Shown here in pieces: positions 1 to 64,000 of a stretch of 64,000 nucleotides of DNA; positions within the stretch are counted from its first letter, which is position 1; each line of letters opens with the position of its first letter. Under the pieces are notes generated by a model. That model searched no databases, was not told the origin of the DNA, and worked only from the letters and a program-made list of their open reading frames with translations. The translations under genes were made by a program, and so were the position numbers. The DNA comes from Nonlabens dokdonensis DSW-6 (lineage in GTDB: Bacteria; Bacteroidota; Bacteroidia; Flavobacteriales; Flavobacteriaceae): positions 1,674,001 to 1,738,000 of the forward strand of contig NC_020156.1 in NCBI RefSeq assembly GCF_000332115.1. The letters run 5' to 3'.

Positions 1-864
1 ACAAATTTGACCAGTTTATTCTGTAATGGTAATGATCTCTTTAGTCTCAATGTGCAAAACGGTAACAACACTAATGTCACTAATTTTGAAGCTCAAAACA
101 ATCCTAATCTTAATTGTATAGAAGTGGATAATATCGCTTACAGCGATACCAACTGGACCAGTATTGATACGCAATCATTCTTTCTATTAGATTGCTCGCC
201 GTTAAATGATGATTGTGCCGCAGCTACTTCTATAACTTTAGCGCAAGACATTCCAGGAACTACTGCAAATGCAACGACTAGTGGAGCAAATCCTGCTTGC
301 CAGCAAAGTGGTCTCGTAATATCTGATGTTTGGTATGAATTTGTTGCACCAGCTAGTGGTAGCGTGACCATGACCATTACTGCGCCACTTGCCATAGGTA
401 AAATAGCGCTTTATGATAATTGTACCGCATTAGCTCCACTAGCATGTGCTCAAGATCAATTACAAGTTAATAACTTAACTGCGGGACAAACCTATTACCT
501 ACAAGTTTGGTTAGAAGCAAACCTAGGGCCACGCAACACGGCTGTAAACAATGCTATTTTATCACAATCTGGAAATTTTGTTTTGAATGTGCAGGACACG
601 ACTCTTTCTAATGAAAGTTTTGAACATCAAGAAAATCCCTTTCTATTATATCCTAATCCTGCAAGTAATCAAGTTCAGATAAAATCATCAGTGATTATGG
701 ATGCTATTCAACTTTTTGATACCACAGGTAAACTAATCAGAGAAGAGCGAGAGATCTATCGAGAAGAATTGTCTCTAGATATTTCAAGACTTCAAAATGG
801 CATGTATTTCATTAAAGTTACTTCTGGCAACACCATAAAAACACAAAAACTAATCATCAAATAA
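1..864 (+). CDS. T9SS type A sorting domain protein, 3' part
   Basis: The reading frame is open from base 1, so the gene starts outside the window. The first visible residues (LTSLFCNGNDL, then NNPNLNCIEVDN) look like the end of a Bacteroidota-type leucine-rich repeat array. A beta-sandwich of the NDDC...DVWYEFVAP...LYDNC type follows (about residues 66-190, counting the TTG at 7 as residue 1), resembling pre-peptidase C-terminal-like modules. The last ~80 residues hold YPNPA and end in KLIIK, a type A sorting signal for export by T9SS and attachment at the cell surface. Probably a secreted adhesin or surface protein; the function of the missing N-terminal part is unknown. The next gene follows after 7 bases. 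Confidence 0.85.
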   Translation, partial: TNLTSLFCNGNDLFSLNVQNGNNTNVTNFEAQNNPNLNCIEVDNIAYSDTNWTSIDTQSFFLLDCSPLNDDCAAATSITLAQDIPGTTANATTSGANPACQQSGLVISDVWYEFVAPASGSVTMTITAPLAIGKIALYDNCTALAPLACAQDQLQVNNLTAGQTYYLQVWLEANLGPRNTAVNNAILSQSGNFVLNVQDTTLSNESFEHQENPFLLYPNPASNQVQIKSSVIMDAIQLFDTTGKLIREEREIYREELSLDISRLQNGMYFIKVTSGNTIKTQKLIIK

Positions 865-871
865 TACGATT

Positions 872-1516
872 ATGACTCTTTTAAAAAACTTTAGTTTACT
901 TCTTTTAGTATTCATAACAAGCTCCTGTTTAGGCGACAAAAAAGCTATTGATGTAGAAGAAATAGGAAACACCTCTTTTATCAACAATGACTTTAAAGGA
1001 AATAAAGTCAATTATTCAAAAGGAATGAGCGCCTGCGATCAACTTAATGCTGCTGCTATTGCACGTATTTATAACGTGTCTGAATCACTAGTTCATGTAG
1101 AAGATCCGACAAAATCAGATCGTTATGATAAAAACTTAGAGCCAGCGTGTATGTTTTTTATTGAATCTGGAGCGTCTGATTTTGAATGGCTTAGAGGTGG
1201 GATTTCAATAAACAGAGAGGTAGGAGCAAATGAGATGATGGGCGATATTGCCGAGGCTGCTGGTAATGGCGAAAATTGGGAAGAAGCATGGAGCTTAAAA
1301 AAATCGATTTCTAAATCTTCTGAATGGATTCCCAACTTAGGAAAGGCAGCACTTTGGAACGAGAGAAAAAAAATGCTAGAAATCAAAATGGAAGGTTACA
1401 CCATAGTGATCAATCCATTAAAAAACATCTTGAATAAAACAGAAGTAGCTAAAAATAGAGACTATAAAAAAGTGGCTTTAGAAATGGCAAAGGCATCTGG
1501 TTTTATCAATGACTAA
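872..1516 (+). CDS. lipoprotein of unknown function, 214 aa
   Basis: Signal peptide with lipobox (ITSSC, Cys about residue 19) followed by LGDKKAID. The mature part has an early Cys in GMSACDQL and a second Cys in PACMFFIE, then a pattern LGKAALWN...KKMLEIKMEGYTIVIN...YKKVALEMAKA. The same order of features occurs in the next gene (early Cys, second Cys, G.GEKAVF, LLILKDG, KEIALELA), and both have SCLGDxK after the signal peptide, so the two look like diverged tandem copies. I cannot name a family or function. Starts 7 bases after the upstream gene, probably co-transcribed. Confidence 0.75.
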   Translation: MTLLKNFSLLLLVFITSSCLGDKKAIDVEEIGNTSFINNDFKGNKVNYSKGMSACDQLNAAAIARIYNVSESLVHVEDPTKSDRYDKNLEPACMFFIESGASDFEWLRGGISINREVGANEMMGDIAEAAGNGENWEEAWSLKKSISKSSEWIPNLGKAALWNERKKMLEIKMEGYTIVINPLKNILNKTEVAKNRDYKKVALEMAKASGFIND

Positions 1517-1551
1517 CATTTTTATGGAGAGTAAGGGGTTTGTTTTGGTCT

Positions 1552-1567
1552 CGCTTTCGCGAAAGCG
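1552..1567. repeat. CGCTTTCGCGAAAGCG palindrome, copy 1
   Basis: Exact 16-bp palindrome between two tandem lipoprotein genes. Here the symmetry extends to a perfect 26-bp palindrome (1547-1572). Confidence 0.95.
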
Positions 1568-1619
1568 AGACCTCTATGAACATTGGTACACATAATAAAA
1601 ACACAAAATTGAATCAAAA

Positions 1620-2189
1620 ATGAAACAGTTAAATAAAGTTCTTCTAGTAATTCTTTTGATAGGCTGTACTTCTTGTTTGGGAGATCAAAAAAGTAACGCT
1701 ATAGAAAATTCTGAAGATGAATACGAACAGTTACAAAAAACTCTGGCTTTACAAGAAGCAGAGGCAGAAAAAATTACTGAATGTCTTTGTAATGATTTCC
1801 CTACTGATCTTATAATGAAATATAATACAGACGCTAAACGTGTTGAAATAGAACGCGTAGAACTTGTTCCTGAAAAATTAGCGCATTGTAAAATAAAACT
1901 GTTTTATGGCGATAAGGAATATGAATATTGGGAAGGTCAAGTGAGCGCTTGGGTTCCTAAAACAGATCAACCATTTTTTCAATACAATCCAGAAAGGAAT
2001 GCATCACTGTACCATAAAGTGGATGGTATAGGAGAAAAGGCTGTTTTTATATCAAATACGTACCAACTATTAATTCTTAAAGATGGTATTATGCACAGTA
2101 TTGTGCCGCCTAATAGAGGTCGCACCACAAATACGGGAAAAGAAAATAAAGAGATTGCTTTAGAACTAGCAGCTTATTACCAATTATAA
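1620..2189 (+). CDS. lipoprotein of unknown function, 189 aa
   Basis: Lipobox at GCTSC (Cys about residue 19), again followed by LGDQK as in the gene before it. Mature region: ECLCNDFPTDLI, HCKIKLFYG, VDGIGEKAVFIS, LLILKDGIMHSIV, KEIALELAAYY. The match in layout to 872-1516 suggests a paralogue. No catalytic motif is visible. The 103-bp gap upstream holds a palindrome copy. Downstream gene begins 12 bases after the stop, so 1620-3092 may be one transcript. Confidence 0.72.
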   Translation: MKQLNKVLLVILLIGCTSCLGDQKSNAIENSEDEYEQLQKTLALQEAEAEKITECLCNDFPTDLIMKYNTDAKRVEIERVELVPEKLAHCKIKLFYGDKEYEYWEGQVSAWVPKTDQPFFQYNPERNASLYHKVDGIGEKAVFISNTYQLLILKDGIMHSIVPPNRGRTTNTGKENKEIALELAAYYQL

Positions 2190-2201
2190 AAATAACCTAT
2201 T

Positions 2202-3092
2202 ATGAAAATGATTATAAATCTTTGCGTCATATGGTTTGTTCTTTTTACCACCATATTACATGCTCAACAAAATGTTACTTACGGTAATAAAACACTTAAA
2301 CCATCTCAAGTTCTCAAAACTTCTATAGGAAATAGAGGCGAAACCTTTAGTTTCTATATTTCAGAACATGACATGAGCCCGAATGGACCTTGGGCAAAAG
2401 AGGTGAAACGTTTACAATCACTAGGAAAACAAGTTAACCCAAATGATGCTCCAAAGGGGCTTTCCCTCCATTTATCTGTTTACTTAAAAGAAGGTATTCC
2501 GTTTCCTATAAAACCAGAGGATAGTATTGTAGTCAGTTTATCTAACATAAAAAAACAACGAGCAGAGAACGACTATAATGAAATGCAAATAAGCAAAATA
2601 GACACACAAAAATCTCAAAAAGAAGGCGAGTCCTTAAAGGCCAGCAAAGCGAGCATAGAACAAGAAATGAAAGTCTTATTAAAACAAATGCAAGAAGGTA
2701 AAATTACACCAGACGAGTTTGCAAATAAATTAGAAACACTTTCTAAACCGGTATTGAATGAAATAGATAATTTAGAAATTATGAATCATCAAATCGAGGA
2801 ACAAGAGGACCAATCCTATTATGATATTGTCTTTTTTGATACAGTAGATAATATAGAGGCAAATGTATTAGAAGGCAATTTGCATATTGTAGAGTTTAAT
2901 AAAAACAGATTAGTTGCTTACATAAAAGGAAAACATATTGTAGAATGCACAGATGTGACGCGTATGAATTCGCCTTCAAAAATTTGTAAACAAGTAGATT
3001 CTCAATTGTATCCAGGTTTGCAAGTATTAAAAGAAGGGAATGTGTACTTATCCATAGATTCAAATTTTAAAGAGTTTCAGGACAATAGATGA
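2202..3092 (+). CDS. secreted coiled-coil protein of unknown function, 296 aa
   Basis: Sec signal peptide ending around ILHAQQ (about residue 22). The middle (about residues 120-205) is rich in Lys, Glu and Gln with heptad spacing and is likely a coiled coil (KIDTQKSQKEGESLK ... EMKVLLKQMQEGKI). It is flanked by beta-rich stretches. Two Cys lie near the C-terminus (HIVECTD, KICKQV). No family recognised. It sits 12 bases behind the lipoprotein gene and upstream of the TPR-CHAT gene, after a 218-bp gap. Confidence 0.7.
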   Translation: MKMIINLCVIWFVLFTTILHAQQNVTYGNKTLKPSQVLKTSIGNRGETFSFYISEHDMSPNGPWAKEVKRLQSLGKQVNPNDAPKGLSLHLSVYLKEGIPFPIKPEDSIVVSLSNIKKQRAENDYNEMQISKIDTQKSQKEGESLKASKASIEQEMKVLLKQMQEGKITPDEFANKLETLSKPVLNEIDNLEIMNHQIEEQEDQSYYDIVFFDTVDNIEANVLEGNLHIVEFNKNRLVAYIKGKHIVECTDVTRMNSPSKICKQVDSQLYPGLQVLKEGNVYLSIDSNFKEFQDNR

Positions 3093-3199
3093 TTTACTAA
3101 AATACTATAAATTCAAATTGGTATTGCCCATAAATTTATAGACACTTTGTTGGCAAGTACGATTACTATTTGCAGTATTAAAAAGTGTATGTAGGATTT

Positions 3200-3215
3200 C
3201 GCTTTCGCGAAAGCG
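3200..3215. repeat. CGCTTTCGCGAAAGCG palindrome, copy 2
   Basis: Exact copy in the 218-bp gap between a secreted protein gene and the CHAT gene, both on the plus strand. Confidence 0.95.
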
Positions 3216-3310
3216 AGAATACTTAATAAACCTTTATACATTTTCAACAATAATATTTTCTAAACTAAGTCATTTATTTTCATACATTTAAGAAATAAAT
3301 TTTAAAATTT

Positions 3311-6121
3311 ATGAGACGCTCAAGTTTTCAGATGTATATAGTCTGGCTTATGTTCTTATTGGGACATCAGTTCAATTTTGCCCAAAGCCACACGAGTCAA
3401 GAAACAACAATTACTAATCCTAAGGTATGGATTGATGAATTATTAGACTACTATAATAAAGGAATGCAGGAAAAGGTAGTGCAATATGCAGATAGTATAC
3501 TAGAATCTACTACTCCTTTAAATGAAAAAGATAGTTTAAATACTGCCCGTATATATCATATTGTTGGTAAGGCACAGTTCGAACAATTTGCTAATTATAA
3601 AAGTATAGAAACACTTCACATAGCTAGAAGTTATGCCGAAAATGTAGCTGGTAATGACACAGTATTGTCTGGAATCTATTATTACCTACATATCAATTTT
3701 GGAGTGCAGTCTAAAACATTCGAGACGTTAAAATATGGAGAAAAAGCATTGTATATCTTAGAAAACACTATGAATCCTAACTATGACTTGTTGTTAAAAT
3801 TATATGGTAGAATGGCCGTCTATTCAGCAACAGCTGGATCGTTTAATAAATCAAGAAATTATTTAAAAAAAGGAAAGCAGTTTCTCCAAGATTTACCAGA
3901 CCACATTGAGCTTCCTAATCCAAGGCTGAGTTATGAAATCAAATTATTGTACAGAAAGATGCTTATTGCTTTTGTTAGTGATAAATTAAATTTAGACGAT
4001 AAAATCAACAATTCTGACCTTATAAATTCTGTTGAATTTGACAAGAAAAAATTAGATCTAATCTTTAATAAAGACAAAGATTTATTATCAAATCAAAGTG
4101 ATGACTTTAATTATGATGATGCAAATGTTTACTATTATACGCTAGCCTTAAATTATTATTCTTTATTTAAAGCTGGCATAGAAAAAACAGATTATAACTT
4201 GTTACACAAAGAAATTGATAAGGCTATTGAACTATTACATAAAAAACATCACGCCAGACATTTATATCAATTTAAAAACACTAAAGCCGTCATTTTTAGT
4301 AAACAAGGTAAGTATGAAGAAGCGATGTCTTTATATGATACAATAATTGCTAATACTAATGATAATAATAATATTAGGGCTAATTTTTATATCAGTAGAG
4401 CTTTAGTTGCTTTTCAACAAAAAGATGTAATTAAAGCACAAGAAGATATTTACAAAGCCTTAACAGTAATTCATCAAGGAGAAGAAGTTTTAAAGAAAGA
4501 TTATACTAATTTTAATGGTGGTTATAGGTTCAATAATGTGGTAACCATACACTCACTAGCAAATAGAATCAAGTTACTTGAATACGATTTTGATAATAAA
4601 GAGAGTTATTATACATCAATTTTTGAAGTTGCTTTCAAGCAGTTTACAACTACATATAAAAATCAAGGCCTGAATAAAGTTACACGTGATTTTTTTAACT
4701 CTATTGTCAATGAATTAGCAGCTAAAAATGCATTGACAAATAGCGATCTTTCACAAATTGAAAACGTTCAAAATTTTCTAGCTTGGAAAAGTTTTAATCA
4801 AAGCCGTAATATCATTCAATTGCCTGTTGTAGATTCTTTAGAGCAAATAGAATTCACAATTCGTAAACAATTAACTAGAGCAAAACAAACCAGGGATGTT
4901 AAAGCTATAGATTCTATTACAAGGGTGTTGTATAATTTTGAACAATTACTTAAAAAGAATTATCCAGATATTTCAAAATCAATAAGTGGAGATTTTGATA
5001 TTGTCAATTTTCAGAAAAATCTTAAAAATGACGAAATTGTTTTAAAGTATGCTTTTTTTAAAGATGAATTTGCCTTGTTTCAAATAACAAAAGATAGTAT
5101 TTTTTATGAATTAAAACCATGGCTTGAAAATGAGCAACAAATGCTACGGCAGCATTTGGATAATTTGAAAAAGCCCTTTTCAAAAATGGCATATGATAAT
5201 AGTTTAGTTTCATTACTTATTCCAGATAAAGCACATGATTTTAAGAATTTAATTATTATTCCAGATGGAGTAATTTATCCATTACCATTTGAAACATTAA
5301 GTCACAACAATAGGTTTTTAATAGAAGATAAAACAGTAAGGTATTCTTCACACTTACGTTTTGTTAACGGGAGCAGTAACATAGAATATGAAAAAGACTT
5401 ATCACTAACTATATATGCGCCAGAATACACAAACACAAATCAACAAATAGTAACCAGAAGTTCAGAAAGTTATCTTAATGGGGCAAGGTCCGAAGCGATT
5501 AGAATTGCAGAAATTTTTAATGCAGAGTCCTTTTTGGGAAAAGAGGCAACTAAAAATGCTTTTGTAAATAATAGATTGAAAGGTGATGTTTTACATCTTG
5601 CTATGCACGCAACTATTAATAAAGATGATGCTGTTTTGAGCTATTTCAATTTTTCAGATCAAGAAAAATTACATATTGAAGAACTATATGGATTAAAAAT
5701 GGATGCTAAGCTAGCTGTTTTAAGCGCATGTAATACAGGTGTTTACAAAGAAAGTAAATCTAGTGGGCCACAATCATTTCAAAGAGCTTTTACATTTGCC
5801 GGCGTTCCTGCAACTGTTGCAAGTTTATGGGAAGTGCCAGACAATTCTACAAAGCAAATCATGGAGCGGTTTTATACGCATCTTAGTAAAGGCCAGACAA
5901 AATCACAGTCTCTTCAAAATGCAAAACTAGATTATCTCAATGTACACAGAGGTACTAAGTTAGGGCAACCCTATTATTGGGCAGGATTTGTGGTGTACGG
6001 TGAAGACGCGCCTATTACCGCTGCAAACTCTCAAGTAACTTTATATATCGCACTAGCGGTAATACTATTGGTAATTTTGACATACTTCTTTCTAAGAACT
6101 AGAAGCAAAAAAGAGAATTAA
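3311..6121 (+). CDS. TPR-CHAT protein with C-terminal membrane anchor, 936 aa
   Basis: N-terminal signal or anchor ending at FNFAQS. Residues ~35-450 are helical repeats of the TPR kind. Residues ~560-900 form a CHAT (caspase HetF-associated with TPRs) domain of the caspase-like peptidase fold. The expected dyad is present: His766 in LHLAMHA and Cys807 in LSACNTG. Family features SLWEVPDNST and YYWAGFVVYG follow. A single hydrophobic segment near residues 910-928, followed by RTRSKKEN, puts the C-terminus in the cytoplasm and the catalytic domain in the periplasm if the N-terminus is cleaved (inference). CHAT proteins are proteases or signalling scaffolds activated through partners bound by TPRs; no partner or substrate is evident here. 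Confidence 0.88.
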   Translation: MRRSSFQMYIVWLMFLLGHQFNFAQSHTSQETTITNPKVWIDELLDYYNKGMQEKVVQYADSILESTTPLNEKDSLNTARIYHIVGKAQFEQFANYKSIETLHIARSYAENVAGNDTVLSGIYYYLHINFGVQSKTFETLKYGEKALYILENTMNPNYDLLLKLYGRMAVYSATAGSFNKSRNYLKKGKQFLQDLPDHIELPNPRLSYEIKLLYRKMLIAFVSDKLNLDDKINNSDLINSVEFDKKKLDLIFNKDKDLLSNQSDDFNYDDANVYYYTLALNYYSLFKAGIEKTDYNLLHKEIDKAIELLHKKHHARHLYQFKNTKAVIFSKQGKYEEAMSLYDTIIANTNDNNNIRANFYISRALVAFQQKDVIKAQEDIYKALTVIHQGEEVLKKDYTNFNGGYRFNNVVTIHSLANRIKLLEYDFDNKESYYTSIFEVAFKQFTTTYKNQGLNKVTRDFFNSIVNELAAKNALTNSDLSQIENVQNFLAWKSFNQSRNIIQLPVVDSLEQIEFTIRKQLTRAKQTRDVKAIDSITRVLYNFEQLLKKNYPDISKSISGDFDIVNFQKNLKNDEIVLKYAFFKDEFALFQITKDSIFYELKPWLENEQQMLRQHLDNLKKPFSKMAYDNSLVSLLIPDKAHDFKNLIIIPDGVIYPLPFETLSHNNRFLIEDKTVRYSSHLRFVNGSSNIEYEKDLSLTIYAPEYTNTNQQIVTRSSESYLNGARSEAIRIAEIFNAESFLGKEATKNAFVNNRLKGDVLHLAMHATINKDDAVLSYFNFSDQEKLHIEELYGLKMDAKLAVLSACNTGVYKESKSSGPQSFQRAFTFAGVPATVASLWEVPDNSTKQIMERFYTHLSKGQTKSQSLQNAKLDYLNVHRGTKLGQPYYWAGFVVYGEDAPITAANSQVTLYIALAVILLVILTYFFLRTRSKKEN

Positions 6122-6187
6122 ACTCCTAAAATCAAATACTTCACGATTTTAATAGGCATTTTATCTAGGTGGTTATTAGGATATTTT

Positions 6188-6203
6188 CGCTTTCGCGAAA
6201 GCG
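6188..6203. repeat. CGCTTTCGCGAAAGCG palindrome, copy 3
   Basis: Exact copy between the convergent CHAT and thioesterase genes; flanked TTTT on the left and AAAC on the right. Confidence 0.95.
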
Positions 6204-6230
6204 AAACCAACACAAATTAGGATAAAATAA

Positions 6231-6743
6231 TTAGTCCTCAAAAAGCGCTTTCAACTCTGTCGCGTCTTTAGCCTTCATTTTTCCAGCGAGAACTAGACTT
6301 AATTGTTTACGTCTTAATGCGCCGTCATAACGTTCTTTTTCTACCTCACTTTCTGGTTGGATAGGAGCGATTTGTATAGGTCTTCCAGTTTCATCTACCG
6401 CTACAAAAGAATAGATAGCTTCATTTGCCTTAGTGCGTTCACCGCTTTCACGATCTTCTACCCAAACATCCATGTAAACTTCCATAGAGGTGTTAAAAGC
6501 TCTAGTCACTTGTGCTTCTATAGTTACTACACTTCCTAGAGGAACCATTCTATTAAAAGCAACGTGATTTACAGACGCGGTAACCACAATACGCCTGGAA
6601 TGACGTCTTGCAGCGATACTAGCTGCACGATCCATACGTGCCAGCAACTCACCACCGAATAAGTTATTCAGCGGATTTGTCTCACTTGGCAATACCATAT
6701 CGGTGACGGTAGTAAATGATTGTGAAGGTGTTTTAGGCTGCAT
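6231..6743 (-). CDS. acyl-CoA thioesterase, hotdog fold, 170 aa
   Basis: Hydrolyses acyl-CoA to free acid and CoA in the cytoplasm (family role). A single hotdog domain covers residues ~8-130. The segment ETNPLNNLFGGELLARMD carries the Asn and Asp expected at the active site of the YciA/BFIT-like group. RHS...VTASVNHVAFNRMV and FNTSMEVYMDVWVE match the family sheet. The charged C-terminus (EKERYDGALRRK) is usual for Bacteroidota members. Transcribed alone, with a TAnnTTTG element 18 bases upstream of the ATG. Substrate chain length cannot be read from the sequence. Confidence 0.9.
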   Translation of the reverse strand: MQPKTPSQSFTTVTDMVLPSETNPLNNLFGGELLARMDRAASIAARRHSRRIVVTASVNHVAFNRMVPLGSVVTIEAQVTRAFNTSMEVYMDVWVEDRESGERTKANEAIYSFVAVDETGRPIQIAPIQPESEVEKERYDGALRRKQLSLVLAGKMKAKDATELKALFED

Positions 6744-6760
6744 GCTGCTTAAATTTTTTG

Positions 6761-6768
6761 CAAAGGTA
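6761..6768 (-). promoter_or_regulatory. -7 element of thioesterase promoter
   Basis: TACCTTTG on the minus strand, matching the Bacteroidota TAnnTTTG box and ending 18 bases before the start codon. No TTTG box at the usual spacing. Confidence 0.5.
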
Positions 6769-6825
6769 CTCGCTAATTTATGTTGAGGTAGTTTATTTAA
6801 GAAAAGTTTGAAGTTATAATTTTCC

Positions 6826-6841
6826 CGCTTTCGCGAAAACG
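6826..6841. repeat. variant palindrome CGCTTTCGCGAAAACG
   Basis: One base differs from the consensus (GAAAACG for GAAAGCG), breaking the outer pairing. Located between the divergent thioesterase and lipoprotein genes. Confidence 0.75.
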
Positions 6842-6949
6842 TGTTGATAAATAATCACTCTAGAACACATAAACTTATGTTAAACGATATTAACAAAATA
6901 TAAATAGCTGCTCAATAACCTAGATTTAAAGGAAATAAAAGCAATAATT

Positions 6950-7492
6950 ATGAACGTAATTAACATTAGAAATAGTTTTCCCTTCCTTTGGAAGGGATTA
7001 AGGGTTGGCTTATTTGCCTTATTAACCCTAACAGCCTGCGATAAAAACGACGATGACAGCCCACAAGATCCAGTGTCTCAATTGCCGCCAGAGACAACTA
7101 CTGGTGAAAATACCTTTGGATTTGTTTTAAATGGAGAACCTTTTAATATAACTAACACTTCTAATCAGTTTGCCATATATCAAAATGGATTTCTTCAATT
7201 TGGTGCAGCTGGTATAACAATTATTATTATAGATCCAATAAATGAAAATTTTAATTATGATTTAGTACAAACATCTTCAAATCAGGCCAAATGTAGATTT
7301 GCCATTGAATCACAAGATGGGTCGCTTTGTGTTTATGATTATGAAGATACAATATTGGGTTCATTAACATTTACAAACATCGATGACAATAATTTCATAA
7401 TATCAGGAACTTTCGAGTTCTCTACTAATAATGAAGAATGTGAAAATATTGATATTACAAATGGGCGCTTTGATTTACAATACATACCGTAA
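6950..7492 (+). CDS. lipoprotein of unknown function, 180 aa
   Basis: Lipobox LTAC (Cys about residue 30) followed by an acidic DKNDDDSPQD linker, typical of flavobacterial surface lipoproteins. The mature domain (NTFGFVLNGEPFNI ... FIISGTFEFSTNNEECENIDITNGRFDLQY) is predicted all-beta with three Cys. It resembles the lipoprotein at 14524-15063 in general pattern (coloured start of the domain, CxY/CTF strand, SGxF ending) without clear identity. The signal peptide's n-region is long (about 20 residues) and is encoded by an inverted repeat at 6980-6996. Function unknown. Confidence 0.75.
   Translation: MNVINIRNSFPFLWKGLRVGLFALLTLTACDKNDDDSPQDPVSQLPPETTTGENTFGFVLNGEPFNITNTSNQFAIYQNGFLQFGAAGITIIIIDPINENFNYDLVQTSSNQAKCRFAIESQDGSLCVYDYEDTILGSLTFTNIDDNNFIISGTFEFSTNNEECENIDITNGRFDLQYIP
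6980..6996. repeat. inverted repeat CCCTTCC-TTT-GGAAGGG
   Basis: Perfect 7-bp arms inside the signal-peptide coding part of the lipoprotein gene, followed by ATTAAGGGTTGG. It looks like the short CCTTTCC/GGAAAGG repeats seen at 50266-50287 and 62922-62938. Confidence 0.6.
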
Positions 7493-7518
7493 AAGAAAAC
7501 TTATAACAACTATCTAAT

Positions 7519-7758
7519 ATGAAAAAGACATTATTATACGTATGTTTATTGATATCCATCTTCGGATCAGCACAAAACAATGATTACTATAACCGCATGC
7601 AGCATATCTTTGGAAACATTGATACAAACAAAGTAACAACAGGATTTCTAAAAGATTTTGGGATACGTTTTGCAAATATGGAAGAGTGTGGTGGTGACTT
7701 AACAGCAAACAATTATGTAAATGAGAATGAATGGCAGTTGCTGTATAATTCTTTATGA
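7519..7758 (+). pseudogene. secreted 79-residue protein, likely truncated N-terminus of a longer protein
   Basis: The product has a Sec signal peptide (MKKTLLYVCLLISIFGSAQ) and then HIFGNIDTNKVTTGFLKDFGIRFANMEECGGDLTANNYV...WQLLYNSL. From memory of flavobacterial proteins, this block (FGN.D..KV.TG.L.D.GI.. ... LY.SLY) is the N-terminus of much longer secreted proteins, so the stop right after LYNSL suggests a broken gene. The stop overlaps the next start (7755). It could also be a true small secreted protein; I am not certain. Confidence 0.5.
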
Positions 7759-8552
7759 AATATAACCCCTTTTTCTTACTCATATTAGTTCTCATTTCAT
7801 GCAGTAGTTGTTCCAGCTCACAATTAATGAATGATTATAAAAAGCTCAATTTAAAAGGAAAGGTTTCCTCTGTAAAAATTAAGCAGTTTAAAGCTGTTGA
7901 GAATAACGGTGAAATAATTGTTCAGTCAATAGAGCAAAATGATAAATCTGTCGTTGTAGCTATCGACAATCATTTTTATTTTGATAGAAATGGGAAAACC
8001 ATAGAGCGTCATTGGTTGATGAATAATACTTTGAATAGAAAATTTCTTTATGAGTATGACGATAGGGCACTTTTAAGAACAGAAAACGAATACAATTCTA
8101 GAGGAGATCTAGATGCTACATTAAATTACCAATATAAATTTAATGATCAAGGACAAATTATAGAGCAAAAACAAATAAACGGAGATGATGAAAATGATTC
8201 TTTTAGAAAAATTAGTCATTTTGAGAATGGTTTTAAAATAAAAGAAGAGCTTTATTATCCGAACGATGCTACTCCTGTTGAAATCAGAGTTTTTGATAAT
8301 GACCAAAAAGGTAGAGTTGTAAAACAAACTATTTCTTACTCTGAAAACGAGATTGCAGAGATCGAAATGACAAAATATAATAAGGATGGTTATCCAGTTA
8401 AGATTACTACTCTATATAATGATACAGATATGGTCGAAGTTTCTGAAATGCGGTATCTTGAATTTGATAAACAAGGTAATTGTACTAAGATATTGATACT
8501 TGTAAATGATCAACCGAAAACTATTTTAAAAATGGAATACGCTTATTTCTAA
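7755..8552 (+). CDS. lipoprotein with RHS/YD-like repeats, 265 aa
   Basis: Lipobox near SCSSC (Cys about residue 16-19). The mature part is made of short beta repeats of the kind FYFDRNGKTIERHW, YEYDDRALLRTENEY, YQYKFNDQGQIIEQK, TKYNKDGYPVKI and LEFDKQGNCTKIL, close in style to YD/RHS repeats that form an extended beta sheet. Such lipoproteins are common in Flavobacteriia and have no known function. The start overlaps the stop of the preceding 79-residue frame by 4 bases. A hairpin at 8630-8663 ends the transcript. Confidence 0.75.
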   Translation: MKYNPFFLLILVLISCSSCSSSQLMNDYKKLNLKGKVSSVKIKQFKAVENNGEIIVQSIEQNDKSVVVAIDNHFYFDRNGKTIERHWLMNNTLNRKFLYEYDDRALLRTENEYNSRGDLDATLNYQYKFNDQGQIIEQKQINGDDENDSFRKISHFENGFKIKEELYYPNDATPVEIRVFDNDQKGRVVKQTISYSENEIAEIEMTKYNKDGYPVKITTLYNDTDMVEVSEMRYLEFDKQGNCTKILILVNDQPKTILKMEYAYF

Positions 8553-8591
8553 CTCAAATTTAAGTAATATTAAAAGTAGCTTTCTAATTCC

Positions 8592-8607
8592 CGCTTTCGC
8601 GAAAGCG
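8592..8607. repeat. CGCTTTCGCGAAAGCG palindrome, copy 4
   Basis: Exact copy between convergent genes, just ahead of the terminator hairpin; flanked by TTCC and AAAC. Confidence 0.95.
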
Positions 8608-8629
8608 AAACCTAAATACAACCCATAAA

Positions 8630-8663
8630 AAAACGCCTACAAATCGATGCTTGTAGGCGTTTT
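8630..8663. terminator. bidirectional terminator
   Basis: Stem AAAACGCCTACAA / TTGTAGGCGTTTT with an 8-base loop between the convergent lipoprotein and rng genes; A-run on one side and T-run on the other make it work in both directions. Confidence 0.85.
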
Positions 8664-8669
8664 AAGTTT

Positions 8670-10211
8670 TTAAGTAAGCTCGTTACCATCTTTATCTTTG
8701 AAATGATATTCTAGATAAGTGTAGGCATCTCGAGGCATTACCTTGATCCATTTTTTGTGTTTCATAAACCACTTAGATCGTATAGAAGGATAGCCTTTTG
8801 TAATAAAAGCCGAAATAAAAGGGTGCGCATGTAGCGTTACTTTTTTGTGTCCAGCTTTAAGGTGTCTTTCTAGATTTTCTATGATTTCCTGAATGACTAG
8901 GATAGGAGCTTGAATCTCATTTCCATTGCCATCAGGGCTTTCCTCACGAGTTTTGATATTAACTTCTTGTCTTACACGCTGTCTTGTAATCTGGATCAAA
9001 CCAAATTTACTAGGCGGCAAGATTTTGTGTTTTGCTCGGTCATCAGCCATTTCATCGCGTAGGTGTTCATAGAGTTTCTTGCGATTCTCTGCCTTACGCA
9101 TATCGATAAAATCTACTACTATGATTCCGCCCATGTCTCTAAGCCTTAACTGGCGTGCAATTTCTGTTGCTGAGATCATGTTTGTTTCTAGTGCGGTGTC
9201 TTCCTGACTATCTGCTTTATTAGATCTATTACCAGAGTTTACATCTATAACATGCATTGCTTCAGTATGCTCTATGACTAGGTAAGCACCTTTACTCATA
9301 GAAACAGTACGGCCAAATGATGTTTTGATCTGTCGTTCTATACCATATTTCTCAAAAATGGAGGTTTTTGGATTGTGGTATTTTACAATAGACTCTTTAT
9401 GTGGGGCAATAGTTTTTAAATAGTCTTTAATTTCTTCATATACTTCTTGATCGTCTACGATTATTGAAGTGTATGTATCGTTAAAAACATCTCTCATAAG
9501 GGAATTAGTACGACTTACTTCAGTCATAACTTTAGTTGGGAAAGGAGCTTTATGCATTTTACTGCACATGTTTTCCCATTTTTTTACAAGATTTTGTAAA
9601 TCTTGGTCCAGATCTGCTACTAGTTTACCTTTTGCGACCGTGCGTACAATAACGCCAAATCCTTCAGGTTTAATGCTTTTTACAAGTCTTTTAAGACGGC
9701 TTTTTTCTTCTCTGTCTTCTATTTTTTGAGATATAGAAATACGATCAGAAAAAGGAACTAGAACAACATACCTACCTGGTAAAGAAAGCTCAGCACTGAG
9801 GCGAGGTCCTTTGGTAGAAATGGGTTCTTTAACAACTTGAACAAGAACTGGTTGTCCTGGTGTGATCATTTTTTCGATCGCACCGTGTTTTTCTAGATCT
9901 TTTTCAAATTTGATATCTTTAAGCGCAAAATTTTTGCGTCTGCCGCTTAAAATTTGTTTAGTGAATTTAAGTTGGGTAAGGTATTTTACTCCAAGGTCGT
10001 GATAGTGTAAAAAACCATCTTTCTCATAGCCTACGTCTACAAAAGTAGCGTTAAGGCCAGAGAGTACCTTGCGTGTTTTTGCAATGAATATATCGCTTAC
10101 CGCAAACTTACTTTCTTCTTCATCTTTGTGTAATTCGACCAGCCTACCATTTTTAGTAAGGGCATAATCGATTTTTGTAGCACTGGAACGGATAATAATT
10201 TCTTTATCCAT
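8670..10211 (-). CDS. rng: ribonuclease G/E family endoribonuclease, 513 aa
   Basis: Cuts single-stranded RNA in rRNA maturation and mRNA decay. An S1-like domain spans residues ~36-125 (FVDVGYEKDGFLHYHDL ... GRRKNF). The DNase I-like catalytic domain has both metal-binding acidic motifs, VIDVNSG and VVDFIDM. Length suits RNase G rather than RNase E, as there is no long scaffold tail. The Zn-link motif CPxCxGxG of proteobacterial enzymes is absent: the equivalent stretch reads EESPDGNGNEIQAPI. That fits what I recall of Bacteroidota homologues and implies a different dimer contact. The gene lies behind the HU gene and its own 5' region holds a perfect inverted repeat (10283-10305). Confidence 0.92.
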   Translation of the reverse strand: MDKEIIIRSSATKIDYALTKNGRLVELHKDEEESKFAVSDIFIAKTRKVLSGLNATFVDVGYEKDGFLHYHDLGVKYLTQLKFTKQILSGRRKNFALKDIKFEKDLEKHGAIEKMITPGQPVLVQVVKEPISTKGPRLSAELSLPGRYVVLVPFSDRISISQKIEDREEKSRLKRLVKSIKPEGFGVIVRTVAKGKLVADLDQDLQNLVKKWENMCSKMHKAPFPTKVMTEVSRTNSLMRDVFNDTYTSIIVDDQEVYEEIKDYLKTIAPHKESIVKYHNPKTSIFEKYGIERQIKTSFGRTVSMSKGAYLVIEHTEAMHVIDVNSGNRSNKADSQEDTALETNMISATEIARQLRLRDMGGIIVVDFIDMRKAENRKKLYEHLRDEMADDRAKHKILPPSKFGLIQITRQRVRQEVNIKTREESPDGNGNEIQAPILVIQEIIENLERHLKAGHKKVTLHAHPFISAFITKGYPSIRSKWFMKHKKWIKVMPRDAYTYLEYHFKDKDGNELT

Positions 10212-10282
10212 GATTCCTGTAATGTTTATAACCTCACTATTTCTAACTATTAGAAACAGTAAAGTACGTTTATAATTATCTG

Positions 10283-10305
10283 GTACAAATTATAGTAATT
10301 TGTAC
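10283..10305. promoter_or_regulatory. perfect inverted repeat in rng upstream region
   Basis: GTACAAATTA-TAG-TAATTTGTAC: 10-bp perfect arms with a 3-base centre, 72 bases upstream of the rng start and downstream of the preceding terminator. It could be an operator or, if transcribed, a stable 5'-UTR hairpin. Confidence 0.6.
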
Positions 10306-10349
10306 ACTCAACGAGCTGTCATGAGCAACCCTATTTCAATGAACTCTTA

Positions 10350-10385
10350 AAAATAGAAAAAGTAGTCTTGGACTACTTTTTCTTT
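10350..10385 (-). terminator. terminator after the HU/small basic protein unit
   Basis: On the minus strand the stem AAAAAGTAGTC / GACTACTTTTT with a 3-base loop is followed by CTATTTTT. It overlaps the stop codon of the 30-residue protein gene and separates it from rng. Confidence 0.8.
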
Positions 10386-10465
10386 TTGTGACGATTAGCA
10401 CGACGACGTTTTTTACGTTTGTGCGTTGCTACCTTATGTCTTTTTCTTTTTTTACCGCTTGGCAT
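10373..10465 (-). CDS. 30-residue highly basic protein, probably ribosome-associated
   Basis: ATG at 10465 opens a 30-codon frame beginning MPSGKKRKRHKVATHKRKK and ending in RHKKKK; over half of the residues are Lys, Arg or His. The frame is too short for most gene callers, but the same MPSGKKRKRHKVATHKRKK peptide is, as I recall, near-invariant across Bacteroidota. A very basic short peptide with this conservation fits a ribosomal protein such as the small THX/bS22-type or bL38-type proteins; which one I cannot decide. It starts 13 bases after the HU stop, so both share a transcript that ends in the hairpin at 10350-10385. Confidence 0.75.
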   Translation of the reverse strand: MPSGKKRKRHKVATHKRKKRRRANRHKKKK

Positions 10466-10478
10466 ATCTCTTATATTT

Positions 10479-10769
10479 TTACTTAACTTTTACGTTTGTT
10501 TTCACTCCATCCACAAACACTTTTGCTGGTTTGAATGCTGGGATATTGTGAGCAGGGATTTTAATTGTTGTATTCTTAGAGATGTTACGTCCAGTCTTCT
10601 CTGCTCTAGTTTTCACTATAAAGCTTCCAAAACCTCTCAGGTAAACATTCTCTCCAGTTTCTAAAGAATCCTTCACTTCATTCATGAAAGACTCAACAGT
10701 TGCTTGTACATCATTCTTCTCCATTCCAAGTTTGTCTGAAATTTTAGATACGATATCTGCTTTAGTCAT
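10479..10769 (-). CDS. HU family DNA-binding protein, 96 aa
   Basis: Nucleoid protein that bends DNA as a dimer. Residues 1-90 give a complete HU/IHF fold: MTKADIVSKISDKLGM at the N-terminus, GENVYLRGFGSFIVKTRAEKTGRN (dimer and arm base), then IPAHNIPAFKPAK with the Pro at the arm tip and conserved PAFKPAK end. Length is normal (90-100 aa). It is followed by the 30-residue basic protein gene. A TATATTTG -7 box lies 35 bases upstream, divergent from mutY. Confidence 0.95.
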   Translation of the reverse strand: MTKADIVSKISDKLGMEKNDVQATVESFMNEVKDSLETGENVYLRGFGSFIVKTRAEKTGRNISKNTTIKIPAHNIPAFKPAKVFVDGVKTNVKVK

Positions 10770-10803
10770 TTTTTAAATTTAATTAGGGTTATTAAATAGG
10801 GCG

Positions 10804-10811
10804 CAAATATA
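10804..10811 (-). promoter_or_regulatory. -7 element of HU promoter
   Basis: TATATTTG on the minus strand followed by CG, 35 bases upstream of the HU start. No clear TTTG at -33. Confidence 0.55.
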
Positions 10812-10892
10812 CCTTAAAAAACTAAATTAGAAATCTCTAATTGATTAAAATTTAAGAAGATATATATTGCGGCCTGCATTTTAACGTATTTT

Positions 10893-11936
10893 ATGAACTT
10901 TTCTCAGCAACTTATTGATTGGTACACAGTTAACAAAAGATCACTGCCTTGGCGAGATACTAAGAATCCCTATTTTATATGGCTTAGTGAGGTGATTTTA
11001 CAGCAAACTCGCGTTCAGCAAGGGTTACCTTACTATAAAAGTTTTGTTAAAAAATTCCCGTCAGTGGAGAATCTCGCTCATGCACCTCAAGATGAGGTAC
11101 TCAAATTATGGCAGGGATTAGGCTATTATTCTAGGGCTAGAAATTTACAAACTGCCGCCATGCAGATCGTCGATAATAATTCAAAATTCCCAGATAATTA
11201 CAAAGATTTACTACAATTAAAAGGTGTAGGTGAATATACAGCCGCTGCAATAGCGAGTTTCGCCTTCGGAGAATCTGTTGCTGTGGTGGATGGAAATGTG
11301 TACCGAGTTCTATCACGTATATATGGTATTGCGACACCTATAAATGTTCCAGCTGGAGTTAAAGAATTCAAGTCTCTTGCTGGCAAATTATTAGATCAAC
11401 ATGATCCTGCAACCTATAATCAGGCGATTATGGAATTCGGTGCGATACAATGTGTTCCTAAAAGTCCAGATTGTAGTGTTTGTCCATTCCAAAGTAATTG
11501 TATAGCCTATCAAGAACAAAGGGTTAAAGAGCTTCCGGTCAAATTAAAAAAAACTAAGGTTAAAAACCTTTTTCATCATTATCTAGTGATTCAAACTCCT
11601 TCTAAGAAAACTGTTTTACATCAACGCGATAACAGCAGCATCTGGGCAGGCTTGTTTGAGTTTCCTTATATAGAAGCGCAAGGTGCGTTACTACCGCAAG
11701 AAATCATTGAAGAGAAGTTTTTTAAGGAACTGGTAGGAGAATCTCGCTTTCGCGAAAGCGTATACAATCAACAACCTATTATACATAAATTGTCTCATAG
11801 AAAAGTACATGCCTATTTCTGGATTATTGAACTAGATCAAGAACTGAATGATACTCTTAGCATTGAAGATGCAAGGGCAAAACCTGTTCATGTTTTGATG
11901 GAGCGTTTTATGAAAGAATTTTGGCAAGGGAAGTAA
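10893..11936 (+). CDS. mutY: A/G-specific adenine glycosylase
   Basis: Removes adenine mispaired with 8-oxoguanine in base excision repair. HhH-GPD domain with catalytic Glu33 (SEVILQQTRV), helix-hairpin-helix LKGVGEYTAAAI and catalytic Asp133 (VVDGNV). The [4Fe-4S] cluster ligands are Cys187, Cys194, Cys197 and Cys203 with the standard 6-2-5 spacing. The C-terminal NUDIX-like domain (about 225-345) recognises 8-oxoG. Codons 285-289 inside that domain are formed by a palindrome copy and read RFRES. First gene of the mutY-ssb-gldE-gldD series, divergent from HU. Confidence 0.96.
   Translation: MNFSQQLIDWYTVNKRSLPWRDTKNPYFIWLSEVILQQTRVQQGLPYYKSFVKKFPSVENLAHAPQDEVLKLWQGLGYYSRARNLQTAAMQIVDNNSKFPDNYKDLLQLKGVGEYTAAAIASFAFGESVAVVDGNVYRVLSRIYGIATPINVPAGVKEFKSLAGKLLDQHDPATYNQAIMEFGAIQCVPKSPDCSVCPFQSNCIAYQEQRVKELPVKLKKTKVKNLFHHYLVIQTPSKKTVLHQRDNSSIWAGLFEFPYIEAQGALLPQEIIEEKFFKELVGESRFRESVYNQQPIIHKLSHRKVHAYFWIIELDQELNDTLSIEDARAKPVHVLMERFMKEFWQGK
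11745..11760. repeat. CGCTTTCGCGAAAGCG palindrome inside mutY, copy 5
   Basis: Exact copy, in frame, encoding RFRES (residues 285-289) in the C-terminal domain. Confidence 0.95.
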
Positions 11937-11988
11937 AAACTATTTTGTAATTTAGAAGTATAGGAGTGAGCAGCACTTCCTTATTTCA

Positions 11989-11996
11989 TATCTTTG
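11989..11996 (+). promoter_or_regulatory. -7 element of ssb promoter
   Basis: TATCTTTG, 49 bases upstream of the ssb start. No TTTG at the usual distance. Confidence 0.5.
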
Positions 11997-12045
11997 ACGA
12001 CTTTTTTAAAACGATACAAGGTAATAAACGCAATACAAACTAATT

Positions 12046-12546
12046 ATGGCAGGAACGGTAAATAAAGTGATACTAATAGGTCACACAGGCGATGAGGTAA
12101 AAATGAAGTACTTTGAAGGTGGAAATTGCATAGGTAGATTTCCACTAGCTACAAATGAAGAATATGTAAACCGCAATACTGGCGAACGTGTTTCTAATAC
12201 AGAGTGGCACAACTGCGTCGTTAGAAATAAAGCGGCAGAAGTCTGTGAGAAATACCTCAAAAAAGGAGATAAAGTATATATCGAAGGACGCATTAAAAAC
12301 CGTCAATGGACTGGTGAAGATGGTCAACAAAGATATACGACAGAAATACAAGTAGCCGAGTTTACATTTTTAACTCCTAAAAATGAAGCCTCAGCACCTA
12401 GTAAGCCTATGAACCAAGCTCCTGCTAGACCTGCTCAACAAGCACCATCAAATTCTCAGAATAACGCAGCGACAAGTAATACTTACAGCCAGCCTGCTGC
12501 AAGTAATAGCAGTGTGAATGAAGATGATGATGACTTACCATTTTAA
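12046..12546 (+). CDS. ssb: single-stranded DNA-binding protein, 166 aa
   Basis: Coats single-stranded DNA in replication and repair. OB fold in residues 1-112 (MAGTVNKVILIGHTGDEVKMKY ... NTEWHNCVVRNKAAEVCEKYLKKGDKVYIEGRI ... YTTEIQVAEFTFL). A disordered Pro/Ala/Gln/Asn/Ser linker follows, ending in the acidic tip EDDDDLPF that binds partner proteins. The length is usual. It lies between mutY and gldE, an order kept in Flavobacteriia; the gap to mutY is 109 bp with its own -7 box, so ssb can be expressed separately. Confidence 0.96.
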   Translation: MAGTVNKVILIGHTGDEVKMKYFEGGNCIGRFPLATNEEYVNRNTGERVSNTEWHNCVVRNKAAEVCEKYLKKGDKVYIEGRIKNRQWTGEDGQQRYTTEIQVAEFTFLTPKNEASAPSKPMNQAPARPAQQAPSNSQNNAATSNTYSQPAASNSSVNEDDDDLPF

Positions 12547-12566
12547 AAGAACCAAGCAATCACTAA

Positions 12567-13895
12567 GTGGATCCTGACCCATCACAATTTCTTTATATAT
12601 CTATGATTTCTAGTGGAGATCAAATGATGTACGTAATAGTTTTCATTTTATTACTTATTGCTAGTGCCTTAATAAGTGGCGCTGAGGTAGCGTTCTTCGG
12701 ACTTTCAAATACTGAGTTAGAGGATGAAAATGAAGACTTTGCTAGACGACACATCGTTCGCAAGCTATTATTTAGACCTAAAAAGCTTCTTGCGACCATC
12801 TTAATAGCAAACAATGCTATTAATATCACATCAGTACTGATTTTTAGTATTTTAAGTGATAGCTGGTTTGAAAATATTGCTGATTTTTATTTGTTTGATT
12901 TTCAGATCAATGTGCGTTTTATTTTAGAAGTAGTGGTAGTTACTTTTTTGATTTTGCTCTTTGGTGAGATTTTCCCAAAAGTATATGCAAATCGCAATCC
13001 TAAAGGTTTTGCCAGTTTTATGGCTATACCACTTAATATTCTAGATAAAGTTTTTAGCTTTTTGAGTTTGCCTATGCGTTATGTTACGCTTCAAATCCAA
13101 GAACGTCTAGGAAGTAAAAAATCAAACATTACTGTTTCACAATTATCACAAGCTCTTGAGCTAACAGATGAGAATGACACAACTGATGAAGAGCAACAGT
13201 TGTTACAGGGAATTGTAAGCTTTGGTAACACGCAAACTAAAAATGTGATGCGCAACCGTATGGATGTATTTGCTCTAGATGAAACATTACCGTTTATAGA
13301 AATTATTCCTCAAGTTATAGAAAATGGATACTCGCGTATACCATGTTATAAAGAAAGTATAGATCAAATTACTGGAGTTCTTTATGTAAAGGACTTGCTT
13401 CCTTATATTGATAGGAAAAACTTTGAATGGACCAAATTATTAAGAGAAGCTTATTTTGTGCCAGAGAACAAAAAACTAGATGATCTTTTACAAGAATTTC
13501 AAGAGAAGAAAAAGCACATCGCAATAGTCGTAGATGAATACGGTGGCACCAGTGGTTTGATTTCTTTAGAAGATATTATTGAAGAAATAGTAGGTGATAT
13601 AAGCGACGAATTTGACGAAGAAGACTTAGTGTATTCTAAGCTCGATGATAAGAACTATATATTTGATGGTAAAACACAATTAAAAGACTTCTATAGAGTT
13701 CTTGATCTTGAGGAAGATAATATATTGATTTTTGACACGGCAAAAGGTGAGTCAGAAACACTTGCAGGTTTTATCTTAGAACAAACTGGTTATTTCCCTC
13801 GCAAATTAGATACTATTGTCTTTCATAACATTACCTTCCTTGTAGAAGTGATGGATAAAAAAAGAATCAAACAAATTAAATGCACTATAGCTTGA
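12567..13895 (+). CDS. gldE: gliding motility-associated CNNM/CBS protein GldE
   Basis: Hemolysin C/CorC-like membrane protein. N-terminal CNNM (DUF21) region with about four hydrophobic segments (residues ~20-190), a CBS pair (~215-335; FIEIIPQVIENGYSRIPCYKE and HIAIVVDEYGGTSGLISLEDIIEEIVGDISDEFD) and a C-terminal CorC/HlyC domain (~350-440). Identified as GldE by position after mutY-ssb and in front of gldD. GldE supports GldD function in gliding/T9SS; CNNM relatives transport Mg2+, not shown here. The annotated start is GTG; an ATG at 12603 (MISSGDQMM) is a plausible alternative. It overlaps gldD by 16 bases. Confidence 0.9.
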   Translation: MDPDPSQFLYISMISSGDQMMYVIVFILLLIASALISGAEVAFFGLSNTELEDENEDFARRHIVRKLLFRPKKLLATILIANNAINITSVLIFSILSDSWFENIADFYLFDFQINVRFILEVVVVTFLILLFGEIFPKVYANRNPKGFASFMAIPLNILDKVFSFLSLPMRYVTLQIQERLGSKKSNITVSQLSQALELTDENDTTDEEQQLLQGIVSFGNTQTKNVMRNRMDVFALDETLPFIEIIPQVIENGYSRIPCYKESIDQITGVLYVKDLLPYIDRKNFEWTKLLREAYFVPENKKLDDLLQEFQEKKKHIAIVVDEYGGTSGLISLEDIIEEIVGDISDEFDEEDLVYSKLDDKNYIFDGKTQLKDFYRVLDLEEDNILIFDTAKGESETLAGFILEQTGYFPRKLDTIVFHNITFLVEVMDKKRIKQIKCTIA

Positions 13896-14449
13896 GACTT
13901 ATAGCAACCTTATTAGTACTAATTTTATTATCTAGCTGCAATGACTCAGATGTTTTACCTAAACCTAGTGGACAACTTGCTTTGGATTTTCCTAAAGGTA
14001 ATTATGTAGAAACAGAAAATACTGGTTGCCCGTTTTCCTTTGAGCTTAATGAATATGCTAGAGTTCTTGCAAAACGTGATTGCTCTATGAAAATAGAGTA
14101 TCCAGGAATGGATGCGACCATTTATCTCAATTACAGACCAGTACAAGATAATTTGAGGCAGCTTCTCATTGATGGCCAGAAACTATCTTACGAACACAAT
14201 CAAAAGGCAGATGTAATTGCAGACTATCCTTTTGTAAATCAGTTGAACAAATCCTACGGTATGATGTATGAAATAGAAGGAAACGCTGCATCTAACGCGC
14301 AGTTCTATGTGACTGATAGCACAAAACATTTTCTTACTGCTGCATTATATTTCAATACACAACCTAATTACGACTCCATTTTACCAGCAGTAGATTATGT
14401 AAAAAGTGACATGGTCAAAATGATGGAGACGCTTACTTGGAGGGATTAA
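13880..14449 (+). CDS. gldD: gliding motility lipoprotein GldD
   Basis: Lipobox LLSSC (Cys about residue 20). Motifs typical of GldD: YPKPSGxL-like LPKPSGQLALDFPKGNY, then CPFSFELNEYA, MDATIYLNYRP, and DYPFVNQLNKSYGMMYEIEGNAASNAQFYVTDSTKHFLTAALYFNTQPNYDSI in short blocks. Needed for gliding and T9SS function in Flavobacterium johnsoniae (family knowledge). The start overlaps gldE by 16 bases, indicating coupled translation. The last gene of the mutY-ssb-gldE-gldD block. Confidence 0.92.
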   Translation: MHYSLRLIATLLVLILLSSCNDSDVLPKPSGQLALDFPKGNYVETENTGCPFSFELNEYARVLAKRDCSMKIEYPGMDATIYLNYRPVQDNLRQLLIDGQKLSYEHNQKADVIADYPFVNQLNKSYGMMYEIEGNAASNAQFYVTDSTKHFLTAALYFNTQPNYDSILPAVDYVKSDMVKMMETLTWRD

Positions 14450-14523
14450 AATACTTATTAAAGGGTATTTCATAATATTTTATTAAGAGTTATCATTGGT
14501 GTAACTAATTAATTAAAAATAAC

Positions 14524-15063
14524 ATGAAAACTTTCAAATCGATTTTACTCTTTGTATTTGCTACTTGCGTATTAATTTCTTGTGATAAGGATGATGATAA
14601 CGGCGATGTCGCTGGAAACGGAACAGGTTCCTTTATGTATGACGGCAATGATTTTGCACTAAATAAAGGATCCATTATCAATTATGGTGGTTCAGGAAAC
14701 TCTTTTAATTTTGACATAACCTTAGGCTCTCCTAGTTTAAGTTTCGACCAGTTTGGAGATTTTGATGGTACTGGTGATGCGATTTATTTTGAATTATGGA
14801 CCGACCAGCAATCAGGTCTTAAAAACGGTACGTACAATTACGATCCTTCTTCTCAATCAGATTTTACATTTACAATTGCAGAGGTAGGAGTAGGCTGTGA
14901 TACAAACGGCACCTGTACTTTTCAAGATTCTGCAAGATCAGGTTCAGTGACAATCAATAGGAGTGGTAATAATTACAGTCTTTCATTTAGCTTTATGACA
15001 GATACAGACGAAGTAATAACTGGTGCTTATGAAGGAACTTTAAGATCCTTTTCAGATATTTAA
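14524..15063 (+). CDS. lipoprotein of unknown function, 179 aa
   Basis: Lipobox VLISC (Cys about residue 20) followed by DKDDDNGDVAGN, an acidic run of the type linked with surface export of lipoproteins. The mature domain is Gly/Asn/Ser-rich and probably all-beta: GSFMYDGNDFALNKGSI, IYFELWTDQQSGLKNGTYNY, two Cys in GCDTNGTCTF, then RSGSVTINRSGNNYSLSF...GAYEGTL. This is a common flavobacterial lipoprotein layout of unknown function. Monocistronic, with a strong hairpin after the stop. Confidence 0.78.
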   Translation: MKTFKSILLFVFATCVLISCDKDDDNGDVAGNGTGSFMYDGNDFALNKGSIINYGGSGNSFNFDITLGSPSLSFDQFGDFDGTGDAIYFELWTDQQSGLKNGTYNYDPSSQSDFTFTIAEVGVGCDTNGTCTFQDSARSGSVTINRSGNNYSLSFSFMTDTDEVITGAYEGTLRSFSDI

Positions 15064-15083
15064 AAGAGAACCTTTTTATCATC

Positions 15084-15121
15084 AAACCGATCTGAAATCT
15101 AATTTTAGATCGGTTTTTTTA
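15084..15121 (+). terminator. intrinsic terminator after lipoprotein gene
   Basis: Stem AAACCGATCT / AGATCGGTTT, 13-base loop, then a T-run. Confidence 0.85.
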
Positions 15122-15178
15122 TGTTTTTATATGATAGGTCGTCTTTTAAAAAGTAGCACCTTTGCGGTTTGAAATTTT

Positions 15179-16078
15179 ATGGATCCTTCAAAGTTAAAAT
15201 ACGTTTACCTCATAATACTAAGTCTTATTTGGGGATCTTCTTTTATTCTTATAAAGAAAGCTTTAGGAGAAGAAAATGGTGAATTAGTATTACAGCCATT
15301 GCAGTTAGGAGCTGCACGGACGATAATATCTGGTACGATTCTAATTATTATAGGGTGGAAATCCTTTATATCTACCGATAAAAAAGATTGGCCGTGGCTT
15401 GCAGTTTCTGGACTTTTAGGAACTTTCTTCCCGGCATTCTTATTTGCTTATGCTCAAACTGAAATCGATAGTGCTATAAGTGCTATACTTAACTCTACTG
15501 TACCATTGATATCTTTGATAATGGGTGCCGTTATTTTTGGGATATCTTTTTCACGCAATCAGTTGATAGGTGTCATCATTGGATTAGCAGGAGCAATAGG
15601 TCTGGTCATAGCGGGAATGGAAAGTCACCCAAATCAAAACTATTTATTTGCAGGACTTATTTTAATAGCATGTGTTTGTTATGCGAGTAATGTGAACATA
15701 ATCAAGAAGTATCTTCAAAACATAAATCCTCTTGCTATCGCTACTGGAAATTTCATTTTTATAGTCCCATTAGCGATCATTGTTTTCTTTTCATCAGATG
15801 GTCATTCTATTGAGTTTAATGACAGTCGAGTGCAAGAAAGCTTTTTGTATATAATTGTTTTATGTCTGTTTGGAACTGTTGCAGCCAAAATCATGTTTAA
15901 CAAACTCGTACAAATGACCTCACCTGTATTTGCGACATCAGTTACCTATTTGATGCCTGTCATAGGGCTTACTTGGGGAGTTTTAGACGGAGAATTTTTC
16001 AACGTATGGCAAGGTGTTGCAACAGCCGTAATAATTTTTGCAGTAGTTCTAGTAACACGTGAGAAGAAAAAAGCCTAA
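15179..16078 (+). CDS. DMT-superfamily (EamA) transporter, 299 aa
   Basis: Inner-membrane exporter of small metabolites. Two EamA repeats of five hydrophobic helices each: the first from residue ~7 (LIILSLIWGSSFILIKKAL) to ~140, the second from ~150 (AGLILIACVCYASNVNIIKKYL) to ~293. The WGSSF signature of the first helix is present. Length matches the family. Substrate is not predictable. The stop codon overlaps by 4 bases the stop of the convergent gene at 16075-16431. Confidence 0.9.
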   Translation: MDPSKLKYVYLIILSLIWGSSFILIKKALGEENGELVLQPLQLGAARTIISGTILIIIGWKSFISTDKKDWPWLAVSGLLGTFFPAFLFAYAQTEIDSAISAILNSTVPLISLIMGAVIFGISFSRNQLIGVIIGLAGAIGLVIAGMESHPNQNYLFAGLILIACVCYASNVNIIKKYLQNINPLAIATGNFIFIVPLAIIVFFSSDGHSIEFNDSRVQESFLYIIVLCLFGTVAAKIMFNKLVQMTSPVFATSVTYLMPVIGLTWGVLDGEFFNVWQGVATAVIIFAVVLVTREKKKA

Positions 16079-16431
16079 TCGATTACCTCACTGGCAACCA
16101 TATAGTTGACAATTGCTTCTTTCATCAATAAAGATTGTTCTCCAGCTTTAAGCGATGGCAAATTTTCCTTTACAGTAAAATGTGGCCATTTATCGTCATC
16201 ATAATGAGAAAACTCATAGTAACCATAAGGTTCTAACACGCGGCAAATAGCGATATGCATCAATTGCAGCTTCTCGTCTTTTTTAAATTTACGATGTAAT
16301 TGCCCTAACTCCTGTACTCCTATAATAAATAAAATCGCATCAAGGTCCATTTCATCTCCATCTGCAAATTTTGATTGAAAAAAGGCTACAGTTTTTACCC
16401 ATCTCTCTTTTAATTGCTCATCTCTTGTCAT
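16075..16431 (-). CDS. conserved protein of unknown function, 118 aa
   Basis: Small soluble, charged protein without signal peptide. Sequence runs RDEQLKERWVKTVAFFQSKFADGDEMDLDAILFIIGVQELGQ in pieces recognisable as a conserved Bacteroidota hypothetical (helical N-terminal half; HIAICRVLEPYGYYEF and WPHFTVKENLPSL in the second half). No catalytic motif or known family name comes to mind. Its stop overlaps the DMT transporter stop tail-to-tail. A TATCTTTG box lies only 5 bases upstream of the ATG, which would make the message nearly leaderless if used. Confidence 0.72.
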   Translation of the reverse strand: MTRDEQLKERWVKTVAFFQSKFADGDEMDLDAILFIIGVQELGQLHRKFKKDEKLQLMHIAICRVLEPYGYYEFSHYDDDKWPHFTVKENLPSLKAGEQSLLMKEAIVNYMVASEVID

Positions 16432-16486
16432 GTTACAAAGATACTTCTAGAAAGTTGTTCGGTATCTTAGAATATGTTATTTATTC

Positions 16487-16502
16487 CGCTTTCGCGAAAG
16501 CG
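16487..16502. repeat. CGCTTTCGCGAAAGCG palindrome, copy 6
   Basis: Exact copy between divergent transcripts; the symmetry continues to 22 bp (16484-16505). Confidence 0.95.
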
Positions 16503-16526
16503 GAAACTCAATCAGCAGTTGAAAAT

Positions 16527-16544
16527 ATACCCTTTTAGGGGTAT
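16527..16544. promoter_or_regulatory. inverted repeat ATACCC-TTTTAG-GGGTAT, possible regulator site
   Basis: 6-bp perfect arms directly upstream of the promoter of the candidate small RNA (about -55 to -37 relative to the predicted start), a typical place for an activator site. Confidence 0.45.
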
Positions 16545-16566
16545 TTTATAAACTGCATGTGGCACC

Positions 16567-16646
16567 TATATTTGAGCATTAGTCAAAAATTATTAGGGAT
16601 ATGTTTTTGATAAGTCCACTGGTCCATTTACCGGTGGACTTTTTTG
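16567..16646 (+). ncRNA. candidate ~66-nt small RNA with promoter and terminator
   Basis: A TATATTTG box (16567-16574) preceded at exactly 19 bases by TTTT (16544-16547) predicts a start near 16580. The transcript would fold into two hairpins: TCAAAAA (16583-16589) with TTTTTGA (16604-16610), loop containing TTAGGGAT; and AGTCCACTGG with CCGGTGGACT (16613-16640, 8-base loop, one G-U pair) followed by TTTTTG. The second hairpin is a good intrinsic terminator. It contains no useful reading frame. The tetR gene downstream has its own promoter after this terminator, so this is not simply its leader; attenuation of read-through remains possible. Confidence 0.55.
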
Positions 16647-16667
16647 TTAAATATTGGTAAAAGCTTT

Positions 16668-16695
16668 TTGAAACGATCGTTTCAATATATATTTG
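16668..16695 (+). promoter_or_regulatory. tetR promoter
   Basis: TTG at 16668-16670, 17 bases to TATATTTG at 16688-16695 (equivalently TTTT with 19 bases), ten bases before the ATG at 16706. The operator palindrome at 16670-16683 lies between the two boxes, so a bound repressor would block it. Confidence 0.7.
16670..16683. promoter_or_regulatory. TetR operator 1, GAAACGATCGTTTC
   Basis: Perfect 14-bp palindrome inside the tetR promoter; the same core followed by AATATA recurs before the SDR gene. Confidence 0.8.
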
Positions 16696-16705
16696 CAGTG
16701 ATATT

Positions 16706-17278
16706 ATGCCTCGAATAGAAACTTTTAATAGAGAACAAGTGCTTCAAAATGCCATGCAGGTATTTTGGGAGCGTGGCTATAATGCTACTAGTATGCAAGA
16801 TCTTGTTGATGCTACAAGGTTAAATAGGAGTAGTATTTACAATAGCTTTGGTGGTAAAATGGAATTATATCAGGCTTCTTTAAATAAGTATCTAGAAGAC
16901 ACTCAATCTCAGTTTGCTCCTATTTTAAATAGTGATAAAAATCCCTTAGATAAAATACGTTCAATTTTTGAAAGCTTTTTATCAGAAATCTATCATGATT
17001 CTCGTGGTTGTATGAGTATGAATTGTAAGTCTGAAATGTCGTCAAATGAGGACTTGAGAAAATGGTTAGAAATTACTCAAGAGCAAACGTTAACTATGTT
17101 TCAGCAATTAATTCAAGAAGGTCAAAATCAAGGCGACATCAATAAAAATCAAAGCTGTCGTGTTTATGCATGGCATGTATTCAATTCCTTTCAAGGATTT
17201 AGAATGACAGGAATTTTAGAAAAGCAAACAGGTGTACTAAAAAGCATAATAGATAACAGTTTAAGTATATTAAAGTGA
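16706..17278 (+). CDS. TetR/AcrR family transcriptional regulator, 190 aa
   Basis: N-terminal TetR helix-turn-helix (residues ~8-55: REQVLQNAMQVFWERGYNATSMQDLVDATRLNRSSIYNSFGGKMELY). The C-terminal ligand and dimer domain (~75-185) holds three Cys-containing stretches (RGCMSMNCKSEM; NQSCRVYAW). It probably represses itself and the adjacent SDR gene through the shared palindrome (inference from operator positions). The Cys pair near residues 104-109 may sense electrophiles or oxidation, as in NemR-like members; this is a guess. The gap to the SDR gene is 51 bases. Confidence 0.93.
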   Translation: MPRIETFNREQVLQNAMQVFWERGYNATSMQDLVDATRLNRSSIYNSFGGKMELYQASLNKYLEDTQSQFAPILNSDKNPLDKIRSIFESFLSEIYHDSRGCMSMNCKSEMSSNEDLRKWLEITQEQTLTMFQQLIQEGQNQGDINKNQSCRVYAWHVFNSFQGFRMTGILEKQTGVLKSIIDNSLSILK

Positions 17279-17297
17279 ATTTTTTTTAACCCAATTT

Positions 17298-17311
17298 GGA
17301 ACGATCGTTTC
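17298..17311. promoter_or_regulatory. TetR operator 2, GGAACGATCGTTTC
   Basis: Near-perfect repeat of operator 1 (first base changed), 18 bases upstream of the SDR start, again followed by AATATA. Confidence 0.8.
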
Positions 17312-17329
17312 AATATAAAACAATTAATA

Positions 17330-18079
17330 ATGAGTAAATTAAAAGGAAAAGTAATCGTAATTACAGGTGGTACAAGCGGTATAGGTAAAGCAACAGCTCA
17401 AGAGTTTCTTGATCAAGGAGCTAAGGTCATTATCACAAGTCGTAAACAAAATAATATTGATGCAACGATAAAAGAGTTAGGAGGAAACCTAACAGGTTTT
17501 GTAAGTGACGCTGGAAACTTTGATGACCTTCAAAATTTCAACAAGGAACTAGGTAAATACACAGATCATGTAGATGTTTTATTTGTTAATGCTGGTTTTG
17601 GTAAATTCACGTCTCTAGTTGATGCTGACGAAGAGCTGTTTGATTCTCAATTCAATGCCTTAGTTAAAGGTAGTTACTTCACTATTCAAAAAACACTACC
17701 TTATTTGAAAGCAGGTAGTTCTGTGATTTTAAATACTAGTGTTGTTACAGATATTGCAATGCCTGGAGCTAGCATTTATGGAGCTGCAAAAAGTGCCGTT
17801 TCTTACTTGACTAAAAGTTTTGCAAATGAGCTTAAAGAGCAACAAATAAGAGTAAACGCCGTGAGTCCTGGTCCTATAGGTACTAATTTTTTTAATGAGG
17901 CTGGAGTATCGCAAGAGCAACAAGAGGCAATGGCCACTCAGATACTAGCTCAAGTTCCTATGAACAGATTTGGTGAAGCATCTGAAATTGCAAAAACAGT
18001 AGCTTTCCTAGCAAGTTCTGATTCTAGTTTTATAACTGGTCACGAGATTCAAGTGGATGGAGGAATGGCACAGATTTAA
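17330..18079 (+). CDS. short-chain dehydrogenase/reductase, 249 aa
   Basis: Classical SDR using NAD(P)H. Cofactor motif TGGTSGIG at residues 12-19; NAG motif (FVNAGFG) and active-site Tyr150 and Lys154 in YGAAK, with the Ser of NTSVV upstream. SPGPIGTNFF and the C-terminal GHEIQVDGGMAQI complete the family pattern. The SRK after strand beta-2 (residues ~37-39) suggests NADPH preference. Controlled with the TetR gene upstream by a shared palindrome, so it probably reduces a reactive carbonyl or quinone that the regulator senses (inference). Substrate unknown. Confidence 0.93.
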   Translation: MSKLKGKVIVITGGTSGIGKATAQEFLDQGAKVIITSRKQNNIDATIKELGGNLTGFVSDAGNFDDLQNFNKELGKYTDHVDVLFVNAGFGKFTSLVDADEELFDSQFNALVKGSYFTIQKTLPYLKAGSSVILNTSVVTDIAMPGASIYGAAKSAVSYLTKSFANELKEQQIRVNAVSPGPIGTNFFNEAGVSQEQQEAMATQILAQVPMNRFGEASEIAKTVAFLASSDSSFITGHEIQVDGGMAQI

Positions 18080-18099
18080 AAGGATAAATCTGAGATGAT

Positions 18100-18139
18100 A
18101 AGTCACAAGAGCTCAACATTTGAAGAACTCTTGTGACTT
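18100..18139. terminator. bidirectional terminator
   Basis: Stem AAGTCACAAGAG / CTCTTGTGACTT between convergent SDR and lipoprotein genes, with T-run TTTTGTTTTT on the plus strand. Confidence 0.8.
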
Positions 18140-18151
18140 TTGTTTTTAGTA

Positions 18152-18946
18152 TCAATCTACATAAATACCATTTTCTGGCATTTTAAAAGTCTGCTTATCT
18201 AGTCCTCCACGATCAATGTCTACTTTTGAGAAAACCCTAGTCTTTCCAGCGCTCACTGTAGGTTTATTCTCTTCTACTTTGTACCAGGTCAACTCCTTTG
18301 GAAGCAGTAAACCATTAACTTCTTGCCATTTATTGTATTTAATGTAACTGTATTCATTAGACTTTTCACTTTGACCATAAGTTACCGTATACGCAAGCCA
18401 TTCCATTTTTTTAGTTTCTGGATGGTAATACAGGATGTAATTATCGTCTGGCGCGTCACCTACATTTGCTTCATAACCTATTTTAATTCCTGGATAAACT
18501 AAGCCATCTTTTTCTAATGGTGCCGCATCACTATAAACTATTCCATCGTCTGCCAGTAAAAAAGGCATGGCATAAAAATAAAACATCAAATTGTGATAGA
18601 ATCGAGCACGTTCTTTAGGAAAATAGGTGCTGTCTTGAGCGATCCAGACTTTTCCATTAATAGAACCTATACTATAGTTAGGAGCTTCCAACATGATATC
18701 TCGTGATTTGAGGTCTGTAATGGTGCTTTGATCGTCCATATTATAAGTCATGCTTTTCATTTCAGACCATTCTTGAAGTCCTCCATGAGCGCTGAAAACA
18801 TTTAGTAACTCTTCTGGATATCTAGATGTATCAATTGCTGCGATCTTAGCTTCAGTGGATGGTACCTCTTTTGAAGGGCTGTCGTTCTCTGTCTTGCACG
18901 ATGTGATTACTAAAATACAGGCAAGGGCAATAAATAAATTTTTCAT
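18152..18946 (-). CDS. lipoprotein, DUF6503-like, 264 aa
   Basis: Lipobox VITSC (Cys about residue 17). The mature part begins YPEELLNVFSAHGGLQEWSEMKSMTYNM and continues with strands such as TYFPKERARFYHNLMFYFYAMPFLLAD and LLLPKELTWYKVEE. This is the layout I associate with DUF6503, a flavobacterial family related in fold to LolA/LppX-like lipid-binding half-barrels (fold relation is inference). Function unknown. Single gene, convergent with the SDR gene. Confidence 0.7.
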   Translation of the reverse strand: MKNLFIALACILVITSCKTENDSPSKEVPSTEAKIAAIDTSRYPEELLNVFSAHGGLQEWSEMKSMTYNMDDQSTITDLKSRDIMLEAPNYSIGSINGKVWIAQDSTYFPKERARFYHNLMFYFYAMPFLLADDGIVYSDAAPLEKDGLVYPGIKIGYEANVGDAPDDNYILYYHPETKKMEWLAYTVTYGQSEKSNEYSYIKYNKWQEVNGLLLPKELTWYKVEENKPTVSAGKTRVFSKVDIDRGGLDKQTFKMPENGIYVD

Positions 18947-19007
18947 ATTTCAAATTTAAATGTAAATATACAGCGACTGTTCAAGGCTAGATTATTAATA
19001 ATGCCTA

Positions 19008-19089
19008 AGAACTTGAACATTTTACCTTTACCCATCGTAGCAATTAGTAATCTACAGAATCAGTTATAAAAATTTTAAGTTCAAGTTCT
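19008..19089. promoter_or_regulatory. inverted repeat AGAACTTGAA ... TTCAAGTTCT
   Basis: 10-bp perfect arms at 19008-19017 and 19080-19089, 62 bases apart, in the region between the divergent DUF6503-like and BNR genes. Function unclear: two operator half-sites or a long-range hairpin. Confidence 0.35.
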
Positions 19090-19123
19090 AACTCGTATCT
19101 TTAAACGCCAATAAAATTAAGCT

Positions 19124-21967
19124 ATGAAACAATTTCTTTCTATTCTATTTTTAAGTTCTTTTTTGATTTCTTTTGCCCAAAATCCTAAAGCAACTCCTAC
19201 GACAAAAGTTCAAAGTGGTCTTTTAAAAATGGAGCAAATGGAGCAATCATCTCCGTTTAAAAATCTAGAATTTAAAAACATAGGGCCTACAGTGATGTCT
19301 GGTCGCGTCGTAGATGTAGACGTAAACCCTAATGATCCTACCGAGATGCTTGTTGCCTACGCCAGCGGTGGATTGTGGCATTCTAATAATAACGGTACCA
19401 GTTTTACTCCTGTTATGGATAACGCAAGCACCATTAATCTAGGAGATATTGCGGTAGATTGGGATGCTAAAACTATCTGGGCAGGAACTGGAGAAAATAA
19501 TTCTAGCCGCAGCAGCTATGCTGGAATAGGTTTGCTTAAATCAACAGATTGGGGTAAAACATGGAGTGAACCTATGCTTACTGACTCTCATCATATCGGT
19601 CGCATTTTAATAGACCCTAAAAACACAGATCATGTCGTGGTAGCCGTAACGGGACCTTTATACTCACAGAGCGATTCTAGAGGAATTTACGCTACAAAAG
19701 ATGGCGGAAACACTTGGAATAAAACACTTTTTGCGACTAACATGGCTGGATTTATAGACCTAGCTGTTGCACCAGAAGATTTTAATGTAATGTATGCGGC
19801 AAGTTGGGAAAAAGATCGCAAAGCTTGGAATTTTGATGGAGATGGAGAAGCAAGTGCTATTTATAAAAGTACGGACGCTGGACAAACCTGGACTAAAATA
19901 ACCACAGAATCCAGTGGCTTCCCTATTGGGACTGGAGTAGGCCGTATAGGACTTGCTGTTTATGATGCCAACACCGTGTATGCCATTCATGATTCGCAAT
20001 TTAGGAGACCTAAAAAAGAAGACGATTCATCAAAAGATGAAAATAAAAACCTTTCTAAGGATGATTTTAAGCAGATGTCCAAAGAAGCATTTTTAGCATT
20101 AGAAGATAAAAAACTCAATACTTTTCTTAAACAAAACGGTTTTCAAGAAAAATACAGAGCGCAAAATGTAAAAAATATGGTTCGCGCTGGTGACGCAACT
20201 CCTATGGATGTTGCTAAGTACCTTGAGAATGCCAATACGCAGCTTTTTGATACACCAGTAAAAGGTGCCGAACTCTATCGCTCCAACGACGGTGGAAAGA
20301 CTTGGAAAAAAACTCATGAAGATCAAATCGACAACGTTTTCTACAGCTACGGTTATTACTTTGCCCAAGTACGAGTAGATCCTAGCGACGTGAATCATGT
20401 TTATGTAATGGGTGTCCCGATAATCAAATCTGATGACGGCGGAAAAACATGGAAAAGCATTTCAAAAGAAAATGTTCATGCAGATCATCATGCATTATGG
20501 ATCAACCCAAACAAAAGAGGCCATATTATTAACGGTAACGATGGCGGACTGAATATCTCCTATGATGATGGAGAGACTTGGATTAAAAACAACTCGGCTA
20601 GTGTAGGACAATTTTATGCGATTAATTATGATATGGAAAAACCATATAACGTTTATGGCGGCTTGCAAGATAACGGCGTTTGGGTAGGCGCTCATAATGC
20701 TAGAGAAGATAGATCATGGCATCAACAAGGTCAGTATCCATGGGAATCTATTATGGGTGGCGATGGAATGCAAATACAAATCGATTCTAGAAATAGCGAT
20801 ATCGTTTATACCGGTTATCAATTTGGTAATTATTATAGAATTAATCGCGACACAGAAGATGGGACTTATATCCAGCCAAAACACGAATTAGGAGAATCTC
20901 CTTACCGCTTTAATTGGCAAACTCCTATATTATTGAGTTCGCACAATCAAGACATCCTGTATTTAGGAGGCAATAAATTACACCGATCGATGAATCAAGG
21001 AGACGACTGGACTGCCATTTCTCCAGACCTGACTCAAGGCGGTAAAGAAGGAAATGTAACTTATGGCACGCTTACTAGCATTAGTGAATCTCCATTTCAA
21101 TTTGGTTTAATTTACACAGGATCTGACGATGGATTAGTTCAAATTACAAAAGACGGTGGCGCAAGCTGGAATAGGATTAAAGGCAACTGGCCAGTGAACC
21201 TTTGGGTAAGCCGTGTGGTAGCTTCACAACACGATCAAGCGACTGTTTATGTAACCTTAAATGGTTACCGTTTTGACGATTTTACACCTTACGTTTTTAA
21301 AAGTACCGACTATGGTAAGACTTGGACTAACATCGGCAATTCTATTCCTACTTCACCAGTGAATGTGATTATTGAACATCCTAAGAAAGAAAATATCTTG
21401 TTTTTGGGAACAGATAATGCCAGCTACATCAGTACTGATTCAGGAAGTACTTGGAATCTCCTAAACAATGGCATGCCACCTGTAGCTGTTCATGACATGA
21501 AAATACAGCCAGAGGCAAATGATTTACTGATAGGAACACATGGTCGCTCCATTTACACGGCAAATCTGGATGCATTAGAATTATTAGGCGATGATGATAA
21601 TTTCGCTTTCGCGAAAGTCGACAAAATGAGAGCTTCTTCTAGATACGGCTCACAAGGATTTATGTGGAGTGAAGGACCAGAGCCTAAAATTGAGTTGACT
21701 TTCTATTCAAAAATGGCTGGTAAAGTAAAAATGGAAGTCCTTATTGAAGATGGGAAAACCATTTATGAAAATGGAACAAATGCAAGTAAAGGTTTGAACT
21801 TTTATACTTATGATGGTAGTGTAGGTGAATATGCTTTGAAAAGATTTGATGAAGAAAACCGACCTAAAAAAGCAGATAACGGTAAGTACTACCTAACTAA
21901 AGGAACGTATACTATTAAATTGACTGGTAATTCTGGTACTGCAACACAAGAGTTGATTGTTGAGTAA
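19124..21967 (+). CDS. sortilin/VPS10-like BNR repeat protein, 947 aa
   Basis: Sec signal peptide ending at ISFAQN. Most of the chain is beta-propeller with many BNR/Asp-box motifs (KSTDWGKTWS, ATKDGGNTWNK, KSTDAGQTWTK, RSNDGGKTWKK, KSDDGGKTWKS, SYDDGETWIK, ITKDGGASWNR, KSTDYGKTWTN, STDSGSTWNL), as in VPS10/sortilin-type and exo-glucanase-like propellers. A charged insert lies at about 300-365. The C-terminal ~100 residues are beta-sandwich-like. The catalytic residues of glycosidases cannot be assigned, and related proteins are annotated only as glycosyl hydrolase-like. Probably periplasmic or surface-exposed. Codons near residue 827 contain a variant palindrome. Confidence 0.85.
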   Translation: MKQFLSILFLSSFLISFAQNPKATPTTKVQSGLLKMEQMEQSSPFKNLEFKNIGPTVMSGRVVDVDVNPNDPTEMLVAYASGGLWHSNNNGTSFTPVMDNASTINLGDIAVDWDAKTIWAGTGENNSSRSSYAGIGLLKSTDWGKTWSEPMLTDSHHIGRILIDPKNTDHVVVAVTGPLYSQSDSRGIYATKDGGNTWNKTLFATNMAGFIDLAVAPEDFNVMYAASWEKDRKAWNFDGDGEASAIYKSTDAGQTWTKITTESSGFPIGTGVGRIGLAVYDANTVYAIHDSQFRRPKKEDDSSKDENKNLSKDDFKQMSKEAFLALEDKKLNTFLKQNGFQEKYRAQNVKNMVRAGDATPMDVAKYLENANTQLFDTPVKGAELYRSNDGGKTWKKTHEDQIDNVFYSYGYYFAQVRVDPSDVNHVYVMGVPIIKSDDGGKTWKSISKENVHADHHALWINPNKRGHIINGNDGGLNISYDDGETWIKNNSASVGQFYAINYDMEKPYNVYGGLQDNGVWVGAHNAREDRSWHQQGQYPWESIMGGDGMQIQIDSRNSDIVYTGYQFGNYYRINRDTEDGTYIQPKHELGESPYRFNWQTPILLSSHNQDILYLGGNKLHRSMNQGDDWTAISPDLTQGGKEGNVTYGTLTSISESPFQFGLIYTGSDDGLVQITKDGGASWNRIKGNWPVNLWVSRVVASQHDQATVYVTLNGYRFDDFTPYVFKSTDYGKTWTNIGNSIPTSPVNVIIEHPKKENILFLGTDNASYISTDSGSTWNLLNNGMPPVAVHDMKIQPEANDLLIGTHGRSIYTANLDALELLGDDDNFAFAKVDKMRASSRYGSQGFMWSEGPEPKIELTFYSKMAGKVKMEVLIEDGKTIYENGTNASKGLNFYTYDGSVGEYALKRFDEENRPKKADNGKYYLTKGTYTIKLTGNSGTATQELIVE
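21604..21617. repeat. partial palindrome CGCTTTCGCGAAAG inside BNR gene
   Basis: First 14 bases of the consensus, then TCG. Encodes FAFAK in frame. Confidence 0.7.
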
Positions 21968-22005
21968 TTGATAATAAAAGTCTACTCTTCATTTAAAAAA
22001 TCTTT

Positions 22006-22563
22006 ATGAGTCAACTCAAAGTAAGACTTTTATTATTTATACCGATAATATTTTTATTTATTCAATGTATTGACAACTCAGAAAAAATAAACAAATTTGA
22101 TGAGATGGAAAGTGCAATTCTTAAAGACAAAATTATTTGGAATAAAAATAAAAAATTAAAATGGTCGGACTTCAGATATGACCCAACGGAAAAATCTTTT
22201 GTTATATATACTAACGTTGGTTTAAGTGCAAGATATAATGTTGACAATCCAATAATGTTTCGTTCTTATACTACTTTTTCTAGAACAAAGTCCATTGTTT
22301 CTGATACAACTCACAAAGATGATTTGAGAATAGCACAAGCTAAATTCGATCTTTTAGAAACATATCGGAGAAAAATGCTACAAAAAGTTGATAGTATTAG
22401 AGGTTTGAAATCGAAAAACTTTGAAAAATCTTATTTTGACGATGTGCTTAAAAAATATTATAATGACTTTGACAAGGAATGGGAAATGTATAGACCAATC
22501 ACTATTGAATCTTTAGAAACAGTTGAGAGAAAAATTGAAAAAGAATTGAATAAGTCATATTAA
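22006..22563 (+). CDS. lipoprotein resembling DUF922, 185 aa
   Basis: Hydrophobic N-terminus with a Cys at FIQC (about residue 21). IIWNKNKKLKWSDFRYDP followed by a beta-rich stretch and a long helix is the order of features in DUF922, a putative Zn peptidase family. The family's HEQxHFD metal motif is not intact: the matching stretch reads LRIAQAKFDLLETYRRKML, with Asp and Phe kept but both His lost. If related, it is catalytically dead. AT-rich compared with its neighbours. It lies 38 bases after the BNR gene. Confidence 0.6.
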   Translation: MSQLKVRLLLFIPIIFLFIQCIDNSEKINKFDEMESAILKDKIIWNKNKKLKWSDFRYDPTEKSFVIYTNVGLSARYNVDNPIMFRSYTTFSRTKSIVSDTTHKDDLRIAQAKFDLLETYRRKMLQKVDSIRGLKSKNFEKSYFDDVLKKYYNDFDKEWEMYRPITIESLETVERKIEKELNKSY

Positions 22564-22576
22564 CCTTAGAATCAAT

Positions 22577-23395
22577 ATGAAACATTACTTTTTAGTTCTC
22601 GTACTATTAATACTCAGTTGTGGAGAAAAACAATCACAACAAGAAGAATTATCCTATATGAAAACAACCATCCAACTAGAAAATGAGCAAGTTTCTATAG
22701 ATCTTTCAAAACCTCATGATATCAGTATTGCGGTTCAAAACAATGCTGGCGTGGGCGCTTGGTATATTGATCAGCCGCAAATAAAGCACGTAGAAGTAGA
22801 TGGTTATGTTGGGAATGTAAAATTGGGCGGCTCGACTAATTTTAATGATGTGAATTTTAATCCGCACAGTCATGGAACGCATACAGAATGTATAGGTCAT
22901 ATAACAGAAGAATTTCATAGTGTCAACGATGCGCTGGACGGTACGTTTTTTAAAGCACAATTGATGAGTGTGACACCACAAGAGATGGACGGTGATTTAG
23001 TCATTAATGAATCCGTAACTGCCGGTTTAAAAGATGGTGTAACCGCCGTGATACTGCGTACGATGCCCAATCCTGAGAGTAAGATGACTACAAATTATTC
23101 TAATACAAATCCGCCGTATGTAGATGCTGGCTTGATGTTACGCTTTCGCGAAAGCGGAATCAAACATTTTCTTATAGACTTGCCTAGTGTGGATAAAGAG
23201 AAAGATAATGGTGCACTTCTAGCGCATAAGTCTTTTTGGAATTTTGATGGAGAGCAACGGCTTGATGCAACCATTACCGAATTTATTTATGTGCCTGAAG
23301 CTGTAAAAGATGGTTTGTATATGCTGGACCTTCAAGTCGCACCTATTGAAAATGATGCGGCGCCATCGCGGCCTATTCTCTACCAGATATTGTAA
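22577..23395 (+). CDS. cyclase/kynurenine formamidase family hydrolase, lipoprotein, 272 aa
   Basis: Metal-dependent hydrolase fold. N-terminal lipobox LILSC (Cys about residue 15). The metal-binding segment is HSHGTHTECIGH (His97, His99, His102), close to the HxGTHxDxPxH signature but with Glu-Cys-Ile-Gly-His in place of Asp-x-Pro-x-His. SIAVQN near the start corresponds to the usual DLS/H strand. Family members open amide or ester rings (N-formylkynurenine, isatin); the substrate here is open and the lipid anchor suggests a periplasmic role. A palindrome copy encodes RFRES (residues 189-193). Confidence 0.85.
   Translation: MKHYFLVLVLLILSCGEKQSQQEELSYMKTTIQLENEQVSIDLSKPHDISIAVQNNAGVGAWYIDQPQIKHVEVDGYVGNVKLGGSTNFNDVNFNPHSHGTHTECIGHITEEFHSVNDALDGTFFKAQLMSVTPQEMDGDLVINESVTAGLKDGVTAVILRTMPNPESKMTTNYSNTNPPYVDAGLMLRFRESGIKHFLIDLPSVDKEKDNGALLAHKSFWNFDGEQRLDATITEFIYVPEAVKDGLYMLDLQVAPIENDAAPSRPILYQIL
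23141..23156. repeat. CGCTTTCGCGAAAGCG palindrome inside cyclase gene, copy 7
   Basis: Exact, in frame, read as RFRES. Confidence 0.95.
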
Positions 23396-23404
23396 ATTTG
23401 ACAA

Positions 23405-24025
23405 ATGGATTTATTATTTTTTCTTGGACTAGCTTTAGGAGCCATTGCCTCGTTTTTTATTTTCAAATACTTCTTTAAAGGTGGTAAAAGAGAAAATAGA
23501 CAAGAACAAAGCGTTGTGTTGATGGAGAAAATACGTTCTGTATGTAAATTCATTACGGTCGAAGGTGATTTTTCTGAAATTTACCACTATCAAAATGTAA
23601 AAGATAAAATTGCCAACTTCCTTCTAGGAAAAAAGAAAGCTATTATATTGATCAAGGCAAAAGCTCATATAGGATTTGATCTTACTAAAATAGAAATGGA
23701 TAGCGATCCAGATGCCAAAACGATCACGCTTAGAAATTTCCCGCAGCCACAAATTTTGAGTATAGAAACAGACTTCAGTTATTATGATAAATCTGAAGGT
23801 TGGGCAAACTATTTCACCAGTGATGATCTTACCGAAGTAACACGCAATGCTAAACAGCACATCATCGATAAAGTTCCAGAAAGCGGTCTTATGGAACAAG
23901 CCAAAAAAGAGGCAATAATGGCGATTAAAATGATGGAAGGACTTGCTGCAACTATAGGATGGAAGCTGGATTACAATGCTTTGGTCCTTGATCAAAGTGT
24001 TGAGGATAAGAAAATAGAGAGATAA
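23405..24025 (+). CDS. DUF4230 membrane-anchored protein, 206 aa
   Basis: N-terminal transmembrane segment (residues ~2-22, LLFFLGLALGAIASFFIFKYF), then a soluble domain with VEGDFSEIYHYQN, KKKAIILIKAKAHIGFDLTKIEMD, TLRNFPQPQILSIETDFSYYD and a C-terminal helical stretch. This matches DUF4230, a widespread family of membrane-anchored proteins of unknown function. It starts 9 bases after the cyclase stop. Confidence 0.85.
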   Translation: MDLLFFLGLALGAIASFFIFKYFFKGGKRENRQEQSVVLMEKIRSVCKFITVEGDFSEIYHYQNVKDKIANFLLGKKKAIILIKAKAHIGFDLTKIEMDSDPDAKTITLRNFPQPQILSIETDFSYYDKSEGWANYFTSDDLTEVTRNAKQHIIDKVPESGLMEQAKKEAIMAIKMMEGLAATIGWKLDYNALVLDQSVEDKKIER

Positions 24026-24052
24026 ACGTATATTTGAAAAAAAAGCATTCTA

Positions 24053-24286
24053 ATGGACTTACAATCTAGAAAAATCGAGTTTATTCAAGAGTTTCTAAAA
24101 TTAGAAAGTGATGACGCAATTTCAAAACTAGAACTAACCTTAAAAAATATAAGTAACAAGTTAAAATCAGAACCTGTTGAGCCAATGACTATGGAAGAAT
24201 TGAATGCTCGAATTGACAAATCTGAAGATGATTTTGTAAATGGTTCCTACATTTCAGCTGAGGAGTTGTTAGAAAAATTTAAGTAA
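24053..24286 (+). CDS. antitoxin of a type II toxin-antitoxin pair, 77 aa
   Basis: Small charged helical protein: DLQSRKIEFIQEFLKLESDDAISKLELTL, then PMTMEELNARIDKSEDDFVNGSYISAEELLEKF. This is the usual flavobacterial partner of RelE/ParE toxins, with an N-terminal dimer region and a C-terminal toxin-wrapping tail. No separate HTH or ribbon-helix-helix motif is obvious. Its stop codon shares one base with the toxin ATG, so translation is coupled. Confidence 0.82.
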   Translation: MDLQSRKIEFIQEFLKLESDDAISKLELTLKNISNKLKSEPVEPMTMEELNARIDKSEDDFVNGSYISAEELLEKFK

Positions 24287-24603
24287 TGCTATTTGAGATA
24301 AATTGGTCCACAACCGCACAGGAACAATTGTTTCTAATTTATGAATATTATTCTGAAAAATTATCCTCAAAAACTGCCTCAAAACTCATTCGTGGGATTA
24401 TAAATGAATCATTATCCTTAAAACAAACACCTTATCTAGGTCAAAAGGAAGTATTGTTAGAAAATCGAAGTAAAGATTTCAGATACTTAATTCATAAAAA
24501 TTATAAGATCATATATGTTATCGACGAGGAAATTTATACCATAAAAATATATGATGTTTTTGATGTTAGGCAAAGCCCTAATAAACTATTTAGAAATATA
24601 TAA
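24286..24603 (+). CDS. RelE/ParE family toxin, 105 aa
   Basis: ParE/RelE fold: INWSTTAQEQLFLIYEYYSEKLSSKTASKLIRGI ... QTPYLGQKEVLLENRSKDFRYLIHKNYKIIYVIDEEIYTIKIYDVFDVRQSPNKL as short blocks. RYLIHKNYKIIYVID and IYDVFDVRQSP are the conserved strands. Members are either gyrase poisons (ParE) or ribosome-dependent mRNA nucleases (RelE). The missing Lys/His catalytic set of RelE cannot be judged reliably. Expressed after its antitoxin. Confidence 0.88.
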   Translation: MLFEINWSTTAQEQLFLIYEYYSEKLSSKTASKLIRGIINESLSLKQTPYLGQKEVLLENRSKDFRYLIHKNYKIIYVIDEEIYTIKIYDVFDVRQSPNKLFRNI

Positions 24604-24608
24604 AATCC

Positions 24609-24977
24609 ATGCAAATAGACGAGCTTAGAGACTATTGCCTTTCTAAAAAAGGAGCGACTGAAGAATTTCCTTTTGATGAGGTAACGCTGGTTTTTAAAGT
24701 GATGAATAAAATGTTTTGCCTAGCTGGCTTAGAGAAATGGGAACGCGGAGAAAAAACTATCAATTTAAAATGCGATCCAGAACAAGCCATTAAACTACGT
24801 GAAAAATACGACGGAACAGTGATAGGTGGTTTTCATTCTAATAAAAAACACTGGAATACGATTTATACAGATCGGGAAATGCCTTCTAGAGAAATACAAC
24901 ACTGGATCAATCATAGTTATGATCTTGTTGTGTCTAAATTGACTAAAAAAGAAAAGGAGATTTTAAAAAATCTATAG
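24609..24977 (+). CDS. MmcQ/YjbR family protein, 122 aa
   Basis: Complete MmcQ/YjbR domain (CyaY-like fold): residues DELRDYCLSKKGATEEFPFDEVTLVFKVMNKMF, LKCDPEQAIKLREKYDGTVIGGFHSNKKHWNTIY and a C-terminal helix W-I-N-H-SYDLVVSKL. Members are described as double-stranded DNA-binding, but the role is not established. It begins 5 bases after the toxin stop; independent in function as far as can be seen. Confidence 0.88.
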   Translation: MQIDELRDYCLSKKGATEEFPFDEVTLVFKVMNKMFCLAGLEKWERGEKTINLKCDPEQAIKLREKYDGTVIGGFHSNKKHWNTIYTDREMPSREIQHWINHSYDLVVSKLTKKEKEILKNL

Positions 24978-25046
24978 AATTTAAAAAAGTAAAACCTACA
25001 TAAAAACAGTTCTTTATTATACTGGAGCTGATAAAAAACTAAAATA

Positions 25047-26825
25047 TTGCAATCACAACTTCACGATTTTTATAACGAGCGCATTGCTCAATTTACAGAT
25101 TCTAGCAATAGACTTCAAAATCAATTGCGACTCTCCAGCACCTTCCGTTTTCTGGTTTTCATAGGTGGTTGTGTGGTGGTTTACTTTCTATTTGATTACT
25201 GGCAATATGCTGTTTTAGCAGCATTTTTAATTTTTGGCTTCTTCCTTTTCCTAGTTTCAAGACATGAAAATTTAAAACGCAAACGTGATTTTCAAATAGG
25301 CTTGCGTGATATTAATGGTAAAGAATTACAGATTCTAGATCGAGATTTTCATGGCTTTCCTACTGGGAAAGAATTTCTAGAAGATGATCATGAATACAGT
25401 CGTGATATTGATCTTTTTGGTGTAGGGTCTATGTTTCAATATTTGAATAGAAGTGTTACAAAAGATGGTGTGATCTCGCTTGCGCGAAAACTAAACTGCA
25501 ACAATATTACCGAAATTGAAAAGAAGCAGAAAGCTGTAAAAGAACTGGCAAAAAAGGTAGATTTTAGACAAGAATTTTGGGCAACAGCAACTTTATTAGA
25601 TAATGAAAAAGATCCTAATACGATGCTCAAATGGGTAAAGAGCTATCATTCTTTTGTGCCTAAAGTATTTTCTTGGTTGTGCTGGTTATTGTTTGCATTG
25701 AGTATAGCAACTTTTACATTGTACTTCTATGATCTAGTGCCCGGTTATATACCAGCAGCGGTGTTTTTTATAGGTTTAGGAATTACTGGAAAATATATTA
25801 AGCAAATCACTGCTTTTTCTGGTAACATAAGTAGCTTGGAACTTTTCTTCAGTCAGTACAGTCAATTAATTCTTGCAATAGAGAAGGAAACTTTTGAGAG
25901 CGATTTACTTGTTCAATTAAAATCACAAATCACCACAAATGGAGATCCTGCGTCACAGCGGTTTCATGATCTTGCAGGAGCTATAGGACGACTAGATCAA
26001 AGAAATAACATGCTTTTTGGTGTGCTTGCAAATGGTCTAGGGCTTTGGGACCTTAAGCAAGTACATACGATTGAAAACTGGCTGCAAGAAAATGCGTCAC
26101 ATATAGAAAATTGGTTACAAGCAGTTGCTGAAGTTGATGCTCTAAGCTCGTTAGGTAATTATGCCTATAATCATCCAGATTATACCTATCCTGAAATTAA
26201 AAAAGGTGAATTTCAATTGAAAGCTATTGACGCGCACCATCCATTATTAGATCCTCAAAAATCTATCGGTAACGATATCTCTATAAAATCTGGAGAGTTT
26301 TTTATTATTACTGGAGCAAACATGGCTGGTAAAAGTACCTTTCTTAGAACTGTATCGATGAAGATTGTACTTGCTAACACAGGTTTGCCAGTAAGCGCAC
26401 AGAAAGTAATCTATAGCCCAATTAAGTTAATTACGAGCATGAGAACGAGTGACTCACTTACCGACGATGAATCCTACTTCTTTAGTGAATTGAAACGTCT
26501 TAAATACATTGTAGATAAAATAGAAACCGATCGGTATTTTATTGTACTTGATGAGATTCTTAAAGGTACTAATAGTCAAGACAAAGCAAATGGCTCTCGT
26601 AAATTAATAGAAAAACTGTCCAGAAAGCACGCCACAGGAATTATCGCCACGCACGATCTAAGTCTTACCGAGGTAGCAAATGAATACGATACGATTTCTA
26701 ACTATTTCTTTGATGCTGATATTACAAATGACGAGCTTACTTTTGATTATAAATTCAAAGATGGCATTGCCACTAACATGAATGCGAGTTTCTTATTAAG
26801 GAAAATGGGAATTGTCGATCAGTAG
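25047..26825 (+). CDS. membrane-associated MutS-like ATPase, 592 aa
   Basis: C-terminal MutS core and ATPase domain (about residues 330-592): Walker A GANMAGKST at 423-431 and the downstream DDESYFFSELKRLKYIV, LDEILKGTNSQDKANGSRKLI and ATHDLSLTEVA blocks. The mismatch-recognition domain I is absent. Two hydrophobic hairpins (~33-72, ~203-245) suggest membrane association, unlike MutS1 or MutS2. No Smr domain. Start codon must be TTG at 25047: a stop lies 5 codons upstream and the next in-frame Met is far downstream. Family is common in Bacteroidota; function unknown. Confidence 0.88.
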   Translation: MQSQLHDFYNERIAQFTDSSNRLQNQLRLSSTFRFLVFIGGCVVVYFLFDYWQYAVLAAFLIFGFFLFLVSRHENLKRKRDFQIGLRDINGKELQILDRDFHGFPTGKEFLEDDHEYSRDIDLFGVGSMFQYLNRSVTKDGVISLARKLNCNNITEIEKKQKAVKELAKKVDFRQEFWATATLLDNEKDPNTMLKWVKSYHSFVPKVFSWLCWLLFALSIATFTLYFYDLVPGYIPAAVFFIGLGITGKYIKQITAFSGNISSLELFFSQYSQLILAIEKETFESDLLVQLKSQITTNGDPASQRFHDLAGAIGRLDQRNNMLFGVLANGLGLWDLKQVHTIENWLQENASHIENWLQAVAEVDALSSLGNYAYNHPDYTYPEIKKGEFQLKAIDAHHPLLDPQKSIGNDISIKSGEFFIITGANMAGKSTFLRTVSMKIVLANTGLPVSAQKVIYSPIKLITSMRTSDSLTDDESYFFSELKRLKYIVDKIETDRYFIVLDEILKGTNSQDKANGSRKLIEKLSRKHATGIIATHDLSLTEVANEYDTISNYFFDADITNDELTFDYKFKDGIATNMNASFLLRKMGIVDQ

Positions 26826-26890
26826 GATCTTTTCAATTTTAATAATTTAAATCAAGAGGATTAACTGTGTGGTTTTAGCCTTATCTATTC

Positions 26891-26906
26891 CGCTTTCGCG
26901 AAAGCG
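26891..26906. repeat. CGCTTTCGCGAAAGCG palindrome, copy 8
   Basis: Exact copy between the convergent MutS-like and type B sorting genes. Confidence 0.95.
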
Positions 26907-26926
26907 AGAACATCATAATTCTAATC

Positions 26927-29900
26927 TTATCTCTTCAAAGCAAAATGTCCTCCGAAACTTTTAGGAACATTATTTTCAATATACTCCACTTTAAACCAAT
27001 AGTCAGAAGAAGGTAAAGGCTGTCCATTATAAGTACCATCCCATCCGGCTCCGTTAGGATTTACTTGTTTTAATAATTTTCCAAAACGGTCAAAGATGTA
27101 AATAATAGTGCTAGGGTCATTATTGATGCCTATGATGTTCCATGTATCATGGAAGCCATCATTATTCGGAGTGAAAAATAAAGGATATCCTATTACATCT
27201 AAAGGTATTTCTACCATTGCGCAGCCTTCAGCATCTTGAATCACTATTATATGTGGTCCAGGAGTGACGTTATCAAAATTGCCGTTAAATTGCCATGGAC
27301 CGTCGTCTAATCGAAAGATGTACTGATCTGCTGGGCCTTCTGCAAATGCTTCTATTCTATGTCTTTCTTCAAAATATCTCGTGACAACTTCAGCACCAAA
27401 ACGATCTGGTGGACCCAATTGTCTCACTTCTGTTGTTTGTAAGCTATTACAAGCAGTAGCGGTATTTGTTACCGTTACGGTATACAATCCTACTTCAGTT
27501 GCTGTTAAACTAGCATCAGTCTCTCCGTTGATTGCTACTCCATCTAGTTCCCAAGTAAAATCTAAGCCAGCACTGTCAAGTCCGGTATCTAATGTGGGTG
27601 GTGAATCGGCAGCAAATAAAACACTACCATCACTGTTTAAGCATAAATAATATAAATCAAAAAGCTGTGGTACGGCAATTTCATTTACTACAAGGTCAAA
27701 AGTTGTAGTATCAAAACAGCCTGTACTATTTTCTAGTCTCACGTAAATGGTTTGCGGAGTAGTATTGTTTTCAAAGCTAGTGGTGTTATTAATAGGATTC
27801 ACACCATTGTCTGCATCTTGCTGTGAATTGTGGTAAGTGACGTTAATTCCTGTTTGTCCGTTTAAAATTACAGCTTCATTATCTGTGAGATCAAAAACTT
27901 CTATAAAGTCTCCTGTATTATTTTCGTCACAAACTGTAAGCGCAGGAGCTGTATTTGCAATAGGAGCATCTCTAACTTCAAGCTCAAGGGTTGTTGAATT
28001 AGTGCAGCCCGTATTGTTATCCTCAACGACTACAAACACCGTTTGCGGATTTGATGTATTAGTAAATAAGCCATTGATCTCATTTGTTCTTGCCATAGCA
28101 TCAGCTTGTGAGGAATAGAAGAATGTAGTCACATTAGAAGCGCCGCCAGTGATTTCGTTTCTTCTTGAGTTAAGATCAAAGATTGTGTTTCCATCTAAAA
28201 CGTTATCATCACATAAGTCGTAAACCATTGGATCATTTATAATGGGAACTTCTTCTACATCGAGTTCAAACACTGCTGAAGAGTTGAAACATCCAGAAAT
28301 GTTATTTTCTAATCGCACGTAAATACTTTGACTCCTACCTGGAGCGTTTTCATAAGCTGTAGGATTTGCAATAGGAGCAGTGTCTGCATCTGCATCTTCT
28401 TGGGATAGATGATAACTAATACTTACATCTGTAAAATCCTGAGCACCTATTATTTGATTTTCAACTAACGTAAGATTAAACGCCTCGACTCCATCTCCAG
28501 TATTGTTCTCATCACATAAGGTCAAATCACTTGGGTTTTGCGCGATGTTAGGCTCAACAAAAACAAAAATATTGATACTAGTAGTGTCAAAACATCCAGT
28601 ATCATTAGTTGCCACTACACGAGCAAAAACAGTTTCTGGTGATGTTGTGTTCGTATATGTTGCTCCCAAAGGATTGGAGTCTGTATCTGCATCATTTTGT
28701 GTAGCATAATAGCTTATAGTTACTGTTCCAGGAGTATATCCAGGTGCTACCTGCGTATCAAAATCAGCTAAGGTGACTGCTGTGATTCCATCAGTATCAT
28801 CATCACAAGCAATCACGTCTTGCACAGGAGCCGCAAAAACGTCATCTACTATTAATTGGAAAGGATAAATTACCACGCAATCAAAAGTATTGTCTTGAAC
28901 TCTCACATAAAGTGTTTGCGGATTGCTCAGGCCTTGATAATTTGAAGTCGTGGGAACCACGTTATTTTGGTTTTGCGCATCTAATTCATTTTCATAAAAA
29001 GATACATTGTACTCGGTCGCATTCAAATCGGCTAACATTACATTTTCAATAATGGTAAGATCAAAAGAGCCAGGACCATTTGGATCGCAAGAAATTGCGT
29101 CTGGAGGACTAGCATCTGGTAAATCAACAAACTCAAGATTAACAACAGCATTTGCAACGCATCCTGTAGAAAAGGCAACGTCTACCGCATAAAAACCATT
29201 TTCAGTAACATCCAGAATAGGACTAGTTGCTCCAGGTATTACAGTTCCTGAGTTGCCTACTATAATAGAGTCAGACGTTCTCCAAGAATAAGTGAGAGTC
29301 GTGCCTGGTAAAGTAGGTAATGTGGCGTCTAATGTATAGGTTTCTCCTGCGCATAATGGATTACCTCTAGAAATAACTCTACTACCGCCCAAGTCAACGG
29401 TTATGTCAAAACTTCCTCCTTCTATGAATACCGCAGAGTCGTATTCTGAATCATTGGCGTCGGCGATGACGAGTTTAATATTGTAGCTTCTATTTGGTAC
29501 AACGGCACTGGATGCAGTTAGCACATCTGTCTGACCATTAAACTGGATGGCACTTGAATTAGCAGCTGCGCCTAAATTAGGATTGCCAAAGATATTGCCA
29601 CCTAAATTGTATTGTCCAAAAAATGATGGATTAACAGGTGGACAGGCAGCAGGTGGAGGATTACGCACTGTTATTACTTGAACCGGTGTGTTGCTGCCTG
29701 GAAGAGTGGCAAGATTTACTATATCACCAGTCACATTATCTGTTAGAATAAATGCAAAAGCGTCTGCAAAAGAGCATTCAAAAAAACCATTGTACTCCTC
29801 GCTTGCAAATAAATAGTCAAAAGAAATAAAGTTTCCAACTGGTGTGAAATCAAATGAAATCCATGTAGCATCTACTGAATTTAATGGAGATCCAGCGGCA

Positions 29901-30241
29901 GCCATAACTATTTCTAAATCTAGGTCGTTGCCAGACAATAGGTTGTCGCTGCTGTCAGCTAGGTTATTAGGGCCACTTGCATTGAGGGCGTTTCCTGTAG
30001 ACAGGATAATCCCATCTTCTAGAGGAAAGGAAGTCCCATTGCTTTCAAAATAGGCAATACCATTCCTACCTGCACCTATACCAGTGCTTGATGAAATGTT
30101 GGAAATGGGTGTGCAGCCACCTTCAAATAAAACACCATCAACCAGCTCATCAACTGTAAATGTAGTATTATCAGTACTAATTTGTGCTGCATTGATTTGC
30201 ACAAATAGCAGTGCTAAAATGATGAGCAGGTGTTTGTTCAT
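26927..30241 (-). CDS. choice-anchor L / T9SS type B sorting domain protein, 1104 aa
   Basis: Signal peptide ending at INAAQ. Residues ~20-285 are a choice-anchor L domain (TDNTTFTVDELVDGVLFEGGCTPISN; LEDGIILSTGN). Residues ~285-375 hold an Ig/PKD-like module. Five units of ~96 residues follow from Cys385 to ~860, each opening with CD(D/E)NNTGD-like and containing YVRLEN or similar, then CF(D/N). The last ~85 residues (FFTPNNDGFHDTWNI ... DRFGKLLKQ ... GGHFALKR) are the gliding motility-associated type B signal for T9SS export. Probably a long surface or released adhesin-like fibre. Confidence 0.92.
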   Translation of the reverse strand: MNKHLLIILALLFVQINAAQISTDNTTFTVDELVDGVLFEGGCTPISNISSSTGIGAGRNGIAYFESNGTSFPLEDGIILSTGNALNASGPNNLADSSDNLLSGNDLDLEIVMAAAGSPLNSVDATWISFDFTPVGNFISFDYLFASEEYNGFFECSFADAFAFILTDNVTGDIVNLATLPGSNTPVQVITVRNPPPAACPPVNPSFFGQYNLGGNIFGNPNLGAAANSSAIQFNGQTDVLTASSAVVPNRSYNIKLVIADANDSEYDSAVFIEGGSFDITVDLGGSRVISRGNPLCAGETYTLDATLPTLPGTTLTYSWRTSDSIIVGNSGTVIPGATSPILDVTENGFYAVDVAFSTGCVANAVVNLEFVDLPDASPPDAISCDPNGPGSFDLTIIENVMLADLNATEYNVSFYENELDAQNQNNVVPTTSNYQGLSNPQTLYVRVQDNTFDCVVIYPFQLIVDDVFAAPVQDVIACDDDTDGITAVTLADFDTQVAPGYTPGTVTISYYATQNDADTDSNPLGATYTNTTSPETVFARVVATNDTGCFDTTSINIFVFVEPNIAQNPSDLTLCDENNTGDGVEAFNLTLVENQIIGAQDFTDVSISYHLSQEDADADTAPIANPTAYENAPGRSQSIYVRLENNISGCFNSSAVFELDVEEVPIINDPMVYDLCDDNVLDGNTIFDLNSRRNEITGGASNVTTFFYSSQADAMARTNEINGLFTNTSNPQTVFVVVEDNNTGCTNSTTLELEVRDAPIANTAPALTVCDENNTGDFIEVFDLTDNEAVILNGQTGINVTYHNSQQDADNGVNPINNTTSFENNTTPQTIYVRLENSTGCFDTTTFDLVVNEIAVPQLFDLYYLCLNSDGSVLFAADSPPTLDTGLDSAGLDFTWELDGVAINGETDASLTATEVGLYTVTVTNTATACNSLQTTEVRQLGPPDRFGAEVVTRYFEERHRIEAFAEGPADQYIFRLDDGPWQFNGNFDNVTPGPHIIVIQDAEGCAMVEIPLDVIGYPLFFTPNNDGFHDTWNIIGINNDPSTIIYIFDRFGKLLKQVNPNGAGWDGTYNGQPLPSSDYWFKVEYIENNVPKSFGGHFALKR

Positions 30242-30328
30242 TGGTACATTTTTTATAAAAATAAGCCTTGGAACTGTTATGATTAACTGATTATTCTTTA
30301 ATTAACAATAATCTAGCAGCAACATCAT

Positions 30329-30865
30329 TTATGAATTAGAGTAGAGTTTATGAAACAAATCATAGATAACTATTCCAGCACAAACGGATATATTTAGACT
30401 ATGTTTAGTTCCATACTGTTTAAGTTCAACAGTTTCTTTACATGCATTAACCACTTCTTGCTGGACGCCTTTTACCTCATTTCCTAAAACAACAGCTACT
30501 TTTTGACCTTTTTGAGGTTTAAAATTGTACAAAGTTTTAGCTTCTTCAGCCTGTTCAATAGCACAGGTAAGGTAGCCATCTTTATGTAGCATTTCAATGA
30601 CATCCATAGTTTGATCAGTATATTCCCATGCAACGGTTTCTGTCGCTCCTAAAGCCGTTTTTCTAATATCTTTATGAGGTGGCTGGGCAGTAATACCGCA
30701 CAGATATATTTTTTCTACAAGATAGGCATCTGCGCTTCTAAATACTGAGCCTACATTATTCAAGCTGCGCACGTTGTCCAGCACAATAACGAGAGGTGTT
30801 TTGTCACTTTCTTTAAATTCATCACCTGTAAGACGTTCTAATTCTTCATTAAGTAATTTGCGCAT
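30329..30865 (-). CDS. SPOUT (TrmH/SpoU family) RNA 2'-O-methyltransferase, 178 aa
   Basis: Methylates ribose 2'-OH in tRNA or rRNA with S-adenosylmethionine. Knotted SPOUT domain: NVRSLNNVGSVFRSADAY (motif 1 with Asn and Arg), AVVLGNEVKGV (motif 2) and LKQYGTKHSLNISVCAGIVIYDLFHK (motif 3). Only ~10 residues precede the domain, so there is no N-terminal substrate-binding domain as in RlmB. The target nucleotide is not clear from sequence. A palindrome copy lies upstream. Confidence 0.9.
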   Translation of the reverse strand: MRKLLNEELERLTGDEFKESDKTPLVIVLDNVRSLNNVGSVFRSADAYLVEKIYLCGITAQPPHKDIRKTALGATETVAWEYTDQTMDVIEMLHKDGYLTCAIEQAEEAKTLYNFKPQKGQKVAVVLGNEVKGVQQEVVNACKETVELKQYGTKHSLNISVCAGIVIYDLFHKLYSNS

Positions 30866-30892
30866 GCCTTTGTAATTTGTTTATGAGGTACT

Positions 30893-30908
30893 CGCTTTCG
30901 CGAAAGCG
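30893..30908. repeat. CGCTTTCGCGAAAGCG palindrome, copy 9
   Basis: Exact copy between two minus-strand genes, 28 bases upstream of the methyltransferase start. Confidence 0.95.
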
Positions 30909-30917
30909 AAACAAAAA

Positions 30918-30939
30918 AGGACAACTATAAAGCTGCCCT
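30918..30939 (-). terminator. weak terminator after porP/sprF-like gene
   Basis: On the minus strand AGGGCAGC pairs with GTTGTCCT (two G-U pairs), followed by a T-run. Confidence 0.5.
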
Positions 30940-30963
30940 ATTTTAAGTAAATAAAAGTAAATA

Positions 30964-31965
30964 TTATAAATTGACAGCAGGACAATTACAACTCCAACGG
31001 TCTTTTCTACATAAGAAATCAATACCTAAAGTGATCTGGTGGAAACCACCATTTGCAAAGCGTATATCACCAAACTGATAACTATAATTATAACCGAAGG
31101 TAAATTCGTTATACTTAATCCCAAATAACGGAGAAAGTAATGATAAGTTTTGTTCTTGGACGCTATCTCCATCGAGGAACTCAGCTCCATCAAAACTTTG
31201 ACGATAAGAAAGCCCCATATACAGAACACTGTTGTCGTTGAGGTCGTAGTATGCTTTTGCATTGATATCCATGAATTGCTCTGCCGTACGATCTGTACGC
31301 TGATATAATACAGATGGTTCAAACTGCCAGTCGCTATTACGAGGGGCAAATAAGTAACCTAGTGTAGCTACATAACGACGCTGGTTTGTACTTTCAAATC
31401 CTTCTGAATAAATCTCGCGGTTTTGAAAGATGGCGTTTTTCACGGTAAAGTGTGCATAAAACTCTTTATAGAAGTAGGACATTCCTATATCTACGTTAAA
31501 ATAAGAGTCACTTCTTAAAACACCAGTAATAATTGGGTCAAAGTCAGTTAGGTCAAAATCAGATTCATCTAGCCTACTTTGTACCATACCAGCACTAATA
31601 CCGAAGGAAAGTCTGTTTAAATCTTCAAATCCTCCACCTACTTGAAGGTGATAGGCATAAGATAAGTAAGCACCAGTTTGCGAATGATATCCATTTTTGT
31701 CATTAAATAAAATGGCACCTACACCGCTATTTTCTCCTACTCCAGTATTGAAACTTAAGGTTTGTAAATTAGGTGCGTCTTCTTGATCAAACCATTGTTG
31801 CCTTACAGTACCTCTTACTTTACCGCAAGCTGCAGCACCTGCCATAGATGGGTGGATCAAATAATAGTTGTCTGTTAAATAATCGATATAAACTGGGACA
31901 CCTTCTTGTGCGATGGCTAGCTGACCACTAAAAACAACAGCTAGTAAAATGAATAGTTTCTTCAT
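30964..31965 (-). CDS. PorP/SprF family type IX secretion system membrane protein
   Basis: Outer-membrane beta-barrel of 333 residues with a signal peptide ending at AIAQEG. PVYIDYLTDNYYLIHPSMAGAAACGKVRGTVRQQW is the family's N-terminal signature (FS...NP...G...RxQW). The rest is amphipathic strands ending FRQITLGIDFLCRKD-like. PorP/SprF proteins work with T9SS and in surface display of type B cargo, and this gene sits near a type B cargo gene (26927-30241) with one gene between. Function in that pairing is inference. Confidence 0.92.
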   Translation of the reverse strand: MKKLFILLAVVFSGQLAIAQEGVPVYIDYLTDNYYLIHPSMAGAAACGKVRGTVRQQWFDQEDAPNLQTLSFNTGVGENSGVGAILFNDKNGYHSQTGAYLSYAYHLQVGGGFEDLNRLSFGISAGMVQSRLDESDFDLTDFDPIITGVLRSDSYFNVDIGMSYFYKEFYAHFTVKNAIFQNREIYSEGFESTNQRRYVATLGYLFAPRNSDWQFEPSVLYQRTDRTAEQFMDINAKAYYDLNDNSVLYMGLSYRQSFDGAEFLDGDSVQEQNLSLLSPLFGIKYNEFTFGYNYSYQFGDIRFANGGFHQITLGIDFLCRKDRWSCNCPAVNL

Positions 31966-32303
31966 GTTTAGTTTTGTGTAACTTCTTAACGCATTTATAG
32001 GTAGAATTGTTTTGTATGGGCTATATGTTTATTAATATTACTATTAGAAATAGTTATAAAAAAAATTAAAGCCACTAGCATCAAATAACCTAGCTTTTGT
32101 GCGAAAAGTTTCAAATATATAAATTTTTGTCAGAGTAAATTGATTAATACGAATTATGTTAGATCGCAATTGCAATTTATTTACATTAATCGACCGAATA
32201 CTGTTATAATCGATTTTAGTTGAGATTAGATTGTTATTATCAATGGAATTAATAGGAGTCGTTCATCATTTCAAGACTTATCTTTGTATTTCATTTATGT
32301 ATT
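31966..32303. other. AT-rich divergent intergenic region (338 bp)
   Basis: Region between the porP/sprF-like and NifU-like genes. The only promoter-like sign is TATCTTTG at 32279-32286. TAATCGAC at about 32187-32194 also occurs at 41565-41572; this is short enough to be chance. No other RNA or gene signal seen. Confidence 0.5.
32279..32286 (+). promoter_or_regulatory. -7 element of NifU-like gene promoter
   Basis: TATCTTTG, 17 bases upstream of the ATG; no TTTG at the usual spacing. Confidence 0.45.
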
Positions 32304-33215
32304 ATGAAAAAGCACGAGATAACAATTATACCTACTAGTAATGAGGCGATCATTAAATTTGAGAGCAATCATTTTCTTGTAAAAAATCACAGTTACGAAT
32401 TTAAAAATATTGATGAGGCAAAACCATCGCCTCTTGCTCAACAATTATTTTATTTACCTTTTGTAAAAACAGTTTATATAGCTCAAAATTTTATTGCAAT
32501 CGAGAGGTACGATATTGTAGCATGGGATGATGTAAAAAGTGAAGTTGCAGATCAAATTTCAGAATACTTAAACAGTGGAGAGGTGCTTATTAAATCTGAA
32601 GAAGAGAAAAAGAAAGTACCGGTAACGGTATATGCTGAGGCAACACCTAATCCAAACGCTATGAAATTTGTTGCTAACAAAAAACTGACAGTAAATAGCA
32701 AGGAATTTAAAAGCATTAATGACACTGAGACAGATACGTTGCCTAGAGCGCTGTATAGTTTCCCTTTTATAAAGGAAATTTATGTTGATGAAAATTATAT
32801 TTCTATTCAAAAACATGATGTGGTTTCTTGGGATGAGGTAACTCATGAAGTACGTTCTTTTATTAGAGAGTCACTAGAAAGCGGTAAAAGCATAGGAGAG
32901 ACTAAACATGAAAGCGCAGCCATCGTTAAAGAAAAAGGAGAAACTGTGGACTTACCTAAGTTTGAGAATCTAGACGATGTTTCAAAGAAGATTGTCGAAA
33001 TTCTCGATGAATATATCAAACCAGCTGTTGCAAGTGATGGAGGTAATATCGTTTTTGAAGGATATGAAGAAAGCAATGGAGAAGTACGCGTTATTCTTCA
33101 AGGTGCTTGTAGTGGTTGCCCTTCTTCTACCATGACCTTGAGAAATGGAATTGAAACGATGTTAAAGGACATGATACCAGGTAAGATTGATCGAGTAGTT
33201 GCCCTTAATGGATAA
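32304..33215 (+). CDS. NifU-like iron-sulfur scaffold with duplicated Nfu N-domain, 303 aa
   Basis: Two tandem Nfu/NifU N-terminal domains (residues ~5-92 and ~108-195) share the pattern ATPNPNAMKF / SNEAIIKF, LPF(V/I)K.(V/I)Y, and VAWDDV / VSWDEV. The C-terminal NifU domain (~225-300) has the cluster-binding pair Cys269 and Cys272 in GACSGCPSST. It builds or transfers [4Fe-4S] clusters in the cytoplasm. The N-domain is usually single; duplication seems common in Flavobacteriia, and the first copy is the more diverged. Confidence 0.92.
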   Translation: MKKHEITIIPTSNEAIIKFESNHFLVKNHSYEFKNIDEAKPSPLAQQLFYLPFVKTVYIAQNFIAIERYDIVAWDDVKSEVADQISEYLNSGEVLIKSEEEKKKVPVTVYAEATPNPNAMKFVANKKLTVNSKEFKSINDTETDTLPRALYSFPFIKEIYVDENYISIQKHDVVSWDEVTHEVRSFIRESLESGKSIGETKHESAAIVKEKGETVDLPKFENLDDVSKKIVEILDEYIKPAVASDGGNIVFEGYEESNGEVRVILQGACSGCPSSTMTLRNGIETMLKDMIPGKIDRVVALNG

Positions 33216-33258
33216 AATCCGTATCTTTTAAAATTGGTAATCACAAAAAGCACATGAT

Positions 33259-33459
33259 ATGGCAGTTTTAAAAGTAATCGAAATTTTAGCAAACAGCGAA
33301 AAGAGCTGGGAAGAAGCAACAAATAAGGCTGTAGAGCACGCCTCAAAAAGTGTCAAAAACATCAGATCTGTTTACGTAAATGAGCAAAGTGCTCAAGTAA
33401 AGGACGGCAAAGTTTCTGAGTATAGAGTTAATGTAAAGATCACTTTTGAAGTGAAATAA
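33259..33459 (+). CDS. dodecin family protein, 66 aa
   Basis: Small flavin- or CoA-binding protein that forms hollow dodecamers. Complete fold: AVLKVIEILANSEKSWEEATNKAVEHASKSVKNIRSVYVNEQSAQVK.. with the SW motif for flavin stacking (Trp of KSWEEA) and C-terminal EYRVNVKITFEVK strand. Length is normal (65-70 aa). It starts 43 bases after the NifU-like gene. Confidence 0.95.
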   Translation: MAVLKVIEILANSEKSWEEATNKAVEHASKSVKNIRSVYVNEQSAQVKDGKVSEYRVNVKITFEVK

Positions 33460-33564
33460 TTTTATTATTAGTCATCAATTATTAGGCTATAAACAAGTTG
33501 TTTTATAACGATAAGAGATTGATAATTAAAAACCTTTAATAAATTTACGGAGCACGATTGAAAT

Positions 33565-34248
33565 TTATCCTGTCCTAAATTCTTTTAGATAAAAAGGTTC
33601 AAAATAAGCGACATCAACAGTGTCGTTTTTTTTGTATTTATTCATAGCAAGATCACACATTGTTAGAGCTGTAGGATTTGTGCTCGAGTAAGTGTGTTTT
33701 TCTTCTAAAATAAGTTCCTTGAATTTTTCTACTCCTGTTCCTATGAAGGTGATGTTTCCGCTTTCGCGAAAGCGGGCAAAACTATTCTCATCTAGCACAA
33801 CTGCGGCTGGTGGTTCTATTTGCTCCTTTCTATCAAAAATTGCCGCATATACTTCCATTCTACGGGCATCTAACATAGGAATTGAGATGTTTTCTTTGAT
33901 TGTATTTTGTCTGCTTAAAGAAGCTAACGTACTAACAGCAATCATCGGTATGTCTAGCGCGTAGCATAAACCTTTTACTGCTGCTACACCTATTCTTAAA
34001 CCGGTATAAGAACCTGGTCCTTCACTCACCGCAACGGCATCTAAATCTTTTTCTGAAAAGTTATTGCGAGTTAGAATCTCTTTTACGTAAATATGTAAGC
34101 GCTCTCCATGACTATAACCATCACTATTATCCTCTAATAGATCAAGGCAGTTCTCTATTTCCAAATCGTTTTTAAAATGACCTTTCTCACTAGCAAGCGC
34201 TACGGAGCAATTTGTAGAAGTCGTCTCTACGCATAAAATTAGCGACAT
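33565..34248 (-). CDS. tsaB: tRNA threonylcarbamoyladenosine biosynthesis protein TsaB
   Basis: Partner of TsaD and TsaE in t6A37 tRNA modification. ASKHA fold: ILCVETTSTNCSVAL, then GPGSYTGLRIGVAAVKGLCYAL and IPMLDARRMEVYAAIF; these are the family marks, without TsaD's metal-binding His. Length 227 is usual. The start overlaps the upstream adaptor stop by one base (TAATG type), so it is co-translated with the efflux operon. A palindrome copy encodes RFRES near residues 159-163. Confidence 0.95.
   Translation of the reverse strand: MSLILCVETTSTNCSVALASEKGHFKNDLEIENCLDLLEDNSDGYSHGERLHIYVKEILTRNNFSEKDLDAVAVSEGPGSYTGLRIGVAAVKGLCYALDIPMIAVSTLASLSRQNTIKENISIPMLDARRMEVYAAIFDRKEQIEPPAAVVLDENSFARFRESGNITFIGTGVEKFKELILEEKHTYSSTNPTALTMCDLAMNKYKKNDTVDVAYFEPFYLKEFRTG
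33759..33774. repeat. CGCTTTCGCGAAAGCG palindrome inside tsaB, copy 10
   Basis: Exact, in frame on the minus strand, read as RFRES. Confidence 0.95.
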
Positions 34249-35543
34249 TATTCTTCTTCTTTTACTTCTTCTGAGGAATTTGAAGCGTCTTTTTTATCAT
34301 CTTTAGAAGTCACCGCTTTACCTGACCTTAGGGTTTTAGTGACTGTTCTATAAGGTCCAGTAATCACTTTGTCTCCTTTTTTAAGCCCAGATAAAATAAC
34401 GATATTCTTATCATCTTGTATTCCAGTTGTGACTACTTGAAGTTTTGCTTTACCATTCTTTTCTAGATAAACACATTCAAACTTTTCATCGCTTGATGTA
34501 GTTTTGTCCCTCAAGGATTTTGTAGCAGTCTCTACGGTGTCGTTTTTTACAACAATAGAGCTAATAGGTACAGCGATAGCATCATTTTTTTCTCTAGTAA
34601 TAATGTCTACGGTAGCTGTCATTCCTGGTTTGAATGGACTATAGTTTTCACTTTTTCCTTCCACTAATTCTTTATAACTGTCAGGTAGTATTCTCACTTT
34701 TACTTTGAAGTTGGTTACTTGATCAGCACTTAAGGTACCAGTTGCAGTGTTTGCAATTTCAGTAACTTCTCCTTCAAATTGTCTTTTCAAATAAGCATCT
34801 ACTTCTACAATTGCTTTATCGCCTAATTCTATCTTTACGATGTCATTTTCATTAACATCTACTTCTACTTCCATTTGAGATAAATCAGCAACACGCAGTA
34901 GTTCTGTTCCTGCCATTTGTTGTGTACCTACCACTCGTTCTCCTAATTCAACAGCAAGTAAAGAGATCGTTCCAGTCATGGGAGCAAAAATACTTGTGCG
35001 CCCTAAATTATCAGTCGCCTCATTTACTGTTGCACCAGCACTTTGTACAGAAAAGTATGCAGAACGTTCTGCTGCTTTTGCTCTTTCATAAGCTGCAGTA
35101 GTCGTGTCAAACTCTGCTCTGGAGATAACTCCTTTTTCAAATAATGTTGCAGCACGTTGATAGTTTGCCTTTGCTTCTACTAAACTAGCCTTTGCTTGTT
35201 CAAATCCAGCTTTAGTATTTGCTAGTCCTGCTCGAGATCTACTCACACTAGATTGTAGCAAATCTGGGTTGATTCTAGCGAGAAGCTCTCCTTTTTGTAC
35301 TGCTTGACCTTCTCTTATAGGTAATTCAATAATCTCACCAGGAACTTCTGGAGAGATGCTCACTTCAATTTCAGGCTTAATTTTACCAGTAGCACTTACA
35401 GTTTCAGTAACGTCCATAGCAACCACTTCCATGATTTCTACAGTGATCCCTTTTTCTCCTTGACCAGCAAACATTTTATAACCTACGAAGGCTAGAACTG
35501 CTACAACAAGAAGAATAACTATAATTAGTATTGCTTTTTTCAT
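34248..35543 (-). CDS. efflux periplasmic adaptor (HlyD/MacA type), 431 aa
   Basis: Links inner-membrane pump to TolC. N-terminal membrane anchor (ILIIVILLVVAVLAFVGYKMF), lipoyl/barrel-sandwich halves (about residues 55-95 and 190-220), helical hairpin (about 95-185, with LVEAKANYQRAATLFEKGVIS), beta-barrel and membrane-proximal domains, and a charged C-terminal tail (KDDKKDASNSSEEVKEEE). It is the second adaptor in this operon. It follows the TolC gene by 4 bases. Confidence 0.93.
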   Translation of the reverse strand: MKKAILIIVILLVVAVLAFVGYKMFAGQGEKGITVEIMEVVAMDVTETVSATGKIKPEIEVSISPEVPGEIIELPIREGQAVQKGELLARINPDLLQSSVSRSRAGLANTKAGFEQAKASLVEAKANYQRAATLFEKGVISRAEFDTTTAAYERAKAAERSAYFSVQSAGATVNEATDNLGRTSIFAPMTGTISLLAVELGERVVGTQQMAGTELLRVADLSQMEVEVDVNENDIVKIELGDKAIVEVDAYLKRQFEGEVTEIANTATGTLSADQVTNFKVKVRILPDSYKELVEGKSENYSPFKPGMTATVDIITREKNDAIAVPISSIVVKNDTVETATKSLRDKTTSSDEKFECVYLEKNGKAKLQVVTTGIQDDKNIVILSGLKKGDKVITGPYRTVTKTLRSGKAVTSKDDKKDASNSSEEVKEEE

Positions 35544-35547
35544 GGTA

Positions 35548-36999
35548 TTAAAGTTTTAAGTCTTTTGGATCGATACCAAAAAATAATTCAAGAACCTTAA
35601 GTCTAAATATGTAATCGTATTTAGCTTGATTAAGGGAAATCTTGGTATTGTCATATCTCAATTTACTCTGACTAAAATCAAATGCGTTTGTTAACCCCAC
35701 ATTGTATCTTTCTCTAGCATATTCATAAGCTAATTCTTGAGACTCAAGTGATGTTTTTGCGGCTTCATAAGATTTATGTGCTCCTTGAACATCTACATAG
35801 GCTTGATAAACAGTGCTTTCAAGATCGAGCTGTGCTTGTTTGAGCTGCAGCTCACTTCTTTCTAGATTTATCTCATTACGTTGCACGTTACTACGAGCGC
35901 TGAAACCATTAAAAATAGGAATGTTAAGTTGGAATCCATAGCCTATACCATCGTTAGTATATAATTGCTCTATGAAAGGACTTGCACCTACGATAAAACT
36001 TTCTGTATTCGGCACTTCGCTAACGACAGCTTGTCCTGTATTTTCAACGGTTCCTATTTGTCTTGTAATTGTAGGGTTATTGGGATCAGCAATACGCTGT
36101 CCAAATGAAGTAGCATCAGTATATCTAGTATCGTAACCGAAAAACGCACTTAAAGTAGGGTAGTAAGCTCCTTTTGCAATTTGTAAATCTTTTCTAGCAA
36201 GCTCCACGTTTTGCTCTGCAATTTTAACTTCTGATCTATTTTCTTCAGCAGAGTTGATGATACTCGTAACAGGTTGGTCTGAAATACCAGAGTCTATAAT
36301 TTCAAAATCATCTTCGGCAATATCAAAAGTGGCGTAATCATCAATTAAGAGTAGTTGTGCAAGGCTTACCTTACTAATAGTTACAGCATTTTGGGCTATA
36401 ATAATTTGTTGCTGTTCACCAGCATCAGTTGCTTTAATTTCTAGTAAATCGCCTTTAGGCAATTGACCTGCATCCACAAGAGTTTGTGTTTGTTCTACTT
36501 GTTCTTTGGTGACAAGGTTTTGAGCGATTAAAGTCTCTAAGTTTGCTTTATTATTAAGAATTTGAAGGTAATTGTTTGCTACTGCTAGTGCAATATCATC
36601 CTTCATTTTATCTAATCTATACTGGTTAGCGATTTGAGAGATTTCAGCACGTTGTAATTGTCTAAAATTTCTTAGTCCATTGAAAACAGTATACCCAACG
36701 TTAATTCTTCCTGTTGCAGACAGGAAAGTTGTTGTTTGTGCATTGTTAGTTACTGGATTAAAACTAAGACCTGTATTTTCAGATAAACTTGTACTTGCCG
36801 ATAAGCTAGGTAATAAATTTCCTATGGCACTTAACCTGTCTGCATCTACTGCTTTGAGGTCTAGCTCGCTTTGTTGTATGGAAATGTTGTTATCTAGTGC
36901 GTATTGTACACATTCTTGTAATGTCCATTGTTTTTGTGTTTGCGCTTTCGCGAAAGCGAAACTAAATAGAGCGATACTGCAAATTATTAACTTCTTCAT
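35548..36999 (-). CDS. TolC family outer-membrane efflux protein, 483 aa
   Basis: Two outer-membrane-efflux repeats (about residues 30-220 and 245-450) with the family marks WTLQECVQYALDNNISIQQ and ERSELQLKQAQLDLESTVYQAYVDV. I take the ATG at 36999 as start: it gives a good signal peptide (MKKLIICSIALFSFAFAKAQ), while the longer frame from 37071 overlaps the upstream gene. The cleavage site AKA and the preceding FAF are encoded by a palindrome copy. Sits between the two adaptor genes. Confidence 0.94.
   Translation of the reverse strand: MKKLIICSIALFSFAFAKAQTQKQWTLQECVQYALDNNISIQQSELDLKAVDADRLSAIGNLLPSLSASTSLSENTGLSFNPVTNNAQTTTFLSATGRINVGYTVFNGLRNFRQLQRAEISQIANQYRLDKMKDDIALAVANNYLQILNNKANLETLIAQNLVTKEQVEQTQTLVDAGQLPKGDLLEIKATDAGEQQQIIIAQNAVTISKVSLAQLLLIDDYATFDIAEDDFEIIDSGISDQPVTSIINSAEENRSEVKIAEQNVELARKDLQIAKGAYYPTLSAFFGYDTRYTDATSFGQRIADPNNPTITRQIGTVENTGQAVVSEVPNTESFIVGASPFIEQLYTNDGIGYGFQLNIPIFNGFSARSNVQRNEINLERSELQLKQAQLDLESTVYQAYVDVQGAHKSYEAAKTSLESQELAYEYARERYNVGLTNAFDFSQSKLRYDNTKISLNQAKYDYIFRLKVLELFFGIDPKDLKL
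36943..36958. repeat. CGCTTTCGCGAAAGCG palindrome in TolC signal peptide, copy 11
   Basis: Exact; read on the minus strand as (F)AFAKA, forming the signal peptidase site of the TolC-like protein. Confidence 0.95.
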
Positions 37000-37051
37000 A
37001 ATGTGATAATGTCTATATGTAGATTTAAAATGTGATTTGTTACAAAAAAAA

Positions 37052-38227
37052 TTAACCGCCGTAACCACCACGTCCTGTTGGCGCCTTTAAAGCGTTCCAA
37101 ACCTTAATATTATCACCTTCAGAAACTCCTGAAATTACTTCCACATTGATTCCATTGCTTAATCCTAGCTCTACATCTCTGCGTTCAAATTGTTGATCTC
37201 CTGTAGCAACTTCCACAAAAGGCTTTTTAGTTTCAGGATCGTATTGAACAAGGGCTTCTTTGATGCTTAAAACGTTATCTCTACGATCTAAAATAATACT
37301 TGCATTTGCGCTTAATCCTGCGCGTATGAAGGTCGAGTCTTTTGCAGTTTCTTTTAATGTTCCTTTAATAGCAAACTGGATGGCTCCATTTTCTGCAATA
37401 CCTTTAGGAGCTACGTAATCTAAGATGGCATCAAACTTTTTGTTGTCAAATGCTCCTACGGTAATTTCTAAGTCAAGTCCTTCTTTAATTTTACCTACCT
37501 CGCTTTCATCTACTTTTCCTTCAAAGATCATTTTTTTAATATCAGCAATCACGGCAATGGAAGTACCTTCATTGAAGTTATTTGCTTCTATCACTTGGTT
37601 TCCTTCTTTTACAGGTACGTCTAAAATCATACCTGCTACAGTAGATCTAATGGCCGTTTGAGCATATTTACCTAGCGCTCCAGATGTTGTTCCCGTGCGT
37701 AATATGTCATAATTCTGTTGTGCACCACGCAAGTTTACTTGCTCTTGTTTATAACGTTGCAACGCGTTATTGTATGCGTTTTGGGCAAGATCAAATTCAT
37801 TTGCAGCAACGACACCTTTTTCAAAAAGGGATTTTTGTCTATCGTAAATAATTTGCTGATTATCTAGAGCTAATTTTGCAGTTTGTACAGAATTACGAGC
37901 TTGATCGATGCTGTTTTTTGCATTTGTAAGAGAACTTACATTAGGCACTACTTTGATTTCAGCAATTAAATCTCCAGCTTCTACAAAATCTCCAGCCACT
38001 ACATGCACTTTATCAATCACACCAGAAATGTTAGGTTTGATGTTTACTTCTTCTTTTGGAACGATGCTTCCTGTAGCGACGGTTTCCTTGATTATGGTTT
38101 CCTTTGTAGGTTGCTCGGTAGTATAGGTAATAGGGTCTTGTTGATCCTTTTGCCAGATGTAATAAATTCCTGCTGCGGCTAGCAATACAATTACTAATAA
38201 TGTAATTACGGTTCCTGTACGTTTCAT
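37052..38227 (-). CDS. efflux periplasmic adaptor (HlyD/MacA type), 391 aa
   Basis: First adaptor of the operon. Inner-membrane anchor at residues ~6-25, lipoyl half (about 45-80, PKEEVNIKPNISGVIDKVHVVAGDFVEAGDLIAEI), helical hairpin (about 85-170, QIIYDRQKSLFEKGVVA), second lipoyl half and barrel domains, ending GRGGYGG. It differs in sequence from the other adaptor at 34248-35543. 21 bases after the permease stop. Confidence 0.93.
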   Translation of the reverse strand: MKRTGTVITLLVIVLLAAAGIYYIWQKDQQDPITYTTEQPTKETIIKETVATGSIVPKEEVNIKPNISGVIDKVHVVAGDFVEAGDLIAEIKVVPNVSSLTNAKNSIDQARNSVQTAKLALDNQQIIYDRQKSLFEKGVVAANEFDLAQNAYNNALQRYKQEQVNLRGAQQNYDILRTGTTSGALGKYAQTAIRSTVAGMILDVPVKEGNQVIEANNFNEGTSIAVIADIKKMIFEGKVDESEVGKIKEGLDLEITVGAFDNKKFDAILDYVAPKGIAENGAIQFAIKGTLKETAKDSTFIRAGLSANASIILDRRDNVLSIKEALVQYDPETKKPFVEVATGDQQFERRDVELGLSNGINVEVISGVSEGDNIKVWNALKAPTGRGGYGG

Positions 38228-38248
38228 TATGGTTTCTTAGTTGTTATT

Positions 38249-39508
38249 TTATTCTGTTCTTAATGCGTCTACTGGTTTCATAGTGGTAGCGCGTGATGCA
38301 GGAATAAATCCTGCTAGTAATCCTGAGATAGTTAGTATGATGAGCGCAATGATCACTACAGTGATGTTAACTGATGGGTTTGCAAAATTCTCTACAGTAC
38401 CACTTTGATCTAATAAATAATTCATTACCCAAATTAATCCTGATGCAAAAGCAATTCCTGCTAAACCAGAAATCATGGTTAATACAATAGATTCTTGAAG
38501 AATTTGTGCTTTGATATTCCAAGGTGTTGCTCCGAGTGCGCGACGAACACCTATTTCATTTGTGCGTTCTTTTACGACTATAAGCATGATGTTGCTTATT
38601 CCTATTCCTCCAGAAAGTAATACTAATGCACCTACTACATATCCTACTAGTGATAACACATCAAAAAGACCTGTAAAACGAGCAAACATTTCTGCTCTAT
38701 CAAAATTACCTATCGCACGTGTATCTTCAGGGTGAACGCCTCTTTGATCACGCATGATAGCCAATACTTGTTCTTTGATACTAGTTATTGAAACTTCATC
38801 TACTGCTGTAATCGCCATCCATCCTACATCATCAGCCGTGTTAAATGCTTTACCAAATGTGGTAAATGGAATAAAAATTGTATTTGCCTCTTCTTCGCTG
38901 TCACCTTGGGTATTAGGATTTTCAAACACACCTACTACTTTAAAGTTAACACCTTGTAATTTAATATATGTTCCTATAGGTTCTTCTCCTATATCGTACA
39001 ATGCTTTTACAACATCAGTACCTATTACAGCACTTTTCATTTCTTTTTGGATATCAGAATAGTTGATCCATCTTCCTTTAACAATATCCATGTATTGCTG
39101 GTTGATATATTCTGGATAGTCGCCGTTCACTTGAAAAGCGCCAGTTTTTTCATTACGAGTAACATTATTAGCTCCTCGATAGCCTCCTAATTGTAATCTA
39201 GGAGAGACATATTTAAGTTCAGGTAATTTTTGTTTGAGAACTTCTACATCTGCTAGTTTGAATTGAACCCTACGGCCTTTATTCATTCCTTTATAAGCCA
39301 TTGAGGTACTTTGGCCCCACATGAACATAGAATTTGTTGCGCTGTTAGCAAAATTTGCTGTAGCTCCATTTCTAAGCCCGTTAGTTAAAGCAAGTAAAGC
39401 AACTAAAATAAAGATGCCCCAAAAAACTCCAAACGCGGTAAGAATTGTTCTCAATTTATTTGAATTGAGCGCTTCTAAAATTTCATTCCATCGATCTCTA
39501 CTAAACAT
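38249..39508 (-). CDS. MacB-type ABC permease, 419 aa
   Basis: FtsX/MacB fold: N-terminal transmembrane segment (TILTAFGVFWGIFILVALLALTNG), a periplasmic MacB_PCD region (~70-260), and three C-terminal helices (FtsX domain, ~285-410; VGALVLLSGGIGISNIMLIVVKERTNEIGVRRALGATP). The coupling ERTNEIGVRRALGA motif is present. It forms the transporter with the neighbouring permease and ATPase; two different permeases suggest a heterodimer (inference). Gap of one base to the upstream permease. Confidence 0.94.
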   Translation of the reverse strand: MFSRDRWNEILEALNSNKLRTILTAFGVFWGIFILVALLALTNGLRNGATANFANSATNSMFMWGQSTSMAYKGMNKGRRVQFKLADVEVLKQKLPELKYVSPRLQLGGYRGANNVTRNEKTGAFQVNGDYPEYINQQYMDIVKGRWINYSDIQKEMKSAVIGTDVVKALYDIGEEPIGTYIKLQGVNFKVVGVFENPNTQGDSEEEANTIFIPFTTFGKAFNTADDVGWMAITAVDEVSITSIKEQVLAIMRDQRGVHPEDTRAIGNFDRAEMFARFTGLFDVLSLVGYVVGALVLLSGGIGISNIMLIVVKERTNEIGVRRALGATPWNIKAQILQESIVLTMISGLAGIAFASGLIWVMNYLLDQSGTVENFANPSVNITVVIIALIILTISGLLAGFIPASRATTMKPVDALRTE

Positions 39509-39509
39509 A

Positions 39510-40757
39510 TTATTCGTCTCTTAAGGCTTCTATAGGTTTAATATTTGCAGCTCTTCTAGCCGGTATAAATCCAGCAAGTGCTCCGGATACTACTAGAATT
39601 ACAACCGTAGTGATTGATGTAGCAAAATCTACTGTAGGGTCTTTTATAAAATCCATTTCCATTGACGGACCTATTAACTCTAAAATTCCCACTCCTAAAA
39701 AGAGTCCTACAAATCCAGCTATTGCTGTTATAAAAATAGACTCTTGTAAGACCATCCATATGATCTCGCTTGGTAGGGCTCCGAGAGCTTTTCTTATTCC
39801 TATTTCTTTAGTACGTTCTTTAACTACTATAAGCATAATATTTCCTACACCTACAACACCAGCAATTATGGTTCCTATTCCTATAAACCAAAACACTGCT
39901 CTGATAGTGTCTATCAAACTATAGATCTTTTGAGCTTCTTCAAGTGTATCGTCCACTCTTATTGCAACTCTGTCGTCTGGCGCAACACTAAATTTTGATC
40001 TTAAATCTTGATCAATAGCTTGACTCATTGCAGCACTTAATGCAACAGCTTCATCAAAATTATCGCTCATTTTAACGGTATAAGCAATGCGGTCAATATT
40101 CTCACCAGCATTAAAAACCTTTTGGGCTGTTGTAACAGGTATAAATAATCGGGATTCTTCTCTAGAGCCGCCAGGATCGGTATAAACTCCTACGACTATA
40201 AAATTTATGTTGTTATTTAATAGTATGGTTTTTCCTATCGGATTAGTATTAGGAAAAAGATCTTCTTTCATTTGATAACCTATCACACCTACTTTACGAG
40301 ACTCATCAATATCTGACTGCGATATAAATCTACCTTGTGATAAAGTTGCATTTTCAATCCATTGTTGGTCTGCAAAAACACCTTCTATACGATAGCTACC
40401 TTGCTTTTCTTTATAATTTACTTGTCCACCCCAAGATCTATATAGACTTGTTTTAAACTCAATTTGATCCTCGTATTTATTATTTAGGTTTTCATAATCC
40501 TTATTGGTCAATTGTAATCTTCGTCCAGGATTGAGACCTTTATAGCCTTTGGTTGTAGTTCTAGTGTTTATACTTATCCGGTTTGTCGCATCTTGTTCAA
40601 ATTGAGAGCGAACTCCATTTTCAATTCCTGAGGAAAAGCCTAGCAGAATAACAAGAATAAGAATACCAGAAGCTACAGATAAACTGGTAAGAAAGGTGCG
40701 TAGCTTGTTCTTTTTAATAGTATCAAATATCTCCTGCCATCGTTCAATATTAAACAT
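39510..40757 (-). CDS. MacB-type ABC permease, 415 aa
   Basis: Same architecture as its neighbour: N-terminal helix (TFLTSLSVASGILILVILLGFSSG), MacB_PCD periplasmic domain and C-terminal FtsX domain with ERTKEIGIRKALGALP. Its start overlaps the ATPase gene by 8 bases, indicating translational coupling. Paralogous to 38249-39508. Confidence 0.94.
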   Translation of the reverse strand: MFNIERWQEIFDTIKKNKLRTFLTSLSVASGILILVILLGFSSGIENGVRSQFEQDATNRISINTRTTTKGYKGLNPGRRLQLTNKDYENLNNKYEDQIEFKTSLYRSWGGQVNYKEKQGSYRIEGVFADQQWIENATLSQGRFISQSDIDESRKVGVIGYQMKEDLFPNTNPIGKTILLNNNINFIVVGVYTDPGGSREESRLFIPVTTAQKVFNAGENIDRIAYTVKMSDNFDEAVALSAAMSQAIDQDLRSKFSVAPDDRVAIRVDDTLEEAQKIYSLIDTIRAVFWFIGIGTIIAGVVGVGNIMLIVVKERTKEIGIRKALGALPSEIIWMVLQESIFITAIAGFVGLFLGVGILELIGPSMEMDFIKDPTVDFATSITTVVILVVSGALAGFIPARRAANIKPIEALRDE

Positions 40758-41451
40758 GAGCTTTTGCTTTTACTTGATTTACTAATCTGTCATCAATAAT
40801 ACGCCCGTCCTTTAGATTAACGATACGTTTAGTCATTTCGGCAATATCGGGCTCGTGTGTAACAACTAAGATAGTCCTTCCTTCTTCATTGATTCCTTGT
40901 ATTAAATCCATGACTTCATAAGAAGTTTTTGTGTCTAAAGCTCCTGTAGGTTCATCAGCAAGAAGAACTTTTGGGTCACTTGCTAAGGCTCTTGCAATAG
41001 CTACACGTTGTTTTTGTCCACCAGAAAGCTGATTTGGTAAATGATTTGCCCAGTCTGCAAGTCCTACTTTCTCTAGATAGTGCATCGCTTTTTCATCACG
41101 CTCTTTACGACCTACTTTTTGATAGTATAGTGGTAAGGCTACGTTATCAATAGCATTCTTGTAATTGATAAGATTGAAAGATTGAAAGATAAAACCTAAA
41201 AACTTGTTGCGATACTGTGCCGCTATTTTCTCATTTAGATTTTTAATAGGAGTATTGTCTAGAGTATAAGAACCACTGTCGGCCTCATCTAGCATTCCTA
41301 AAATATTAAGTAATGTGGATTTTCCAGATCCAGAAGAACCCATAATGGATACCAATTCACCTTCTTTTACAGAAAAGTCAATACCTTTTAAAACATGTAA
41401 AGAGGTATTTCCTGTAATATAGGATTTGTGTAAATCAGTTATTTCTATCAT
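40750..41451 (-). CDS. ABC transporter ATP-binding protein (MacB/LolD type), 233 aa
   Basis: Walker [10 protein letters not shown] at residues 38-46, Q-loop in [18 protein letters not shown], signature [15 protein letters not shown], Walker [13 protein letters not shown] and His-switch VVTHEPDIA. Type matches MacB/LolD ATPases that power FtsX-fold permeases. It is the first gene of the operon ATPase-permease-permease-adaptor-TolC-adaptor-tsaB. A short inverted repeat (AGTCTA/TAGACT) lies 30-48 bases upstream. Confidence 0.95.
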
Positions 41452-41480
41452 GGTTAGTGCTTATAAAGTACGTAGGAACG

Positions 41481-41499
41481 AGTCTATTTTAACTAGACT
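41481..41499. promoter_or_regulatory. inverted repeat upstream of efflux operon
   Basis: AGTCTA-TTTTAAC-TAGACT, 30 bases before the first ATG. Possible operator; only 6-bp arms. Confidence 0.3.
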
Positions 41500-41598
41500 G
41501 TAAATTTCTGCACTTGTTACACTAATTGTAATAATTATATGTTAATTGATGCTCAACCGATGTTTTAATCGACAAATAGTTGGAGGCTTAATGTTTTT

Positions 41599-41826
41599 TT
41601 AACTTTCTACCTCGTCTGATTTCTTTTGAGTATTTCTATAAATCATGTAAATAATCGCCCCTACTAGAATGTAAGGAAATGCCATGAGGTAAGTAATACC
41701 ATTATTGAGTCCTTGAGCAGCTGCGGTATCTCCAGAGCTTTCAATTACGGCGCGGCACATGGCGCATTGCGCTTTCGCGAAAGCGGGAACACTAAAAACA
41801 ATTAATACTATAAGGAGCTTTTTCAT
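41599..41826 (-). CDS. small membrane protein with CAMC motif, 75 aa
   Basis: Signal peptide ending at FAKAQ (site AKA), then CAMCRAVIESSGD and a hydrophobic segment (ITYLMAFPYILVGAIIYMIYRN). Two Cys spaced CxxC right after cleavage may bind metal or act in redox, fitting its place after the SCO/DUF420 genes of the oxidase cluster. Conserved small protein in Flavobacteriia oxidase clusters, as I recall; function unknown. The signal-peptide site is encoded by a palindrome copy. 9 bases after the DUF420 gene. Confidence 0.75.
   Translation of the reverse strand: MKKLLIVLIVFSVPAFAKAQCAMCRAVIESSGDTAAAQGLNNGITYLMAFPYILVGAIIYMIYRNTQKKSDEVES
41770..41785. repeat. CGCTTTCGCGAAAGCG palindrome in signal peptide, copy 12
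   Basis: Exact; on the minus strand gives AFAKA, ahead of QCAMC, the signal peptidase site of the 75-residue protein. Confidence 0.95.
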
Positions 41827-41835
41827 AAGGGTAAG

Positions 41836-42357
41836 TTAGTAGTAAGGTTGCATAAAAACATACACTAAAACTCCAGTAACGGCAATATACATCCAGATAG
41901 GGAACGTCCATCCAGCAATTTTTTTGTGTTTTTCAAATTTTTTATTCCATGCAAAATACATGGTATACAACACAAGCGGTAAAATGATGCCTGAAAGCAC
42001 GATGTGACTTACTAAAATAAATAGATATAAATATCTCAAGGGAGCATCTGCTGGATAAGCAACTGGTTCGTTACTGATTTTTGAAATTACATAACTCACT
42101 AAAAATACAGCACTCAATACAAATGCGGTAGTCATTACCCATCTATGCGCGGTACGATTTTGCTTTTTTATAAGTATAAATCCTGTTGCAAGTAAAACCG
42201 CAGTCATACCATTAAGAACAGCATGAAATAATGGTAATAAACCAGCATCGATACCTAAGAAGTTATAGCGTTCGGGCATTAACATGAGTAATACCACAAC
42301 TAAAGGCACTAAAATGGAAATTGTAATAATTATTGCAGGTCCTCTTTTTTCTAACAT
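41836..42357 (-). CDS. DUF420 membrane protein, 173 aa
   Basis: About five transmembrane helices with His residues in LLPLFHAVLNGMTA and RTAHRWVM, and another in LILVSHIVLSGI. DUF420 proteins are linked to cytochrome oxidase assembly (CtaM-like) and often lie next to SCO genes, as here. Lies between SCO and the CAMC protein in one operon. Confidence 0.9.
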   Translation of the reverse strand: MLEKRGPAIIITISILVPLVVVLLMLMPERYNFLGIDAGLLPLFHAVLNGMTAVLLATGFILIKKQNRTAHRWVMTTAFVLSAVFLVSYVISKISNEPVAYPADAPLRYLYLFILVSHIVLSGIILPLVLYTMYFAWNKKFEKHKKIAGWTFPIWMYIAVTGVLVYVFMQPYY

Positions 42358-42361
42358 TTTT

Positions 42362-43072
42362 TTACTTATTTAATAAAGTTTCAGCATCTTCAATGATTTC
42401 TTGAATTTGGGCAGGAATATCGTTTTCCTGTACACCATTGTAATGATAAATCCAGTTTTCATTTTCCTCATCGATTTTTACTTTACGAGATCTTATAAAA
42501 CCATTTCTATCTACAAGAGCAAAATTACCGCTGTGCTCAAATCTTATGTCTTCATTAGCACTCTCAGCAACGTATGCATTAAAACCTTCTCTACTGAGCT
42601 TATAAGTTGCCTCTTGATCTCCAGTTAGAAACAACCAGTTCTCGTTTGCGTTATATTTTTTTGCATATTCTTTTAAAACCTCTGGTGTATCATTATCCGG
42701 ATCTATAGTTATAGATACGGTCCGAAAGTCTTTATAGTTTTCTAATTCTTTATTTATTTTAGACATATTCATACTCATAGGAGTGCAAATAGTAGGGCAA
42801 GTCGTGAAGAAAAAATCGATGACGTAAACTTTGCCTAATAAATCTTGATTTGTAATAGTGTCACCATCTTGATTTACAAATTGAAAATCTGGTACTTTAT
42901 TGAATTTCTTTAAAAACTTGTCTGCTACAGGAATGCGATCTTCTGACCTGTTACTGTCTACAACTTTATCTTTATTGATATAATGAACCACATTTGTTAC
43001 GGCAAAATAACCAAATATTATTATGATTATAGCTAGTCCTATATAGTATGGAGTATCCTTTTTCTTACTCAT
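42362..43072 (-). CDS. SCO1/SenC family copper chaperone, 236 aa
   Basis: Delivers copper to the CuA site of cytochrome c oxidase. Anchor helix (residues ~8-27), thioredoxin fold with the metal-binding CPTIC pair (FFFTTCPTICTPMSMNM) and the distant His in RFEHSGNFALVDRNG. I choose the ATG at 43072: the longer frame to 43126 reads into the preceding gene. The start overlaps the upstream gene by 8 bases. Confidence 0.93.
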   Translation of the reverse strand: MSKKKDTPYYIGLAIIIIIFGYFAVTNVVHYINKDKVVDSNRSEDRIPVADKFLKKFNKVPDFQFVNQDGDTITNQDLLGKVYVIDFFFTTCPTICTPMSMNMSKINKELENYKDFRTVSITIDPDNDTPEVLKEYAKKYNANENWLFLTGDQEATYKLSREGFNAYVAESANEDIRFEHSGNFALVDRNGFIRSRKVKIDEENENWIYHYNGVQENDIPAQIQEIIEDAETLLNK

Positions 43073-43763
43073 CTCTTTGTATTTTTTCGTCTCTGTTTTT
43101 CTTGAATGCAAACCTATATTCAGCAAGTAGAACTCTCATGTCGTCCATCATTCTTTTATTCAAATTTGCAATTAAATAGGTGTCATAACCATATACCATT
43201 CCTAGTTCTTCATCATCTGTACGACCGCGTAGGGAACGTTTTTTATCTATGATAAAAGCATGCTCCGAAGAAAGGTCTTTATTAAGACTTAAGTTAGATT
43301 GAAAGGAACTAAAAAGGTTCTGAATTGCTTCATCAGTACCTACTATAAAATGCCAATCGGACAAGTCGGTAGTTTCAGCCATTTGAGCTTTAATTTCTTC
43401 TATATCTTTTATTCCATTAGAAGGAAGGACGCTGATCATTTGATACCCATCAAATTCATGAAAATCTTTATAAATCTTTTCATTAACATTAGATACATAG
43501 CCTAACCTCGTATAAGGCTCATTTCCTAAAAAGGTAATTATGGAAACACTGTCTTGCAACTGGATGTGGTCTCCGTCAAGTGTTTCAAATTGATCTAGTT
43601 CCAATACTTGTTCTGTAACTACAGGAAGGGTTTTGAAGTGGTGTTCTCCATTTAAAAAAAACAAATAAGTAAGTAGAGGCAAGGCAAACAAAATTAGTAG
43701 CACGCTTATAATCGCTACTCTACTTGTTTGTTTTATTCCTTCAGCTTTAGGGAAATCGGACAT
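43065..43763 (-). CDS. SCO-like thioredoxin-fold protein without the metal site, 232 aa
   Basis: N-terminal anchor (VAIISVLLILFALPLLTYLFFL), then a thioredoxin-like order: FETLDGDHIQLQDSVSIITFLGNEP, MISVLPSNGIKD, AFIIDKKRSLRGR, DTYLIANLNKRMMDDM. There is no CxxxC at the position where SCO carries its copper site. It is followed by a true SCO gene with an 8-base overlap, suggesting an assembly partner that does not bind metal (inference). It starts after the terminator that ends the coxIV transcript. Confidence 0.75.
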   Translation of the reverse strand: MSDFPKAEGIKQTSRVAIISVLLILFALPLLTYLFFLNGEHHFKTLPVVTEQVLELDQFETLDGDHIQLQDSVSIITFLGNEPYTRLGYVSNVNEKIYKDFHEFDGYQMISVLPSNGIKDIEEIKAQMAETTDLSDWHFIVGTDEAIQNLFSSFQSNLSLNKDLSSEHAFIIDKKRSLRGRTDDEELGMVYGYDTYLIANLNKRMMDDMRVLLAEYRFAFKKNRDEKIQRDE

Positions 43764-43801
43764 AATTTAAATTTTGAACAAATTTGAAAATTGGGTACAA
43801 A

Positions 43802-43826
43802 AAAGGACGGAATAAAACCGCCCTTT
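43802..43826 (-). terminator. terminator after subunit IV gene
   Basis: On the minus strand AAAGGGCGG pairs with CCGTCCTTT, followed by TTTTG. Splits the oxidase cluster into two transcripts. Confidence 0.75.
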
Positions 43827-43848
43827 ATATTTTATTACCTAGTCGTCA

Positions 43849-44256
43849 TTAGAAGTCTCTACTTACAGCGGCACTTTTGTAAACTTCATAGATATAATCT
43901 CCTTCTACTAATAGAATTGCGATTAAATATATGATCAAGAAAACTGCCGTCCATACTACAGCTCTTCTCAATCCACTTATTTCGTCACGCATGTGCATGA
44001 AGTCCCAAGTGATATAGTAAGCCTTAACTATAGTTAAAATGATAAATATCCAGTTTAAGAACTTTAATTTTAAAAAGGTACCATTTAAGAAATCTGGTTT
44101 GATGTATCCTAAAGCTACCTCAACAATAGTAATAATAGAAAGGAAAATCAAAACACCCCAAATTTTTTGAGTATTTGATTTGAACTTTACTAGACCTCTA
44201 AAGATCTCTAATTTATGTTCTGCGTGTCCGTCTGAATGTGCTGCGTGATCTGCCAT
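43849..44256 (-). CDS. cytochrome c oxidase subunit IV family protein, 135 aa
   Basis: Three transmembrane helices (about residues 35-52, 65-85, 100-120) with His-rich N-terminal DHAAHSDGHAEH. Prokaryotic subunit IV supports assembly of the oxidase. It is 18 bases after the long subunit III gene. Confidence 0.88.
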   Translation of the reverse strand: MADHAAHSDGHAEHKLEIFRGLVKFKSNTQKIWGVLIFLSIITIVEVALGYIKPDFLNGTFLKLKFLNWIFIILTIVKAYYITWDFMHMRDEISGLRRAVVWTAVFLIIYLIAILLVEGDYIYEVYKSAAVSRDF

Positions 44257-44274
44257 TATAATATCTTAAATAAT

Positions 44275-45279
44275 TTATACGAGGTAGAAGAATGTAAATA
44301 CAAATACCCAAACTAAATCTACAAAGTGCCAGTAGAGTCCTACTTTTTCTACCATCTCATAACTACCTCTTCTTTCATACGTTCCTAAAAGAACATTGAA
44401 GAAAATAATCATGTTAAAGATAACACCAGAGAATACGTGAAAACCGTGAAAACCAGTAATGAAAAAGAAGAAGTCTGCAAAAAGCGGTGCTCCATATTCA
44501 TTTTCGGTAAGGTTTGCACCTTCTACCACGCCTACGGCATCTTTATTCAACTTAGCTAAAGCGTCGGCTCTAGAAAGCACTAACTTCTCACTAGCGCCAG
44601 TTTCTTCATTTAAAACTAACTGTTGTGTTCTAATTGTAATATCAGGATTTGCCTCAAAGCCTTGCATCACTTCTTGAAGCGTATAGGTAGCACCGTAATC
44701 ACCAGAAGTTTGGAACCAGATTCCTTCACTATTTCCATAAGGGGCCAACTCACGTGGGCCTACCGTAGCAAACTCATCTAATGCAACTCGCTCACTATGA
44801 TCGTTTACGTTTACAAATTGTAATATTTTACCACCTTTAGTTTTTACAGCTCCATATTCACCAGCGATGAAGTTTTTCCATTCCCAAGCTTGTGACCCAA
44901 CGAATATCAAACCACCTATTACAGTAAGTAAGAGGTAAAAAGAAACTTTTTTCTTATCCATGTGGTGACCTGCATCTACTGCAAGTACCATTGTTACAGA
45001 AGAACCGATCAAAATAAAAGTCATCAATGCTACATAAAACATAGGAGCATCAGTCCCGTGTAAAAATGGGAAGTGATTAAAAACTTCATCGGCGATAGGC
45101 CATTCCTCAATAAATTTAAATCTCGAGAAACCGTAGGCTGCAAGAAATCCTGTAAAAGTAAGTGCATCCGACAGGATGAAAAACCACATCATTAGTTTTC
45201 CATAGCTGGCATTAAGAGGCTTTGTGCCTCCACCCCATTTTTGTCCTTCGGTACCAGTAGTAGCTACTGTTGTATCCAT
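44275..45279 (-). CDS. cytochrome c oxidase subunit III with periplasmic or cytoplasmic insertion, 334 aa
   Basis: Heme-copper oxidase subunit III helices: residues ~25-45 (MMWFFILSDALTFTGFLAAYG), ~80-130, then after an insert the ADFFFFITGFHGFHVFSG block and final helices. Ordinary members are about 200 residues; a ~110-residue hydrophilic stretch (about 150-265, EWKNFIAGEYGAVKTKGGK ... ANLTENEYGAPL) separates helices. The same insert is, as I recall, present in other flavobacterial copies. It lies behind a second, shorter subunit III gene. Confidence 0.88.
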   Translation of the reverse strand: MDTTVATTGTEGQKWGGGTKPLNASYGKLMMWFFILSDALTFTGFLAAYGFSRFKFIEEWPIADEVFNHFPFLHGTDAPMFYVALMTFILIGSSVTMVLAVDAGHHMDKKKVSFYLLLTVIGGLIFVGSQAWEWKNFIAGEYGAVKTKGGKILQFVNVNDHSERVALDEFATVGPRELAPYGNSEGIWFQTSGDYGATYTLQEVMQGFEANPDITIRTQQLVLNEETGASEKLVLSRADALAKLNKDAVGVVEGANLTENEYGAPLFADFFFFITGFHGFHVFSGVIFNMIIFFNVLLGTYERRGSYEMVEKVGLYWHFVDLVWVFVFTFFYLV

Positions 45280-45315
45280 AACATTAGATTAGTTGTAAGT
45301 TGCTGCAAAAATAGG

Positions 45316-45906
45316 TTAAAAAATATCTTTAGCAAAAACTAAAAACAGAAGAAGAAAAATCCATAACACATCTACAAAGTGCCAGAAAATTGCTCCTAAT
45401 TCAAAACCTAACATTTCTTCCTTAGAATATTTTTTGGTAACAGCCTTAAATGTAATGACTGTCAGTGATATAAGTCCTGCTACAATGTGAGCAAGGTGTG
45501 CCATTACAATGATGTAAATAAAAGAACCAGCTACACTACTTCCTTTACCGGTAAAGAAAATTCCAGCGTCAGTTAAAGAACCAAAACCATAAAACTGCAT
45601 CACAACAAAGGTAGTTCCTAATAAAAATGTGATTCCTGTCATCAAAGAAGCTCCAGAAAGGTTGTTACTTTTCAAGCTTTTTTTAGCAAGAAATAGAGTC
45701 AGCGAGCTCAGTAAAATAACACCTGTACTATAAAAAAATTCTGATGGAAGTTCCACCTCTACCCAGTCTCTACGGCTGCTACTTATAATATAGGCGCTAG
45801 TTAAACCAGCAAACATCATCAACAAACTCATGATAGCAAACCACATCATCTGTTTTTTTGATCTTGCGACTTTCTCCTTTATAGGTAATTGCGTTATATC
45901 TGTCAT
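45316..45906 (-). CDS. cytochrome c oxidase subunit III, 196 aa
   Basis: About five helices; motifs MMWFAIMSLLMMFAGLTSAYII and MAHLAHIVAGLISL, ending in LGAIFWHFVDVLWIFLLLFLVF. Standard-length subunit III, one of two in this operon; the pair is typical of Flavobacteriia. Starts 2 bases after ctaB. Confidence 0.9.
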   Translation of the reverse strand: MTDITQLPIKEKVARSKKQMMWFAIMSLLMMFAGLTSAYIISSSRRDWVEVELPSEFFYSTGVILLSSLTLFLAKKSLKSNNLSGASLMTGITFLLGTTFVVMQFYGFGSLTDAGIFFTGKGSSVAGSFIYIIVMAHLAHIVAGLISLTVITFKAVTKKYSKEEMLGFELGAIFWHFVDVLWIFLLLFLVFAKDIF

Positions 45907-45908
45907 TA

Positions 45909-46802
45909 TTATCTTAAAAATTTATCTACTACATATATAATCTGGATAAGAGTGATGTAACTCACACTCACCAACATTAATTTTTTTGCTACCTCGTTGC
46001 TACGTTCTTTATATAATTTGAAAGCGTAGTATAAAAACCAAGCGCCCAACGCTCCTACAATAACAGCGCTCCATACGGTCATATAAAGTTCGCCAGTCAC
46101 TCCAAAAACAGGAATCAATGAAACCATAACTGTCCAGATCGTGTACAATATGATTTGCATTGCAGTTCCTTTATCTGCAGCGCCAGTGGGCAACATTTTA
46201 AAACCACCTGCTTTGTAGTCGTTCTCTAACATCCATCCTATCGCCCAGAAATGTGGAAATTGCCAGAAAAACTGCAACATAAACAAAGTACCTGGTTCAA
46301 TCCCAAAATTACCACTCGCAGCTACCCAACCTAACATATAAGGAATCGCACCTGGAAAAGCGCCTACAAAGACACAAAGCGGTGTTCTAGTTTTTAAAGG
46401 CGTGTAAACCGCGGCATAAAGCACAATACTCAACGCCCCAAAAAAAGCTGTGGCAAAATTGATCAAATACAGCATGTAAATACCACTCAAAGCCATGATC
46501 AAGCCGTAAATCCATGCATTTTGTACAGAAACACGTCCAGTAGGTAAAGGCCTGTTTTGGGTACGTTTCATCAACGCATCCAGATCTTTCTCTATAATTT
46601 GATTAAAAACATTAGAAGATCCTACTAGAAAATAACCACCTACTACTAAAAGCAGTATGGTCCAAGGATCGTAAGTGTTAGCTGCAAGAAAATAACCAGC
46701 AATAGACGAAAACACTACTACTACCGATAGTCTCGGTTTAGTAATCTCGATGTAATTTTTAATTACGCTAGGAGATTTTTCTATGGCAGTCGTCTCACTC
46801 AA
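45909..46802 (-). CDS. ctaB: heme o synthase (protoheme IX farnesyltransferase)
   Basis: UbiA-family membrane enzyme that farnesylates heme b for the oxidase. Aspartate-rich prenyl motif region NVFNQIIEKDLDALMKRTQNRPLPTG, plus YTPLKTRTPLCVFVGAFPGAIPYMLGW, about nine helices. First gene of the oxidase unit, directly behind the promoter at 46826-46856. Confidence 0.95.
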   Translation of the reverse strand: MSETTAIEKSPSVIKNYIEITKPRLSVVVVFSSIAGYFLAANTYDPWTILLLVVGGYFLVGSSNVFNQIIEKDLDALMKRTQNRPLPTGRVSVQNAWIYGLIMALSGIYMLYLINFATAFFGALSIVLYAAVYTPLKTRTPLCVFVGAFPGAIPYMLGWVAASGNFGIEPGTLFMLQFFWQFPHFWAIGWMLENDYKAGGFKMLPTGAADKGTAMQIILYTIWTVMVSLIPVFGVTGELYMTVWSAVIVGALGAWFLYYAFKLYKERSNEVAKKLMLVSVSYITLIQIIYVVDKFLR

Positions 46803-46825
46803 AAAAGCTGTTTTTTAAAGGTTTG

Positions 46826-46856
46826 CAAAGATACCTCACAACTCCTTTGCCGCAAA
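46826..46856 (-). promoter_or_regulatory. ctaB/cox operon promoter
   Basis: TTTG (46853-46856) - 19 bases - TATCTTTG (46826-46833) on the minus strand, the Bacteroidota consensus with the same spacing as the rplU promoter. The -7 box ends 24 bases before the ATG. Confidence 0.8.
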
Positions 46857-46909
46857 GGTTTTGTATAGCTTTCAGACTATTTTATGATTATGAAGAATTG
46901 TGTCTGTTC

Positions 46910-46925
46910 CGCTTTCGCGAAAGCG
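46910..46925. repeat. CGCTTTCGCGAAAGCG palindrome, copy 13
   Basis: Exact copy between leuS end and the cox promoter. Confidence 0.95.
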
Positions 46926-46933
46926 AGACCACG

Positions 46934-46968
46934 AAAAAAAAGAGAACCTCAAAAGGCTCTCTTTTTAT
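46934..46968 (-). terminator. leuS terminator
   Basis: Minus strand AAAGAGAGCC pairs with GGTTCTCTTT (one G-U), followed by TTTTTTT. Confidence 0.8.
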
Positions 46969-46986
46969 TATAATTCTACAGTTTAT

Positions 46987-49900
46987 TTATCCCACTACAA
47001 AATTCACAATCTTACCAGGTACAATAATCGTCTTGCGGATTTGCTTTCCTTCTAGCTGTTGCTGTACTTTCTCGTTATCCAAAACCATTTTCTCCAACTC
47101 GTTTTTTGAAATGTCTACCGGTAAATCCAGTGTAAATTTCATTTTACCGTTAAACGAAATAGGATAGGTCTTGCTGCTTTCTACCAAATGCTTTTCATCA
47201 AATACTGGGAAAGGCGCGTCACTTATTGACTCGTTATGACCCAATAGCGACCATAACTCCTCAGCGATGTGTGGTGCGTATGGTGATACTAGAACAGCAA
47301 GTGGTTCTAACACCGCACGACTGTTACATTTTTGAGTTGTCAACTCATTTACAGCAATCATGAAACTACTTACACTGGTATTAAATGAGAAGTTCTCGAT
47401 ATCATCTTGCACTTTTTTAATCGTCTTGTGCAAGGTTTTCATACTGTCAGGTGATGCTTTCTCATCGCTAACCGCAAATCCATTCTCATCATGATACAGT
47501 TTCCACAGCTTTTTCATAAAACCATAAACTCCAGTAATTCCAGCAGTATTCCATGGTTTTGCTTGCTCTAGCGGACCTAAAAACATCTCGTACAATCGCA
47601 AAGTATCTGCTCCATACTGATCACAAATATCGTCTGGATTTACGACGTTGTACTTGGACTTAGACATTTTTTCTGGTTCATGAGATGTGTCAAAATCATT
47701 ATCTAGGTTTCGAATTTCCAAATACGTTTTAGTCAAATCTTTAACGTCTTGAACCCTATCTTCAATTATACAAGCGTTTTTAACTTTATCAATAGGAATA
47801 TGAACTCTTCTTGTGGAAAAGGTTAGATTATAACCTGGTAATCCTTTTGGAATTTGACTTCTAATTTGTTCATCAAAATGTCTAAATTTTCTCTTGTCAA
47901 GATCGCAAAGCGTGTTAAAATTCCGTTCAAAAATTACCTTATCAGCCCATATTGAATCTTTAAATAAATTATAATGTTTGATGTAAAATTCTCCCATAGA
48001 ATGAGAAACTAATGCTTCAAACTCATAAGAACCTTCTCTTGTATTAGGGGAATATATTATATCAATAGACATAGAATAAGCAAAAGCACTCTCCCCCAAA
48101 ATCATACCTTGATTAATCATCTTTTGGAAGGGCTCTTTTACAGTGACTTTACCTAAATCGTGTAATAACTTCACCCAAAACCTACTGTACAACAAGTGAC
48201 CTGTCGCGTGCTCGCTTCCACCTATATATAGATCTACATTATTCCAGTATTCTTGTGCTGCTGCCGAAAACATCTCGTCTTCATTATTAGCATCCATATA
48301 CCTAAACATATACCAAGAACTACCTGCCCAACCTGGCATGGTGTTTAATTCTAATGGGAATACACAATCACGTTCGTCCTCATTAGAAACTACTTTATTT
48401 TCTTGCGTACACCAGCTCCAAGTTGTGGCACGACCTAATGGTGGTGCACCATCTTCTGTAGGTAAATATTCATCTACCTCTGGCAACTCGATAGGCAAGT
48501 GCTTGCGGTCTATCATTTGTGGCAATCCGTCCTTATAATATACCGGGAAAGGCTCACCCCAATAACGCTGTCTAGAAAATACTGCATCACGCAATCGGTA
48601 ATTGGTTTTTCCTTTTCCTGCGCCTACTGCTTCTAATTTCTCAATCGCTGCTGCCATCGCACCAGTTTGATAGCTCATTCCGTTTAAGAAATCACTGTTA
48701 CAAAGTGGTGTTTTATCTTTTGCGACATAAGCTTCTGCGCTGATATCTACACCTTCAAAAATATTCTTGATTTCAGGCATTCCTTCCTGATCAGCAAAAA
48801 AGTTGGCAAAGGCATGATCGCGCTCATCACCGCATGGTACTGCCATCACCGCTCCAGTTCCATAACCTGCCAATACATAATCACCTATCCAAACCGGCAC
48901 AGGCTCACCACTTAATGGATGCGTAGCATAAGCACCAGTAAAGACACCAGAAATGGTCTTCACATCTGCCATGCGTTCTCTTTCTGATCGGGCAGCTGTT
49001 GCTTTTTTGTAGGCTTCTACGGCTTCTTTTTGCTCAGGAGTTGTTATTTGATCCACCAGTTCATGTTCTGGTGCCAGTGTCATGAAGGTGACTCCGTAGA
49101 TGGTATCTGGTCGTGTGGTAAAAACTGGAATTCTGAATTCTGAATTCTGAATTCTGAATTCGACAAGTGCACCTACCGATTTCCCGATCCAGTTGCGTTG
49201 TATTTCTTTGATCGATTCTGACCAATCTAAACCATCTAAATCGTTCAATAAACGCTCTGCAAATGCACTGATTCTCATCATCCACTGGCGCATTTTCTTG
49301 CGCACTACAGGATGTCCACCACGTTCTGAAACACCGTTTACGATCTCATCATTTGCCAATACGGTTCCTAGTGCTGGACACCAGTTCACTTCTGTATCTG
49401 CTAGAAAAGTTAAGCGATAATCTAATAAAATTTCTTGTTGCTCTTTATCTGTAAACGCATTCCATTCTGCGGCTGTAAATTGTCTTAAATCTTCGTCTGT
49501 AGCAGCGTTGATGGTGGATGTTCCGCTTTCGCGAAAGCGAGATTCCAACAAACTTATAGGTTGTGCTTTGTCGGCATCTTTATCATACCAACTTTCAAAA
49601 AGCATGATAAAAATCTCTTGCGTGTATTTATAATAATCTGGTGAGGAAGTGCGCACCTCGCGATCCCAATCAAAACTAAAACCGATGCGGTCCATTTGTT
49701 CACGGTAACGAGCGATATTCTCTTTAGTAGTGATCGCAGGATGCTGTCCAGTCTGAATAGCATATTGCTCTGCAGGCAACCCAAAACTATCGTAACCCAT
49801 GGGATGCAAGACGTTGTGACCGGTGTGGCGCTTGTAACGAGATACAATATCACTAGCGATATAACCTAACGGATGCCCAACGTGTAGCCCAGCACCACTA

Positions 49901-50028
49901 GGATATGGGAACATATCGAGTGCATAAAACTTAGGCTTATCAGAATTATTTACCGCTTTAAAGGTTTTGTTTTCTGCCCAATGTTTTTGCCATTTAGCTT
50001 CTATTTCTTTGTGATCGTAGAGTAACAT
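46987..50028 (-). CDS. leuS: leucine-tRNA ligase with two unusual segments, 1013 aa
   Basis: Charges tRNA-Leu. Class I motifs HVGH at residues 49-52 and KMSKS at 787-791; the CP1 editing domain is present (TTRPDTIYG; GTGAVMAVPCGDERDHAFA, with the editing Asp). The segment between GMILG (641-645) and KMSKS is ~140 residues, compared with ~50 in E. coli; it is diverged (SMSIDIIYSPNTREGS ... STRRVHIPIDKVKNACII). Within the editing domain, VEFRIQNSEFRIPV is encoded by a 7-bp tandem repeat, and RFRES near residues 164-168 by a palindrome copy. A -7 box is 23 bases upstream. Confidence 0.95.
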   Translation of the reverse strand: MLLYDHKEIEAKWQKHWAENKTFKAVNNSDKPKFYALDMFPYPSGAGLHVGHPLGYIASDIVSRYKRHTGHNVLHPMGYDSFGLPAEQYAIQTGQHPAITTKENIARYREQMDRIGFSFDWDREVRTSSPDYYKYTQEIFIMLFESWYDKDADKAQPISLLESRFRESGTSTINAATDEDLRQFTAAEWNAFTDKEQQEILLDYRLTFLADTEVNWCPALGTVLANDEIVNGVSERGGHPVVRKKMRQWMMRISAFAERLLNDLDGLDWSESIKEIQRNWIGKSVGALVEFRIQNSEFRIPVFTTRPDTIYGVTFMTLAPEHELVDQITTPEQKEAVEAYKKATAARSERERMADVKTISGVFTGAYATHPLSGEPVPVWIGDYVLAGYGTGAVMAVPCGDERDHAFANFFADQEGMPEIKNIFEGVDISAEAYVAKDKTPLCNSDFLNGMSYQTGAMAAAIEKLEAVGAGKGKTNYRLRDAVFSRQRYWGEPFPVYYKDGLPQMIDRKHLPIELPEVDEYLPTEDGAPPLGRATTWSWCTQENKVVSNEDERDCVFPLELNTMPGWAGSSWYMFRYMDANNEDEMFSAAAQEYWNNVDLYIGGSEHATGHLLYSRFWVKLLHDLGKVTVKEPFQKMINQGMILGESAFAYSMSIDIIYSPNTREGSYEFEALVSHSMGEFYIKHYNLFKDSIWADKVIFERNFNTLCDLDKRKFRHFDEQIRSQIPKGLPGYNLTFSTRRVHIPIDKVKNACIIEDRVQDVKDLTKTYLEIRNLDNDFDTSHEPEKMSKSKYNVVNPDDICDQYGADTLRLYEMFLGPLEQAKPWNTAGITGVYGFMKKLWKLYHDENGFAVSDEKASPDSMKTLHKTIKKVQDDIENFSFNTSVSSFMIAVNELTTQKCNSRAVLEPLAVLVSPYAPHIAEELWSLLGHNESISDAPFPVFDEKHLVESSKTYPISFNGKMKFTLDLPVDISKNELEKMVLDNEKVQQQLEGKQIRKTIIVPGKIVNFVVG
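49128..49161. repeat. tandem repeat (GAATTCT) x 4.9 inside leuS
   Basis: Four perfect heptamers plus GAATTC, 34 bp. Encodes EFRIQNSEFRI in the LeuRS editing domain. Since 7 is not a multiple of 3, gain or loss of one unit would break the gene. Confidence 0.9.
49524..49539. repeat. CGCTTTCGCGAAAGCG palindrome inside leuS, copy 14
   Basis: Exact, in frame on the minus strand, read as RFRES. Confidence 0.95.
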
Positions 50029-50050
50029 AGTTTCTTCTTGTAATATGGCG

Positions 50051-50058
50051 CAAAAATA
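50051..50058 (-). promoter_or_regulatory. -7 element of leuS promoter
   Basis: TATTTTTG on the minus strand, 22 bases before the ATG; no matching -33 box. Confidence 0.45.
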
Positions 50059-50265
50059 CTAAAGCGTAGGGGAAATGTGGTCTTAAATAAATGAAGAGAT
50101 GGGAAATAGGTTTTTGGTATTTAAATAAAATTGTATCAATCACTCCTAATAGCATCCCAACTAATGCTGCGAGGCCAATCTGTCTTATGCATTCCTCTCT
50201 CTGAAATAGCTCGTTGGATGCAAGTCTTAGGCAAGGAGTTCTCACTAATTCGAATAGAAAAAACT

Positions 50266-50287
50266 CCTTTCCTTAGCAAAGGAAAGG
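50266..50287. repeat. inverted repeat CCTTTCCTT / AAGGAAAGG
   Basis: 9-bp perfect arms with a 4-base centre in the leuS-ftsX gap; part of the decayed mosaic. Confidence 0.65.
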
Positions 50288-50444
50288 TGGGCAAAAGGAG
50301 CGTTAGCGAGTTTTGGTCGGAAAGGATGGATGAAGTGCCTTTTATTACTCACGTATTTCGCCATTTTTAGAGACTAAAAACCACGTTATCACGTTTGTGA
50401 ATTAAAATATATAGTAGGAATACGTTCTAGGTCTGTTACTTTGT

Positions 50445-50452
50445 TATTTTTG
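50445..50452 (+). promoter_or_regulatory. -7 element of ftsX promoter
   Basis: TATTTTTG, 28 bases before the ATG. Confidence 0.4.
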
Positions 50453-50480
50453 TACCACAATTCAAGTAGCTGTAAAATTT

Positions 50481-51359
50481 ATGTCATCACAGTCCAGTTA
50501 TCAAAAACGTCGTTTGTTCAGCTCCTATTTTTGGGTGGTGATCAGTTTGTTTTTGGTGTTATTTATGCTCGGTCTTCAAGGTTTTTTCTTGCTCAACAGC
50601 CAGAAACTAGCCGATTACTTCCGTGAGCAAATACCTATGTCCATCTATTTTAAAGACACGGCTAAAGAAGTAGAAATGCGCCAGCTAGAGAAAACATTGC
50701 AAATGGCAGATTATACTAAAAATGCTGTTTTTGTAAGTAGTGAAGAAGGAGCACAGCGCACTAAAGAAGATCTAGGAGAAGATTTTGTAGCTAAGTTAGA
50801 TGGATTTAATCCTATTCCTAATTCTATAGATGTACGTTTGATAGCAAAATTTGTAACAGCAACCGAAATCCAACAAATTGCCGATGATCTTGCCGCAAAA
50901 GATTTTGTGCAAGAAGTAAGTTATGATAAACCGCTAGTTTCTTTATTAAATGAGAATGTAAAACGCATCTCTTTCTGGATGTTGATCGTTTCAGGAATTT
51001 TTGTGTTGATTGCTTTTTTACTAATCAACAGTTCTATACGATTAAGTGTTTATGCCAAAAGATTCACCATTAAGACCATGCAAATGGTAGGAGCGACCAA
51101 AGGTTTTATACGTAAACCATTTATCATGACCAGCATCAAACTAGGTGTGATTGCTGCGATTCTTGCTTTAGGATTGCTTGCTGTTGTAGTTTATTATGCA
51201 AATGATATAGTTCCAGAATTAGAGATTTTAAAGAACTATGAAATGTTAGGGATTTTATTTGTTGGGGTTTTGGTTTTTGGAATATTGATAAGTTTGATCA
51301 GTACATTTTTTGCCACTTCACGTTATTTAAACTTGAAGACAGACCAGTTGTATTATTAA
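50481..51359 (+). CDS. ftsX: cell division permease-like protein FtsX
   Basis: Inner-membrane protein of the FtsEX complex that activates peptidoglycan hydrolases during division. N-terminal helix (SSYFWVVISLFLVLFMLGLQGFFLL), periplasmic domain (~45-165) and three C-terminal helices (MLIVSGIFVLIAFLLINSSIRLSVYAKRFTIKTMQMVGATKGFIRKPF). The 292-residue length is normal. FtsE is not adjacent. Followed by DUF3098 and uppP, the order usual in Flavobacteriia. Confidence 0.93.
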   Translation: MSSQSSYQKRRLFSSYFWVVISLFLVLFMLGLQGFFLLNSQKLADYFREQIPMSIYFKDTAKEVEMRQLEKTLQMADYTKNAVFVSSEEGAQRTKEDLGEDFVAKLDGFNPIPNSIDVRLIAKFVTATEIQQIADDLAAKDFVQEVSYDKPLVSLLNENVKRISFWMLIVSGIFVLIAFLLINSSIRLSVYAKRFTIKTMQMVGATKGFIRKPFIMTSIKLGVIAAILALGLLAVVVYYANDIVPELEILKNYEMLGILFVGVLVFGILISLISTFFATSRYLNLKTDQLYY

Positions 51360-51419
51360 GATCGCATCAAGAGAATAGAAACAAGTGACAATAACTATTA
51401 TTGAGAAAGGCAATAACCG

Positions 51420-51440
51420 ATTCCGCATCGAGTGCGGAAT
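51420..51440. repeat. inverted repeat ATTCCGCA-TCGAG-TGCGGAAT
   Basis: 8-bp perfect arms followed by GACAA, between ftsX and the DUF3098 gene. No T-run, so not a standard terminator; I recall similar GATTCCGCATC...TGCGGAATGACA units as dispersed repeats in Bacteroidota. Confidence 0.7.
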
Positions 51441-51455
51441 GACAACCATATTATC

Positions 51456-51773
51456 ATGAAAAAAGGAGCTAAAAAGGAATCACAGAACAAAGCTGGTACA
51501 TCTGCTCATAACGTAGAACAAGTAGCAGAGGAAGAAAACATAAAACCAAGCTTTGAATTTATTTTCAAAAAGAAAAATTACATCTGGATGGTGATAGGCT
51601 TAGTTGTTATTGCTTTAGGATTTGCTCTTATGGCTGGCGGCGGTAGTGAAGACCCTGCAGTATTTAATGAAGATATATTTTCATGGAGAAGAATACGGTT
51701 AGCTCCTATGCTAGTTTTAGCTGGCTTTGGAATCGAAATGTACGCGATTTTATTAAATCCAGATAAGAAATAA
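51456..51773 (+). CDS. DUF3098 membrane protein, 105 aa
   Basis: Charged N-terminal ~35 residues, then FKKKNYIWMVIGLVVIALGFALMAGGGSEDP, the DUF3098 signature, and a second helix (LAPMLVLAGFGIEMYAIL). ATG at 51456 is preferred over a GTG further upstream that lies in an inverted repeat. Its last codon abuts uppP (51774), so both are co-translated. Function unknown; associated with ftsX-uppP. Confidence 0.88.
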   Translation: MKKGAKKESQNKAGTSAHNVEQVAEEENIKPSFEFIFKKKNYIWMVIGLVVIALGFALMAGGGSEDPAVFNEDIFSWRRIRLAPMLVLAGFGIEMYAILLNPDKK

Positions 51774-52583
51774 ATGGAAACAATAGACGCTATCATTTTA
51801 GGAGTTATTCAGGGTTTAACTGAATTTTTACCTGTTTCTTCAAGTGGTCACATTGAGCTAGGTAAAGCTGTTTTAGGAACAGATTTAGGTAACAAAGAGG
51901 AAAATTTGCTTTTCACCGTTGTAGTTCATTTTGCAACCGCTTTAAGTACCATTATTGTTTTTAGAAAAGATATTTTAAAACTTTTAAAAGGTTTGTTCTC
52001 ATTTAAATGGAATGATGAAACACAATTTACGGCTAAAATAGTTTTGTCCATGATTCCAGCAGTAATCGTAGGACTATTGTTTGAAGAACAATTAGAAAAA
52101 CTATTTGAAGGCCAAATTATTCTAGTAGGTTTTATGCTTATTATTACTGGACTGCTCTTATTTCTTGCAGGAAGAGCAAAAAGAACTGAAAAAGGAGTCA
52201 GCTGGAAAGATGCCTTGATCATAGGTGTGTCACAAGCTGTTGCTATGCTTCCTGGAATTTCAAGAAGTGGTGCAACTATTTCTACATCAGTATTATTAGG
52301 TAACGATAGGGCAAAAGCGGCTCGTTTTTCTTTCTTAATGGTAGTTCCTTTAATCTTTGGTAAGATCGCAAAAGATATGCTAGATGTGGTAAAAGGCGAT
52401 ACAGTTATTGACAATGTATCAATGACACCTTTAATTGCAGGTTTTTTAGCGGCTTTTATAGTAGGTCTACTTGCTTGTACTTGGATGATTTCACTCGTGC
52501 GTAAGGCAAAGCTTCATTACTTTTCTTATTACTGTTTTGCGATAGGAATTGTTGCTATTGTTGCTGGTGTGATGGGATCTTAG
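51774..52583 (+). CDS. uppP: undecaprenyl-diphosphatase (UppP/BacA)
   Basis: Recycles the lipid carrier for peptidoglycan synthesis at the inner membrane. Both catalytic signatures are present: GLTEFLPVSSSGHIEL (residues ~15-30) and LPGISRSGATISTS (~160-173). About eight helices, 269 residues as usual. Starts at the base after the DUF3098 stop. Confidence 0.96.
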   Translation: METIDAIILGVIQGLTEFLPVSSSGHIELGKAVLGTDLGNKEENLLFTVVVHFATALSTIIVFRKDILKLLKGLFSFKWNDETQFTAKIVLSMIPAVIVGLLFEEQLEKLFEGQIILVGFMLIITGLLLFLAGRAKRTEKGVSWKDALIIGVSQAVAMLPGISRSGATISTSVLLGNDRAKAARFSFLMVVPLIFGKIAKDMLDVVKGDTVIDNVSMTPLIAGFLAAFIVGLLACTWMISLVRKAKLHYFSYYCFAIGIVAIVAGVMGS

Positions 52584-52596
52584 CCTATCTTACGTT

Positions 52597-52614
52597 TTCT
52601 TCGGCGGAGAAGAA
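52597..52614. repeat. inverted repeat TTCTTC-GGCGGA-GAAGAA
   Basis: 14 bases after the uppP stop, followed by CCCCTTGCGAGGCTTGG; looks like decayed repeat sequence rather than a terminator, as no T-run follows. Confidence 0.5.
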
Positions 52615-52733
52615 CCCCTTGCGAGGCTTGGTTGGATTTATTAGTTTAAATGATGTTCAATTAAATTTTCAAACCTTTCCGATCTAATTTTGCTCATCTA
52701 TTCGTTCTGAATATGGTAGATTATTTAATTCCC

Positions 52734-52741
52734 TACTTTTG
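52734..52741 (+). promoter_or_regulatory. -7 element of dinB-like gene
   Basis: TACTTTTG, 19 bases before the ATG. Confidence 0.4.
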
Positions 52742-52760
52742 ATGATCTAAAAATACGATC

Positions 52761-53276
52761 ATGCAAAAACTACTTTTATTCTGCATTTTACTTTCTATCT
52801 CTACAACTATGGCGCAACAAACGACTTTTAAAGGTGCATTTTTAGAGAAATGGAACAACTCTCGTGATTATATATTAGAAGTTGCAGAGGCAATGCCAGA
52901 GGAGTATTATGATTACAAACCTACTCCTAAGCAAATGTCATTTAAAGAACAACTGATCCATATTCAAGGAAACATCATGTGGCTTGATCGTTCTTACTTT
53001 TCACAAGAACAGGTAACTGGCGAGCCTAAAGATTATAATCTTCTAGATAAAGCAGCGTTGATACAGTCTTTAAAAAACACCTTTGATGATGCATATCGCA
53101 GTATCGATCAAACCCAAGAAAGCGATTTGAAAGAAACAGTAAAGTTTTTTGCAGGACCCAAGTCCAAGCTGCAAATAATGAATTTAATGCAAGATCATGT
53201 GTCGCACCATCGCGGGCAGTTGCTTGTTTACCTCAACCTTAAAGGCATCACGCCACCTGGTTATAGCGGCTGGTAG
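52761..53276 (+). CDS. secreted DinB-family protein, 171 aa
   Basis: DinB/YfiT-like four-helix bundle of putative metal-dependent enzymes. A cleavable signal peptide is present (MQKLLLFCILLSISTTMAQ), so the protein is exported, unlike most cytoplasmic members. Candidate metal His: LIHIQGNIMW and DHVSHHRGQLLVYLNLKGITPPGYSGW, the latter being the usual C-terminal DinB pattern. Substrate unknown. Confidence 0.88.
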   Translation: MQKLLLFCILLSISTTMAQQTTFKGAFLEKWNNSRDYILEVAEAMPEEYYDYKPTPKQMSFKEQLIHIQGNIMWLDRSYFSQEQVTGEPKDYNLLDKAALIQSLKNTFDDAYRSIDQTQESDLKETVKFFAGPKSKLQIMNLMQDHVSHHRGQLLVYLNLKGITPPGYSGW

Positions 53277-53296
53277 CAACAGAGTTTATTTCATAA

Positions 53297-53326
53297 AAAA
53301 CGGCTTCTAGAAATAGAAGCCGTTTT
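53297..53326. terminator. terminator between convergent genes
   Basis: Stem AAAACGGCTTCTA / TAGAAGCCGTTTT with a GAAA loop. Symmetric A and T runs allow use from both sides. Confidence 0.85.
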
Positions 53327-53351
53327 AGGTATTATTGATTTTAGATAAGTA

Positions 53352-53367
53352 CGCTTTCGCGAAAGCG
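53352..53367. repeat. CGCTTTCGCGAAAGCG palindrome, copy 15
   Basis: Exact copy, 25 bases from the convergent terminator. Confidence 0.95.
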
Positions 53368-53390
53368 TGCTACTCATCCATCAACTGAAT

Positions 53391-55457
53391 TTATTGAAAA
53401 TCTGCGTCTGTTGTAGAATTTACTTCTACTTTCTGAACTGTAAACCCTAGATCTCTACCCATCATGTTAATGCCTATAGTCATAGGAAACATTACTCCGC
53501 TAGTTTCTTTATAATCACTATACTTCATTAAGGTGCTTGTTTTCTGTCCTCTCATATCTTTAGAGGCAGATTCTTGAGCAACTAACAATCCAGTGTTAAC
53601 GTCATAGAAGGTTTTCTTATCGTCTGACCACTTGATAACGTACACTTGGTTTTCACCCATCATCTCAGCACCTGCAAGGGTTGCTTTTTCTGGTGAATAA
53701 AGCTCTGGAAAATACATTGCTTCTTCCATTACCATAGCAGCGTCTTCTCCTTCTAAGACTTGACTACCAGCCATACCGCTAACACTTGCTTTACCATTTG
53801 AGTATAACTGCTTTGACAATACGTTTCCACCCATTTTCATAGTCATATTCATTTTATCGCCTTTTGCACGTTTAACATCCATAATAAGCTCTCCTTGCGG
53901 TGCTGTATAAACAGCAAAATAAGAAGTAGAGTTAAGGTTGCTTACTGCTTCTTTTCCTCCTATAGCTTTAATGTAATTATCAAAAACCGTCTGAGCAGTT
54001 AATCCTGCAGGAATTTCAATGGTAGAAGGGCGCTCTGTTTCATTAGCATCTTTATCATAAAACTTAATCGGTACGGTCTTACCGTTGATCTTCATTTTTT
54101 CTAAAGGTTCTAAGATGTCTCCAGCTTTCCCTACTAAAACGATACGCAATTGGTCTGGATTCAAGTATTTATTTGCTACTCGCTTCACATCTTCTTTAGT
54201 TACTTTATCAATGTTTGCAATAAAGTCTTTGTAGAAGTCTTTGTCAAGATCATTCTTTTCTATGGTGATTGCTCGTCTTGCAACAACAGCTTTATCTTCA
54301 GATTGCATGATAAAGTTACCTAAGTATTTTGCCTTTGCAGTAGCAAGCATTTCGTCTTCCACATATTCGTTTCTGATTCGGGCCAATTCTTTAAAAGTCT
54401 CAACCACAGCGCTATCAGTTACTTCGTTACGTACTTTAGCTGTAGCTTGGAATGTTCCCATGTAGTTTCTTCCTGTTCCTATATTAGAACGAGCACCATA
54501 AGTATAGCCATTCTCTTCACGTAGGTTCATGTTTAAATAAGAACCAAAAGAGCCTCCAAATACATAGTTTGCAACAAGAACCGCGTGATAGTCTTCGTCA
54601 CTCATTTTTAATGGTGAAAGGCTCATTACTGCTAGCTCTGTTTGTACTGCATTAGGGACATCAATAAGATTGATTTGAGTCTCGCTTACATCTGCAAGAG
54701 AAGGCAGGTTAGGCTTAGGAGCCATTCCTTCTTTCCAATCTCCGAAATATTCCTTTACTAATTTCTTTGCTTCTTTTTTCTCAATGTCTCCAGTGATTAC
54801 CAAGTAACCGTTAGACGGCTTGAAATAGTCTGAATAGAATTTCTTAACATCATCAAGTGTAATTGCATTATACGACTCTTCTGTTGCAAATTCACCAGCT
54901 GGGTGATCTTTTCCGTAAACTAAAGCTCCTCTTACTTTTCCAGCAATTGCAGCTGCACTGTTTTCACCAGTTTTTAATCCTTCAATAGCTTGAGATCTTT
55001 CAAAATCCAACTCCTTTTGTGTGAAGTTAGGTTTAAAAGCAGCTTCAGCAAACAAGGCAAAAATATCTTCTTTATATTTAGAAAGTCCGCCAGCAAATCC
55101 ACCGCCTACTCCTACGAAGATGTTAGCTCCTAAGAAATCTACTTTCTCGTTGAACTCTTCCTTTGGAGTTTCAGTAGATCCTTTGCCGATTAATGCTCCA
55201 GTTAAAGACTGTACTCCTGCAATATTACCTTCGTAAATAGGTGGGTTATTTAAATCAAGGTTCATGTTAATTGTAGGTAACTTTTTATCTGTTACTACAA
55301 GAACTTGAAGACCATTCTTTAATTCAAAGGTATATGGTTTTCCTAATTTAATTTCTGGTGTAGGACCAGACTCAGGCATTACCGATCGATCAATTTGTGC
55401 AATAGCAGTTACTCCAGTTAGGAACAGTGCCATTAAAAATATGAGTTGTTTTTTCAT
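53391..55457 (-). CDS. M16-family peptidase subunit without catalytic motif, plus LolA-like domain, 688 aa
   Basis: Signal peptide ending at GVTAIAQ. Residues ~25-480 hold two M16 halves; the HxxEH zinc site is replaced (LQVLVVTDKKLPTINMNL; no HFFEH), so this is the non-catalytic partner. A C-terminal ~200-residue domain (about 495-688: GGKEAVSNLNSTSYFAVYTAPQGELIMDVKR, MFPMTIGINMMG) resembles lipoprotein-carrier (LolA-like) half-barrels. The ATG at 55457 fits the signal peptide; the longer frame is less likely. It starts 7 bases after the active subunit gene. Confidence 0.88.
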   Translation of the reverse strand: MKKQLIFLMALFLTGVTAIAQIDRSVMPESGPTPEIKLGKPYTFELKNGLQVLVVTDKKLPTINMNLDLNNPPIYEGNIAGVQSLTGALIGKGSTETPKEEFNEKVDFLGANIFVGVGGGFAGGLSKYKEDIFALFAEAAFKPNFTQKELDFERSQAIEGLKTGENSAAAIAGKVRGALVYGKDHPAGEFATEESYNAITLDDVKKFYSDYFKPSNGYLVITGDIEKKEAKKLVKEYFGDWKEGMAPKPNLPSLADVSETQINLIDVPNAVQTELAVMSLSPLKMSDEDYHAVLVANYVFGGSFGSYLNMNLREENGYTYGARSNIGTGRNYMGTFQATAKVRNEVTDSAVVETFKELARIRNEYVEDEMLATAKAKYLGNFIMQSEDKAVVARRAITIEKNDLDKDFYKDFIANIDKVTKEDVKRVANKYLNPDQLRIVLVGKAGDILEPLEKMKINGKTVPIKFYDKDANETERPSTIEIPAGLTAQTVFDNYIKAIGGKEAVSNLNSTSYFAVYTAPQGELIMDVKRAKGDKMNMTMKMGGNVLSKQLYSNGKASVSGMAGSQVLEGEDAAMVMEEAMYFPELYSPEKATLAGAEMMGENQVYVIKWSDDKKTFYDVNTGLLVAQESASKDMRGQKTSTLMKYSDYKETSGVMFPMTIGINMMGRDLGFTVQKVEVNSTTDADFQ

Positions 55458-55464
55458 CTTAATA

Positions 55465-57186
55465 TTATTTTTTGGTGATGGTAAATTCAGTTCTTCTAGA
55501 CTGCTCGTATTCTTCATCAGAGCATTCTTTACTTTCACAATCTACAACTGGATTGTCTTCTCCACGACCTACAGCTTTAATTCTGTTAGCATCAATTCCT
55601 TTTGCAATAATGTAACTTCTTACAGCGTCAGCACGTTTTTGAGATAAGGTCTTGTTGTAAGCGTCGCTTCCTCTCGTATCTGTATAAGTTTCAGCAAGAA
55701 TTTCCATAGAAACATTCTTGATCATCATATTTGCGATACGGTCTAATTCTTTACTTGCACTTTCAGTAATCACAGCTTTATCATTGTCAAAGTAAATTTT
55801 GTTGATCTGTAATTTATTGTCAACGACTTTTACTTCTTCCATTGCATCTTTCATTTCTTCTTCAGTAGGAGCAGTACCAGCTAGATAATCTAACTCTAAT
55901 CTTTGATTAGGCTTCAAGTATTGATTTGCAACTCGCTTGATATCTTCACGAGTAATACTTCTGTAAATATCAAGTTCTTTGTTGATCAAGCTCGTGTCTC
56001 CCATTAACATGTTGTAACGTGCTAATGAAGCTGCGATTCCTTCTACTCTTGAGTTAGAGCTTACGTATTGTGCTTCAAAATTGTTTTGTAGTTTTTGATA
56101 TTCTCTTTCTGAGATCAATTCTGTTTGAAGTTTTACGATTTCTTCATCCATAACTTCAGCAAGCTTGCTTAATGCTACATCTCCTTTTGCAAGAGCTCCC
56201 ATGGTGTATGTTCCATAATCTTGATTAGATTGTCCAAAGGCTAGCACCTGTAATGCAATTTGCTCTTCATCAACCATTCTAACTTGCATTCTTGAACTAG
56301 CTCCACCAGTAAGTACTGCAGAAATGTAATCAATTACATAAGCATCACGATCTATAGATTTAGGTGTTATATAAGAAAATATCTTTACAGGAATCTGAAT
56401 ATTTGCATCGTATTCCGTTGCATATCTTGTTTCAGTAATAGGGTCTTCTTTGATTACTTTGCGCTCGTTTCTAGGAGCTTTATTAGGAATAGGGCCAAAA
56501 TAATCTTCGATCATTTTTTTAGTTTCCTTAATATCAATGTCTCCAGCTACCACTAGAGTAGCATTGTTAGGATTGTAATATTTATCATTAAACGCTTGAA
56601 ACTCATCTAGCTTTGCAGCATTTAAGTCTTCCATGGATCCTATAACACTTTGACCGTATGGGTGTTTCTTAAAAAGGTGTTTATCAATTCCCGTTCTATA
56701 GATAATAGCTCCATAAGGTGCGTTGTCAATACGCTGGCGCTTTTCTTCTTTTACCACTTCATTTTGAGTGTCTACGCCTACTTGTTCAATTTTAGGGTGT
56801 AACATGCGCTCACTTTCCATCCATAATCCCATTTCTAGATTGTTAGAAGGAAAAGTTTCATAATAATAAGTACGGTCTTGAGTCGTGTTTGCATTATTGC
56901 TTCCACCGTTTGCACTTACGATATCAAACCACTTACCGCGCTCAATATTTTCAGTACCTTCAAATAACAGGTGTTCAAAAAAGTGAGCAAATCCTGTTCT
57001 TCCAGGTTCTTCATCTTTTGCACCTACTTGGTACATTACAGCTGTTGTAACAACTGGTGCGCCGTTCTCTTGATGTAAAATAACATGTAAACCATTATCT
57101 AAATCATACTCGGTATATTCTACCTCTTGAGAAAAGCCAGTAGCAGTTGCAAACGCAACCATAAGGCTTAATACAATTTTTTTCAT
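55465..57186 (-). CDS. active M16 metallopeptidase fused to an OmpA C-terminal domain, 573 aa
   Basis: Signal peptide ending GFSQ. Zinc site HFFEH (residues 68-72) with a downstream Glu in VVKEEKRQR, and both M16 domains up to ~450. Residues 459-573 are an OmpA-like peptidoglycan-binding domain: IYFDNDKAVITESASKELD, ETYTDTRGSDAYNKTLSQKRADAVRSYI, ending GRGEDNPVVDCESKECSDEEYEQSRRTEFTI. The extra domain would tether the protease to peptidoglycan. The partner gene follows 7 bases downstream. Confidence 0.92.
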   Translation of the reverse strand: MKKIVLSLMVAFATATGFSQEVEYTEYDLDNGLHVILHQENGAPVVTTAVMYQVGAKDEEPGRTGFAHFFEHLLFEGTENIERGKWFDIVSANGGSNNANTTQDRTYYYETFPSNNLEMGLWMESERMLHPKIEQVGVDTQNEVVKEEKRQRIDNAPYGAIIYRTGIDKHLFKKHPYGQSVIGSMEDLNAAKLDEFQAFNDKYYNPNNATLVVAGDIDIKETKKMIEDYFGPIPNKAPRNERKVIKEDPITETRYATEYDANIQIPVKIFSYITPKSIDRDAYVIDYISAVLTGGASSRMQVRMVDEEQIALQVLAFGQSNQDYGTYTMGALAKGDVALSKLAEVMDEEIVKLQTELISEREYQKLQNNFEAQYVSSNSRVEGIAASLARYNMLMGDTSLINKELDIYRSITREDIKRVANQYLKPNQRLELDYLAGTAPTEEEMKDAMEEVKVVDNKLQINKIYFDNDKAVITESASKELDRIANMMIKNVSMEILAETYTDTRGSDAYNKTLSQKRADAVRSYIIAKGIDANRIKAVGRGEDNPVVDCESKECSDEEYEQSRRTEFTITKK

Positions 57187-57355
57187 TTTGATTATTTTTT
57201 AGTTTCTTATGGAGTTAGTGTCTTTTCTATATGATATGTTACATAAAATACAAAGACTTCACAAAAATAAACGGTCTTATCAATCATACCGTTAAAGTAA
57301 AATCAAAATACTTTATATTATGCTTTAATTATAGCATCTTAGTAAAAAACTTATA

Positions 57356-57829
57356 ATGAAAACTACACATACCATAAAATATTCTTTACTAATGGGAATA
57401 GGATTAATTGTTTATTTCCTAATTATCAACTCCTTTGGACTTGCTGCACAAAGCTATTTAAGCTTTTTCAATGCGATAATCGTAGGTGTAGGAATATTTT
57501 TTGTGATTAGAGATGTTTACAGAAATCAATCCCAATTTAAATATATGGATGGATTTGTTGCTGGGGTAACTTCAGGATTTATTGCTACCTTAATTTTCAC
57601 CGTTTTTATGGCGATTTATCTGTTTGAAATTAATCCAGAATTAGCACAAGAACTAAAAACGCAAATTACTACCGCTGGAAACGGAATTGAGTTTGCTTTA
57701 ATTTTATTTATTTTCCTTTCAGGGTTTGCGACATCAATTGTGACACCGTTAGTGATTTTACCTTTATATAAAAGATCATGGAACACTAGTGAGGTGAGAA
57801 ATAAACAAAAACCTCTCATCCAGAGATAG
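57356..57829 (+). CDS. DUF4199 membrane protein, 157 aa
   Basis: Four hydrophobic helices (residues ~10-30, 35-55, 70-90, 110-135) with YMDGFVAGVTSGFIATLIFTVFMAIYLFEINPE, characteristic of DUF4199. Widespread in Bacteroidota; function unknown. Single gene ending in a hairpin. Confidence 0.85.
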   Translation: MKTTHTIKYSLLMGIGLIVYFLIINSFGLAAQSYLSFFNAIIVGVGIFFVIRDVYRNQSQFKYMDGFVAGVTSGFIATLIFTVFMAIYLFEINPELAQELKTQITTAGNGIEFALILFIFLSGFATSIVTPLVILPLYKRSWNTSEVRNKQKPLIQR

Positions 57830-57851
57830 TATATTTAACTTATTATAATCC

Positions 57852-57867
57852 CGCTTTCGCGAAAGCG
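57852..57867. repeat. CGCTTTCGCGAAAGCG palindrome, copy 16
   Basis: Exact copy between the DUF4199 stop and its terminator. Confidence 0.95.
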
Positions 57868-57880
57868 AAATTGATATTAG

Positions 57881-57914
57881 AAACCTCAAAGAACTTCAAT
57901 TTCTTTGAGGTTTT
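57881..57914 (+). terminator. terminator after DUF4199 gene
   Basis: Stem AAACCTCAAAGAA / TTCTTTGAGGTTT with T-rich tail. Confidence 0.85.
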
Positions 57915-58000
57915 ATTATTCTACGACTTCATGAAGGTAAATACATTTAAAGCTCAGTAAAATAATGACCAATAAATTTCTTTTATAATTTGTTGATAAC

Positions 58001-58031
58001 TTTGCTAGTTAAGGGAATAGAGGTATATTTG
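58001..58031 (+). promoter_or_regulatory. rplU-rpmA promoter
   Basis: TTTG (58001-58004) - 19 bases - TATATTTG (58024-58031), perfect Bacteroidota consensus; -7 ends 32 bases before the ATG. Confidence 0.85.
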
Positions 58032-58063
58032 CAGCCCGAAATTAATCACATTAATCAACAATT

Positions 58064-58579
58064 ATGTACGCAATCGTAGAGATAGCAGGGCAACAATTCA
58101 AGATCGAGAAAGATCAAAAGTTGTTTGTACATCGTTTACAAGAGGATGAAGGTGCGTCAATTAACATTGACAAAGTTCTTCTTTTAGGAAATGGTGACAA
58201 CATCACACTCGGCGCCCCAGCTATAGAAGGAGCATTTGCAGAAGCAAAAGTTCTGGGACACCTTAAAGGTGACAAAGTAATCGTTTTTAAGAAAAAACGT
58301 AGAAAAGGATACCGTAAGAAAAACGGTCACCGTCAGTATTTAACTCAAATTCAAATTTCTAGCATTTCTGCATCAGGAGGAAAGAAATCTGAATCTAAAA
58401 AGGCTGCTGCTCCTAAAAAGGAAGAAAAGCCAGTAGAGAAAGAAGTAGAAGCAAAAGAAGCTAATACTGATTTATCTAAGCACACGGTTGCAGAGTTGAA
58501 AGAACTAGCAAAAGAAAGAGGACTTGAAGGATATTCAGCACTTAAGAAAGCTGAACTTATCGAGTTGTTAAGTAAATAA
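58064..58579 (+). CDS. rplU: 50S ribosomal protein L21 with C-terminal Rho-N-like extension, 171 aa
   Basis: Residues 1-103 are standard L21 (MYAIVEIAGQQFKIEKDQKLFVHRL ... GDKVIVFKKKRRKGYRKKNGHRQYLTQIQI). A Lys/Ala/Glu-rich linker (about 104-133, KKSESKKAAAPKKEEKP) leads to ~32 residues HTVAELKELAKERGLEGYSALKKAELIELL, a helix-extended-loop-helix of the Rho N-terminal/SAP type. Normal L21 is ~103 residues. The same extension is, as I recall, present in many Bacteroidota. Pair with rpmA under one promoter. Confidence 0.95.
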   Translation: MYAIVEIAGQQFKIEKDQKLFVHRLQEDEGASINIDKVLLLGNGDNITLGAPAIEGAFAEAKVLGHLKGDKVIVFKKKRRKGYRKKNGHRQYLTQIQISSISASGGKKSESKKAAAPKKEEKPVEKEVEAKEANTDLSKHTVAELKELAKERGLEGYSALKKAELIELLSK

Positions 58580-58600
58580 TAACCTTAAAAACAGAACAAG

Positions 58601-58864
58601 ATGGCTCATAAAAAAGGAGTAGGTAGTTCGAAAAACGGAAGAGAATCAGAATCGAAACGCTTAGGTGTTAAGATCTTTGGTGGACAAGCTGCAATAGCTG
58701 GTAACATCTTAATCCGTCAGCGTGGTATGACTCACCATCCAGGTGAAAATGTATATGCTGGTAAGGACTTTACATTACATGCAAAAGTAGACGGACTAGT
58801 GAAGTTTACTAAAAAGAGAAATAATAGATCTTACGTATCTATCGTTCCTGTAGCTGAGGCTTAA
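58601..58864 (+). CDS. rpmA: 50S ribosomal protein L27
   Basis: [61 protein letters not shown] in short blocks; complete at 87 residues. The N-terminus begins directly at the mature MAHKK form, without the Firmicutes-type cleaved leader. 21 bases after rplU; ends in a strong hairpin. Confidence 0.97.
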
Positions 58865-58886
58865 GAACTATTTCTTTAAAACATAT

Positions 58887-58925
58887 AAATCCCAAATCGA
58901 TTTCTATCGGTTTGGGATTTTTGTT
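58887..58925 (+). terminator. rpmA terminator
   Basis: AAATCCCAAATCGA pairs with TCGGTTTGGGATTT (one G-U), followed by TTG. Confidence 0.85.
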
Positions 58926-59008
58926 TACCATAAATTAAGTGTTTCTATTTCAATTAGAAATAGTTCTAATCCATTTAAGAGGCGATGCTTTTAAAGATTA
59001 GTATAGCA

Positions 59009-60610
59009 TCACAAATTAAAAGTGTAATTCCTATCCCAGTTGGCCTGTAGTTGTACTACTTCTGGGAAGTATTCTACCTTTTCAGGCTGCCTGTTTTCTA
59101 AAAAGTTACCAGCGTCATACTTTCCATTTCCATTTGTATCATATACTATTCTCAAATAATAATCTCCTGGATCTAAATAAAAGAAGTCATAGGTTTCATT
59201 CTTTGTGACTGACTGCTCTGCAACGACACTTAAATCTTTTTTGACAACTTGAATGATGATCGGAAAAGAAGTGCCGCCGTTTAATTTTACACTTATGTTT
59301 CCTAAAGTGTTAGTTTTTTTAGTCGCATAATCATAGTTTAATGTATCAGTATTAAGTGCTCCATAAAAATCTGTAACTGCTCCAGGGAATAAGGTCATTT
59401 TATAGCGTTGATCTTCTTCTCGATCAAAGTCAAATATGACTTTGTTATTTAAACTGTCAAGTACGGTTGTAAATGCTACTGAAGTACTGTCTTTTTTTAT
59501 AAGGGTGATTAATTTATCATTAATAGAAACAACTGGAGTAGAGGTAGAAATGCTCGCTGGAGTACGTAATGAAAAAGCAGCTTCTTTCTTTACGGTCAAG
59601 CTATCCTTTTCCATTTCTTTGAGTCGTACATTAAATTCTTCCGGCTTTTCATTATTAAGCTGTGCGATCATGATGATAGAATCTTCCTTTATCGCTGGAC
59701 GGTACCAATATTGTAGTGTGTCTTTTTTCTCTAATTTAGTTATCCTGCTCTTTTCAATAAGTGAGGCATCAAAAGGGGTTACTTGAAGACTGTCTACGTT
59801 ACCAGTATATGCTAAATATAGTCGGGAAGCAGCTTGCTGAGTAATTTTTTTGATTTCAGAATCAGCTTCTTGTTGATACATTCTGATTTCGTATTGTTGA
59901 TCAGTAGGGATGATAATGTCTTCAGATATAAAACCGATTTTATCCCTGTTGGGATCAAAACGCAAGTCGCTATTTTCTTCTTTAAGCGCCACCATTTTAT
60001 AAGTTCCTTCTTTAAGGTTTTCCATAGTAAATGTAGTAAGGCTGTCTAAGGTGTTCAACACATATCGAGGCGCTTCTTTATAAATGATGCTGTCTGTATA
60101 TTCTTCATTGATTTCATAAAGCATGACGCTTATAAAATCGTCGGTTTCAAAATCTAGCGCGTCTGTAACTTTGCCTTTTAAGGTTAATGAATCGATCACT
60201 TCACCAGTACTAAAAACATACTTGAAAAATGGATAAGGATTAGTCTCATTATTATCTACAATACTTTCCCCAAAATTGAGGACATACGTAGTGTTGTCTT
60301 GTAAAGTGTCCGTAATTTCTATAGTAATTTTTTTAGACGGACTTCCTTGAGGGGAAATTATAGGGCGCGACTTTAAAGGTGGAGAGATGACCAGTTGTTT
60401 TTGTAAGTCATTTAATTTTACAAACTCGTCAAACTCGATCTCTATGATCTGTTTCTTGAAATTTCTAGTATAATTGTCAGGAAATATCCTCAAAATAACT
60501 GGCGGCTCTTCATCTACAGGACCACCAGTAGGTGAGCCTCTTTTAGCGCATTGAATTAAGGTCAATGCAATACATAAAGCTATAGTTATATATAATAAGT
60601 TCTTTTTCAT
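59009..60610 (-). CDS. lipoprotein with N-terminal Ig-like (Big_5) domain, 533 aa
   Basis: Lipobox LIQC (Cys about residue 19), then AKRGSPTGGPVDEEPPVILRIFPDNYTRNFKKQIIEIEFDEF, the usual start of flavobacterial Ig-like (SbsA-type Big_5) lipoproteins. Further beta-rich modules follow, including a repeat of Ig-like type at ~110-250 (FVISEDIIIPT; GTYKMVALKEENSDLRFDPNRDKIGF) and a C-terminal strand set with YDTNGNGKYDAGNFLENRQPEKVEYFPE. Membership is clear; function unknown. I use the ATG at 60610, not the one at 60631, since it fits the signal peptide. Confidence 0.9.
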   Translation of the reverse strand: MKKNLLYITIALCIALTLIQCAKRGSPTGGPVDEEPPVILRIFPDNYTRNFKKQIIEIEFDEFVKLNDLQKQLVISPPLKSRPIISPQGSPSKKITIEITDTLQDNTTYVLNFGESIVDNNETNPYPFFKYVFSTGEVIDSLTLKGKVTDALDFETDDFISVMLYEINEEYTDSIIYKEAPRYVLNTLDSLTTFTMENLKEGTYKMVALKEENSDLRFDPNRDKIGFISEDIIIPTDQQYEIRMYQQEADSEIKKITQQAASRLYLAYTGNVDSLQVTPFDASLIEKSRITKLEKKDTLQYWYRPAIKEDSIIMIAQLNNEKPEEFNVRLKEMEKDSLTVKKEAAFSLRTPASISTSTPVVSINDKLITLIKKDSTSVAFTTVLDSLNNKVIFDFDREEDQRYKMTLFPGAVTDFYGALNTDTLNYDYATKKTNTLGNISVKLNGGTSFPIIIQVVKKDLSVVAEQSVTKNETYDFFYLDPGDYYLRIVYDTNGNGKYDAGNFLENRQPEKVEYFPEVVQLQANWDRNYTFNL

Positions 60611-60756
60611 CTGTTGATTTAACGGTTGCAATTTAAGATGATTGTTTCAAATTGATATATTAATTGGATTAGTTTATAAAAAACCAATTGGAAAATGGTG
60701 TATTAATCATTGGAAGTGAATTATCAATATTGCTACACTATAATAAAGGCAAAAAG

Positions 60757-60784
60757 AATCCCTGCAAAGTGTTTTGCAAGGATT
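60757..60784 (-). terminator. clpX terminator
   Basis: Minus strand AATCCTTGCAAA pairs with TTTGCAGGGATT (one mismatch), followed by CTTTTTG. Confidence 0.7.
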
Positions 60785-60812
60785 GATATAATGGTTTATT
60801 CTCTGATGTCAA

Positions 60813-62048
60813 TTAACTCACCGCTTTAAGCTTTTGAATAGCGCTCTTATTTAATTTAGAAGCGGCATACTCTGCAGTAACGACCAGTTCTTTGTCATTT
60901 CCACCAGGCATGTCAAACATCGCATCAGTTAAAATGGCTTCACATAACGAGCGTAAACCACGAGCTCCTAGTTTGTACTCAATCGCTTTTTCTACGATAT
61001 AAGTAAGTGCCTCGTCGGTAATAGTGAACGCTATGTCGTCCATATCAAACAGTTTTTGATACTGTTTAATAATAGCATTTTTAGGCTCTGTAAGTATGGC
61101 TCTTAGAGTTCCTGCATCGAGAGGATTCATGTAAGTTAATACAGGTAAACGACCTATTATTTCAGGAATCATCCCAAAGTCTTTTACGTCTTTAGGAATA
61201 ATGTACTGAAGTAAGTTGTCTTTTTGAACGACTCCATCGTTAGACATACTGGCACTAAAACCTACTGCTTGCATGTTTAACCTTTTACGTATTACTTTTT
61301 CAATACCGTCAAAAGCTCCACCAGCAATAAACAAGATGTTCTCTGTATTTACTTCAATAAACTTTTGATCAGGATGCTTACGACCACCTTTGGGCGGCAC
61401 ATTTACAACGGTTCCTTCTAATAATTTAAGTAAACCTTGCTGTACACCTTCTCCAGACACGTCTCTTGTGATAGATGGATTATCGCTTTTACGAGCGATT
61501 TTATCTACCTCATCTATAAAAACGATTCCTGTTTGCGCTTTTTCTAGGTTATAGTCTGCGGCTTGTAGCAATCTGGTAAGAATACTTTCCACATCTTCTC
61601 CTACATAACCAGCCTCTGTAAGAACGGTAGCGTCTACTATTGCAAGCGGTACGTTTAACATTCTCGCAATGGTTTTTGCGATGAGTGTTTTTCCTGTTCC
61701 CGTTTGCCCTACCATCATGATGTTAGATTTTTGAATCTCAACATCATCATCGGTATCTTTTTGAAGCAGTCTTTTGTAGTGATTGTACACGGCAACTGAC
61801 ATTACCTTTTTTGTAAACTCTTGACCTATGATATATTCATCAAGAAAAGCCTTTATTGCTTTAGGCTTTTTAAGGTCTAATTCTTCTTTAGAAACTCCAG
61901 CTTTATCAACGTTTGTATCTTCCAGCACAATACCATGTGCTTGCTCTATACAACGATCACAAATATGTGCGTCTAGTCCTGCGATAAGCAAATTAGTCTC
62001 TGCTTTATTGCGGCCACAAAAGCTACATTCTAGTTGTTCTTTACTCAT
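60813..62048 (-). CDS. clpX: ATP-dependent Clp protease ATP-binding subunit ClpX
   Basis: AAA+ unfoldase that feeds ClpP. N-terminal zinc-binding domain with Cys8, Cys11, Cys30, Cys33; Walker A GQTGTGKT at 113-120; Walker [11 protein letters not shown]; the GYVG pore loop in AGYVGEDVE; and an IGF-like loop position reading GRKHPDQKF nearby. Length 411 is usual. Behind clpP, with a 115-bp gap containing a palindrome copy. Confidence 0.97.
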
Positions 62049-62136
62049 ATCTTTGTTTTGATGTCCAAGTGAACACCGATTAAAGTAGGTAGTATTCTTA
62101 ATTGTTAGAATTTACTACTTTTATTTGTTGTGTTTC

Positions 62137-62152
62137 CGCTTTCGCGAAAGCG
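62137..62152. repeat. CGCTTTCGCGAAAGCG palindrome, copy 17
   Basis: Exact copy between clpP and clpX, 12 bases after the clpP stop. Confidence 0.95.
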
Positions 62153-62163
62153 AGATCATTATA

Positions 62164-62838
62164 TTAATCTCTTCTCAATACTTCATCAATCATTCCGTAC
62201 TCCTTAGCCTCGTCTGCCTTCATCCAGTAATCACGATCAGAATCTGCATAGACTTTATCATAAGTTTGTTTAGAATGCTTTGCAATGATGGTATATAATT
62301 CTTCTCTAAGCTTCACTACCTCGCGAGCGGTAATTTCTATATCGCTTGCCTGACCTTGCGCTCCACTAGAAACTTGATGTATCATGACACGACTATGAGG
62401 TAAAGCACTACGTTTACCATCTGCTCCAGCACATAATAAAACTGCGCCCATACTTGCAGCCATACCGGTACAAATAGTTGCAACGTCTGGTTTGATAAAC
62501 TGCATCGTATCGTAGATGCCTAGTCCTGCGTAAACGCTACCACCTGGCGAATTGATATATATCTGAATGTCTTTATTAGCATCTGCACTTTCTAGAAAGA
62601 GCAACTGCGCTTGTATAATGTTTGCTACTTGATCATTTACTCCAGTTCCCATAAAAATGATGCGATCCATCATTAAACGAGAGAAAACATCCATAGCAAG
62701 AACATTCATCTGGCGTTCTTCTATGATGTTAGGAGTCAAGTTAGTTGGGTACATGCTACCCATTATTTTATCGTAATACATGGAGTTTACTCCTTGATCT
62801 TTTACGGCAAATTTTTCAAATTCTTTAGCTATATCCAT
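62164..62838 (-). CDS. clpP: ATP-dependent Clp protease proteolytic subunit ClpP
   Basis: Serine peptidase; catalytic triad Ser129 (GMAASMG), His154 (SRVMIHQ) and Asp202 (DSDRDYW). INSPGGSVYAGLGIYDTM precedes it. 224 residues, with a ~30-residue N-terminal extension before YPTNLTPNIIEER that is normal for Bacteroidota. Order tig-clpP-clpX on the minus strand; a terminator lies between tig and clpP, so clpP probably has its own promoter. Confidence 0.97.
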   Translation of the reverse strand: MDIAKEFEKFAVKDQGVNSMYYDKIMGSMYPTNLTPNIIEERQMNVLAMDVFSRLMMDRIIFMGTGVNDQVANIIQAQLLFLESADANKDIQIYINSPGGSVYAGLGIYDTMQFIKPDVATICTGMAASMGAVLLCAGADGKRSALPHSRVMIHQVSSGAQGQASDIEITAREVVKLREELYTIIAKHSKQTYDKVYADSDRDYWMKADEAKEYGMIDEVLRRD

Positions 62839-62863
62839 TTGGTAATATTACTTTTTATTGATC

Positions 62864-62905
62864 TAAAAAGGCGTTAACTAATTGATAAAAAAGTCAACGC
62901 CTAAA
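62864..62905 (-). terminator. tig terminator
   Basis: Minus strand AGGCGTTGACT pairs with AGTTAACGCCT (one mismatch), followed by TTTTTAG. Confidence 0.7.
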
Positions 62906-62921
62906 GATAGCCTATACTTAT

Positions 62922-62938
62922 TCCTTCCCAAAGGGAAG
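62922..62938. repeat. short inverted repeat CTTCCC-AA-GGGAAG
   Basis: Between tig and clpP; similar in composition to the CCCTTCC/GGAAGGG repeat at 6980. Confidence 0.4.
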
Positions 62939-63021
62939 AACATTTTAAAACTGCGAGATGCAATTTTTAGATTTATTATCTATTGTTGCAATAACACAAT
63001 CAATAGAATGAGGTCATTATT

Positions 63022-64000
63022 TTAAGCGTCGTAAGCTTCTTTAATGAACTCTTCATAGGTTAATTCTTTCTTTTTAAGCTTTGCGTTTTCTTTGAAAAAC
63101 TTCAACATTTTTTCATTTTGAAGTTGCTCGCTCATACGCTTTACTTCCTCTTGGTTGCTCATGATACGAGCAACTACTTGATCTACTTCTTCATCAGTAG
63201 CGTCAGTATGACCGTATTGTGCCATTTGTGCTTTGATCATGGTGCGGGAATAGTCTTGAAGGTCTTCAAATTTAAGTTGAAGGTCTTCATTATTCTTAAC
63301 GATATTAGATTCTATCAACTGGTAACGCAACCCTTTTTCAGAGCGCTCGTATTCTGCAGCAGCTTCTTCTTCGGTTAATTCGTTTTCACCATTGTTTGCG
63401 ATCCATTTTTTAAGGAAATCGGCAGGTAAATCAAATTTTGTGTTTTCAATTAAAGATTCTGTAACGTCAGTTAGAAGTTTTTGATCAGTTTGCTGTGCAA
63501 ATTGCTTTCCAGCATCTTCACGCAACTTTTCTTTAAGTTCTTCTTCACTATTTACGGCTCCTGGACCGAATAGTTTATCGTAAAACTCTTGATTAAGCTC
63601 TGCTTTCTCACGTTCATTTACTTCAGTAATTTCAAACTGAACAGAAACGTTAAGATCTTTGGCTTTATCGTGCTCAATTTTCAGGCTGCTAGCAAGATCG
63701 TGGTCTTCGTTAAAAAGGCCTTTAGTTTTAAGTTCTAAAGTGTCTCCTACTTTAGCACCTACAAACTTCTTTAAGTTAGACTTTCCTTTGATCTTAGAGG
63801 TTGAGAAGGTAGCATCTACATTGATTTCTTCTTCATCATTTCTAAAAACACCAGTAACTTCGTCACCTTCTGCAACTTCTTTCTTTGCGATCAGTTTACC
63901 ATAGTTCTCACGTATGCGATCTATTTGATCGTTGATGGTTTTATCATCTGTTTTAATCTCGTATTGAGTAATGGCTTTTTTACCTTTTACATCAACTTCA
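63022..64000 (-). CDS. tig: trigger factor, C-terminal part
   Basis: Ribosome-associated chaperone and peptidyl-prolyl isomerase. The frame is open to base 64000, so the N-terminus lies outside the window. Visible order: end of the ribosome-binding domain region (ITQYEIKTDDKTINDQIDRIRENYGKLI), then the chaperone domain through FGPGAVNSEEELKEKLREDAGKQFAQQ to the C-terminal arm ending LTYEEFIKEAYDA. In Bacteroidota the PPIase domain is reduced or absent, and I see no clear FKBP motif here either. Confidence 0.93.
   Translation of the reverse strand, partial: EVDVKGKKAITQYEIKTDDKTINDQIDRIRENYGKLIAKKEVAEGDEVTGVFRNDEEEINVDATFSTSKIKGKSNLKKFVGAKVGDTLELKTKGLFNEDHDLASSLKIEHDKAKDLNVSVQFEITEVNEREKAELNQEFYDKLFGPGAVNSEEELKEKLREDAGKQFAQQTDQKLLTDVTESLIENTKFDLPADFLKKWIANNGENELTEEEAAAEYERSEKGLRYQLIESNIVKNNEDLQLKFEDLQDYSRTMIKAQMAQYGHTDATDEEVDQVVARIMSNQEEVKRMSEQLQNEKMLKFFKENAKLKKKELTYEEFIKEAYDA

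Follow-up and report, generated by a model that had tools for sequence, protein, structure and literature searches.

A lineage-restricted 16-bp palindrome iterated along the chromosomes of Nonlabens and Dokdonia: a candidate self-DNA signal

The chromosome of the marine bacterium Nonlabens dokdonensis DSW-6 carries a perfect 16-bp palindrome, CGCTTTCGCGAAAGCG, in 737 exact copies on a single contig of 3,914,632 bp (188 per Mb, mean distance 5.3 kb). In Nonlabens and its close relatives, one copy is found about every 4 to 5 kb of chromosome. The word is restricted to a lineage: among the genomes sampled, it is rich only in Nonlabens, Dokdonia, and one further genus, g205. Its behavior appears to be that of an iterated signature sequence of the DUS/USS/HIP kind. 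I tentatively suggest that it is a putative genome-wide self-DNA signal of these three genera, maintained by natural transformation via a distinct flavobacterial machinery.

Results

In the 64-kb stretch of DNA analyzed here (hereafter the window; G+C content of 32-39% in 4-kb blocks), an exact match search found 17 copies, which are precisely the 17 given by an earlier sequence-only reading (17/17). Both near copies named by that reading were genuine, with one mismatch (6826..6841) and two mismatches (21604..21619), and a third one, absent from its list, has three mismatches and may be a chance occurrence (25477..25492). No strand is assigned to any of the copies. That such a 16-mer should be absent by chance was also borne out, as 100 dinucleotide shuffles of the window gave a mean of 0.13 and a maximum of 2 matches at three or fewer mismatches. 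The proposed spacing of about 3.4 kb has to be corrected to a mean of 3.8 kb between the 17 copies. As had been claimed, copies lie both between ORFs (12) and inside ORFs (5), when 56 of the 65 ORFs are used and nine ORFs overlapping longer ones are left out; the copy at 46910 would fall within one of the latter (46823-47167).

The intergenic copies are found between convergent ORFs (6188..6203, 8592..8607, 26891..26906, and 53352..53367), between tandem ORFs (3200..3215, 30893..30908, and 41770..41785), and between divergent ORFs (16487..16502), and three others lie 35 bp (1552..1567), 22 bp (57852..57867), and 11 bp (62137..62152) past a stop codon. The copy at 46910..46925 lies 61 bp past the leuS stop codon and counts as intergenic if the small ORF 46823-47167 is not genuine. 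The other five lie within a MutY-like ORF with HhH-GPD/NUDIX_4 domains (11745..11760 in 10893-11936), a putative cyclase ORF (23141..23156 in 22577-23395), an ORF with a TsaD-family domain (33759..33774 in 33565-34248), an outer membrane efflux protein ORF (36943..36958 in 35548-37071), and leuS (49524..49539 in 46987-50028, minus strand).

Is the word common in other genomes? All of the 22 other Nonlabens genomes have 180-680 copies, and 16 further genomes in the same 39-genome comparison have none; the reversed word, used as a control, is absent from all 39 (the own genome, the 22 Nonlabens, and the 16 others). The sequence-only reading had held that a count close to that expected from base composition, or confinement to a few mobile elements, would speak against a signal. 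Neither holds: base composition predicts far fewer copies than the number found, and these occur throughout the sampled chromosome rather than in a few mobile elements only. Of 397 Flavobacteriaceae genomes sampled, 48 have any copy of the 16-mer. Outside Nonlabens, high counts occur only in a Dokdonia genome (G242, 630 copies) and a g205 genome (G226, 153 copies), and each of the remaining family genomes with the word has 13 or fewer. The 12-mer core is present 879 times in the own genome (G000), 917 times in the Dokdonia genome, and 445 times in the g205 genome, and 21 or fewer times per genome outside these three genera. No further rich genome was found among 395 genomes sampled at the class level, where the largest count outside the own genome is 10. 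In a scan of database contigs, most of the named entries among the matches listed belong to Nonlabens and Dokdonia, and other taxa contribute scattered single copies. An inspection of 40 kb from one comparison genus revealed no iterated word of this kind, which counts against an uptake signal. The word is also missing from two phages that were isolated on a Nonlabens host; since both strongly avoid CGCG, this absence is uninformative.

Where genera have few copies of the word, several of these copies are clustered at recurring distances. Twelve 20-kb stretches from such genera were compared. In the annotated one (L221), all five scanned proteins belong to copper/silver-type resistance families, and all but one (L223) of the 11 others can be aligned with portions of it (67-89% identity). 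The core is shared in 90 of 143 ordered site comparisons, and in 64 of 116 where identity is below 85%; several other sites are visibly decayed. It fits these data that the word may have been formed in carrier hosts and decayed elsewhere. Such horizontally moved metal-resistance islands, which carry the word at common positions with some copies decayed, support the uptake reading.

The anatomy of the word was analyzed in 60 stretches of 20 kb plus the window, together 1.264 Mb of the own genome. There are 240 exact copies and 53, 15, and 12 copies with one, two, and three mismatches, respectively. The reversed word gave 0, 0, 1, and 17 matches at zero to three mismatches in the 1.2 Mb without the window. 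Since single mismatches concentrate at positions 1 and 16 (39 of 53, the other 14 being inside), the core is the 14-mer GCTTTCGCGAAAGC, in keeping with the earlier remark that the core is almost invariant. Core mismatches are, moreover, rarer than expected for a motif maintained by drive, which counts against the uptake reading. G or C occupies 10 of the 16 letters of the full word. The outer base pair depends on the lineage: 5 of 13 cores in stretches of one Nonlabens genome (G022) are full 16-mers, as are 17 of 17 in another (G006). The flanks also differ between genera and are symmetric in both. In Nonlabens they read purine, purine, A (RRA), with further A at positions 9 and 12 and a deficit of G; in Dokdonia they read T, A, A/C (TAM). 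DUS are known to have lineage dialects, which the flanks and outer bases described here resemble.

Among the 111 intergenic sites, flank position 3 is A on both sides in 86; a further 22 have the A on a single side, and 3 lack it. Since the flanking preferences are symmetric too, the suggestion of a symmetric site is supported. This extension of the dyad symmetry past the 16-mer, through the paired A at flank position 3, the A at positions 9 and 12, and the scarcity of G, also favors the main rival explanation, in which the word is the site of a putative dimeric (or tetrameric) chromosome-organizing protein confined to these genera. Such a protein would have to be bound every few kb in order to fold, anchor, or segregate the chromosome, and direct selection would keep the sites. 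I consider this only a little less likely than the uptake reading, which itself falls short of even odds. The sites seem far more exact than a protein would need for finding them within 3.9 Mb. Their regular spacing, even distribution, high positional conservation, and intergenic preference would suit it.

The spacing is indeed more even than random, in line with the even spread noted by the sequence-only reading. Copy numbers of 20-kb stretches vary less than expected by chance (variance/mean 0.60, P 0.006). Only 1 of 180 gaps is shorter than 1 kb, as against 40.7 under a simple null and 25.0 ± 4.3 under a null allowing one site at most per gene or spacer, in which the smallest value of 2000 simulations was 12. 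In ten other Nonlabens genomes, 2 of 146 such gaps were found against 31.3 expected (uniform null, 14-mers), in regions that are largely syntenic and thus not fully independent. In a 484-kb stretch of G003, 2 of 93 gaps are shorter than 1 kb against 16.5 expected, and the overall coefficient of variation of the gaps (0.87) does not differ from that of the null (0.98 ± 0.10), because five gaps exceed 13 kb. Small samples of Dokdonia (2 of 25 against 5.1, P 0.07) and g205 (0 of 12 against 2.0, P 0.10) point in the same direction and are not significant, which counts against the uptake reading.

The question of variation from origin to terminus was answered in the negative: over 60 stretches, copy counts show no trend with distance from the pair of parS-like sites near 1.526 Mb (Spearman -0.15, P 0.26). 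That copy numbers do not differ significantly between the parS region and the opposite side of the chromosome speaks against a chromosome-organizing site. It also speaks against a Chi-like recombination, repair, or replication signal with a putative reader enzyme, an idea to which the genome-wide, regular, and DNA-level conserved occurrence of the word would lend itself. Chi-like signals are oriented and asymmetric, the word is symmetric, and I regard this alternative as improbable.

The gene context was assessed with simple longest-ORF calls, in which starts are placed as far upstream as possible. Of the 240 sampled copies, 126 are in ORFs, 111 are between ORFs, and 3 are at stretch ends; because of the maximally upstream starts, some of the 126 may be intergenic (29 lie within the first tenth of the ORF). 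The density is 0.11/kb in ORFs and 0.93/kb between them, that is, about eight times higher in intergenic DNA. In ORFs, 81 copies are read in the frame giving AFAKA, and 28 and 17 in the others. Could the word be a transcription terminator, an RNA hairpin, or a dispersed insertion repeat (REP/MITE)? It can fold back, and in tandem spacers, 47 of 65 sites are closer to the upstream stop codon than to the next start codon, at a median of 45 bp from the stop. However, divergent spacers hold the word at a density (0.77/kb) similar to that of convergent and tandem ones (0.98/kb each), which argues against a terminator or promoter element, and no transcriptional role is needed. T-rich sequence precedes the word and A-rich sequence follows it, the reverse of what a terminator shows, no Rfam match was found in the window at gathering thresholds, and more than half of the sampled copies are within called ORFs. 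An intrinsic terminator was rejected, as there is no pattern of a hairpin followed by a T-run and sites also occur in divergent spacers. The whole group of terminator, hairpin, and repeat explanations is very improbable.

The copy nested in leuS is informative about the origin of sites. The core lies at one codon column in all 20 covering Nonlabens sequences (21 of the 23 Nonlabens genomes were searched, and G010, having a fragment only, was dropped), three of which have an altered outer base. In other genera, the word is absent from 8 of 9 leuS sequences, and the ninth, of Dokdonia, has it there as well, offset by a single base and in a different reading frame. No indel was found at the site in any of the Nonlabens or other-genus sequences. 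Judging from this alignment, the leuS site arose by substitution, without an indel, which speaks against an insertion repeat. Among 64 alternative alleles of sites, 36 are ungapped (13 with one or two mismatches, 1 with three to five, and 22 fully different) and 28 are gapped; the gapped ones would favor an insertion repeat, although some are alignment effects and gain and loss are not polarized. With leuS lacking an indel and 36 of 64 alleles ungapped, spread of a REP/MITE by insertion was rejected.

Among 11 Nonlabens genomes, the core is kept in 444 of 508 ordered comparisons, which count each genome pair in both directions and are not independent; 14-mers from the flanks are fully identical in 1638 of 16295 comparisons (10%). 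Of 120 sites of other Nonlabens, 58 could be anchored in the own genome, and 41 of these lie within 60 bp of a site. The corresponding number for Dokdonia is 8 of 32 anchored sites (of 120), against 0.9 expected, and that for g205 is 1 of 4 (of 16). From these comparisons, the site array is judged to be old and maintained at the DNA level. The conservation is strong enough to dictate residues of LeuS, and places are kept between species even where the word alters the encoded protein.

Which protein might read the word? The sequence-only reading had offered a DNA methyltransferase. This was not supported for PF01555, PF00145, and PF02086, none of which is common to the carriers; each is missing from genomes with hundreds of copies, and two genomes (G006 and G007) lack all three. 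The 16-mer resembles parS/Noc sites in being a 16-bp dyad with a TTTC...GAAA half-site. ParB was rejected as the reader, being a single housekeeping copy of conserved sequence with ordinary parS sites, which are kept at two places near 1.526 Mb. PF02195 has a single match in 9 of 11 carriers, the extra copies in the other two (G014 and G019) being a different protein of 616 residues, and no ParB paralogue common to the 11 carriers was found. Thus the one factor tested for a chromosome-organizing role is an ordinary copy with ordinary parS, which weakens that explanation. The type IV pilus/type II secretion ATPase (PF00437) is above the cut-off in 2 of 11 carriers (G003 and G006), and the own genome has a weak match only.

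According to PMC8459023, transformation of Riemerella anatipestifer involves ComEC, DprA, ComF, RecA, and four further proteins that have no equivalent in known machineries, one of which contains DUF5689; PMC7965970 reports that Riemerella columbina prefers its own DNA. A DUF5689 protein is present in 11 of 11 signal-rich genomes, so the flavobacterial transformation route is probably available to the carriers. Of 14 comparison genomes having 0 to 13 copies of the word, 12 also encode it, and in its tree the carriers do not form a group of their own. No link between the signal and the DUF5689 protein was seen in these genomes, and this counts against the uptake reading.

Discussion

The comparison of the word with HIP1 or uptake sequences made by the sequence-only reading is apt. 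Like DUS of Neisseriaceae and USS of Pasteurellaceae, it is one exact over-represented word with hundreds of copies in and between genes, regularly spaced, and in need of no role in transcription. Unlike them, it is a palindrome of 14-16 bp at about 188 per Mb, whereas DUS and USS are non-palindromic and oriented, as described in PMC1939737, and most carriers lack a type IV pilus ATPase match. The word is thus not a member of DUS/USS, and its palindromic nature counts against an uptake signal, known uptake sequences in that source not being palindromes. The same source notes that others have pointed out the even spacing of uptake sequences, and argues that it is not as even as compaction would need.

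The word shares with HIP1 and other cyanobacterial HIPs a palindromic structure, deviations biased to the ends, and occurrence in coding and non-coding DNA; however, it is twice as long as HIP1, rarer, less GC-rich, and strongly intergenic, and has no common methyltransferase in the three families tested. These likenesses raise the alternative that a DNA methyltransferase with mismatch repair, or a modification system, makes and keeps the word. Methyltransferase sites are not known to reach 14-16 bp, and this together with the lower density and the patchy methyltransferase families leaves the alternative little chance. According to PMC4390886, HIPs number 1000-2000 per Mb and generally have at least 75% GC, with one exception of 50% GC named; the same paper gives the end-biased deviations of HIP1. 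The density and GC content of the 16-mer fall outside these values, and so it is not a HIP as characterized there.

Two other kinds of element are palindromic as well. Compared with parS/ParB and Noc sites, the word has 737 copies, a different half-site spacing, and no carrier-wide ParB paralogue. REP/BIME elements are also enriched between genes, but the word has no insertion footprint in leuS, is about half in ORFs, and is exact and regularly spaced.

I infer the following mechanism for an uptake signal. A symmetric DNA-binding receptor of the flavobacterial transformation machinery, for which the DUF5689 protein or any other given protein would be only a candidate, would prefer fragments with the word. 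Preferentially imported kin DNA would then recombine, and this molecular drive would spread and repair the word at all places that tolerate it. A single site would suffice for the import of a fragment, and a second within about 1 kb would add nothing, from which a regular spacing would follow. The rarity of core mismatches, regular spacing, short-range exclusion, birth by substitution, genus dialects, and indifference to transcription could together be the product of such biased-uptake drive. In favor of the uptake reading are a genome-wide, lineage-specific, exact, and regularly spaced word with flank dialects, a level distribution along the chromosome, similar densities in all spacer types, a dominant reading frame in ORFs, and substitution without an indel (in leuS and in the 22 ungapped, fully different alleles), as well as the DUF5689 protein in all 11 signal-rich genomes searched, the published flavobacterial route (PMC8459023), and the own-DNA preference of R. 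columbina (PMC7965970). A more specific proposal is rather doubtful: a putative palindromic self-DNA code of Bacteroidota transformation without type IV pili, having outer-base dialects and a dimeric surface receptor, would be an independent invention of uptake specificity.

In the open-access full-text literature searched, no description of the element was found. The word is thus apparently undescribed in that literature; as iterated words go, its length and exactness are unusual, and its copies follow a spacing rule. If it is a true uptake signal, it would provide a specificity element and a direct assay for flavobacterial transformation. If it is a true architectural site, it would mark a new chromosome-organizing protein with hundreds of regularly spaced targets. 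Both readings may be tested with one synthetic duplex.

Distribution of the palindrome in Nonlabens and related genera

It was found that a copy of the 16-bp palindrome lies at most about 50 bp 3′ of the stop codon of the DUF5689 gene in six (L362, L364, L365, L371, L375, and L376) of nine Nonlabens genomes. In the N. dokdonensis DSW-6 genome, a 20-kb stretch (195-215 kb; L164) has no copy of the palindrome, and three giant ORFs of 1489-2120 codons fill most of it. In two other Nonlabens genomes (G003 and G020; loci L295 and L334), some sites have alternative alleles that are broken by a second palindrome, CCTGCCTGCCGGCAGGCAGG; this second palindrome was not found in the 1.264 Mb sampled from N. 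dokdonensis. Outside the genus, the 16-bp palindrome occupies conserved positions in related islands of several other Flavobacteriaceae genera (L221-L232 except L223); the one annotated among these islands, L221, was classed as a copper/silver-type resistance cluster.

Tetranucleotide bias in Dokdonia and in Nonlabens phages

In a 120-kb Dokdonia sample (L233-L235 and L302-L304), CATG is rare, at 0.12 of its expected frequency. The Nonlabens phages P12024S (L326) and P12024L (L327) have no GGCC at all, and CCGG and CGCG are also strongly avoided. The avoidance of the three tetranucleotides in both phages is a signature of restriction avoidance.
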